A stretch of 34,376 nt of DNA, taken from the NCBI GenBank assembly GCA_902606745.1, contig CACLHR010000012.1:1-34376 (forward strand), written 5' to 3'. Shown in pieces: positions 1-34,376 of this stretch. Position 1 is the stretch's first letter, and the number at the start of each line of letters is the position of its first letter. Source of the DNA: an uncultured Gammaproteobacteria bacterium. GTDB taxonomy: Bacteria > Pseudomonadota > Gammaproteobacteria > PS1 > Pseudothioglobaceae. The notes under the pieces were generated by a model. The model saw only the letters and a program-made list of their open reading frames with translations. It was not told the origin of the DNA and ran no database searches. Both the position numbers and the translations under genes were made by a program.

Positions 1-31
1 TAAAGTTGAGAAATATCGTACATTAAGAAAG

Positions 32-301
32 ATGTTTATAAAGAACATTGAAGATAGCCCTAGTAATAAAGACGCTAGAGAGAAACGTGCAGCAATTTTA
101 AAAACCATTCTCAATAATCAAGAGAAAGAAATCATATCATTAAGATTCGGTATTCCTGATGATGATAATATGACACTAGAGCAAGTAGGTAAAAACCTAG
201 GTTTGACTCGTGAGCGTGTTCGACAGATTGAAAAGAGAGCATTAATTAAATTACGCGACCATCCTTCACTTAAGTTTCTTAAGGATTATCTAGATGAGTA
301 A
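32..301 (+). CDS. Sigma-70 region 4 protein (possibly the C-terminal part of a longer sigma factor)
   Basis: The protein carries the -35-recognition helix-turn-helix of sigma-70 factors. Residues 48-71 read TLEQVGKNLGLTRERVRQIE followed by KRAL, close to region 4.2 of RpoD-type sigmas, and the end (FLKDYLDE) resembles the RpoD C-terminus. Residues 1-12 resemble the region 3/4 linker of sigma factors, so this may be only the tail of a longer protein. The frame is open to base 2 with no stop, so the true start may lie outside the window; ATG 32 with a weak AGAAAG ahead is the first internal choice. It overlaps the next gene by 8 bases. In this accessory setting a plasmid- or phage-type sigma or anti-sigma partner is plausible. 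The domain call is firm; completeness is unknown. Confidence 0.75.
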   Translation: MFIKNIEDSPSNKDAREKRAAILKTILNNQEKEIISLRFGIPDDDNMTLEQVGKNLGLTRERVRQIEKRALIKLRDHPSLKFLKDYLDE

Positions 302-824
302 CGATAAAGGAGAAATATTGAAAAATAATGCAAAGAAGTGTTCTCATTGCGGTTCTACCTCAACATTACCTATTGCGCACGGTCTTATGTCAGATGAGGT
401 GCATCAAGAGAACGCCAAAGATAGAAAATGGGTATGGGGCGGTTGCGTAATTCATGTAGGAGGGGATACAGACCATTGTAATGATTGTGGTAAATCTTTT
501 GGTGGTGACTTTACTTCTGAAGAAAAACTACAAGCAGAATCATTTGATGAAGAATCATTCCTTGAACGCAGAAAAAAACTCTTAAATGTAATTGACGAAT
601 ACCTTGACGAAGAAAAAGATGGTGAGATGTATGCCGCTGCTTTGCATGAAGCTGAGGGAGATGAAGTGGAAGCTGATCATATTTATTTTGGGCTTTATAT
701 GCAGTCTATAGATAAATACTTATTCGAAGAATATGACGAAAAATTGTATGACAAAGCTTTATCTGAAGCTAGTGGAGATGAGAAGGAGGCTGAAAAAATT
801 TATTTGAGGCTTTGTAAGAGTTAA
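294..824 (+). CDS. Zinc-ribbon protein with two tandem acidic C-terminal repeats
   Basis: I do not recognise the family. The N-terminal part has two CxxC knuckles (C16/C19 and C62/C65) that would bind one zinc. The C-terminal half contains two copies of a roughly 39-residue acidic helical unit (about 100-135 and 139-174). Each follows the pattern D-x-Y-L...Y...AL-x-EA-x-GDE-x-EA...IY-x-x-L. The start codon lies inside the end of the sigma-like gene (8-base overlap), so the two are probably translated together. Its stop overlaps the stop of the convergent gene by 4 bases. A role in protein-protein or nucleic-acid contact is only a guess from the zinc ribbon. Confidence 0.7.
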   Translation: MSNDKGEILKNNAKKCSHCGSTSTLPIAHGLMSDEVHQENAKDRKWVWGGCVIHVGGDTDHCNDCGKSFGGDFTSEEKLQAESFDEESFLERRKKLLNVIDEYLDEEKDGEMYAAALHEAEGDEVEADHIYFGLYMQSIDKYLFEEYDEKLYDKALSEASGDEKEAEKIYLRLCKS

Positions 825-1189
825 AAATCCCCTCTTAACAAGCGAAGAAGTTTCTTAGGATAAGTTAGTGCCTTTGGTGTGTGAAATAGATAGACTTCAT
901 TCTCGCTCATTGATGCCTCTTGATTAAGTTCATGAGTTTCTAAAAGGGAATCTTTAATTTTTTCATACCACTCATAAAAAGTCGAGGGGAGCGATGGTGC
1001 GAGAAAAATCAACCAGAAGAAGAAAGCTATCTCATACCAGTTTTGAAATGAATCTCTAAATCCATTGTAATTAAAGGCAAAAGAGAGAGCCAGTAGAAGT
1101 GAACCAATAAGAATTAAGTAAGATATATTTGGAATTATGCTATGCCAAATATATTTTCTTCTCTCAATGCGTTGGAGTACTTTTCCCAT
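821..1189 (-). CDS. Small membrane protein, unknown function
   Basis: A 122-residue protein with a basic N-terminus (RIERRKYIW) and two hydrophobic segments, about residues 18-39 (start SIIPNISYLILIG) and 52-68 (EIAFFFWLIFLAP), then a charged cytoplasmic-looking tail. No family recognised. It is the last gene of a leftward run of small genes starting near 2626, and it lies 5 bases after the zinc-finger gene upstream, which suggests co-transcription. Its 3' end overlaps that of the zinc-ribbon gene by 4 bases. Confidence 0.55.
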   Translation of the reverse strand: MGKVLQRIERRKYIWHSIIPNISYLILIGSLLLALSFAFNYNGFRDSFQNWYEIAFFFWLIFLAPSLPSTFYEWYEKIKDSLLETHELNQEASMSENEVYLFHTPKALTYPKKLLRLLRGDF

Positions 1190-1194
1190 ATATA

Positions 1195-1413
1195 TTAAAA
1201 TTTATTTTTTATATTTGTACCAAACTGTCTATTACTCATATTTTTAAAGTCTTCTCTTGAGCCAATAGGGTTTTCTTTTGCTTTTCTAGCAACCGACTCA
1301 GGATGTTCTAATTCATATGTTTCTTGACATCTAGCACACCTAGAGGTGTTTTCGACCAATTCTAATCTCTCTGTTGGTATTTTACTTTGGCAGCTAATGC
1401 AATGAATACTCAT
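1195..1413 (-). CDS. DksA/TraR-type C4 zinc-finger mini-protein
   Basis: Residues 5-29 match the C4 zinc finger of the DksA/TraR family: C5-x2-C8, then IPTERLELV, then C26-x2-C29 followed by QE. DksA-family proteins act in the RNA polymerase secondary channel, but here the finger sits at the very N-terminus. The coiled-coil or helix that normally precedes it, and reaches the active site, is missing. The remaining 40 residues form a charged tail. At 72 residues it is as short as plasmid TraR but has the reverse layout, so RNA polymerase binding should not be assumed. It lies 5 bases after the 122-residue hypothetical gene and 5 bases before the membrane protein gene. Confidence 0.65.
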   Translation of the reverse strand: MSIHCISCQSKIPTERLELVENTSRCARCQETYELEHPESVARKAKENPIGSREDFKNMSNRQFGTNIKNKF

Positions 1414-1418
1414 AATGA

Positions 1419-1787
1419 TTAGTTAAAGATACTATCAAACTCTGAATTTTGAGTTTCAATAGAATCTTCATATTTTGAAGAATATGATCCTGCATATAGA
1501 GCGGATAATTCAAAATCCTGGTTATCCCAATCGACTTGAGCATATCTAGGCGAGTCATTTTGATAGTCAACGCTAGTACCCATTATTTTTGAAATTCTTT
1601 GAAATATAGCAGGGTGGTGTTTATATAAGTCAATAGCTTTTAATTGTTTTCTGTGATTTTTGTTAGGTATACGTTTATTACTGAATTTTTTTGATAGATT
1701 TTTTGAAATTACTGGGTATTCTTTGCTTAATATATTGAGCATTTGGCTAACTATTAAGCTATCTTTCTTTGAAGAATTTTCTTTCAT
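1419..1787 (-). CDS. Hypothetical protein
   Basis: No family recognised. It is a 122-residue soluble protein with a basic, lysine- and asparagine-rich first half and an acidic, serine- and tyrosine-rich second half (SALYAGSYSSKYEDSIE near residues 94-110). The start is well supported: GGAGG lies a few bases upstream of the ATG at 1787. It sits between the small RHH-linked gene and the zinc-finger gene in one leftward run, so it is probably part of the same accessory operon. Lysine, asparagine and serine usage match its neighbours. Confidence 0.55.
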   Translation of the reverse strand: MKENSSKKDSLIVSQMLNILSKEYPVISKNLSKKFSNKRIPNKNHRKQLKAIDLYKHHPAIFQRISKIMGTSVDYQNDSPRYAQVDWDNQDFELSALYAGSYSSKYEDSIETQNSEFDSIFN

Positions 1788-1824
1788 TATAAAACCTCCA
1801 TAAAATTAAAAAGTCATGCCCACA

Positions 1825-1995
1825 TTAATTAATTGATGTTGAATCTATATCTATAAATGGAAGTTGTTCAAGGGCAATTGTGAGCAATTCCCTTGTGTTA
1901 AGATCTTCAACATCACGATATGCTTCCTCTTGGTTATCACTTTGGATACCAATAATTAGATCTATATTAAGTCTTACATCGTAGCTATTTTTCAT
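1825..1995 (-). CDS. Small acidic protein coupled to the RHH gene
   Basis: I place the start at the ATG at 1995 rather than 30 bases further upstream, because AAGAGG lies 6 bases before it and no such site precedes the longer form. The resulting 56-residue protein (start MKNSYDVRLNIDLIIGIQ) is acidic and ends FIDIDSTSIN; I do not recognise it. It overlaps the 3' end of the RHH gene by 11 bases, so translation is probably coupled. A small partner behind an RHH regulator recalls plasmid-type two-gene operons, but nothing in the sequence shows toxin activity. Confidence 0.5.
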   Translation of the reverse strand: MKNSYDVRLNIDLIIGIQSDNQEEAYRDVEDLNTRELLTIALEQLPFIDIDSTSIN

Positions 1996-2626
1996 TATTA
2001 ACCTCTTTGTTAATCTCTTTAGCAATCTCTTGAACCACCTTTAGATAATCCTCTGGTTTACTGAACATTTTTATATTTTTTTTAGTTTTTTCTTCAAACA
2101 ATTTATCCATCAATTTAAGTCTCTTTTTTGTATCTTTTATAGTTTTTAAATTTTCCTTTTCTTGAGCTTCAATTTCTTTTTTTCTCTTAAGTTTATATTT
2201 TTTTGCATCCTCCGGATTTAATGAAAGTAAGACCTTAGTATCTTTTTGATCTTGAATCTTTCTTTTGTTATCAAATGCTATCTGATACTCCCTTTCCATT
2301 TCTTTGTAGCTTTCCTCATCAAATTCTGCTTTTTCAAGAAAAGATTTTTCTTGGTCTTTACGAAAATTTTCTTCTTGCTCATCCATCCATTCTTGATGTA
2401 ATTTATCAAGTTCAATTTTCAAAAAATCTTTTCCTTTCTCTTCTTTGTATTCAGATATTGCTTGTTTTAATGCTTCCTCTACTACGGAAGAAAGTGATAA
2501 AGTAAAGCCATTTAAACTTGCATCTTCTGATGCATTCATAAAGGCGTCTATCACACAGATGCGTACTCGAGTGCTAATCATTTTTTTCTCATCTTCTTTA
2601 GATTTTCTTTTTAAATATTTAGCCAT
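1985..2626 (-). CDS. Ribbon-helix-helix-like DNA-binding protein with long charged coiled coil
   Basis: Residues 15-62 have the pattern of an RHH dimerisation/DNA-binding unit: a short strand (MISTRVRICVIDAF), a helix, then a second helix (SSVVEEALKQAISEY). The remainder, about 65-213, is a highly charged lysine/glutamate helical tail consistent with coiled coil. RHH proteins of plasmids and mobile elements often repress their own operon or help in partition or relaxation. A promoter and two short palindromes lie directly upstream, consistent with autoregulation. It is the first gene of the leftward run. Which of these roles it has cannot be told from sequence alone. Confidence 0.55.
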   Translation of the reverse strand: MAKYLKRKSKEDEKKMISTRVRICVIDAFMNASEDASLNGFTLSLSSVVEEALKQAISEYKEEKGKDFLKIELDKLHQEWMDEQEENFRKDQEKSFLEKAEFDEESYKEMEREYQIAFDNKRKIQDQKDTKVLLSLNPEDAKKYKLKRKKEIEAQEKENLKTIKDTKKRLKLMDKLFEEKTKKNIKMFSKPEDYLKVVQEIAKEINKEVNNEK

Positions 2627-2657
2627 TTTTTAACCCTTTTTTATGAGACTATGACAT

Positions 2658-2686
2658 ATGTTACATTAAGTATTCCACTTTGTCAA
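2658..2686 (-). promoter_or_regulatory. Promoter and candidate operators of the RHH operon
   Basis: On the minus strand TTGACA (2686-2681), a 17-base spacer and TAACAT (2663-2658) form a good sigma-70 promoter 32 bases ahead of the RHH start codon. A palindrome ACATATGT (2654-2661) overlaps the -10 and another, TACATTATGTA (2687-2697), touches the -35. This layout suits autorepression by the RHH protein. Confidence 0.55.
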
Positions 2687-2748
2687 TACATTATGTAATA
2701 TAATAATATATTATGTTTTAACAGGAATGCTATGCTATCTTATATTTA

Positions 2749-2793
2749 GGGGAGGTTATATTAATGTGTAGCCACTGAGCAATGAGCCTCCCC
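2749..2793 (+). promoter_or_regulatory. Strong Shine-Dalgarno with complementary downstream CCTCCCC
   Basis: GGGGAGG (2749-2755) lies 8 bases before an ATG (2764) that opens only a four-codon frame (M-C-S-H-stop). CCTCCCC (2787-2793) is a perfect complement of the GGGGAGG, so a transcript could hide the ribosome site in a 7-bp stem. TTAACA-17-TATATT (2718-2746) is a possible rightward promoter, although its expected start falls within the GGAGG. The element lies just past the 3' end of the macro-domain gene and could also be a plain hairpin for that transcript. Confidence 0.25.
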
Positions 2794-2799
2794 CGTACC

Positions 2800-3408
2800 C
2801 TAACATGCTGTTAATAATGTTTGGTGTGATTTGTGGATTTCTGCAAAGCTGGAAATCCTTGCAGGCTCTTTAATTAGCTTGTAAGCAGCTCTCATCTGTG
2901 CTGCACATTTAACAGGTTCCATAGAGCCTATTCCAGTTCCCAAGCCTGAACATACAAGGGACTTTATTGCTCTCTTAGGCTTGGACTCATTAAAGCTATT
3001 TATAGCAATTAGAATAGCTCTAAAGGCGATATAAGCATTAAGGGTAAAGGCAATATTCTCGGGTATTCTCATAGTTGGTGCTGCAATCATGTAACTCCAT
3101 TTGTCATTGTTAGTATTGATAATTTCAGCAGTACCAATTGGCATCTCACCGTGGTACTTGTTAAGAATAACTTCTTGGATGTCTGTCTCAATTTGAAAAC
3201 CTAGTTCATTTCTGATGGCTAAATCAAGCCCACCATCCATGATTCCAAAGCTGTTTGCAGGACTCACGATTGCATCTGCACTTTGTTGAAAGTAGTCACC
3301 TGTAAGAACCTCTACCTCAGGATAGTTAGAGAATACTTGCCTCCATTTATCGCACAACTCTGGTTTTGAATCAATTAAATATAGCTTATCTAATTTTGTA
3401 TTTATCAA
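2800..3408 (-). CDS. Macro-domain protein (ADP-ribose-type ligand binding)
   Basis: A 202-residue protein that is essentially one macro domain. It shows a beta strand and loop IVSPANSFGIMDGGLDLAI (residues about 47-65), equivalent to the NAAN...GGG-x-D-x-AI ligand loop of the family. A second strand follows (GTAEII), then a glycine-rich phosphate loop VCSGLGTGIGSMEP (about 152-165). Macro domains bind or hydrolyse ADP-ribose and its esters. The start is TTG at 3408, supported by GGAG 8 bases upstream that overlaps the stop of the preceding gene, so the two are coupled. The partner and the SRA/HNH nuclease next door suggest an accessory or defence setting, but no ADP-ribosyltransferase is visible. 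Confidence 0.8.
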   Translation of the reverse strand: MINTKLDKLYLIDSKPELCDKWRQVFSNYPEVEVLTGDYFQQSADAIVSPANSFGIMDGGLDLAIRNELGFQIETDIQEVILNKYHGEMPIGTAEIINTNNDKWSYMIAAPTMRIPENIAFTLNAYIAFRAILIAINSFNESKPKRAIKSLVCSGLGTGIGSMEPVKCAAQMRAAYKLIKEPARISSFAEIHKSHQTLLTAC

Positions 3409-3420
3409 TTTATATTCTCC

Positions 3421-3690
3421 TTATGCTTTAGAAGCCCAAATGCCACGAACACCATTGTGCTCGACAAATAATTTAGTTAAATCTTCTGAGTCTTTATGTC
3501 GAATAAACCCATCCTTTTCTATCAAATTACCATCCTTGATTAATCGGTTGATAACCAACTTATAATCTTTGGTTTCATAATCGAAATTTCCGTTCGACAA
3601 TAAACGCAAGAATATATTTTTTCTAATGACTCTTCCTTTTATTTTTGATGTTATTAATTCTTCAATGAAATACATATCTAGGTAATGCAT
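3421..3690 (-). CDS. Small winged-helix-like protein upstream of the macro-domain gene
   Basis: An 89-residue protein with no family recognised. The stretch from about residue 22 to 66 (RKNIFLRLLSNG...YKLVINRLIKDGNLIEKDGFIRH) has the helix-helix-wing rhythm of winged helix domains, so DNA binding is possible. GGAGG stands before the ATG at 3690. The stop codon abuts the Shine-Dalgarno of the macro-domain gene 12 bases downstream, so the pair forms an operon. Function is unknown. Confidence 0.5.
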   Translation of the reverse strand: MHYLDMYFIEELITSKIKGRVIRKNIFLRLLSNGNFDYETKDYKLVINRLIKDGNLIEKDGFIRHKDSEDLTKLFVEHNGVRGIWASKA

Positions 3691-3831
3691 AAACCCTCCA
3701 TTTATATTAAATTAAAATACTCTTTACTATACATCCGCATAACTTCCTTAAGAGCTTTTCAATAATCTTATCTATATAAATAGAAAGGGTAGAATAAATT
3801 TAAATATATAAGTCATTTGGTAATGAAATAA

Positions 3832-5127
3832 ATGGAACAATACTCCTGGAATCAGCTGAGTGAAACCAAAATAGTCAAAACGATTGATTACTCTGTTTTT
3901 AAGGGGCGTAGTTCAGGAATACCTCAAGCTTTTTACGAATTTTTCGATATAAATCCTGAAGAAAAGAGTGATAAATATTTAACACTAATAAACAGTAATA
4001 ACAAATTTGATGTAGTCATAAAATGGAAGCGCATTAAGACAACAGCAAGCATGTTCTGGGGAGAGGATTTATCAGAGTTAATTAAGCATAATTTTCCAAA
4101 TTGGAAAACCATCAAGCCTCACGATAAAAAATCCCAAATGAAGTTGATTATTAATAAGACAAAAAAGAAAGGTGTCTATAAGATTTCATTTAAAGATGTT
4201 TTACCAAAGGTGCCACTAAGACTGATTAATAACTTTAGCGAAGGACAAGCTTCAGTTAATTTCGAAAAAAATAAATTCTATAAAAGATCTGAGCTACATG
4301 ACGTTTATGGCGGCAATCGTCAACGTGGCATATCGAATTGTGCTGACAATAATCTGTTGTTTATTTTTACAAACCCTCATAAAGGTGAAGACGTCTACGT
4401 TGATAAATGGGAGGGTGATTCATTCTATTACAGCGGTGAGGGAAGAGTGGGTGATATGACTTTTACTGGAGGAAATCTATCGATAAAAAACCATGAAGCT
4501 AATGGCAAAGAAATCCATCTGTTTGAGGCTGATAAAAATACAAAGAACAGAGGTTATTGGCGGTATGTAGATCAATTAAGATTCGTCGAATTAAAGAACT
4601 ATAGAAATCTTGATGATAATGGTGATGAAAGACAAGCATTTCAATTTGTCTTGGTTTCAGTATCAAATGAAGCTAATAATTATTCTATTGACAACAAAAA
4701 CTCTGACGAAACAAACGACATCAACAAACCAAACATAACTGAAAGGCAAGGTTTGGTTACTTCCAGAGTTGGCCAAGGTCAGTATAGGAAAGAGATTCTT
4801 GCTAGGTGGGAAAATAAATGTGCTGTTACAGGCTTGTCCATAAGTACAGTTTTAATAGCATCCCATATTCATCCTTGGAAAGAAGCTAGCGACACTGAGA
4901 GGTTAGATGTGGGTAATGGAATTTTACTATCACCAAACATTGACGCATTATTTGATAAGCACCTTATTTCGTTTGAGGATAATGGTAATATCCTAATATC
5001 AAAATTATTAAATGATTCTCAAAGAGATGTTTTAGGCTTAGATGGTCTTTCTTTAAGAAAAGTTTATGATGATATGATTAAATATCTTGCTCAACACAGA
5101 AAAGTTTTTTACGAAAAACAATCCTAA
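3832..5127 (+). CDS. SRA-like/HNH endonuclease, probable modification-dependent restriction enzyme
   Basis: A two-domain protein of 431 residues. Residues about 145-252 match the SRA/YDG-like domain found in HNH nucleases of the ScoMcrA type, with hallmarks YGGNRQRGIS (159-168) and GEGRVGDMTF (202-211), then GNLSIKNH and IHLFEA. Such domains read modified bases. Residues about 305-405 form an HNH domain: C330, SHIHPW (344-349, with H345 and H347), D359, N362 and a D/H pair near 371-377. The first 110 residues are not recognised. Related proteins cut methylated or phosphorothioate DNA as type IV systems; that role is inferred here. It stands alone on the plus strand, next to an att-like region, as defence genes often do. 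The ribosome site before ATG 3832 is weak. Confidence 0.75.
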   Translation: MEQYSWNQLSETKIVKTIDYSVFKGRSSGIPQAFYEFFDINPEEKSDKYLTLINSNNKFDVVIKWKRIKTTASMFWGEDLSELIKHNFPNWKTIKPHDKKSQMKLIINKTKKKGVYKISFKDVLPKVPLRLINNFSEGQASVNFEKNKFYKRSELHDVYGGNRQRGISNCADNNLLFIFTNPHKGEDVYVDKWEGDSFYYSGEGRVGDMTFTGGNLSIKNHEANGKEIHLFEADKNTKNRGYWRYVDQLRFVELKNYRNLDDNGDERQAFQFVLVSVSNEANNYSIDNKNSDETNDINKPNITERQGLVTSRVGQGQYRKEILARWENKCAVTGLSISTVLIASHIHPWKEASDTERLDVGNGILLSPNIDALFDKHLISFEDNGNILISKLLNDSQRDVLGLDGLSLRKVYDDMIKYLAQHRKVFYEKQS

Positions 5128-5195
5128 AGATAACTCTAGTCTGAATATATATGCGAAGGAGGGTTGGTAATTTGATAGTAAATAACTAATCTAAA

Positions 5196-5216
5196 TGTGA
5201 GTACTATTGTGAGTAC
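5196..5216 (+). repeat. Doubled TGTGAGTAC (12-bp period)
   Basis: TGTGAGTAC occurs at 5196-5204 and again at 5208-5216, in phase every 12 bases. It lies 29 bases before the first copy of the 48-bp repeat. Short repeated arm-type sites next to a crossover region are typical of tyrosine-recombinase attachment sites. That reading is an inference, because no integrase gene is in the window. Confidence 0.45.
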
Positions 5217-5244
5217 AAATTATAATACTATATAATTATTATAG

Positions 5245-5292
5245 AAATATCAATGACTTACATAGATAAATCGGATACAGGTCAGGGAGCCA
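5245..5292 (+). repeat. 48-bp direct repeat, copy 1 (att-like)
   Basis: It matches 10107-10154 at 46 of 48 positions, in the same orientation; the shared core includes CAATGACTTACATAGATA. In one frame both copies read M-T-Y-I-D-(K/T)-S-D-(T/K)-G-Q-G-A, and this copy then reads N-stop. A terminator follows within 15 bases. It therefore resembles the last codons of a protein gene plus terminator, a common kind of integration target. The parent gene is not in the window. Confidence 0.7.
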
Positions 5293-5304
5293 ATTAAATA
5301 AAGG

Positions 5305-5328
5305 CCTATCTTACGAGATAGGTTTTTT
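5305..5328 (+). terminator. Rho-independent terminator
   Basis: CCTATCT (5305-5311), loop TACG, AGATAGG (5316-5322) and six T residues. It lies 12 bases after repeat copy 1 and would end rightward transcription, including any running on from the nuclease gene. Confidence 0.8.
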
Positions 5329-5395
5329 ATGTCTGAATGAAAAATACTGGGATCATGCAGGGGTCATGTTTCGCTAGAATTTATTAATCCCCCGC

Positions 5396-5420
5396 CACAC
5401 ATCAAACGCAATTTGGGCTT
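5396..5420 (+). repeat. 25-bp direct repeat, copy 1
   Basis: CACACATCAAACG followed by (C/A)AATTTGG(G/A)CTT; 23 of 25 positions match 6301-6325. The two copies bracket the DUF3764 and cupin genes. A partial copy, CACACATCAAAG, lies at 5769-5780 between them. Confidence 0.6.
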
Positions 5421-5426
5421 ATAATC

Positions 5427-5711
5427 CTACCCCATATAGTATTTATCTATTTGCGTCAAAACGGTTGTTGATGCAACATCTGCACCAGCTGCCTCTCTAA
5501 TTTCAACAATATCAGGTCGCTCACCAAAAGATTTTACAAATGATGGGTCTTTCGCTTCAGCTAATACATAGACAGCTGTTTCATCTGGATTTGCTCCTGC
5601 CCAAAGCATCTTTGCACCTTGCTCATTCATCTGAGGCTCAAGACCTTTTGCCATCTCTGACCAGGTTTTCCAGCCCTTAGAAATATTAATTGTCACCAAC
5701 ATACGTATCAT
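5427..5711 (-). CDS. DUF3764 family protein
   Basis: A 94-residue soluble protein matching what I recall of the DUF3764 family: a single small alpha/beta unit with an N-terminal strand MLVTINISKGW and a central AVYVLAEAKDPSFVKSF, in the style of dimeric ferredoxin-like barrels. Its biochemical role is not known. AAGGA lies 6 bases upstream of the ATG at 5711, so I keep the first methionine. It is transcribed leftward with the cupin gene (124 bases between them). Both sit between the two 25-bp repeats and might have moved as a unit. Confidence 0.65.
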   Translation of the reverse strand: MIRMLVTINISKGWKTWSEMAKGLEPQMNEQGAKMLWAGANPDETAVYVLAEAKDPSFVKSFGERPDIVEIREAAGADVASTTVLTQIDKYYMG

Positions 5712-5835
5712 TTTTATTCCTTCTTATTATTAAAGAAATTTAATTATAGCTCAAAAAAACACTATCCTCACACATCAAAGGATGAACTTCTACACCTAAA
5801 GCAAAAGGAATGCCCCAAATTACCTAATGAATTCA

Positions 5836-6198
5836 TCACGCAGAAGTATAATCAATATGTTTGGATGTTGATGGGGCGTTACCGGCAGGTATTACAGAAT
5901 AGAAAAATGTTACTCGCTCTTGGGCTATATAAACAATATCAGTATTACGTGGCACCCATAGCACATCTCCAGGGCCGGCTTCGAATATTTTGTCACCGAC
6001 TTGTAACTTGAACTGTCCCTCGAGTATGTTGATGACCTCATCATAAGTTATATGCCAAGGTATAGAGCAATTTTCAAAAACGCCAATCCCTGCTCCCAGT
6101 TTATCGGAAAACGATACATTGACCAAACCGATGGTTTTCATGCCATTCACAGGCTCAAGGTCGAGGTCTTTTTTACGGAATATCTTTGTTTCTGACAT
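5836..6198 (-). CDS. Cupin-domain protein, EutQ-like
   Basis: A single 120-residue cupin. Residues 49-63 (HITYDEVINILEGQF) carry a His/Glu set (H49, E54, E60) in the position of cupin motif 1, and GPGDVLWVPRNTDI (about 75-88) is the start of motif 2. The closest type I recognise is the EutQ-like cupin group, whose members occur with ethanolamine-type metabolism or as stand-alone proteins of unknown activity. The usual motif 2 histidine is absent, so metal binding is uncertain. AAGGAGA lies ahead of the ATG at 6198. Its location with an alcohol (GMC) oxidoreductase hints at amino-alcohol chemistry, but that is only context. Confidence 0.65.
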   Translation of the reverse strand: MSETKIFRKKDLDLEPVNGMKTIGLVNVSFSDKLGAGIGVFENCSIPWHITYDEVINILEGQFKLQVGDKIFEAGPGDVLWVPRNTDIVYIAQERVTFFYSVIPAGNAPSTSKHIDYTSA

Positions 6199-6300
6199 AA
6201 CGTCTCTCCTTATTGAGTATTAAATACTTTGTAATTGTAATAGTTATTTTCGAAGAGGTGATATAAAAAAATAGTAGGAATATCTCATATCATATATATT

Positions 6301-6325
6301 CACACATCAAACGAAATTTGGACTT
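6301..6325 (+). repeat. 25-bp direct repeat, copy 2
   Basis: Second copy of the CACACATCAAACG...CTT repeat (23/25 identical to 5396-5420). It lies 38 bases upstream of the orphan signal-peptide fragment, within the cupin/PhyH intergenic region. Confidence 0.6.
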
Positions 6326-6363
6326 TTATTTATAATAAGTTCAAGTTGATATACAATCATATT

Positions 6364-6441
6364 ATGAAAAAACTACTCATACTTCTATTCTCTCTAATGC
6401 TCTCCTTTAATTCAAAGAGCGACACACATGGAAGAACTTGA
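6364..6441 (+). pseudogene. Orphan signal-peptide fragment of a lost secreted protein
   Basis: A 25-codon frame reads MKKLLILLFSLMLSFNSKSD then THGRT and stops. The basic start and hydrophobic core are those of a Sec signal peptide, with nothing behind it. Its last 14 bases overlap the PhyH gene in another frame. The simplest reading is that a secreted-protein gene lost its body when the G+C-rich PhyH segment joined here. It might instead act as a short leader that carries ribosomes to the PhyH start, which has only a weak ribosome site of its own. Confidence 0.45.
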
Positions 6442-7249
6442 AAAACTGTCTTCGCAGTTAATTTCTCAATTCCGTACGGATGGTGTGGTGGTTATCCGGC
6501 AGTGCGTAAGTGATAAATGGCTTGAGGTGTTAGCCGAGGCAGTTGAAGCCGACATCGCATCTCCCGGCCCCTTCTTTCATGGTTATCAATCTGGCAACCG
6601 TCAGGGGCGCTTTCATGGGAACTTGCGACTGTGGGAGCACGATGCGACATTTCGTGAGTTCTGCTTTACCTCGCTGTTACCGAGATTAGCGACCCAGCTT
6701 CTGGAATCTCAAAAGATTAACCTGCTCTACGATCAGCTTTTTGTCAAAGAATCCAACACACCCAACCGGACGCGTTGGCATAACGACCAACCCTACTGGG
6801 CTATACGAGGCTGGCAAGTCCTGTCTTTCTGGATTGCGCTAGATCCAGTAACGGAAGATTCTGGCGCTCTGGAATTTATTCCAGGCTCTCACCGTTGGGG
6901 CCGATGGTTTCAGCCCGAGTCTTTTGGGGAAACCCAGGGCCAAAGCCGTTATGAGGTAAACCCAGATTACGAACCCATGCCCGATATTCAGTTACAACGC
7001 GAAGATTACCCGCTTGTCAGCTGGGATCTGGAACCGGGCGATGCCTATGCTTTCCATGGTCTAACGGTGCATGGCTCCGGGGGTAATCTTAAGGGATATC
7101 GTCGAAGGCGAGGATATGCCGTTCGGTATACTGGTGATGATGTGGTTTACGACAGTCGCCCCGGAACTAACGCGCACCTGCGTTCAGAAAACCATTCTGA
7201 TGGCGACCTTCTGGACAGCGAACGCTACCCGGTCGTCTGGCCTGCGTGA
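6428..7249 (+). CDS. Phytanoyl-CoA dioxygenase (PhyH) family Fe(II)/2-oxoglutarate oxygenase
   Basis: A 273-residue non-haem iron dioxygenase with the 2-His-1-carboxylate triad: H118-N-D120 (in TRWHNDQPYW) and H215 (in LTVHGSGG). An arginine run at 224-227 is positioned to bind the 2-oxoglutarate carboxylate. GALEFIPGSHRWG (about 146-158) is a PhyH hallmark. Members hydroxylate small molecules or acyl-CoAs; the substrate here is unknown. The aspartate is kept, so a halogenase is unlikely. Two lines inside the gene count 32/60 and 33/60 G+C, far above the next gene (20/60), so it was probably acquired from a higher-G+C donor. It may supply an oxidised substrate to the GMC enzyme downstream. 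Confidence 0.85.
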   Translation: MEELEKLSSQLISQFRTDGVVVIRQCVSDKWLEVLAEAVEADIASPGPFFHGYQSGNRQGRFHGNLRLWEHDATFREFCFTSLLPRLATQLLESQKINLLYDQLFVKESNTPNRTRWHNDQPYWAIRGWQVLSFWIALDPVTEDSGALEFIPGSHRWGRWFQPESFGETQGQSRYEVNPDYEPMPDIQLQREDYPLVSWDLEPGDAYAFHGLTVHGSGGNLKGYRRRRGYAVRYTGDDVVYDSRPGTNAHLRSENHSDGDLLDSERYPVVWPA

Positions 7250-7386
7250 GATCAAACGAAAAAAAATTTATAACTAATTACATAGAACAATAGAGGTTAT
7301 TTTCAATACTAATATCAAAATGCATCTCATGTGTGATGGAGAGTTAATTTAAACTGTTGCTTAAAGTGTTTTAAGCGTTAAGTTTT

Positions 7387-9018
7387 ATGGAAAATTATGA
7401 TTATGTAATAGTTGGCGCTGGCTCAGCAGGGTGTGTACTTGCAAATAAGCTTGGTGAAGATAAGAAACATAAAATCTTAGTTTTAGAGGCAGGTCCAATG
7501 GATTACAATTTGATGATCCATATACCTGCTGGTGTTTATAAAGCTTACCGAAACCCAAAGATTAACTGGAATTATTCAACCGAGAATGAACCAGAGCTGT
7601 TTGATCGAAATGTTCCAATGCCTCGAGGTAAAGTTGTTGGAGGCTCTTCGTCTATTAACTCAATGGTATATATGCGAGGTCATCCATTAGATTATGATCG
7701 CTGGCAATCTGAATGTGGATTAAAGAATTGGTCTTATGATCAATGCTTGCCTTATTTTAAAGAAGGTGAGAATTCAGATCGTGGTGAAGATGAGTGGAGA
7801 GGAGGTAGCGGCAATCTTGGCGTCACAAAAGGTTCTTTTGATAATCCTTTATTTGATGCACTTGAAGAAGCGGGACGACAATCTGGACAAGGTTATTCTG
7901 AAGATCTCAATGGTTTTAATCCCGAAGGTATAGCAAGGTTTGATGCAACGAGAAAACATGGGCGTCGATGCAGTGCTGCTGGAGCACATCTAAGGCCAGC
8001 CCTTGCTCGAGGAAATATAACGCTCCTCACAAAAGCACAGGTCATGAAAATAAATATTAGTGGCAATTCAGTAAACGGGGTTACCTTTAAGCACAAGGGA
8101 AAGCTTCATTCAGTAGAGGCTAATAAAGAAGTAATACTATCGGGTGGGGCAATAAACTCCCCACACTTACTGATGCTTTCTGGCATCGGCCCATCAAAGC
8201 ATCTGAAAGAGCATGGAATAGACGTTCATGTCGATCTTCCTGGTGTTGGCCAAAACCTTCAGGATCATGTAAGTGTTATATTGCAATATGCCTGTACAAA
8301 AAGTTTTCCAATACATAAAGTTAATCAACCTCATCGAAAATTAGCAACCGGCATAAGATGGGTTTTTACTAGAAAGGGAATCGCAACTTCAAATATTTGG
8401 GAAGCGGGTGGACTCATAAAAAGCAGTCCAAATGCAGCATATCCTGACATTCAGTATCATTTTGGTCCTGTAGGACTTGAATATAATGACGACAAAATAT
8501 CGTTATTACAAGCCTTTTCAATTCATGTAGATCAACTGCGACCTCGAAGCAGGGGGCAAGTAACTCTAAAGTCTGCAAATCCGCTTGAAAAACCATTAAT
8601 GATGTTTAATTACTTACAAGACCCAGAAGACTTAGCTGAAATGGTAAATGGATTTAAAAAAGCCCGTGAACTTATTTCACAGCCTGCATTTGATAAATTC
8701 AGGGGAGTCGAGTTAATACCAGGCCCACAAGTGCAATCTGAGGCTGACATTGAGCAGTTTATAAGAGACGCCGCGGAGACAGATTATCACCCCAGCTGTA
8801 CTTGTGCTATGGGGGACGTTGAAATGGCAGTTGTTGATGATCAAATGAAAGTACACGGAGTCAAAAATCTTCGCATTGTCGATGCCTCTGTTATGCCGCA
8901 AATAATTTCAGGAAATTTAAATGCGCCAACTCAAATGATAGCTGCTCGTGCAGCAGACATGATTTTAGGAAAGGAACAATTAAGGCCTATAAAAGCAACT
9001 TTTGCGTTTGATGTGTGA
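7387..9018 (+). CDS. GMC-family FAD oxidoreductase, choline-dehydrogenase-like
   Basis: Full-length (543 residues) GMC oxidoreductase. The FAD-binding Rossmann motif VGAGSAG is at about residues 9-15, and PRGKVVGGSSSINSM (about 79-93) is the first GMC signature. The substrate-domain motif HPSCTCAMG begins at H468, and the C-terminal GNLNAPT puts N512 as the partner of the catalytic H468, as in choline oxidase and dehydrogenase. The family oxidises alcohols to aldehydes with FAD. Choline is one possible substrate, but BetB and BetI are absent, and many such enzymes use other alcohols. It lies between the PhyH gene and acdS on the same strand. No membrane segment is evident. Confidence 0.85.
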   Translation: MENYDYVIVGAGSAGCVLANKLGEDKKHKILVLEAGPMDYNLMIHIPAGVYKAYRNPKINWNYSTENEPELFDRNVPMPRGKVVGGSSSINSMVYMRGHPLDYDRWQSECGLKNWSYDQCLPYFKEGENSDRGEDEWRGGSGNLGVTKGSFDNPLFDALEEAGRQSGQGYSEDLNGFNPEGIARFDATRKHGRRCSAAGAHLRPALARGNITLLTKAQVMKINISGNSVNGVTFKHKGKLHSVEANKEVILSGGAINSPHLLMLSGIGPSKHLKEHGIDVHVDLPGVGQNLQDHVSVILQYACTKSFPIHKVNQPHRKLATGIRWVFTRKGIATSNIWEAGGLIKSSPNAAYPDIQYHFGPVGLEYNDDKISLLQAFSIHVDQLRPRSRGQVTLKSANPLEKPLMMFNYLQDPEDLAEMVNGFKKARELISQPAFDKFRGVELIPGPQVQSEADIEQFIRDAAETDYHPSCTCAMGDVEMAVVDDQMKVHGVKNLRIVDASVMPQIISGNLNAPTQMIAARAADMILGKEQLRPIKATFAFDV

Positions 9019-9084
9019 GGGATTTATGCTAATCTAAGTGATAAATTATTAATTAATATGATATGAACTATTAAAGGATTCTAT

Positions 9085-10104
9085 ATGATAAATTTAGATA
9101 AATTTGAACGCTACCCTTTGACTTTTGGCCCAACTCCAATCGAGCATCTCCCAAGACTTACAAAAGCAATCGGTGGTAAGGTGGAAATATTCGCTAAGCG
9201 TGATGATTGTAATTCTGGTTTAGCTATGGGTGGTAATAAGTTACGTAAGCTTGAATATATTGTTCCAGATGCTATTGCATCAGGTGCTGATACACTGGTT
9301 TCTATTGGTGGTGTTCAATCAAATCATACACGTATGGTTGCAGCAACTGCCGCTAAAATTGGTATGAAATGTGTTGTCATTCAGGAAAGCTGGGTACCAC
9401 ATGATGATGCTGTCTATGATCGAGTTGGCAATATTATGATGACAAGATTAATGGGAGCAGACTCTCGTCTAGTTGATGAGGGTTTTGATATTGGAATTCG
9501 TAAGAGTTGGGAAGATGCAATGCAGTCAGTTCGTGACTCAGGTGGAACTCCTTATGCTATTCCTGCGGGAGCATCTGTTCATAAATATGGTGGCCTTGGA
9601 TATGTTGGCTTTGCTGAGGAAGTAAGAGCACAAGAGCAAGAAATGGGTATTAAATTTGATTATATTATTGTCTGTGTTGTTACAGGCTCTACCCAGGGTG
9701 GAATGATTGTTGGGTTCGCAGCTGATAATCGCGCTGACCGTGTAATAGGTATTGATGGATCTGGCACTGTAGACCAGTTACGTACTCAAGTACGTTGCAT
9801 TGTTGATCAAACTGCTAAGCTTGTAGATCTTGGTCGTGAAGTGCGTGATGATGAAATTGTCATTAATCCAGATTATTCCTATCCTGCATATGGAATACCA
9901 AGCCATGAAACCAATGAAGCTATTCGTTTAGCAGCTCGCACGGAAGCAATGATTACTGATCCTGTCTATGAAGGAAAATCCATGCAAGGAATGATTGATT
10001 TAGTTAAAAAAGGTTTCTTTCCAGAAGGTTCAAATATTCTTTATGCTCATCTTGGTGGAGCACCAGCTCTTAATGGTTACAGTTATACATATAGAAATGG
10101 TTAA
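9085..10104 (+). CDS. acdS: 1-aminocyclopropane-1-carboxylate (ACC) deaminase
   Basis: A PLP enzyme that opens ACC to 2-oxobutanoate and ammonia. It is 339 residues long, as expected, and colinear with the Pseudomonas enzyme from the first residues ([13 protein letters not shown]) to the end ([11 protein letters not shown]). K52 in GGNKLRK is the PLP lysine and S79 lies in [11 protein letters not shown]295-E296 and L323 are kept, and the latter two separate true ACC deaminases from D-cysteine desulfhydrases. AAAGGA lies before the ATG at 9085. No Lrp-type AcdR regulator is present. The stop is followed 2 bases later by the second 48-bp repeat, so the gene is the last cargo of the cassette. 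The activity call is strong; the ACC source is unknown. Confidence 0.93.
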
Positions 10105-10106
10105 AT

Positions 10107-10154
10107 AAATATCAATGACTTACATAGATACATCGGATAAAGGTCAGGGAGCCA
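10107..10154 (+). repeat. 48-bp direct repeat, copy 2 (att-like)
   Basis: Same sequence and orientation as 5245-5292 with two substitutions. It starts 2 bases after the acdS stop and is followed by its own terminator. The two copies enclose a 4.8-kb cassette. Confidence 0.7.
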
Positions 10155-10159
10155 TACAT

Positions 10160-10188
10160 AAAAAAAGACACCTTGAGGTGTCTTTTTT
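10160..10188 (+). terminator. Rho-independent terminator after acdS
   Basis: AGACACC (10166-10172), loop TTGA, GGTGTCT (10177-10183) and a T run. A-rich bases ahead give a T tract on the other strand as well, so it may also serve the NUDIX gene (minus strand, ending at 10220). Confidence 0.85.
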
Positions 10189-10219
10189 AAATCTTCAACT
10201 AATCTTCTTTTATTCAACA

Positions 10220-10597
10220 TTAAAGTATTGATAAAACATTTCCGTCACCTTCCACAAAAGCATACTTATCAAAATCTTTCTTATCTACCCAAGCAATATT
10301 TTCATGTTCTTTAAGTCTAATAGTGCCACTTTTTTCTGAACATAAATAATAATGCAAAATGATATCGATTTGATCATCTTTATATTTTTCTTCTGCAATT
10401 TTTTCATGTACATTAATTTTAAAATTTAGTTCTTCTTGAATTTCTCTAGATAGTGCTTCATGAAAAGTTTCATCAGATTCAACTTTACCTCCAGGAAATT
10501 CCCATCTCAAGCCCATGTATTTATGTCTGTTTCGTTGGGCAATCAAATATAAGCCATCTTTCTTGATTATTGCTGCAACAACGTCATGAGGTTCCAT
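10220..10597 (-). CDS. NUDIX hydrolase, MutT-like
   Basis: Contains a full NUDIX box in the pattern G-x5-E-x7-RE-I-x-EE-x: GGKVESDETFHEALSREIQE then EL, at about residues 36-57 of the form used here. These enzymes cleave nucleoside diphosphates linked to another moiety; MutT-type members remove 8-oxo-dGTP. I start at the ATG at 10597 (MEPHDVVAAII), the usual MutT beginning, because the longer form would start on TTG at 10612 with no ribosome site. The exact substrate cannot be fixed by sequence. It lies leftward, tail to tail with acdS. Confidence 0.85.
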   Translation of the reverse strand: MEPHDVVAAIIKKDGLYLIAQRNRHKYMGLRWEFPGGKVESDETFHEALSREIQEELNFKINVHEKIAEEKYKDDQIDIILHYYLCSEKSGTIRLKEHENIAWVDKKDFDKYAFVEGDGNVLSIL

Positions 10598-10676
10598 AAT
10601 CCTATATTCCAAAAAGAGATTGCTTTACTGCAAAACGGTATCTTTTCATCATAGGGCATACAGTGATTTTTTCATA

Positions 10677-10871
10677 TCAACCGCAAGCTCCCCCAAAACG
10701 GCTGCGAATGATGATTTCTTTGGCGTCAAAATAGCTGATATTAAATTTACGTGCCAGATAGTCTAAGCTCTTATGCTGGTAGGTATAGAGCATGACCATC
10801 ATATAGATCTCATCATCGCTAACTGGCGCACTATCATTCTTGTGTCTAAATGATTTTTGCCCTCTTGCCAT
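10677..10871 (-). CDS. Small helix-turn-helix-like hypothetical protein
   Basis: A 64-residue protein not assigned to a family. The basic start (MARGQKSFRHKN) is followed by two predicted helices, DDEIYMMVMLYTYQHKS and LDYLARKFNISYFDAKEIII, whose spacing looks like a helix-turn-helix. It ends RFGGACG. A weak AGAAAAG lies ahead of the ATG. It sits between the NUDIX gene and a membrane protein on the same strand. Confidence 0.5.
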   Translation of the reverse strand: MARGQKSFRHKNDSAPVSDDEIYMMVMLYTYQHKSLDYLARKFNISYFDAKEIIIRSRFGGACG

Positions 10872-10898
10872 TTATCTTTTCTACGTTTTTAAACCAAC

Positions 10899-11273
10899 TT
10901 AAGCGTCAGCGCGAGATTTCCAGTAAAGTAAAATCGCTAGCACCGCATCAGGCAGTGTACCTCCGATATTTGCTGCATCGAATGGAAACAGACCGATAGA
11001 CATATGATAAAACGCTATGATCATAAAAGCCACATGAAGAATGGCAAAGAACATGCCCACAGTCTTAAGATTATCGCCCACCCAGGAAGGCATCTGCCAA
11101 CTTAAATAAGCTACACCCAAAGCCATAAGCGAAAAATTTTGAAGCATACTAGCCATTATTTCTGATGATTCAATACCAAAACTCTCCATCATGGCGCCTG
11201 GAACTAATAGCATAAGTACACCGAAAAACGCGAAAACAAGCGCTTGAATTCTAAACACTGTAGATAAAGTCAT
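10899..11273 (-). CDS. Four-helix integral membrane protein, unknown function
   Basis: About 124 residues with four hydrophobic spans (around FRIQALVFAFFGVLMLLVPG, NFSLMALGVAYLSW, TVGMFFAILHVAFMIIAFY and LPDAVLAILLYW). I start at the ATG at 11273 (MTLSTVFRI) because GGAGAG stands 4 bases ahead; the longer frame begins on TTG and would place that site inside the gene. The layout recalls DUF4345-type small membrane proteins, but I am not sure. Another four-span protein lies two genes upstream at 11738-12124. Confidence 0.6.
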   Translation of the reverse strand: MTLSTVFRIQALVFAFFGVLMLLVPGAMMESFGIESSEIMASMLQNFSLMALGVAYLSWQMPSWVGDNLKTVGMFFAILHVAFMIIAFYHMSIGLFPFDAANIGGTLPDAVLAILLYWKSRADA

Positions 11274-11315
11274 TATTCTCTCCAATAGTTAATAAAGAAT
11301 TATTAATATACCACA

Positions 11316-11344
11316 AATAGAAAAAGACACCCGAAGGTGTCTTT
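11316..11344 (-). terminator. Rho-independent terminator of the NTF2-like gene
   Basis: On the minus strand AAAGACACC (11344-11336), loop TTCG, GGTGTCTTT (11331-11323), then a T-rich TTTTTC run. It lies 17 bases after the stop of the gene at 11362-11691. The stem is nearly the same as that of the terminator after acdS. Confidence 0.8.
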
Positions 11345-11361
11345 GTCTTTGTTTTTGATGC

Positions 11362-11691
11362 CTAACTGAGAAGGGTGGCGCCGGTTTCCAGACGTATTAT
11401 TTTTCCATCCTTTATTTGATTATAGGCTAGAACTGATTCACGTGTTCCATCAGGAAAGCTCATTACTGCATGGGTAACCATAACTTCATCGTTTTCATAA
11501 AGACAACGTGACTCATGAGTTACAAAATCAGCATTATTCATCATAAATGAAAACATCTCCATAGTCTGTTCTTTATTCATTTTTGAATTATCTAGATGCA
11601 TAATAAATTCAAAGTCATCATGTATAGTCGCTGCATAAGCCTCGATATCATTATTGTTTTGTGCTGCTTCTTGTATTTCAAATATTGACAT
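11362..11691 (-). CDS. NTF2-like/SnoaL-type small protein
   Basis: A 109-residue protein with the alpha+beta cone pattern of the NTF2-like superfamily: an N-terminal helical stretch ending DIEAYAATIHDDFEFIMH, a middle helix (MEMFSFMMNN), and C-terminal strands EVMVTHAVMSF and SVLAYNQIKDGKIIRLETG. Members bind small ligands or act as isomerases or hydrolases; none can be chosen here. AGGAG precedes the ATG at 11691. It ends with its own terminator, so it is transcribed separately from the membrane protein gene downstream. Confidence 0.65.
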   Translation of the reverse strand: MSIFEIQEAAQNNNDIEAYAATIHDDFEFIMHLDNSKMNKEQTMEMFSFMMNNADFVTHESRCLYENDEVMVTHAVMSFPDGTRESVLAYNQIKDGKIIRLETGATLLS

Positions 11692-11737
11692 ACTATCTCC
11701 TATAGTTTTTTGTTTGTTAAGATGTTATATGGTTCTT

Positions 11738-12124
11738 CTAGTTCACACATAAGAAGTAAATAATTATTACTACTAGAGGTATTAAAGGTCTAATAGCATT
11801 CTTAACATCATGATCTGCACCATCAAAAGTTGGCCATACTTTTAAAACTAATCCCATATTATAAATAAATGCAAAAGCAGTAAAAAGCCCCAAAGCACCT
11901 AATAACTCTCCTGTAGCGGTAAACCCACCAATTCCAAATAACGTGGCAATCAGCATTAAAACCACTCCACTCATTAGAAATCCTGCGGGTTTTAAAGCAG
12001 CAGCAGCTTCTGGGGAATTCATGCGAAGTGTTGCAGCGAATTTTGTTGAGTTAAAAGTCATTTGGAAGGCAAAGAAACCTCCAAACAATATTAAAAAGAC
12101 ATGACAAAGAAAAGGAATATCCAT
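11738..12124 (-). CDS. Four-helix membrane protein, unknown function
   Basis: A 128-residue protein with hydrophobic spans near residues 4-20 (PFLCHVFLILFGGFFAF), 47-66 (AGFLMSGVVLMLIATLFGIG), 72-95 and 111-127 (LIPLVVIIIYFLCVN). I do not recognise a family. AGGAGG 4 bases before the ATG makes the start certain. It is divergent from the MazG-type gene, and the 98 bases between them hold a promoter with an inverted repeat. Confidence 0.6.
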   Translation of the reverse strand: MDIPFLCHVFLILFGGFFAFQMTFNSTKFAATLRMNSPEAAAALKPAGFLMSGVVLMLIATLFGIGGFTATGELLGALGLFTAFAFIYNMGLVLKVWPTFDGADHDVKNAIRPLIPLVVIIIYFLCVN

Positions 12125-12149
12125 ATTACCTCCTAAGGTTAATAAAAAA

Positions 12150-12180
12150 CTTGATTGGTATCAAGTGGCTTAAGTATACT
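12150..12180 (+). promoter_or_regulatory. Promoter of the MazG-type gene with overlapping inverted repeat
   Basis: TTGATT (12151-12156), an 18-base spacer and TATACT (12175-12180) form a sigma-70 promoter 42 bases ahead of the start codon. CTTGAT-TGGT-ATCAAG (12150-12165) is a perfect 6-4-6 inverted repeat over the -35, which is where a repressor would bind. The regulator is not identified. Confidence 0.55.
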
Positions 12181-12222
12181 AAATTTTTTTAACATAAAGT
12201 TGTTTTAAATAACTTAGCATTA

Positions 12223-12582
12223 ATGAAAATTATGAATATATCAGAAATACAAAATCAGCTTAAAAAATTTGCAATTGAGAGAGATTGGGAGCAATTCCAT
12301 ACCCCCAAAAATTTAGCAATGGCACTAAGTGTTGAGGCTTCAGAACTCGTTGAGATATTCCAGTGGTTAAACGTAGAAGAGTCAAATTCACCTGATCAAA
12401 GGCAGATTGAGAAGGTTAATAATGAGGTGGCTGATATTGCAATGTATCTTCTTCGTTTTTGCAGTGTTCTTGGAATTGATTTAGAGAAGGCAATAGAAAG
12501 TAAATTAGAGAGAAATGCGGCAAAATATCCAGTTGATTTATCTAAAGGTAACGCTCAAAAATATAACCAGAGAGGTGAGTAA
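12223..12582 (+). CDS. MazG-type nucleotide pyrophosphohydrolase
   Basis: A compact 119-residue all-alpha NTP-PPase of the MazG/dCTPase superfamily. The magnesium motif is complete: E38-x2-E41 in SVEASELVEIFQW and E68-x2-D71 in NEVADIAMYLLRF. Such single-domain proteins hydrolyse dCTP or other, often modified, (d)NTPs to the monophosphate and pyrophosphate as housecleaning enzymes. Together with the NUDIX gene 2 kb away this makes two pool-cleaning genes in the segment, though on different strands. A second methionine at residue 4 is a possible start. Its stop directly abuts the stop of the convergent secreted-protein gene. Confidence 0.85.
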   Translation: MKIMNISEIQNQLKKFAIERDWEQFHTPKNLAMALSVEASELVEIFQWLNVEESNSPDQRQIEKVNNEVADIAMYLLRFCSVLGIDLEKAIESKLERNAAKYPVDLSKGNAQKYNQRGE

Positions 12583-13053
12583 CTATATCTCCACTTTGTA
12601 GCACTCATAACCCTTACCTGTATTTGGCTTAAGGTTGATGTAGTTATCTGAAAGCACGACGATTTCCTCAGATGTTTTGTCATTCAAGGTGAATAAGTCT
12701 TGCATATTAAAATACTCATCAAGCCAGGAATGATTCCTATTGGTGACTTTGACATAATCAATCATGCTGATAAGATTATCATCTTCAATTTCCCAGATGC
12801 CTGTGCCTACTGCACCATACCTAACTTTAAGGTAATTTTCGTCTAATGGAAAGTCAACAATCACTTCACCAAAACTATTCCAGGTTCCATCTTTTTTGTA
12901 TCGAATCATTTCAAATGCAGCATAGCCAGGCCAAAAATCCTTACAGATCCAGTTTCCTAATATTTCAGTTTTGTAGTCACGAGAAACAGTCAATGCACCT
13001 GTAGCAGAACCGCTCAAAAATATTACTGCAAGAATTACTGATATGTATTTCAT
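12583..13053 (-). CDS. Secreted or periplasmic protein, unknown function
   Basis: Residues 1-20 are a Sec signal peptide (MKYISVILAVIFLSGSATGA), giving a mature protein of about 136 residues. ILGNWICKDFWPG and the strand-rich middle (TWNSFGEVIVDFP, GTGIWEIEDDNLISMI) recall lipocalin-like 'extracellular fold' domains that begin I-x-G-x-W. That is a resemblance, not an assignment. There is no lipobox cysteine at the cleavage site. Two cysteines (in NWICKDF and GYECYKV) could form a disulphide in the periplasm. Confidence 0.6.
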   Translation of the reverse strand: MKYISVILAVIFLSGSATGALTVSRDYKTEILGNWICKDFWPGYAAFEMIRYKKDGTWNSFGEVIVDFPLDENYLKVRYGAVGTGIWEIEDDNLISMIDYVKVTNRNHSWLDEYFNMQDLFTLNDKTSEEIVVLSDNYINLKPNTGKGYECYKVEI

Positions 13054-13146
13054 GAAGCTAGTTTAGAGTAATTGTGAGAAGACTATGTGATTTATTGATG
13101 AATTTAAAGTGAATCAAGAATAATCAAAAACTTAATTCAATATAAT

Positions 13147-13347
13147 CTACTTTCTAGTTTTTAAATCTTCTGACATCTTAATTATCTTAGAGCTGGTAGT
13201 GTTCTTAAAAATGAATGGAAAAATGGAATGAATGAAGGCTGCTAAGAACAGCAAGAATAAGGTGAAACTGTATTTCCAGGCGCCCCAAAGATGCTGAAGG
13301 TAGGTCTCGCCAACTTCTTTAGGATGCTTGGTGAACATATTAGCCAT
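13147..13347 (-). CDS. DUF6356-like small membrane protein
   Basis: A 66-residue protein with the conserved opening F-T-K-H-P-x-x-V-G-E-T-Y-x-x-H and a single hydrophobic hairpin or span (FTLFLLFLAAFIHSIFPFIF), as I recall for the DUF6356 family. Members occur widely in proteobacteria with no known role. Two starts are possible, the first ATG (13347) or the fourth codon; neither has a clear ribosome site. A basic tail (IIKMSEDLKTRK) follows the span. Confidence 0.6.
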   Translation of the reverse strand: MANMFTKHPKEVGETYLQHLWGAWKYSFTLFLLFLAAFIHSIFPFIFKNTTSSKIIKMSEDLKTRK

Positions 13348-13475
13348 AGACTTTTTAAAGATTTATATTTTGTTATGAAGCTAAGTATAAACTCTAATCT
13401 TTAACAAGCTTTAAATTTTCAGATTTTCTGTAATAAAATGCCCTTAAATGGTTTATTTGGAGTTTTTTTTGAGTC

Positions 13476-14309
13476 ATGCTTAAAGTATTAACAAGACAAC
13501 AAATTCAGCAATATCATGATGAAGGCTTTATTTCTCCGATTCGAGTCGTCTCTGAGTCTGAGGCGCTATCTATAAAATCTCAACTTGAGGAAGTAGAGAC
13601 TCAATTTCCAGAAGAGATTAATGCCGAGAGTCGCAACAATTTACACCTCTCTTTTGAGTTTTTAGATGCACTCGCTCATAACCCTATTATCGTTGACGCT
13701 ATGGAGGATTTGATCGGTCCAGATATTGCGCTTTGGGCGACGGTGATGTTCATAAAGGAGCCTTCATCCAAACATTATGTTAGCTGGCACCAAGATGCAA
13801 CCTATATGGGAATGAATAACACCGACTTTCCGACACCCTGGGTTGCACTGACACCGAGTAACTTGGAAACAGGTTGCATGACAATGATTTCAGGAAGCCA
13901 TAAGCAAGAAATCCATAAACATGAAGATACCTTTGAAGAACACAATATCCTGACGCGCGGTCAGGTCATTCCTGAAGTTGACGAGTCGAAGGGCGTTGAT
14001 TTGATATTGAAGCCTGGAGAAATGTCAATCCATAATGGCGCTATCATTCATGGTTCTAAACCCAACAAAAGCAGACAGAGAAGGATAGGATTTTCACTAC
14101 AATCCTACATGTCACCCGCTATAGAACAAGTAGTGGGTCAGAATATCTGGACCCATATTCGAGGAAAGCAAAGACAGGACAGTGACGGACTGAGCCTGGA
14201 CCGACCGAAATACAATATGGATCCTGTGACCGTCTCTCAGCGCAAGATAGCCAATGAAAACCTTTCAAACATTCTTTACAAGGGCGCTAAAACGAAGCGT
14301 AACTATTAA
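13476..14309 (+). CDS. Phytanoyl-CoA dioxygenase (PhyH) family oxygenase, second copy type
   Basis: A 277-residue Fe(II)/2-oxoglutarate oxygenase of the PhyH family. The iron ligands are H105-Q-D107 in SWHQDATYMG and H192 in AIIHGSKPN; R203 in RQRRIGFS is the likely 2-oxoglutarate arginine. Residues 10-20 (IQQYHDEGFIS) are the standard PhyH opening. It is not a close copy of the enzyme at 6428: only the motif regions correspond. A line inside counts 30/60 G+C, like the alpha/beta hydrolase behind it. The substrate is unknown. The gene stands alone on the plus strand with 128 bases of A+T-rich DNA ahead of it. Confidence 0.85.
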   Translation: MLKVLTRQQIQQYHDEGFISPIRVVSESEALSIKSQLEEVETQFPEEINAESRNNLHLSFEFLDALAHNPIIVDAMEDLIGPDIALWATVMFIKEPSSKHYVSWHQDATYMGMNNTDFPTPWVALTPSNLETGCMTMISGSHKQEIHKHEDTFEEHNILTRGQVIPEVDESKGVDLILKPGEMSIHNGAIIHGSKPNKSRQRRIGFSLQSYMSPAIEQVVGQNIWTHIRGKQRQDSDGLSLDRPKYNMDPVTVSQRKIANENLSNILYKGAKTKRNY

Positions 14310-14330
14310 GGCGAAGTCAATAATTTATGT

Positions 14331-15182
14331 TTAAGCCAACCAGTTTAATAATTTATCTACGGCCCCTGAGGTTTGTGAAGGACTCAAGATGTCACCGATA
14401 ATGCCGTGATTAGAAGAGTCATCCTGTTCAGTCAGCGAAGGGTTGTGCAGAGTCACATTATCACCCATCATTGAGGCGATTCTGCGGGTCCATTTTGCAT
14501 TAACCACCTTGTCCTCGTCTGAAAACCACATCATGATTGGTATTTTGATTGCTTGGTGGTCTACCTGATGTGCTTCGAGCACGGTTTCTTTTATAGTGAA
14601 CAGTGCCATTGTCGGGTAAGAGGTAGTCCAACATCTGGCATGCTCGGCACTTCTTGTGATGAAGGAGTGCTTCTTGCCAAACACCAGTGGTACAAGGAAT
14701 TTTGCTCCCGGCAGGCGCAGTGCCTGAGCTTTTAGTGGTTTTGGTCCAAAGTTTGGTGAGATATAGACTGCAGATTTAATCTGCACTCCTTGTCCGAGAG
14801 CGACATGAATCAAAGAGCATCCTGTCGAGCTGCCGATAACGATTACCTCATCGCCAATGGTCTTTCCAATCTCGATAGCCTCGATTGTGTCTTCCATGAA
14901 CTTATCGAAGCTTGACTCAGCTAGAGCCCTTCCATCCTGACCATGACCTCTGAGTCTTGCGAAATAGAGGTTTGCTTCTAGTTTCTCAGCTACCATATCG
15001 ATGACCGGTGAACATTCAAAACGGGTAGCTGAAAATCCATGAATAAAGACCATGCTAGTGCTAGATTTAACGCCAGATTCACTCGCCCAGACAATCTTTT
15101 TTGCGCAATCTGGGCGAAGTGCACGAACGCCACTTTCAGTTTTTTTGAGGTGGTCGTCTAATTTTGTAATGCTAATTTTCAT
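14331..15182 (-). CDS. Alpha/beta hydrolase
   Basis: A 283-residue serine hydrolase of the alpha/beta fold. The oxyanion segment is FIHGFSATR (about 47-55). The nucleophile elbow G-S-S-T-G places the serine at 119. An acid residue lies in SDEDKVV (D222 or D224), and H259 in SSNHGI completes the triad. There is no signal peptide, so it is cytoplasmic. It resembles carboxylesterase or lysophospholipase-type members, but the substrate cannot be told. One line counts 31/60 G+C, the same level as glpK and unlike the A+T-rich block between them. It was probably the neighbour downstream of glpK before that block arrived. Confidence 0.8.
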   Translation of the reverse strand: MKISITKLDDHLKKTESGVRALRPDCAKKIVWASESGVKSSTSMVFIHGFSATRFECSPVIDMVAEKLEANLYFARLRGHGQDGRALAESSFDKFMEDTIEAIEIGKTIGDEVIVIGSSTGCSLIHVALGQGVQIKSAVYISPNFGPKPLKAQALRLPGAKFLVPLVFGKKHSFITRSAEHARCWTTSYPTMALFTIKETVLEAHQVDHQAIKIPIMMWFSDEDKVVNAKWTRRIASMMGDNVTLHNPSLTEQDDSSNHGIIGDILSPSQTSGAVDKLLNWLA

Positions 15183-15240
15183 TAAATCTCGACCATGAGT
15201 GATGTAGGGAATTATATATTCGAATTAGGGTAGAGAATTC

Positions 15241-15264
15241 AGTTTAAGCTCAGGGTTCGCTTAA
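15241..15264 (-). repeat. Orphan copy of the glpK 3' end
   Basis: 23 of 24 bases match 32925-32948, the last codons of glpK, in the same orientation. Read on the minus strand it gives L-K-R-T-L-S-L-N-stop against V-K-R-T-L-S-S-N-stop in glpK. No further glpK sequence lies upstream of it, so it is a stub. It marks one edge of the A+T-rich catabolic block. Confidence 0.75.
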
Positions 15265-15297
15265 GTGTATATATATGTATTCACGATATGAATCAAT

Positions 15298-17241
15298 TTA
15301 TACTTTTATTAATAATAAACTGAACGAATGAGGAGGAACTTTAATATGATCTTTGCCACATTTTAATTTATTTTTTTTAATATAAACTTTTTCTAAATTT
15401 TTTTGATCATTCAAATCTGTTGGCGAATTACCATTGACTAAATAGTTCTCTATTATTTTTTTGTGAGTAGGTATTGAAATTATTAAACTTTCTGTTTCCG
15501 ATTTATTTACTATCGAAAGACATACCTGCTTTTGATCATAGGTTGCTGCAGCACTAATTAATTTATTTTCTTTATAAATTGGTTGTTTGCCAATTTTTGG
15601 GGATGAGAAAACGGGGCAATCTACAGATGTTTTTAGAATTTTCCCTTTGTGGTATTTAGTCAATAATTCTAAAATTAAAGTAGTTGGCGTTTTCCATATT
15701 TTTTGACCATCTATTCTATAGTTACCCATTACATTTATGAGATGGTATATTCCGGTATTTCTGATTATGTCTCCTCTATTAATGCAAGTATTTAATAAAG
15801 AGGCCGCATATAAAGCGTCTGCAATATTATAATTTTCAATAAAATTGGGATGTTCAGCCTCTACATAGGTATTCCACTCATCAAAAGCTATCGTAATATT
15901 TTTCTTTGTATTTTTTTTGATTTCTTTTATTGTTCTATCAAGCATTATTTCTACTTCTGTAGATGCAGCTACTGTAGGAATATATCTTGAAGTGTAATGA
16001 GGGTGGATCTTATCTTTTTCAGTTCTTATGGAGTAATAATGAATACTTAATTCATCAATTCTTTCTTTTATATTTTTCAATATTATTTCATTCCAGTGCC
16101 CAAAGTGATCTACACAGGCACCCACTGCAATGAACCTTAAGTCTTTATTAACTCTTTTAATTGCTTTTACAAACTTATCATATTTGAATGCGTAAGTTTT
16201 TGCATCTGTATGACCAATTTGCCAGCCTCCAAACATTTCATTGCCAATAAATATTGTTTTAAGGTTGTAAGGTTTGTCCCTTCCATTTTTTGATCTAAGT
16301 TTGCCATATTTGGTTTTAGTAGAACCTGTTAAATACTCGATCCAAGATGCTGCCTCTTCAGGAGTTCCATTGCCTGTATTTATTGTTATCATTGGTTCAC
16401 TTCCAATATATTCACACCATTGCATGAATTCGTCAGTTCCAACATCATTATTTTCCCATGTATACCAAGCAAAATCATAAAATGGTAGACGATAATTTTT
16501 ATCTCCAATTCCATTTATCCAATTGTAGCCAGATAAATAATTTCCACCAGGCCAACGAATATAACTTGGCAGCCATTCTTGGATAACTTTTGTAATGTCT
16601 TTTCTGAAGCCAAAGATTGTATTTTTTGGCATTAAGGAGCAATTGGCAATAAATATTTCGTCACTATTAATTGTTATTGATAAGGTTTTTTTCTTTTTTA
16701 AATCATTAAATTTTATATTTTTTTTAAATTCAAACCATTCCTTGCGACTTTTTATAACAAAATTTAATTCTCCGATTTGGATATAAACTTTTTGGCCAGC
16801 TCCCTTTAGCATTATGCTAAATTGATGCTCTTCATTAATAAAATTTACATTTATAGACTGCTTGATGCCTCTATTTTTTTCGCTTTTTTTTCTTATGGTA
16901 ATTTGTTGAGATTGTTTGCCACTTCCAAATCTATTTATTTGCTCCTCACCTTTGACGATATATTCGGAGTTTGAATGTGCATACATTACATGTTGTGATG
17001 ACGGGTTACATCCTTCCCAAGGCTTAATAATTCCAAAATCTAAATGATCATCATTCAATCCACTTTCCCAAATTAATTTATCTGGGCCACAAAATTTTCT
17101 ATTCTCAATTACTTCAGCCCAAACACCATTTTTATATATTGCTTCACCTATGTGCTCAAGATTAGCACCAAACATGTGAGGAGAAAGTTTGCCTATACTT
17201 TCATCAGCATTAAATAGAATTTTGTTTTTTTGCTTAATCAT
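15298..17241 (-). CDS. GH51 alpha-L-arabinofuranosidase-like glycoside hydrolase, cytoplasmic
   Basis: A 647-residue retaining glycoside hydrolase of family GH51 type. RWPGGNYLSGYNWINGIG (229-246) is the family hallmark. GNEM gives the acid/base E335 and DEWN (454-457) the nucleophile E455. A beta-sandwich follows from about 500. GH51 enzymes remove terminal L-arabinofuranosyl (or related) residues, and some have other specificities. There is no signal peptide, so the substrate must first enter the cell, fitting the importer encoded just upstream. Its start overlaps the ATPase stop by 8 bases, so the genes are translationally coupled; it is the last gene of the leftward operon. The real sugar may not be arabinose. 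Confidence 0.85.
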   Translation of the reverse strand: MIKQKNKILFNADESIGKLSPHMFGANLEHIGEAIYKNGVWAEVIENRKFCGPDKLIWESGLNDDHLDFGIIKPWEGCNPSSQHVMYAHSNSEYIVKGEEQINRFGSGKQSQQITIRKKSEKNRGIKQSINVNFINEEHQFSIMLKGAGQKVYIQIGELNFVIKSRKEWFEFKKNIKFNDLKKKKTLSITINSDEIFIANCSLMPKNTIFGFRKDITKVIQEWLPSYIRWPGGNYLSGYNWINGIGDKNYRLPFYDFAWYTWENNDVGTDEFMQWCEYIGSEPMITINTGNGTPEEAASWIEYLTGSTKTKYGKLRSKNGRDKPYNLKTIFIGNEMFGGWQIGHTDAKTYAFKYDKFVKAIKRVNKDLRFIAVGACVDHFGHWNEIILKNIKERIDELSIHYYSIRTEKDKIHPHYTSRYIPTVAASTEVEIMLDRTIKEIKKNTKKNITIAFDEWNTYVEAEHPNFIENYNIADALYAASLLNTCINRGDIIRNTGIYHLINVMGNYRIDGQKIWKTPTTLILELLTKYHKGKILKTSVDCPVFSSPKIGKQPIYKENKLISAAATYDQKQVCLSIVNKSETESLIISIPTHKKIIENYLVNGNSPTDLNDQKNLEKVYIKKNKLKCGKDHIKVPPHSFSLLLIKV

Positions 17242-18289
17242 TCATTCCCCATATTTTTTCTTCGGGCAAGTAGATAAACACTTCATCATTTTCAGAAATT
17301 TCTTTTTTCCCAACGGATTGTACAGAGCACTCTAGAACAGTATCCTTGATTTTAATTTTGTATCTCGTATTTGTTCCTGAAAAAATAATAGAAGTAACGA
17401 TTCCTGAAAAATAATTTTCTTTAAATATGTTAGTTTTTGATATTTCTATATTTTCAGGCCTTATTGTAAGTAAATGATTATCCAATAAGTCATTTTTATT
17501 TTTTTGATTGTAACTAATGGGTCCAATCTCTGTTTCAATATGCGAATTGCTCATTGTTGATTTAAGAAAGTTTACACCTCCAAAGAATCTTGCAACCCCT
17601 TCATTAATTGGGAATTCATAATATTCTTTTGGCGATGCGTAGCTTTGTAGCTTGCCATCAAAAATTAAAGCTATTTTATCTGCCAATAAAACTGCTTCTT
17701 CTTGATCGTGGGTTACAAAAACTGTTGTAACTTTTAATTTTTGCTGGATAGTTACGATTAGCTCTCTCATCTCATCTCTTAAATGGGCATCAAGATTACT
17801 CAACGGTTCATCTAATAATAAAAGGTTTGGTTTTGAAATTAAAGCCCGAGCTAATGCAACTCTTTGCTGTTGTCCGCCTGATAATTGTTTTGGTTTTCTA
17901 TTGCCAATATCTGGAAGCTTAACTAATTCCAACATGTCCTTAACTTTTTCATCAATTTTCTTTTTATCAACACCCTTCATTTTTAGTGCGAAGCCAACAT
18001 TTTCATTAACATTCATATAAGGAAATAACAAATAGTCTTGAAATACCATAACCACACCTCTGTTCTCCGTTGCAATGGGTAACAAGGATGTGTTGTCTAG
18101 AATGATATCTCCACTATCAGGCGGCAATAATCCTGTAATCATTTTCAATATTGTTGTTTTTCCACAACCAGATGGTCCTAAAAAAGCAATTAACCCTCCT
18201 GTTTTAATATCTAGACTTACATTATTAACCGCTGGTCTATCCATTCCAGGAAAGCTTTTGTTCAAATTTGAAATTTTTAAATCACTCAT
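17234..18289 (-). CDS. ABC transporter ATP-binding protein (PotA/UgpC type)
   Basis: A 351-residue importer ATPase. Walker A is GPSGCGKT (38-45), the Q loop FQDYLLFP is near 83-90, the signature LSGGQQQRVALARAL starts at 136, Walker B is LLLLDEP with D160-E161, and the H-loop histidine is H194. The C-terminal third (about 245-351) is the strand-rich TOBE-type domain of the MalK/PotA group. It lies in the order substrate-binding protein, permease, permease, ATPase, glycosidase, so it powers this importer rather than an orphan one. The spacing to the permease is 28 bases. Confidence 0.92.
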   Translation of the reverse strand: MSDLKISNLNKSFPGMDRPAVNNVSLDIKTGGLIAFLGPSGCGKTTILKMITGLLPPDSGDIILDNTSLLPIATENRGVVMVFQDYLLFPYMNVNENVGFALKMKGVDKKKIDEKVKDMLELVKLPDIGNRKPKQLSGGQQQRVALARALISKPNLLLLDEPLSNLDAHLRDEMRELIVTIQQKLKVTTVFVTHDQEEAVLLADKIALIFDGKLQSYASPKEYYEFPINEGVARFFGGVNFLKSTMSNSHIETEIGPISYNQKNKNDLLDNHLLTIRPENIEISKTNIFKENYFSGIVTSIIFSGTNTRYKIKIKDTVLECSVQSVGKKEISENDEVFIYLPEEKIWGMND

Positions 18290-18317
18290 TTTTATATATA
18301 CCCTTTTATGTTATTGT

Positions 18318-19181
18318 TTAAATTTTCCCAAATCCAGATGTTGCGGCAGAATCTCCTGAGACAAATTTAGAGGTAAAGATTAAAATTAATATGGCTGGAA
18401 AAATAAACACTATTGATATTGCCGCTGTTAATGCTGGGTTTCCAGATGAAGCAGTTGAGAAAACAAGCAGTGGCAATGTCATAATCTTGCCTGCTCCAAT
18501 AAGGAAAGTTAATAAATACTGACTCCAAGATACTAAAAAGGCAAATAAAGCCGCCACTACCATCCCCGGTGCTATTGCAGGTAGTGTAATCAAATAAAAA
18601 GTTTCGAATTTATTGGCACCCAATGTTCTAGCTTGATGTTCAAAATCAGGATTATAATTAGCAAAAATTCCTGTCATTGTAAGAACCACGTAAGGCATTA
18701 TTGGAACTAAATGCACTAAACAAACCCCCAAAAAACTTCCTGAGAAACCCCATGAAATGAAATTAATGTTTAAACCTAGCACAAATGCAATTGGAGGCAA
18801 TATGGTAGGGGAAACCATTATAAAAATAATTATTTTTTTAAATCTGAAATTTAGTAAACCCAATACTCTGGCTGCAGGTAATGCAATTATAATTGAGGCA
18901 ATAGTAACTATTACACCAATAGTTACACTATTAACCAATGCTTTAATAATTGTGGGGTTTGATAGCCATAAGTCTAGAAATCCATCAAAAGATCTATAAC
19001 CTTCCCTTGGGATTAATTTAAGTCTTACCCATGCTTGTAAACTAAGTTCTTTAGGTATGAGTTGGGGGTAGAACCATCTAAACGAAAAAGCATTGATAAA
19101 AAAAGCAATTATGGGGAGAATCAACATAAACGCACCTAAATAAATGGCGTAAATATTTATTTTTTTTAAATTGTCATTCAT
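18318..19181 (-). CDS. ABC transporter permease, second subunit
   Basis: A 287-residue inner-membrane permease with six hydrophobic spans. The cytoplasmic coupling (EAA-type) loop is ARTLGANKFETFYLITLPAI. It belongs to the PotB/PotC or ThiP-like binding-protein-dependent permeases and pairs with the permease encoded 5 bases upstream to form the heterodimeric channel. The gene lies inside the leftward operon. A+T-rich codons match the rest of the block. Confidence 0.9.
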   Translation of the reverse strand: MNDNLKKINIYAIYLGAFMLILPIIAFFINAFSFRWFYPQLIPKELSLQAWVRLKLIPREGYRSFDGFLDLWLSNPTIIKALVNSVTIGVIVTIASIIIALPAARVLGLLNFRFKKIIIFIMVSPTILPPIAFVLGLNINFISWGFSGSFLGVCLVHLVPIMPYVVLTMTGIFANYNPDFEHQARTLGANKFETFYLITLPAIAPGMVVAALFAFLVSWSQYLLTFLIGAGKIMTLPLLVFSTASSGNPALTAAISIVFIFPAILILIFTSKFVSGDSAATSGFGKI

Positions 19182-19186
19182 TGAAA

Positions 19187-20062
19187 TTAATCTTTTCTAA
19201 TTTTGGTTTGAGTTAGCCAAAAATATATAACAACCAAAATCATAACTATCATTGCAATAATCATGCTAAGTGCCATCCCTTCGCTTCTTGCATTCAGATC
19301 AGGGTTTAGAAAAAATTCAAACGCCATTACTGGAAGCATTTGAGGATAATTAACACCAAGAATCGCTGGAACTTCGTATGATCCAAAACTAAAGGCGAAA
19401 ACAATTATTGAGGCAGAAAAAAGACTTGGCATTACCAGTGGAAGAATGACATATCTAAATCTTTGCCATTTATTAGCACCTAAACTTTGCGCTAATTCTT
19501 CAAAATTTTCGCCAAGAGACTGAAGAACAGACATCAATATAATAAAGAAAAAAGCGGACTCTTTCCAAATATAGGCTAATATTATTCCTGATCCATATCT
19601 ATCTTTTACCAAGACTGGAAATTCACTTGGCGATCCAATGAAGCCTATCTGAGTAAACATTCGAGCTAATAATCCACTTTGAGAAAAAACAAAAATCATT
19701 CCTACGGCCACAACCAAGTGTGGCATAGGTAAATTTAAGGAATAGATAAAATTGCAAAACTTTTTTGCAAAAAAAGTTTTTCTAATAGCTAAAGCTCCAA
19801 ACAAGGCAAATGCAGCTGCTATAAAAGTACTAACAAAACTAACCCATAAATTTAAAGCTAAGCCTGTCCAAAATAATTTCGCATACCTCTCTGAAAACAT
19901 AACGTTATAGTATGCATCAAAATTAATTTCATATTTTTGAATTGCTGGCTGATAGCCTAGACTTTGAAGAAATCCATATAGTATTCCTCCAAAGAATAAC
20001 GTGAAAATAATTAAAAGGGGCGGAGATAGTGAAAGTATAATTTTTAATCTATCTCCACCCAT
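19187..20062 (-). CDS. ABC transporter permease, first subunit
   Basis: A 291-residue permease with six spans and the coupling loop AQSLGANKWQRFRYVILPLV. The N-terminus (LKIILSLSPPLLIIFTLFFGG) is the first membrane helix. It follows the substrate-binding protein gene by 10 bases. Together with the second permease it matches the E. coli YnjC role, though YnjC is a fused, longer protein; here there are two separate subunits. Confidence 0.9.
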   Translation of the reverse strand: MGGDRLKIILSLSPPLLIIFTLFFGGILYGFLQSLGYQPAIQKYEINFDAYYNVMFSERYAKLFWTGLALNLWVSFVSTFIAAAFALFGALAIRKTFFAKKFCNFIYSLNLPMPHLVVAVGMIFVFSQSGLLARMFTQIGFIGSPSEFPVLVKDRYGSGIILAYIWKESAFFFIILMSVLQSLGENFEELAQSLGANKWQRFRYVILPLVMPSLFSASIIVFAFSFGSYEVPAILGVNYPQMLPVMAFEFFLNPDLNARSEGMALSMIIAMIVMILVVIYFWLTQTKIRKD

Positions 20063-20072
20063 TTTTTACAGC

Positions 20073-21323
20073 CTATTTTAGAAGTACGTTTGCTTGCCAA
20101 TCAGCCTCAATTTTATCTTGATATTCTGCAGCAATATCAGAAACAAGAGCTCTCGCTAATATTCCTTGATCTTCTGCAGCATCACCAAGATTGTTTTGAG
20201 CGTCTTGGATAGCAGCAACTCCTTCAGCGCTAGTTACTTTCGCAGTGCTTATTCCCCAACCACAACAAAAACCATTAGCTGGCTGAACTTGAGCAGCTTG
20301 TAAAGTAGGTTCTAGAACAAGATTAGCATAAACTAATGCCGCTGCTTTATTAGGAGCATTGTATGGGATTGCCCAATAATTAAAATCTCCAATCATGTTG
20401 TCATAAAAAGCAAAAGCTCTAGTAGTAGGTGGCGTTGTTCCAGCAGAGTTTGTTGGTCCTGCACCTCTTGGAGATTGAGTAAAACTCATATCCACTTCAC
20501 CGTTTGCGAATAATGCATGCATGTCAGCATTATTAGTTGGATAGGTTTCACCACCTCTGTGTAAATCAGGTTCCCAAGAATTTAATAGTGCCCAAACTTT
20601 TGGAGCCCATTTGTTATACAATTCCTCATTGTATGGTCCAACCCATTGAGCATGACCACCACTTAATTCAAAGAAAATTTGCTTAACAAACCTTGTTCCA
20701 ACAAATCCACCTTTACCAGGTCTGATATATGTAAATCTACCTGGATTATCAGAAATCCACTTAGTCAGAAATCCATAATTTCTCGGCATATCATCGTAGT
20801 TACTTCTAGCTGAGTCATACATAAAATGGAATTGTGCACTGGACCAAGGGCTTTCCATGCCATCAACTGGTCTGCCAAAGTCTAAATTTACTGCTGGATT
20901 GTCCCATGCAACAAATTGACTATTTGGTAAGCTTTCACCAAATGGCCCATAAAGAAGATCTGCTTGTTTTAAAGTCCAGAAATTTTCACCATTGATCCAA
21001 ATCAAATCAATGTTTCCATTGTCTCCTGTAACGCCAGCTTCTTTTTCACTTAATACCTGGTTAACAGCATCAACAGTTCCTTTTAAAGGCATTCTGTTCA
21101 AAGTAATGTTGTAATCATTTTTTAATGGCACTCCATAGAAGTCATCTACGAAACCATTGATCGCATCAGAACCGCCCCACATATAAACATTTACTTGTCC
21201 GCCATCTGCAGCAGCTGTAACGTCATCCCAAGAATCAAATCCTGGGGCAACTCCAGCTGAAGCTAATTTTGAAAAAAATAAACTAACTATAGCGAGGGTT
21301 ATTAATTTAAATTTAATATTCAT
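20073..21323 (-). CDS. YnjB-like periplasmic substrate-binding protein
   Basis: A 416-residue solute-binding protein. The signal peptide (residues 1-23) ends ASA|G. Mature-protein stretches VNVYMWGGSDAINGF (about 44-58), IDLIWINGENFWTLKQADLL and NLDFGRPVDGMESPW match what I recall of the YnjB family. Its E. coli member belongs to an uncharacterised YnjBCD importer. The fold is that of the iron/polyamine/thiamine group rather than the classical sugar-binding group. The GH51, isomerase and kinase genes around it nonetheless point to a carbohydrate or a charged carbohydrate derivative. AGGAGA precedes the ATG. Confidence 0.85.
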   Translation of the reverse strand: MNIKFKLITLAIVSLFFSKLASAGVAPGFDSWDDVTAAADGGQVNVYMWGGSDAINGFVDDFYGVPLKNDYNITLNRMPLKGTVDAVNQVLSEKEAGVTGDNGNIDLIWINGENFWTLKQADLLYGPFGESLPNSQFVAWDNPAVNLDFGRPVDGMESPWSSAQFHFMYDSARSNYDDMPRNYGFLTKWISDNPGRFTYIRPGKGGFVGTRFVKQIFFELSGGHAQWVGPYNEELYNKWAPKVWALLNSWEPDLHRGGETYPTNNADMHALFANGEVDMSFTQSPRGAGPTNSAGTTPPTTRAFAFYDNMIGDFNYWAIPYNAPNKAAALVYANLVLEPTLQAAQVQPANGFCCGWGISTAKVTSAEGVAAIQDAQNNLGDAAEDQGILARALVSDIAAEYQDKIEADWQANVLLK

Positions 21324-21373
21324 CTTATCTCCTCTTTTTTGTTATCTAAATTATCAAATAAACATGTATTTGA

Positions 21374-22804
21374 TTAGTGTTCCATTGGCGATAGATAATC
21401 CACCAACGGAATTTCTTCTATGAGCTTTAAATTGTTCCAAGCTGCAAATTCTATTAATTCTTTACTGTAATCACCTTGACCAACTGCATAATGATGTTCA
21501 TGACCTACAATATTCAACGTATTTACTAAATTTTCTGAAGAAATTTTTTTTCGATTTAAATGGATATTTCTAAACCATCCTCTGGTTCCATCAAAACCTT
21601 TATTTGTGTGTTCAAATATACTTGAATTCAATACTAATATTCTTTCACCATTGTTACTTATATATGTTGTTGTGGTTTCTTGTGGAGCAAAAACTTGATC
21701 ACCAGCAACGCCATATTTTTTTTCAGTTTTTCTTCCAAGGGTAGTATGATCAACCCATTTAATACCATCCTCATTTGCAAAATGTCTCGGCGATACTCCG
21801 CAATGCCACATTTGTACAGCATCTGCTTTTTTATCAAACGTCGCTAAGTCTAATAATGTGGATGATTTTTCAGCGTTTGAGATGTAGTTCAAAAGAAGCA
21901 TACTCATTGATCCTTGAACATCCCCTTCGCAAGATACTGCTACACCATCCTCACTTCCCATCCAACTATAAGCCATGCAAGGCGCTATTCCATATAAATT
22001 TTGAAATTGAGACCAGCATTGAACTGCTAAAGAATCCCAATTATTGTCTTCCTTCATTTTTTTTAAAGCAAAATAAACGCGCGTTACCTTATTGAATGAA
22101 TCTTCATTGGAAACTGAAATACTCGAAGCCGCACTTTTGATTTTTTGAATTTCACTATCAATAGTCTTTTGATCAAAACCTTTTGCAATGTGAACTAAGT
22201 CTTTGATTGTTGATTCTTCAATTGTTATACCTAGATTCTTTTTAATTTTTGATTGGTCAACCTCCATATTATCAAAGCCTGGAGATATTCCTCCTACCAG
22301 TCCTATTTTGGTATGTTGCATTTTCTTGAGGGCAACTAATGATCTGATTGTTATGGAAAATTTACTTTTAAACTCTTCAGTATCTGCGTAGTTATAAAAC
22401 CATTTAGTTGTAATTTTTTTATCAGATAAAACTTTTTTTATCATTGCTAAGAAATGACTTGTAGAGACTAAAGAGTGCAACTTAACATCCCCCTCTGTCT
22501 CAATATCAGGAACTGCCCATATGCCCATTTTGTCTGTTATATTACATAGCGGATATAACTGCTCACCTGCACTGCAAGAGCTTGTTTGAAGAAGCAAAAA
22601 ATCTATCTTGTTTTTAAAAAACTTTTCGGCTTCTATTGAATCTTCTTTAGAAAATATAGTTTTGTGAAATGGAATAAAATTTACATCAAAATTGTCTAAT
22701 AATTTTTTTAAATCAGTTTCGGACTTTTCTCTAACTTTATATTCATTAGAATAATAAGGAGGAATAGCTGTAGCAACGTACCCAATATTTAATTTAACGG
22801 CCAT
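21374..22804 (-). CDS. L-fucose/L-arabinose isomerase-like protein
   Basis: A 476-residue member of the FucI/AraA-like sugar isomerase superfamily. Residues from about 260 read AVQCWSQFQNLYGIAPCMA, then VAVSCEGDVQGSMSMLLLNY; the E/D pair in CEGDVQG is positioned as manganese ligands. HCGVSP and GHEHHYAVGQGD near the C-terminus add the histidine ligand and active-site loop. Family members convert aldoses to ketoses. The protein is shorter than FucI (about 590) and closer to the COG2407 group, whose substrates are mostly unassigned. It is the first gene of the leftward operon and faces the E1 genes across a 93-base promoter region. Confidence 0.75.
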   Translation of the reverse strand: MAVKLNIGYVATAIPPYYSNEYKVREKSETDLKKLLDNFDVNFIPFHKTIFSKEDSIEAEKFFKNKIDFLLLQTSSCSAGEQLYPLCNITDKMGIWAVPDIETEGDVKLHSLVSTSHFLAMIKKVLSDKKITTKWFYNYADTEEFKSKFSITIRSLVALKKMQHTKIGLVGGISPGFDNMEVDQSKIKKNLGITIEESTIKDLVHIAKGFDQKTIDSEIQKIKSAASSISVSNEDSFNKVTRVYFALKKMKEDNNWDSLAVQCWSQFQNLYGIAPCMAYSWMGSEDGVAVSCEGDVQGSMSMLLLNYISNAEKSSTLLDLATFDKKADAVQMWHCGVSPRHFANEDGIKWVDHTTLGRKTEKKYGVAGDQVFAPQETTTTYISNNGERILVLNSSIFEHTNKGFDGTRGWFRNIHLNRKKISSENLVNTLNIVGHEHHYAVGQGDYSKELIEFAAWNNLKLIEEIPLVDYLSPMEH

Positions 22805-22897
22805 TTAATTTATATATCCTAGATTAGTTACCGAATGTTATCATAGCATATTTATTGATTATTTTTTGATTTCAATTGTTACAACAACTTATTGTTT
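22805..22897. promoter_or_regulatory. Divergent promoter region between the two catabolic operons
   Basis: Ninety-three A+T-rich bases must hold the promoters of both operons. TTGTT-AC-AACAA (22876-22887) is a perfect 5-2-5 inverted repeat, 10 bases before the ATG of the E1 alpha gene, and is a candidate operator. No regulator gene is found in the block, so control would come from elsewhere. Confidence 0.4.
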
Positions 22898-23878
22898 ATG
22901 AATATTGACAAAAATAAATTAAATTGGATTTATAAAAAACTCTTTACCATACGTTTTTTTGAAGAAAGAATTAAAAAAATTGCTAAGGAAAAATCAGTCC
23001 CTGGATATTTGCATACTTGTATTGGTTCAGAAGCTATTTGTGTTGGCGTAATGTCTGCCTTGAGTGATGATGACTGGATTTCAAGCACTTACCGTAATCA
23101 TGGTCATGCAATTGCTAAAAATTGCGAATTAAAACAAATAACATCAGAAATTTACGGAAGAAGTACCGGTATATGTAAAGGAAGAGGTGGAAGTATGCAT
23201 ATTAGTGATTTTGATAAAGGCATGCTCGGATCCTTTGGTATTGTTGCCGCTGGCCCTCCTGTAGTTTTAGGAGCAGCACTGCAAGAAAAAATTAATGGCG
23301 GGACAAAAATGTCAGCTACTTTTTTTGGTGATGGAGCAATACACAACGGCGCATTCCATGAAGCTGCGGGTTTGGCTAAACTCTGGGATATACCCATGCT
23401 CTTTGTATGTGAAAACAATGGATATGCTGAAGCTACAGCCACTGATTGGCATCTCAATACTAAAGAGCTAAAAGATATAGCTAAAGCATACGATATGATT
23501 TCATATCAAGGTGATGGAAATAATGTTTTTGAAGTTCATCAAATTACAAGAGACGCTATTATTGAATCAAAAGCCAAAAACACTCCTATTTTCTTAGAAT
23601 TTAAAAATTATCGATTTTCAGGACAATATGAAGGCGATACTCAGCTATACCAGCCATTAGAGGAGATTGAAGAGGCTAAAAAGAATGATCCAATTAAAAA
23701 ATCAATTGAGATGGCCTCTGAATATAATTTTTCTTCTGATGAAATTAAACAAATACAGACTGATGTTTTGAACGAAGTAAACGAAGCATTTGATTTTGCT
23801 GAAACTCAACCCTGGCCTAATCCGGAAGACGCTCTAGAAGAAGTATATGTAAATTACCCTAAAGAGTTACTAAGATGA
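22898..23878 (+). CDS. TPP-dependent 2-oxoacid (pyruvate/acetoin-type) dehydrogenase E1, alpha subunit
   Basis: A 326-residue E1 alpha. The TPP motif runs from GDG (144-146) to ENN (172-174): FFGDGAIHNGAFHEAAGLA, then PMLFVCENNGYA. The histidines of STYRNHGHAIA (68 and 70) and GGSMHI (101) are in the usual active-site positions. With the beta subunit it would decarboxylate a 2-oxoacid or cleave acetoin and pass the acyl unit to a lipoyl E2. I use the ATG at 22898, not the TTG 6 bases earlier. There is no E2 or E3 gene beside it. The last 4 bases (ATGA) overlap the beta gene. The substrate is unassigned. Confidence 0.88.
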   Translation: MNIDKNKLNWIYKKLFTIRFFEERIKKIAKEKSVPGYLHTCIGSEAICVGVMSALSDDDWISSTYRNHGHAIAKNCELKQITSEIYGRSTGICKGRGGSMHISDFDKGMLGSFGIVAAGPPVVLGAALQEKINGGTKMSATFFGDGAIHNGAFHEAAGLAKLWDIPMLFVCENNGYAEATATDWHLNTKELKDIAKAYDMISYQGDGNNVFEVHQITRDAIIESKAKNTPIFLEFKNYRFSGQYEGDTQLYQPLEEIEEAKKNDPIKKSIEMASEYNFSSDEIKQIQTDVLNEVNEAFDFAETQPWPNPEDALEEVYVNYPKELLR

Positions 23879-24891
23879 GAGAATTAACAGTAAAGGAAGC
23901 AATTAACGAAGCTCTATTTGAGTCATTCGAAAATGATGAAAATGTAATTTTGATGGGTGAGGATATAGCGGGCGGAAAAGGTAGGGAAAATTATCCAGGA
24001 ACTCAAGATAGTTGGGGAGGACCATTTGGAGTGACTCAAGGATTGCTCACAAAATTTGGTCCCGAAAGAGTCAGAGACACAACAATTACAGAGGCTGGCT
24101 TTTTTGGTGCAGCGGTAGGAGCTGCTATGACCGGATTGAGGCCCATAGTAGAATTAATGTATGTTGATTTTGCAGGAGTTTGCTTTGACCAACTGATGAA
24201 TCAAGCCGCCAAAATGAGATATATGTTTGGTGGAAAACAAAGCGTTCCCATGGTTGTAAGAACCGTTGTGGGAGCTGGTTTCAGGGCTGGCAGTGAACAT
24301 TCCCAAACACTCTACAGTTTGTATGCACATATACCTGGACTTAAGGTCGTCGCTCCATATGACGCATTTGATGCAAAAGGTTTATTGTTATCGGCAATTA
24401 AGGATGATGATCCTGTAATATTCATGGAGCATAAAAGATTGTATATGACCAAATGTGATGTTCCGGAGGATATGAAAGCAATACCTTTAGGCAAAGGAAG
24501 AATAAGACGCCCCGGTAAAGACGTTACTATAATAGCAATACAAAGAATGAATCTTTTTGCTGAAGAGGCCGCACAAAAAATATCAGAGGAAAATATAGAT
24601 TGCGAAATTATCGACCCTAGAACTTATTCGCCACTAGATGAGGAATTAATTTTTGAATCAGTTAGAAAAACTGGAAGAGTTATTGTAATCGATGAATCAA
24701 ATCCTAAATGTTCTTTGGCATCAGAAATTACCTCTTTAATTTCTGAAAAATGTTTTAATGATTTAAAAACTGCAGTTATTAAAATCACCGCACCCCACAC
24801 TCCTATTCCATTTAGTCCTCCCATGGAAGATTTTTATATACCCTCCACAAAAAAAATAATTGAAGCTATAAAAAAAGTTCACAATGCTTAA
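23875..24891 (+). CDS. TPP-dependent 2-oxoacid dehydrogenase E1, beta subunit
   Basis: A 338-residue E1 beta with the expected landmarks: an opening TVKEAINEALFESFENDENVIL cut by the family's GEDIA (28-32), then TITEAGFFGAAVGAAMTGLRP (part shown), an active-site H in SEHSQT near 141, and the C-terminal transketolase-type domain from about 210 (VTIIAIQ...IDPRTYSPLD). Coupled to the alpha gene by an ATGA overlap, the two form an alpha2beta2 enzyme. After it come 127 bases without a gene, then the nucleoside-hydrolase gene, so a separate promoter for the following genes is possible. Confidence 0.88.
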   Translation: MRELTVKEAINEALFESFENDENVILMGEDIAGGKGRENYPGTQDSWGGPFGVTQGLLTKFGPERVRDTTITEAGFFGAAVGAAMTGLRPIVELMYVDFAGVCFDQLMNQAAKMRYMFGGKQSVPMVVRTVVGAGFRAGSEHSQTLYSLYAHIPGLKVVAPYDAFDAKGLLLSAIKDDDPVIFMEHKRLYMTKCDVPEDMKAIPLGKGRIRRPGKDVTIIAIQRMNLFAEEAAQKISEENIDCEIIDPRTYSPLDEELIFESVRKTGRVIVIDESNPKCSLASEITSLISEKCFNDLKTAVIKITAPHTPIPFSPPMEDFYIPSTKKIIEAIKKVHNA

Positions 24892-25018
24892 TAAGGCAGC
24901 AACTAATTATCAAAATGTCGATTCGCAGATTCGAGATTTTATATAATCATACGAATGAATTGATACTGGTAGATAAAGATATCAATTTTTAAAATTAAAT
25001 TAGATAAAGAAATAGCCA

Positions 25019-26128
25019 ATGACCGTACCTATAGAAATTTTGAATAAATTCCCTAAATTATCTAATGAAAAAATATTACTTAATTTATCTAATCCTTTCG
25101 GCAAAAATAAACTTATACTCGATACCGATACTGCAAACGAAATTGATGATCAATTTGCTTTGGCGTGGACTTTGTTGTCCGGGGATAAAATTAATTTATT
25201 GGGAGTAACTGCTGAACCATACTCTTTCCAACATCACAAGGAAGAACTTTTAGAGGCTTTTAATATAATAAAAGAAAATAAAGAAATTTCTAAAGACAAT
25301 ATTAATTTAGTTAATAATTATAGCGATTGGGTAAATGGATTAATTGAATCGAACATACATCCTAACGACATATATTTTGATACACCTAAAGAAGGTGTGG
25401 AAAAAAGCTATCTAGAAATAATAAAAGTATTTGATAAATTAAAAATTCCTCATGAAGGAAAAGCTTTTAGAGGATCGGATCAATATTTATCTAGTTTTGA
25501 TAATCCTTTAATTACTGAATCTAGTGAATTTATTGTTAAATCATGTCTTCAATATCCTGATGAAAAAATTTATGTCTGTGCGATTGGATGCCTAACAAAC
25601 ATAGCCTCAGCTTTATTGATGGAACCAAAAATAATTAATAATTTAATCGTAGTATGGACATCTGGTTTTCCCACGTATAGCATAAATAATAATAGTCATT
25701 CATTCAACTTAGTTCAGGACGTATTATCTTCTCAATTGCTTTTTGAATGCGGGGTTGCAAACGTATATCTTCCTGGTTACAACGTAGGTGCACAATTAAC
25801 TTTATCTCTTCCCGACATGAAAGAATTTGTTAAAGGAAGAGGAGATATTGGGAATTATCTTTATGAATTATATACAAATAATCCTCTTCATAAGCAAAGG
25901 GGAGTAATTGATCAAACTTGGAGAACATGGGTCATCTGGGATGTAATAACTATTGCTTGGATGATTGATGCTTCGTGGGTTCCTTCACATATTGTTTCAT
26001 CACCTGTTTTAAATGATGAACTGTACTGGAAACGAAATAATGAATCGCACCCTATGAGAGAAGCATACGGGGTTAATAGAGATGCAATATTTCATGATTT
26101 TTTCACAAAAATTGATAAACTAAAATGA
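25019..26128 (+). CDS. Variant nucleoside hydrolase-family protein
   Basis: A 369-residue member of the IUNH nucleoside hydrolase superfamily. The calcium site near the N-terminus reads LILDTDTANEIDDQFAL (D35, D37, D43, D44), where classical enzymes have DTDPGxDD. SFNLVQD (228-234) gives N230 and D234, matching the second half of the site. EKSYLEI (about 128-134) and FRGSDQYL are features of a subgroup I associate with sugar gene clusters. Classical members release ribose from nucleosides; this subgroup may cleave another N- or O-glycoside. It starts the tight part of the rightward operon and overlaps the next gene by 4 bases. Confidence 0.75.
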   Translation: MTVPIEILNKFPKLSNEKILLNLSNPFGKNKLILDTDTANEIDDQFALAWTLLSGDKINLLGVTAEPYSFQHHKEELLEAFNIIKENKEISKDNINLVNNYSDWVNGLIESNIHPNDIYFDTPKEGVEKSYLEIIKVFDKLKIPHEGKAFRGSDQYLSSFDNPLITESSEFIVKSCLQYPDEKIYVCAIGCLTNIASALLMEPKIINNLIVVWTSGFPTYSINNNSHSFNLVQDVLSSQLLFECGVANVYLPGYNVGAQLTLSLPDMKEFVKGRGDIGNYLYELYTNNPLHKQRGVIDQTWRTWVIWDVITIAWMIDASWVPSHIVSSPVLNDELYWKRNNESHPMREAYGVNRDAIFHDFFTKIDKLK

Positions 26129-26970
26129 TTTTAGGTGTACATTCCGCCACTTTTGTTAAAAATTGGCAAGAAGATATAACCCCCTATATACACAAGTGTA
26201 AAGAGGCTGGATTTAAATCTGTAGAGATTTCTCTTTTAGGTCAAACTCCTGAAAGTGCAAAAGAAATTTCAAATTTAGCTAGTGATTTAAATATTTCTCT
26301 AACTTGTACAACAGGTCTATCTAAAGAAGAAGATATAAGCAGTAATGATCCGAACATACGAAAAAATGGGGAGGAGGCACTCAAAAGAGCAATTAATATG
26401 ACTTCAATTATGAACTCTCATTTGCTGACCGGAGTTGTTCATTCGGCTTGGGGTATTAGCAATACTTTGGGTAAGGACAAGGAAGATAAATTTAAAAATT
26501 CATCTACCTCTATTAAGAAAATTTCAAATTTGTTAACAGAGCAAAATATCAAATTAGGGATAGAGCCACTCAACAGATATGAAACAGATTTTATTAATAC
26601 AGTGGATGAAGGATTAAAATTATGTGAGTTAATTGATCATCCAAATGTAGGTTTGCTTTTAGATGTTTACCACATGAATATTGAAGAAAAAAATATTTGC
26701 CAATCAATTGAAAAGGCTAAAGATAAATTATTCCATTTACAAGTTGCAGAAAATGATCGGGGCATACCAGGCACCGGCTCTATTAATTGGTTAGAAATTT
26801 TTAATACTTTAAAAAAAATAAACTATAACCAAAATGTTTCTCTTGAAATGTTTATTCAAGCAAATGTAGATACAAGCAAAGATTTGTTTACTTGGAGAAA
26901 TATAGAAAATGACCCATACGATGCTATTGTAAGATCTTTTATTTTTTTAAATGAGCATTTGAATGCATAG
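26125..26970 (+). CDS. TIM-barrel sugar epimerase/isomerase (ketose 3-epimerase or Hyi/OtnI-like)
   Basis: A 281-residue xylose-isomerase-like TIM barrel. By position the residues match ketose 3-epimerases: E147 (GIEPLNRYE), D180 and H183 (LDVYHMN), R212 (ENDRGIPGTG) and E241 (SLEMF). The third metal position, histidine in D-tagatose 3-epimerase, is Q206 here (FHLQVAEN). The H-x-Q form occurs in hydroxypyruvate and 2-oxo-tetronate isomerases (Hyi/OtnI), so either activity is open. It overlaps the genes on both sides (4 and 8 bases), showing tight co-translation with the nucleoside hydrolase and DhaL genes. Confidence 0.8.
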   Translation: MILGVHSATFVKNWQEDITPYIHKCKEAGFKSVEISLLGQTPESAKEISNLASDLNISLTCTTGLSKEEDISSNDPNIRKNGEEALKRAINMTSIMNSHLLTGVVHSAWGISNTLGKDKEDKFKNSSTSIKKISNLLTEQNIKLGIEPLNRYETDFINTVDEGLKLCELIDHPNVGLLLDVYHMNIEEKNICQSIEKAKDKLFHLQVAENDRGIPGTGSINWLEIFNTLKKINYNQNVSLEMFIQANVDTSKDLFTWRNIENDPYDAIVRSFIFLNEHLNA

Positions 26971-27562
26971 CGCTTATAAAAAATGGATTTTAAATTCATA
27001 CGATAAAATAAATTCTGATTATGTTGAATTGGATAAATTAGATCAACTTGTTGGAGATGGCGATCATGGATCCACTATCTATAAAGGTATTACAGTCGCA
27101 AAACAATTATATTTAAACAAATTAACTTCACCACTTGATGAGACGATGGCAATTATTTCAAAGCAAATGCGGATTGAAATGGGTGGGGCGTCAGGAATTT
27201 TAATGTCTATATTTTTTGATGAATCTGGAAAAATAGATAAATCAAATTTGAATTCATCAATAATTGATATTTTTGAAAAATCGATAGATAAAATAATGAA
27301 GATAGGAAAGGTAAAGGCTGGTGATAAAAGTATTCTTGATATTTATATCCCTGTTTTAAATTTTTTAAAAAAAAATTCTGATTTTCAATTTAAAAAAAAT
27401 GAAATCAACGAAATTCTATCTCTTTCCTTAGCCAAAACAAAAGAAATGGAAGCTCAGGTTGGAAGAGCTAAATTTTTAGAAAATAGAGGTCTTGGGTTCA
27501 TCGATCCAGGAGCTAAGTCTACTGAAATTATACTCAGAGAGTACTTCGAATCACTGCTATGA
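26963..27562 (+). CDS. dhaL: Dihydroxyacetone kinase-type subunit DhaL (ATP-binding)
   Basis: A 199-residue DhaL domain. VGDGDHGSTI (30-39) carries the magnesium/nucleotide aspartates D32 and D34, with D27 just ahead; GGASGILMS (about 74-82) is the second family motif, and GRAKFLENRGLGFIDPGA is the lid-side ending. DhaL binds the nucleotide and phosphorylates the ketose held by DhaK, encoded next (4-base overlap). In E. coli DhaL holds ADP and is recharged by DhaM of the PTS. No DhaM is found here, so free ATP may be the donor. The order L then K is the reverse of E. coli. Confidence 0.9.
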   Translation: MHSAYKKWILNSYDKINSDYVELDKLDQLVGDGDHGSTIYKGITVAKQLYLNKLTSPLDETMAIISKQMRIEMGGASGILMSIFFDESGKIDKSNLNSSIIDIFEKSIDKIMKIGKVKAGDKSILDIYIPVLNFLKKNSDFQFKKNEINEILSLSLAKTKEMEAQVGRAKFLENRGLGFIDPGAKSTEIILREYFESLL

Positions 27563-28557
27563 AAAAAATTATAAATAATAAAGATCAGATAGTTGATGAT
27601 ATGTTGAGTGGATATATTAAGGCTAATAGTGATAGAGTAAAATTTTCCAATAACAGTAAAAGAATTATTTTAAGAAGTCACCCAAAAAATATTGAGAAAA
27701 CTGCCATTTTAATTGGCAATGGCTCAGGTCACGAACCTATTGCTATGGGTTGGGTCGGCGAAGGACTATTAGATGCAAATGTCGTTGGAGATATATTTGC
27801 TGCACCATCTGGAGATCTAATCTTTGAAGGTATAGAAATATTTAAAGAGAATTCTGGATGTATTCTTTTAATATCTAATCATGCAGGCGATGTTATGAAC
27901 GGAGAGATGGCAATTGAATTAGCAAAAGAACATAATATTGATGCCGATTTATTATTAATGTACGACGATATTGCTTCTGCCCCTAGGGGAAGCGAAGATC
28001 AAAGAAGGGGAGGCGCAGGCACTACTTTTATTTATAAGATTTTAGGAGCGCTCTCTGAAATGGGAGAAAAAAAAGAGACCTTATTAAGCTTAGGTAAATT
28101 TGTGAGAGATCAAACAAGAACATTATCTATTGCAGTAGCTTCAGGAGTCTCACCAATATCGGGAAAAAAAATATTTCACTTAGATGATGATGAAGTTTTT
28201 ATTGGAATGGGCGTTCATGGAGAATCAGGTTATGGAAGACAAAAAATTTCTTCGTCAAAAAAAATAATAAAATTGATGATGGATAAAATATTTGATGACT
28301 ATCAGTACAAAGAGGGCGATATAGTCATACCTTTTATTAATGGTTCTGGCGCTACTACGTTAATGGAATTATTGATTATATATAATGATGTAGAAGAGTA
28401 TCTTGCTCAATATAAAATTAAAATTTATAAACCGTTAATAAATGAATATATCACAACGCAAGAAAGTGCGGGATTTTCAATATCTTTATTAAACTCAAAT
28501 GAGCAAATGAGAAATCTATGGATCTCTCCAAGTTCAGCACCATATTTTCACCTGTAA
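27559..28557 (+). CDS. dhaK: Dihydroxyacetone kinase-type subunit DhaK (ketose-binding)
   Basis: A 332-residue DhaK subunit, normal in length. GNGSGHEP (53-60, H58), NHAGD (107-111, D111) and GMGVHGESG with H220 correspond to the E. coli residues H56, D109 and H230; the last binds the substrate carbonyl covalently. Relatives phosphorylate dihydroxyacetone or D-/L-erythrulose. In this sugar cluster a tetrulose or a modified triulose is a fair guess. Its stop overlaps the aldehyde dehydrogenase start as TAATG. The residue set indicates an active enzyme. Confidence 0.9.
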   Translation: MKKIINNKDQIVDDMLSGYIKANSDRVKFSNNSKRIILRSHPKNIEKTAILIGNGSGHEPIAMGWVGEGLLDANVVGDIFAAPSGDLIFEGIEIFKENSGCILLISNHAGDVMNGEMAIELAKEHNIDADLLLMYDDIASAPRGSEDQRRGGAGTTFIYKILGALSEMGEKKETLLSLGKFVRDQTRTLSIAVASGVSPISGKKIFHLDDDEVFIGMGVHGESGYGRQKISSSKKIIKLMMDKIFDDYQYKEGDIVIPFINGSGATTLMELLIIYNDVEEYLAQYKIKIYKPLINEYITTQESAGFSISLLNSNEQMRNLWISPSSAPYFHL

Positions 28558-29987
28558 TGAACATGTATACAAAACTTGGATTATTTATTGGTGGAAAATG
28601 GATTTATGAAGCTGAGAAGGGTGAAAATGTTTTAAATCCTGCGGATGAGAGTATTTTAGGGTGGCTGCCTCATGCAACTAAAGGTAATTTAAATGATGCC
28701 CTTAAATCCTCCGAGATAGGCTTTGATGAGTGGAAAAATACTAATCCCAATAAAAGAAGCAGGATAATTTTAAAAGCTGCAGATATTTTATCTGAAAGAA
28801 TTTCTGCAATATCTAAAGTGATGACCCTTGAGCAAGGCAAACCCCTTGCTGAATCTGTTGGGGAAATAAACCAATCGATTGCTATTTTAAAATTCAATGG
28901 AACTAATGCAAAATTAATTAAGGATGAGCTGGTAGCTGATAGAGATAATGGATTAAAAACTTTGATTCAACCTCATCCACTTGGAATTTGTTTGTGTCTC
29001 ACAGCGTGGAATTTTCCTATTGCTTTAGTTGTTCGAAAAATTGCCCCAGCCCTAGCTGCTGGTTGCTCAGTAATTATTAAGCCTTCTGAAGAAACACCAG
29101 GCACAGCTATAGAGGTTGTTAAAATATTTCAGGAAGCAGGTTTACCCAAAGATGTTATTAATTTGGTATTCGGTGTTCCTCATGAAATTTCTGATTATCT
29201 GCTGAGCAGAGATGAAGTTAAGAAATTAAGCTTTACAGGATCAGTTCCTGTAGGGAAACTTTTAGCAAAGAAATCGGCAGAAACATTAAAAAGATGCACT
29301 CTTGAGTTAGGAGGGCACTCACCAGCAATTATTGCAGAAGATGCTGACATTGAAAAAACCTTAGATGTTTTAACTGGTTTTAAGTTTAGAAATGCTGGTC
29401 AGGTTTGCATTGCACCAAGTAGATTTTATGTTCATGAAAAGATATACGATAAAGTACGGGATGGATTTTTAAGTAGATTAAAAAACATTTTATTAGGTAA
29501 TGGGATGAGTGAAGGCATAACAATGGGTCCTCTAGCCAACTTCCGTAGAATTGAAGCAATGCAAGACTTTGTAGATGATGCAGTTAAAAATGGCTCAAAT
29601 ATCATTCATGGAGGAAATAGACATAAGAATATTGGTTATTTTTGGGAGCCAACTATTATTGAAAATATTAACGAAGGTTCAAAAATTATGAATCAAGAAA
29701 TTTTCGGTCCTATACTTCCATTATTTAAATTCGATGATTATGACGATGTTATAGACAAGGCTAATTCTTTAAATTATGGACTTGCTTCGTATGTTTATAC
29801 AACTAGTGAGACTTTACAAAAAAAAATGGCTAAAGAAATTATCGCAGGTGGGGTTTCTATAAATACTGCCACTCCTCTACATCCTGATATTCCTTATGGA
29901 GGAATTAAAGAAAGTGGAATTGGTTATGAGGGGGGAATGGATGCAATATATTCATTCATTCATAAAAAAAACATCAACATTATTTAA
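28557..29987 (+). CDS. NAD(P)-dependent aldehyde dehydrogenase
   Basis: A 476-residue aldehyde dehydrogenase starting at the ATG of TAATG, overlapping the dhaK stop by one base; an ATG 39 bases earlier is possible but less likely. The cofactor segment WNFPIALVVRKIAPALAAGC is followed by KPSEETP, the general base is in LELGGHSP and the nucleophile cysteine in NAGQVCIAPSR. The layout is closest to GabD/AldA-type enzymes that oxidise small hydroxy- or acid-bearing aldehydes. With the reductase next door, the cell could push the same aldehyde either to acid or to alcohol. A sulfolactaldehyde-type substrate is possible but unproven. Confidence 0.88.
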   Translation: MNMYTKLGLFIGGKWIYEAEKGENVLNPADESILGWLPHATKGNLNDALKSSEIGFDEWKNTNPNKRSRIILKAADILSERISAISKVMTLEQGKPLAESVGEINQSIAILKFNGTNAKLIKDELVADRDNGLKTLIQPHPLGICLCLTAWNFPIALVVRKIAPALAAGCSVIIKPSEETPGTAIEVVKIFQEAGLPKDVINLVFGVPHEISDYLLSRDEVKKLSFTGSVPVGKLLAKKSAETLKRCTLELGGHSPAIIAEDADIEKTLDVLTGFKFRNAGQVCIAPSRFYVHEKIYDKVRDGFLSRLKNILLGNGMSEGITMGPLANFRRIEAMQDFVDDAVKNGSNIIHGGNRHKNIGYFWEPTIIENINEGSKIMNQEIFGPILPLFKFDDYDDVIDKANSLNYGLASYVYTTSETLQKKMAKEIIAGGVSINTATPLHPDIPYGGIKESGIGYEGGMDAIYSFIHKKNINII

Positions 29988-30003
29988 TTAATAGAGAGGA
30001 AAT

Positions 30004-30891
30004 ATGAAAAATATAGGTTTTATCGGTGTTGGAACAATGGGTTTCCCTATGGCTTTAAATTTAATTAAAAATGGCCACTCTCTTTCTTTTTATGATCCTT
30101 TTGCTAATAACAAAACTATAGAAGTTTTAATTGAAGCGGGAGCTAAACAAGAAAAAACTATTGCAGACTTATGTAAGACTAAAGATTTTCTTATATCTAT
30201 GCTGCCTATTGGAGAAGATGTAAAAGAAGTAGCGCTTGGAGAGGGCGGTATTATTAATCAAGATAACACGGATCTAATTTATATTGATATGAGCACAATA
30301 TTACCGGCAGATAGCATTGATGTTAGCAAGCAATTACAAACAAAAAATATTCAAATGTTTGATGCTCCTGTAGCACGCCTAGTTAATGAAGCAATTGAAG
30401 GCACTTTACTCATTATGGTTGGAGGATCGTTGCAAGATTTTCCTAAAATTGAAGAGATTTTAAAATGTATGGGAAGCGATGTTGTTTATTGCGGCACTAT
30501 AGGTTCAGGAAGTAAAATGAAGATCATTAATAATTACATGTCAATTGTTTCAAACATTGTTACTGCTGAAACACTTTCCTTAGTTCATAAATCAGGAATA
30601 GATCAAAAGCTAGCCATAGAATTAATGTCAACGACAGCCGCTGGAAAAGGCCATATGAATTTTAGTTATCCTAAAAAGGTTTTGATAAATGATATAGGTC
30701 CTGGTTTTAAAAATGTTTTAGCTTTGAAGGATTTGCGCTTAGCTATTGAACATGCAGAATCGGAGGGAATTGAATTAACTTCAGGAAAAAGTGTATTAAA
30801 TATCTATGAAAGGGCAATGGATACTAAATATAAAGACTTGGATTGGACTGCTATGTTTAATTTTGTAAAGGAAAGTAATAATCTTGATTAA
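30004..30891 (+). CDS. Beta-hydroxyacid dehydrogenase family reductase, YihU (sulfolactaldehyde reductase)-like
   Basis: A 295-residue NAD(P)H-linked reductase with the fold of 3-hydroxyisobutyrate dehydrogenase. The Rossmann motif GFIGVGTMGFPMALNL starts at residue 5; the catalytic lysine is K173 in KMKIINNYMS. As I remember YihU, its sulfonate-binding residues are R123, N174 and S178. The equivalents R125 (APVARLVNEA), N176 and S180 are all kept at a constant offset of two, as is TAAGKGH. Usual 3-hydroxyisobutyrate enzymes have DAPVSGG in place of the arginine segment. AGAGGA lies just ahead of the ATG. Substrates could be sulfolactaldehyde, succinic semialdehyde or another acidic aldehyde. 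Confidence 0.82.
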   Translation: MKNIGFIGVGTMGFPMALNLIKNGHSLSFYDPFANNKTIEVLIEAGAKQEKTIADLCKTKDFLISMLPIGEDVKEVALGEGGIINQDNTDLIYIDMSTILPADSIDVSKQLQTKNIQMFDAPVARLVNEAIEGTLLIMVGGSLQDFPKIEEILKCMGSDVVYCGTIGSGSKMKIINNYMSIVSNIVTAETLSLVHKSGIDQKLAIELMSTTAAGKGHMNFSYPKKVLINDIGPGFKNVLALKDLRLAIEHAESEGIELTSGKSVLNIYERAMDTKYKDLDWTAMFNFVKESNNLD

Positions 30892-32008
30892 AATAAAATC
30901 TTTAAGATCTTATTATTTAGAATTTCCATTAATTGATCCTGTCATAACTTCTTTTGGTGTTATGAAGACTAGACCTTGCATAATAATTGAACTCGAGGAT
31001 TTTAATAAGAATATAGGTTATGGAGAAATTTGGTGTAATTTTCCGAGTGATGCCGCTTCTTATAGATTTAATCTACTCAACAGTCTTTATCTTAACAACA
31101 TCATAGGTTGTGAATTTTCAAATCCAGAAAAATTAATTGATAAAATTGCCGATACATTTAAAACTCTTTTTGTTCAATCAGGTGATATAGGTTCGTTTGA
31201 TAACATTAATGCCGGTCTTGACTGCGCTTTCTGGGACTTGTTTGCTAAGACTAAAAAAATACCCCTTAACAAATTATTAAATACTGAATCGCAAAAACAT
31301 ATTTCCGTTTATGCCAGCGGAATTAACCCAAGTGAATCTTATGAGAAAATTACAATTGCGAGATCTATGGGCATAAAGGCTTTTAAGGTAAAAATAGGTT
31401 TCAATCACTCATTGGACATAGATCTATTAAATGTTCTAACCGATTATTTTTCTAATGAAGAAATGTTGATGCTGGATGTAAATCAAGGTTGGAATATTGA
31501 TGAGGCTTCTAAATATTTAAAAATATTAGAAAATTATAATTTCTCTTGGATAGAAGAACCTATTTCTGCACTATCAAATAAAGATGAATTTAATAATATA
31601 ATTAATTCAACAAACTGCAATTTAGCATTTGGAGAAAATATTAATAATTTAGATGATTTTATTTTTCTAGGTCAGAATAAAAAATTAAAGTATATTCAAC
31701 CTGATCTCACTAAATTTGGAGGAATTTCTTTAATAAATAATTTATCAAAAAAAATTCAAAGCAATAAAATATGGATGCATTTTTTAGGCAGTGGGGTGGG
31801 CTTGCTAACTTCAGCTCACATTATGTCAGCCATCAATCCCTCTGCTTTTTTAGAAACTGATATCAATGTTAATCCTCTTAGAACAAATCTATTTAAGAAT
31901 GAATTAAAGATTGAAGACGGAAAAATAAATTTTAGTGATGATCATGGAATAGGAGGTCCTTTAAATTTTGATACAATTAATAAATATCTGATTTCTTCAA
32001 ATATTTAA
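30884..32008 (+). CDS. Enolase-superfamily enzyme (mandelate racemase/muconate-lactonising type)
   Basis: A 374-residue two-domain member. The N-terminal capping domain takes about 1-130 and the barrel follows. Catalytic K168-x-K170 lies in FKVKIGF; metal ligands are D198 (MLDVNQGW), E224 (WIEEPI) and E251 (FGENI). K277 in DLTKFGG and the histidine of MHFLGSG complete the site. The family includes sugar-acid dehydratases, epimerases and cycloisomerases; dehydration of an aldonate fits the context, but the exact activity is open. The start is TTG, overlapping the reductase gene by 8 bases, with AAGGAAAG upstream. It ends the rightward operon. Confidence 0.85.
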   Translation: MIKIKSLRSYYLEFPLIDPVITSFGVMKTRPCIIIELEDFNKNIGYGEIWCNFPSDAASYRFNLLNSLYLNNIIGCEFSNPEKLIDKIADTFKTLFVQSGDIGSFDNINAGLDCAFWDLFAKTKKIPLNKLLNTESQKHISVYASGINPSESYEKITIARSMGIKAFKVKIGFNHSLDIDLLNVLTDYFSNEEMLMLDVNQGWNIDEASKYLKILENYNFSWIEEPISALSNKDEFNNIINSTNCNLAFGENINNLDDFIFLGQNKKLKYIQPDLTKFGGISLINNLSKKIQSNKIWMHFLGSGVGLLTSAHIMSAINPSAFLETDINVNPLRTNLFKNELKIEDGKINFSDDHGIGGPLNFDTINKYLISSNI

Positions 32009-32058
32009 ACTCACACTATAGTATGAATATATATACATAATCAACTTCTCATACATTA

Positions 32059-32922
32059 TCACAAGATATGTGGGTTGGAAAGAGTCAATATAACTGGTTG
32101 ATGGTCAGAAGCATCCGTTTCCACATTCACAAAAATACTATCAATATTATCTTTAAGGTTGGCACTTACAAAAGCAAAGTCTCTACAATGAGCCCCATCA
32201 GGCCATTGTTTCTTGTCAAAAATTCCACATGTTGGAGCATGTTCAGAATTTGGATTTAAGTACCTCCAAGAATCAATGAGCGCCTCCTGATTTTGACTAT
32301 TACTTGTAAGCAAGTTGTATTCTTTAGAATTTGATTCAAAGTTAAAATCTCCACAAATAATTACTCTATTCGCTCGTTCAAGCTTAGCATAAGGACCACC
32401 ATTTTGAATAATTGGAGGGTATTGCGATAAATTATCTATATCATTCTTAATTGCTAGAATGCGTTTAACTTGGTCATAGCGTTGATCTTGAGATCCATAT
32501 TCTAAGTGGGTTGTCATGACACATACTGGAAATAAGGGTGTTTGAACAGTAATTTCAGTTACCTGTCTTGGCATATGCCTGAAAATTCTATTAGTGGATT
32601 GTGGCAGAATATGATTAAAGGTAGATAATACTGGTAGTTTTGAAAGTATGATATTTCCAAACTGCTCTCTTTGACTTTCGCCCGCACGAAGAACATCATA
32701 AGCAGGGCCAAAAAATGGCAAATAACCTTTAAATAAGTTTGATAGCTGATTGACTTGATCAGGTTGCGTGCCATCTTTAAGTTCGCAATTACGAGAAACT
32801 TCCTGAAGACAAATAACATCAGGAGTGGACATATCAAAAATAGTATCAGCAATCCTATTTAACGAGATACTTCCATCAACATCTTCTCCATTTTGGATAT
32901 TCCAGCTTAGAATTTGAATCAT
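32059..32922 (-). CDS. Endonuclease/exonuclease/phosphatase-fold hydrolase
   Basis: A 287-residue DNase I-like phosphoesterase. SWNIQNG (6-12, N8), LQEVSRN (E41), GDFNF (D192, N194) and SDHQPV (D273, H274) are the catalytic set of the EEP fold. Members cut DNA, RNA, phosphoinositides or sphingomyelin; there is no signal peptide, and the substrate is not evident. Its ATG directly follows the glpK stop (TAAATG on the minus strand), so it is translated behind glpK. One line counts 15/60 and another 21/60 G+C, so it looks more like the island than like glpK. It may be the island's first gene, now riding on glpK expression. Confidence 0.82.
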   Translation of the reverse strand: MIQILSWNIQNGEDVDGSISLNRIADTIFDMSTPDVICLQEVSRNCELKDGTQPDQVNQLSNLFKGYLPFFGPAYDVLRAGESQREQFGNIILSKLPVLSTFNHILPQSTNRIFRHMPRQVTEITVQTPLFPVCVMTTHLEYGSQDQRYDQVKRILAIKNDIDNLSQYPPIIQNGGPYAKLERANRVIICGDFNFESNSKEYNLLTSNSQNQEALIDSWRYLNPNSEHAPTCGIFDKKQWPDGAHCRDFAFVSANLKDNIDSIFVNVETDASDHQPVILTLSNPHIL

Positions 32923-34376
32923 TTAGTTTGAGCTCAGGGTTCGCTTAACCGCATCTTTCCAACCTGCTAGTTTTTTTTGTCTAACATCATCAGACATTTC
33001 GGAAATAAAACGTTTATCCGAGTTCCAAGATTTTGCAAAATCTTGAGGTGATGGATAGAAGCCAACCTGCATTCCTGCCAAATATGCTGCCCCTAAAGCT
33101 GTTGTTTCTAGATTTGTTGGACGATCGACTGGCATATTTAATAGATCTGAAAGCATTTGCATTGTCCAGTCTGATGCAGCCATACCGCCATCAACTCTAA
33201 TAATATTAGTCTTATTACTCTGCCAATCCTTTTCTATTGCGACCAATAAGTCAGAGGTTTGATAACAGACTGACTCTAGGGCCGCTTTAGTAATTTCAGC
33301 GGCACCAGTATTTCTTGTTAGCCCGTATAATGCACCACGACAATCGGGATCCCAATAGGGAGCACCAAGGCCAACAAAAGCTGGCACCAGATAGACATCC
33401 TGATGTGGATCCGCTTGCAGTGCAAGCTTTTCAGATTGATCTGCAGTTTCAATGAATTTCAAATTATCTCGAAGCCACTGCACAGCGGCGCCTGCGACAA
33501 AAATCGAACCTTCAAGGGCATAGCAGGGCTTGTTGTCGAGTTGAAAGGCTATAGTAGTTAATAATTTGTTGCTTGATGTTACGGCCATTTCACCAGTATT
33601 TATTAATGCAAAGCAGCCAGTGCCATAGGTTGATTTAACCATTCCTGGCTCAAAGCAGGCTTGACCCACGAGAGCAGAATGTTGATCCCCGATTAAACTC
33701 GATATCGGTAACTGAGCGCCAAATATTTTTGTCTCTGTATTGCCAAATTCTGCGGCACTATTGCAGACCCTTGGAAGTATTGATTTCGGTATGTTAAATA
33801 GACTCAGAAGATCCTCATCCCAATAACCCTCATGGATATTGTACAAAAGCGTTCTGGAAGCGTTAGTGGCGTCAGTTGAATGAACCTTTTTGCCGCTAAG
33901 GCGCCACAATAAAAAACTATCAATAGTGCCAAACGCAAGCATTCCATTGTTGGCTTTATCGCGTGCACCAGGTACATTATCTAGAATCCAGGCAATTTTA
34001 GTGGCACAAAAATACGGGTCAAGCAAAAGTCCTGTTTTTTTTGTAACAACTGACTCGTGACCAAGTTCTCGAAGGTTTTGACATTGTTCAGAAGTTCTCC
34101 GATCCTGCCAGACGATTGCGTTATAGATTGGCCTTCCGGTTTCTTTATTCCATACCACTGTAGTTTCACGCTGATTGGTAATACCTATTGATGCAATTTG
34201 AGTGGCTTCTATATTCGCTTTCGAAATAGCTTCATTGCAACTTTCAAGAGTTGATTGCCAGATCTCTTCTGGGTTATGCTCAACCCATCCAGAGTTGGGG
34301 AAATACTGAGTAAACTCCTTCTGTCCTATTGATACAATCTGATAGTTTGAGTCAAATAAAACCCCACGAGACGAGG
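32923..34376 (-). CDS. glpK: Glycerol kinase, 5' end beyond the window
   Basis: A FGGY-family kinase converting glycerol and ATP to sn-glycerol 3-phosphate. The frame stays open to the window edge, giving 483 residues that start S-S-R-G-V-L-F-D and align with E. coli GlpK from about its residue 16, so only the first 15 or so residues are missing. Landmarks: PGWVEH-like [62 protein letters not shown] and the C-terminal [10 protein letters not shown] shorter reading from a GTG at 34158 is an artefact. No glpF or glpD is in view. The last 24 bases are duplicated at 15241-15264. Confidence 0.97.
32925..32948 (-). repeat. glpK 3' end, parent copy of the 24-bp repeat
   Basis: The last codons of glpK (V-K-R-T-L-S-S-N-stop), 23/24 identical to 15241-15264 and in the same orientation. 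It marks the glpK-side edge of the A+T-rich block. Confidence 0.75.

Follow-up and report, generated by a model that had tools for sequence, protein, structure and literature searches.

The window, a 34,376-nucleotide stretch of gammaproteobacterial DNA, carries in two divergent operons (15298-32008) a patchily distributed catabolic island that, on balance, seems to import a furanosyl glycoside with a sugar altered beyond C4 and to break this sugar down with the release of DHAP. The gene set is a real, conserved unit. The sequences show which genes are present, that they recur together, which residues are kept or lost, and that a sister genome has an aldolase and a regulator; from these we infer each reaction, the reaction order and the substrate class, and we are aware of no biochemical work on any of the proteins. 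The sequence-only reading of the same DNA, which proposed a sugar-derivative pathway, holds as regards a conserved unit, the lack of a described match and the fit to furanosides; the missing aldolase and regulator that it noted are local losses.

Gene Content and Proposed Route

Each of the 15 genes forms an open frame at the position given in Table 1. Profile searches recovered every family named in the sequence-only reading within the two divergent operons, and neighbors within each operon overlap or lie at most 50 bp apart, the sole exception being the 127 bp between the E1 beta and hydrolase genes. The GH51 protein has catalytic and C-terminal domains, with Pfam matches above cutoff, and its translation shows N-E and D-E-W-N motifs, which we take to hold both catalytic acids. 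No gene for DhaM or another PTS component is present among the genes of the block.

Table 1. Features of the two divergent operons in the window.
Feature	Coordinates	Strand	Evidence
GH51-like cytoplasmic furanosidase, predicted	15298..17241	-	Pfam Alpha-L-AF_C 63 bits, ASD1_dom 41 bits
ABC importer ATPase	17234..18289	-	ABC_tran, TOBE_2
ABC importer permease 2	18318..19181	-	BPD_transp_1
ABC importer permease 1	19187..20062	-	BPD_transp_1
YnjB-subfamily solute-binding protein	20073..21323	-	PRK11622 361 bits, cutoff 203
Aldose-ketose isomerase, L-fucose/L-arabinose isomerase (AraA/FucI) superfamily	21374..22804	-	SftI, AraA_central
TPP-dependent E1 alpha	22892..23878	+	E1_dh 216 bits
TPP-dependent E1 beta	23875..24891	+	Transket_pyr, Transketolase_C
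GntR-family regulator gene, relict	24892..25018	+	Match to G028 gene ends
Variant nucleoside-hydrolase-family N-/O-furanosidase, predicted	25019..26128	+	IU_nuc_hydro 66 bits
Ketose 3-epimerase-like TIM barrel	26125..26970	+	AP_endonuc_2 130 bits; D-psicose 3-epimerase 236 bits, cutoff 300
DhaL, nucleotide-binding subunit, proposed ketose kinase	26963..27562	+	Dak2 106 bits; DhaL 128 bits, cutoff 138
DhaK, substrate-binding subunit, proposed ketose kinase	27559..28557	+	Dak1 304 bits
Junction left by LacD-type aldolase gene deletion	28558..28562	+	Comparison with G028
Aldehyde dehydrogenase (ALDH)	28563..29987	+	Aldedh 489 bits; mechanical ORF begins at 28518, G028 comparison suggests start near 28563
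YihU-like 2-hydroxyaldehyde reductase	30004..30891	+	SLA reductase model 280 bits, below curated cutoff of 348
Mandelate-racemase (MR)-type enolase-superfamily enzyme, dehydratase or racemase	30884..32008	+	MR_MLE_C 117 bits

In the route that we propose, a furanosyl glycoside would be taken up by the YnjB-type ABC importer and its sugar freed by the nucleoside-hydrolase-family enzyme, with the help of GH51 or of a member of the nucleoside-phosphorylase family; the AraA/FucI-superfamily isomerase would then form the ketose, the epimerase would invert C3, and DhaK-DhaL would phosphorylate C1, probably with ATP. A LacD-type aldolase would split the product into DHAP and a short aldehyde, to be reduced by the YihU-like enzyme or oxidized by ALDH. 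The oxidation or reduction and dehydration steps envisaged previously are plausible. The tail of the route would depend on the lineage: E1 alpha/beta is present in 16 of 46 loci and a thiolase-like protein with DUF35, in these relatives often accompanied by a CoA ligase or CoA-transferase, in 15, the two never occurring together. With two alternative tails to compare, what becomes of the short aldehyde can be tested directly.

Several observations sit uneasily with this route. E1 alpha/beta, the enolase, the thiolase-like protein and the CoA enzymes fit no assigned step, the specificity of the isomerase and epimerase is not readable from sequence, and the YihU-like anion pocket has no place if the sugar carries no anion.

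Conservation of the Gene Set and Local Gene Loss

The suggested check of whether these families recur together in other genomes gave a positive answer: a search with the nucleoside-hydrolase-like protein led to 80 loci, of which 46 have three or more of the six core partners and 23 have all six core genes. The other 34 show fewer than three core genes, many because their contigs are short, but the same is true of 14 of the 46 loci that span at least 20 kb. Gene order is shuffled between the carrier lineages (alphaproteobacteria, Chloroflexi, Trueperaceae and others), and hence the association does not merely reflect common descent of one block. Judged by record titles, the carriers are mostly marine or algae- or sponge-associated bacteria. 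The distribution is patchy: the isomerase orthologue occurs in 3 of 29 genomes of the genus, while the hydrolase (E<=1e-60) was confined to a single genome, the centre genome itself, both among 369 genomes sampled from the class of the window and among 385 from that of an alphaproteobacterial carrier.

That the window has no aldolase and no transcription factor was correctly noted, but this is not a feature of the pathway. The operon of a genus mate (G028; single-contig genome, 99% complete) contains both a GntR regulator and a LacD-type aldolase (315 aa; PRK12858 231 bits, cutoff 184). Read by eye, the 127-bp gap in the window matches the start and end of the intact G028 GntR gene, and the same relict is present in another genome, G014; in both the window and G014 the DhaK stop is joined almost directly to the ALDH start, the aldolase gene having been cleanly deleted. 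As far as these alignments tell, both absences are local secondary deletions, so that the pathway elsewhere would include a retro-aldol enzyme. Absence in one genome, then, should not be taken as pathway design.

No LacD homologue was found anywhere in G000 and G014, which are only about 80% complete, or in the alphaproteobacterial genome G110, and the route as drawn would therefore be incomplete in the window's own species. With the gene for the aldolase step lost, the route is either rerouted, possibly with E1 alpha/beta cleaving the ketose, or decaying. The idea that the operons in this species are in decay and can no longer sustain growth, which is compatible with our reading of the island in general, is doubtful but deserves to be kept in view. 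It draws on the loss of regulator and aldolase in both G000 and G014, with no LacD elsewhere in either, and on the split hydrolase gene in the G014 assembly; the 15 remaining frames of the window, conversely, are all open and share 92.9-100% identity with G014 over the aligned parts, and two alphaproteobacterial loci (L041, L043) also lack LacD but keep the other partners seen there, which suggests a workable aldolase-free form.

Residues That Suggest a Sugar Altered Beyond C4

The earlier guess of a furanoside or N-glycoside substrate agrees with the two glycosidase families and with the nucleoside-phosphorylase-family protein encoded in 10 of the 46 core-positive loci, 17 of which carry GH51. 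The hydrolase shares with the IU nucleoside hydrolases the residues that we take to form their Ca/diol site (the DxD...DD, Asn168 and Asp242 equivalents): D37, D43, D44, N230 and D308 are conserved in all 65 sequences and D35 in 64 (one X). Glu166 of the classical enzymes, presumably the 5'-OH ligand, is not kept; the position that an alignment to solved hydrolases equates with it is Ser in 63 of 65 sequences and Ala in two. Among 45 aligned LacD-family proteins, the Lys and the GR pair are invariant and S-A-G is present in 44, which we assume to serve as the Schiff base (Lys) and in binding the 1-phosphate (GR, S-A-G). The Arg of the DQR motif, which both LacD and the putative sulfo-EMP aldolase of the genus have, is missing from 35 of the 45; it is retained in nine, all from Chloroflexi, which counts against our reading, and the one further protein is truncated there. 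Taken together, the missing 5'-OH ligand and the loss of this Arg in most aldolases suggest a sugar modified beyond C4.

The isomerase, at 22.5 bits against AraA_central (cutoff 24), has invariant E293, D319, H353 and H437 in 13 sequences, and the DGDHG, GGASG and GDK motifs of DhaL and H58, D111 and H220 of DhaK are conserved. The AraA-like isomerase, the nucleoside-hydrolase, nucleoside-phosphorylase and GH51 families and the lack of the Arg in most aldolases would also suit ordinary salvage of pentoses from nucleosides or arabinofuranosides, in which a ketose-1-phosphate would yield DHAP and glycolaldehyde. We nevertheless consider this quite unlikely: the hydrolase lacks the presumed 5'-OH ligand, ribokinase or xylulokinase routes would probably render the kit superfluous, and the YihU-like anion pocket would be left without explanation.

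Possible Sulfonated and Arsenical Substrates

A sulfosugar is a further candidate, in a sulfo-EMP variant with DhaKL as the kinase and sulfolactaldehyde or sulfoacetaldehyde as the short aldehyde. The NCBIfam model nearest to the isomerase is that of the sulfoquinovose isomerase SftI, at 150 bits far below its equivalog cutoff of 700. The window's reductase keeps the equivalents of YihU R123, K171, N174, N175 and S178; the first four are kept in 17 of 19 homologues, including that of the window and two from Trueperaceae (exceptions L048 and L101), and S178 in 16. We take R123, K171, N174 and S178 to be sulfonate-binding or catalytic residues of SLA reductases. The binding protein (AlphaFold2 model, mean pLDDT 86.9) and the aldolase point the other way, if basic residues in these proteins are assumed to contact the sulfonate: neither the residues conserved in at least 90% of 49 binding proteins nor those invariant in 14 include a Lys or Arg, and most aldolases lack the Arg of the genus's probable sulfo-EMP aldolase, and in both respects the island would depart from sulfo-EMP. 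The genus moreover has a distinct cluster that is closer to SftI (302 bits) and includes PfkB and Gfo/Idh genes, and no sulfonate-cleaving or SQase family was found among the selected neighbors scanned. The evidence on a sulfosugar thus conflicts, and we regard such a substrate as unlikely, although a Desulfovibrio YihU homologue, DhpA, is outlined as oxidizing DHPS ahead of an SLA dehydrogenase (PMC9594981).

A different modification beyond C4 is found in the arsenosugars, 5-deoxy-5-dimethylarsinoyl-ribofuranosides. Algal arsenosugars would be imported, hydrolyzed by the altered nucleoside hydrolase and isomerized; after phosphorylation by DhaKL, cleavage would give DHAP and dimethylarsinoyl-acetaldehyde, which would be reduced to dimethylarsinoylethanol, or oxidized to the acetate and cleaved further, with export of the arsenical. 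The cell would gain carbon while arsenic leaves in a simple methylated form, and the missing enzymology of arsenosugar breakdown would be supplied. The idea arose after an MFS gene in three roseobacter clusters proved nearest to ArsK (75-102 bits, far under the cutoff of 400; other lineages have other MFS types), and predates our recognition that the AMP ligase-enolase-hydrolase genes of a further relative (L089) are divergent from arsD (98 bits, cutoff 90), arsA (745, cutoff 650) and an ArsR-type gene (54.7, cutoff 55). It would account for the loss of both the 5'-OH ligand and the aldolase Arg and, since DHPS is the aglycone of one arsenosugar, for the YihU-like enzyme. We still rate it as very improbable: a crude motif scan placed ArsA/ArsD at 1 of 85 loci, a weak negative given that it also missed the ArsR-type gene of L089; the short L089 contig shows no isomerase or kinase; the thiolase-like proteins lack the Cys needed for thiolase-like C-As cleavage; and natural concentrations are presumably low.

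Comparison with Known Systems

The claim that no described pathway has this set is borne out among the titles and abstract openings of CC0, CC BY and CC BY-SA papers in PMC, where we found none for combinations of the components. If our preferred reading of a furanosyl glycoside altered beyond C4 is right, the island is a repeatedly assembled catabolic module so far unnamed, in which the DhaK-DhaL pair would act as a ketose C1 kinase and a nucleoside hydrolase would be specific for C5-altered sugars, roles that we did not find described.

Of the 53 positions that do not vary among 14 binding proteins of the clusters, E. coli YnjB matches 45, but none of the island's catabolic partners has an annotated gene next to ynjBCD in E. 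coli K-12, and the ligand of YnjBCD is, to our knowledge, not established. In the relatives, a thiolase-like protein without catalytic Cys/His is paired with DUF35, as in Ltp2-ChsH2, in which Ltp2 is a steroid retro-aldolase; the similarity is distant (6ok1 'lipid-transfer protein', E 7e-32, rank 14), and the pair is not in the window.

The L-fucose and L-rhamnose pathways presumably use kinase and aldolase families other than those of the island, which adds furanosidases, an epimerase and an acid-processing tail. They are summarized as isomerase, kinase and ketose-1-phosphate aldolase yielding DHAP and an aldehyde that is then reduced or oxidized (PMC10986504). The same logic underlies sulfo-EMP (YihS/YihV/YihT/YihU; sulfoquinovose), outlined as isomerization, ketose C1 phosphorylation, a LacD/YihT-type aldolase and a YihU-like reductase or ALDH (PMC12890257). 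All four roles occur in one cluster in G028 and many relatives, with the window lacking the aldolase, but the island's kinase is DhaKL rather than PfkB and its isomerase is not of the YihS family. Furthermore, the block has GH51 and nucleoside-hydrolase families instead of a sulfoquinovosidase (GH31/GH188), although GH31 is reportedly missing from some sulfo-EMP clusters too (PMC10755693).

The DHAP shunt (Pfs/MtnP, MtnK, MtnA, Ald2; 5'-deoxynucleosides) shares its overall logic with the proposed route, as it is summarized to convert a C5-modified riboside by nucleosidase, kinase, isomerase and aldolase to DHAP and a substrate-dependent aldehyde (PMC10986504). MtnK, MtnA and the class II Ald2 are not matched in the island, which has DhaK-DhaL, an AraA/FucI-superfamily enzyme and, in the sister genome, a LacD-type aldolase in their place; the window's hydrolase is also of another family. 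The island would, moreover, isomerize the free sugar before the kinase step, and adds a dedicated importer and a 3-epimerase. Its gene set is nonetheless compatible with a comparable conversion of a C5-modified nucleoside or pentose to DHAP and an aldehyde.

A recurring island in distant lineages

Gene content and neighborhood comparisons suggest that the two divergent operons of the window encode the breakdown of a sugar to DHAP by an unfamiliar combination of enzymes. The proposed route would lead from import and furanoside hydrolysis through isomerization, 3-epimerization and C1 phosphorylation to a retro-aldol cleavage into DHAP and a short aldehyde, which would then be reduced or oxidized. 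The reading frames and family matches of both operons bear out the gene list drawn up in the sequence-only reading (see the table); a promoter scan of the region between the operons found nothing. Contig C12 of a 1.36 Mb genome (G000), which is 82.5% complete, makes up the window; the genomes of its family are mostly 0.7-1.8 Mb, with one of 2.8 Mb.

An alignment of five variant nucleoside hydrolases, searched against 84,980 species genomes, yielded at least 557 relatives. Automated ORF calling and similarity clustering were then used to map the best 80 loci. The block families do recur together, as the earlier reading had asked: of the six families taken as the core (isomerase, binding protein, DhaK, DhaL, epimerase and LacD-type aldolase), three or more were present at 46 of these 80 loci (core-positive loci), at least four at 45 and all six at 23, counts that are perhaps too low in GC-rich loci, where the procedure misplaces some genes. 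The other 34 carried fewer than three, 18 of them none; when only those of the 80 with at least 20 kb of sequence are considered (n = 46), 32 had three or more and 14 had fewer. By record label, the core-positive loci among the best 80 come from alphaproteobacterial single cells, SAR116, roseobacters, Rhizobiaceae, Devosia, Chloroflexi including Anaerolineae, and Trueperaceae, with single bins labeled Gammaproteobacteria and Euryarchaeota.

The island lies on three annotated roseobacter plasmids. It is rare, being found in one of 369 sampled genomes of the window's class and one of 385 of the alphaproteobacterial class, in each case the centre genome itself; the isomerase occurs in 3 of 29 genomes of the window's genus. 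Between the genus and alphaproteobacterial carriers, the binding proteins are 85-86% and the E1 beta subunits 84-86% identical, compared with 61% for ClpP (a single gene in a single pair); this difference points to horizontal transfer.

Table. Coordinates of the operons, their surroundings and related loci
Feature	Location	Strand	Content
Minus-strand operon	window, within 15298-32008	-	GH51, ABC ATPase, two permeases, YnjB-type binding protein, isomerase
Plus-strand operon, first part	window, within 15298-32008	+	E1 alpha, E1 beta, nucleoside-hydrolase variant, epimerase, DhaL, DhaK
Plus-strand operon, last part	window, within 15298-32008	+	ALDH, YihU-like reductase, enolase-superfamily enzyme
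Flanks of the block	window 6428-10104, 13476-15182		two PhyH-type dioxygenases, GMC oxidoreductase, PALP enzyme, alpha/beta hydrolase
Near contig start	window 2800-5127		Macro-domain and HNH_2 endonuclease genes
Contig end	window 32923-34158		GlpK
Second cluster, G000 (L026)	G000:C3:84000-98539		SftI-like isomerase, PfkB kinase, Gfo/Idh oxidoreductase (perhaps GH188-like), 2-hydroxyacid dehydrogenase, MalEFGK-type ABC
Second cluster, G006 (L027)	G006:C1:988000-1007000		as L026; isomerase 302 bits
Split hydrolase gene, G014	L029:9465-11791 (G014:C7)		pieces ~1.1 kb apart, partly repeated
Anaerolineales bin	L082:15778-18496		DedA-type (VTT) and CDP-alcohol transferase genes near YnjB-type island
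Metagenomic contig	L089:441-7226		AMP ligase-enolase-hydrolase divergent from arsD, arsA and an ArsR-type gene
Acidimicrobiia bin	L076:12187-13179		KARI-like gene
Trueperaceae bin	L071:3757-4755		KARI-like gene

Loss of the aldolase and the regulator

The block had been described as devoid of an aldolase and of a transcription factor; this is true of the window, but both absences are evidently losses. The one-contig genome of a genus mate, G028, carries both operons (76-94% identity to the window) with two further genes, one for a LacD-type aldolase, placed between DhaK and ALDH, the other for a GntR regulator, placed between E1 beta and the hydrolase. Read by eye, the 127-bp gap 3' of the window's E1 beta retains both ends of the GntR gene, and where G028 has its aldolase, the stop codon of DhaK is followed almost directly by the start of ALDH; another genome, G014, shows the same remnant and junction. 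Both loss junctions lie inside contigs, although the G000 and G014 genomes are incomplete. The G014 hydrolase gene is split, through either an insertion or an assembly fault.

Searches for another aldolase that might act in the window's genome gave little support for one: LacD homologues were found nowhere in the incomplete genomes G000 and G014 or in the alphaproteobacterial G110, the same search giving matches in G028, G006, G003, G017 and G111, and a PF01116 search of G000, G014 and G028 returned no match. PF00596 proteins are present in all six genomes searched; the one inspected in G000, whose gene has an MR-type enolase and a dioxygenase-like gene as neighbors, may replace the aldolase.

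The genus also has a second cluster, probably a sulfo-EMP pathway for sulfoquinovosides, which in G006 includes a LacD-type aldolase; in G000 none was seen in the stretch read. GlpK, which adjoins the island in G000 and G014, adjoins the sulfo-EMP-like cluster in G006; its start is missing in the window, given that the model matches only from position 84-88 onward. Seven alphaproteobacterial islands are adjoined by a gene that, by eye, resembles another PhyH-type dioxygenase (cluster c28).

Predicted core chemistry and the nature of the sugar

Phosphorylation at C1 would fall to the DhaK-DhaL kinase, whose DhaK conserves H58, D111 and H220, presumably functional residues. Among the LacD-family proteins of the loci, the Lys and GR pair are present in 45 of 45 and S-A-G in 44; the Arg of the DQR motif is lost in 35, nine from Chloroflexi, whose genes run opposite to that of the hydrolase, have it, and one further protein is truncated there. 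The genus's own putative sulfo-EMP aldolase retains this Arg.

The hydrolase family conserves the metal and diol residues, and the position aligned to Glu166 of classical nucleoside hydrolases, which we take to be their 5'-OH ligand (a literature search returned nothing on this role), is Ser in 63 of 65 sequences and Ala in two. Moreover, GH51 accompanies 17 and a nucleoside-phosphorylase-family protein 10 of the 46 core-positive loci among the best 80. Together, these features favor a furanosyl sugar altered beyond C4 as the predicted substrate.

With respect to charge, the evidence is divided. No Lys or Arg occurs among the 53 residues invariant across 14 cluster binding proteins (E. coli YnjB shares 45 of them) or among those conserved at 90% across 49, so that an anionic ligand is not favored for the binding protein. 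The YihU pocket, however, is retained in 17 of 19 reductase homologues, which speaks the other way. As a guess, both observations would fit if the sulfonate were carried by the aglycone and not by the sugar, since a YihU homologue is described, in the part of that report available, as oxidizing DHPS in another system (PMC9594981). Sulfoquinovose as the plain substrate is not our first choice. The ALDH of relatives has a BADH score that hinted at an aldehyde resembling betaine aldehyde, but this was set aside, the best solved matches being Bacillus ALDHs followed by many general ALDHs.

Two endings and further partners

E1 alpha/beta occurs at 16 and a thiolase-like/DUF35 pair (either member) at 15 of the 46 core-positive loci among the best 80, and the two never together. 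A housekeeping PDH role for E1 alpha/beta is unlikely, as the island-free genus members G006 and G017 have long or weak matches only, which by length look like SucA and Dxs; a second E1 alpha lies elsewhere in G000. The thiolase-like protein is unlikely to be a thiolase, and attack through Cys was rejected, because the catalytic Cys is absent from all 21 rows covering it and the His from all 23. Steroid retro-aldolases have a similar build, but the solved structure 6ok1 is only a distant match.

AMP ligase and CoA-transferase III accompany 6 and 8, respectively, of these 46 loci. The island could be taken to degrade arsenosugars: at L089, the AMP ligase, enolase and hydrolase genes are divergent from arsA and arsD, both above cutoffs, and from an ArsR-type gene just below its cutoff, and the MFS proteins of three roseobacter clusters are nearest, weakly, to ArsK. 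We nevertheless consider this reading very improbable, given that L089 is a single neighbor on one metagenomic contig where isomerase and kinase were not seen, and that a crude motif scan of 85 loci found ArsA/ArsD there alone. The c26 transporter beside alphaproteobacterial islands, considered as an arsenite carrier, scores as BASS/PanS-like rather than Acr3. Outside the 46, two kinds of guest are typical of hydroxy-acid chemistry: L048 has a lactate-racemase-like protein, and KARI-like genes lie in or next to the island at L076 (called by Pfam) and L071 (by clustering similarity).

Comparison with known systems

No published description of the proposed pathway was found in the portions of the open-access literature consulted; the accessible text of a 2026 study of marine SQ degraders gives the known SQ pathways as references and does not mention dihydroxyacetone kinase (PMC13372026). 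The sulfofucose pathway, as far as the available excerpt describes it, uses a galactonate-dehydratase-type enolase and otherwise enzymes other than those of the island (PMC12421959). The E. coli ynjBCD genes are flanked by ydjX/ydjZ and ynjF, and the L082 island likewise lies near DedA-type (VTT) and CDP-alcohol transferase genes. The closest parallels, judged from genes, concern the central logic. Sulfo-EMP, in the excerpt available, combines an isomerase, a C1 kinase, a LacD-type aldolase and a reductase or ALDH (PMC12890257), a logic that the island would follow with DhaK-DhaL as the kinase. The DHAP shunt, similarly excerpted, uses a nucleosidase, kinase, isomerase and aldolase to produce DHAP and an aldehyde (PMC10986504), the kind of products that the island would also give.
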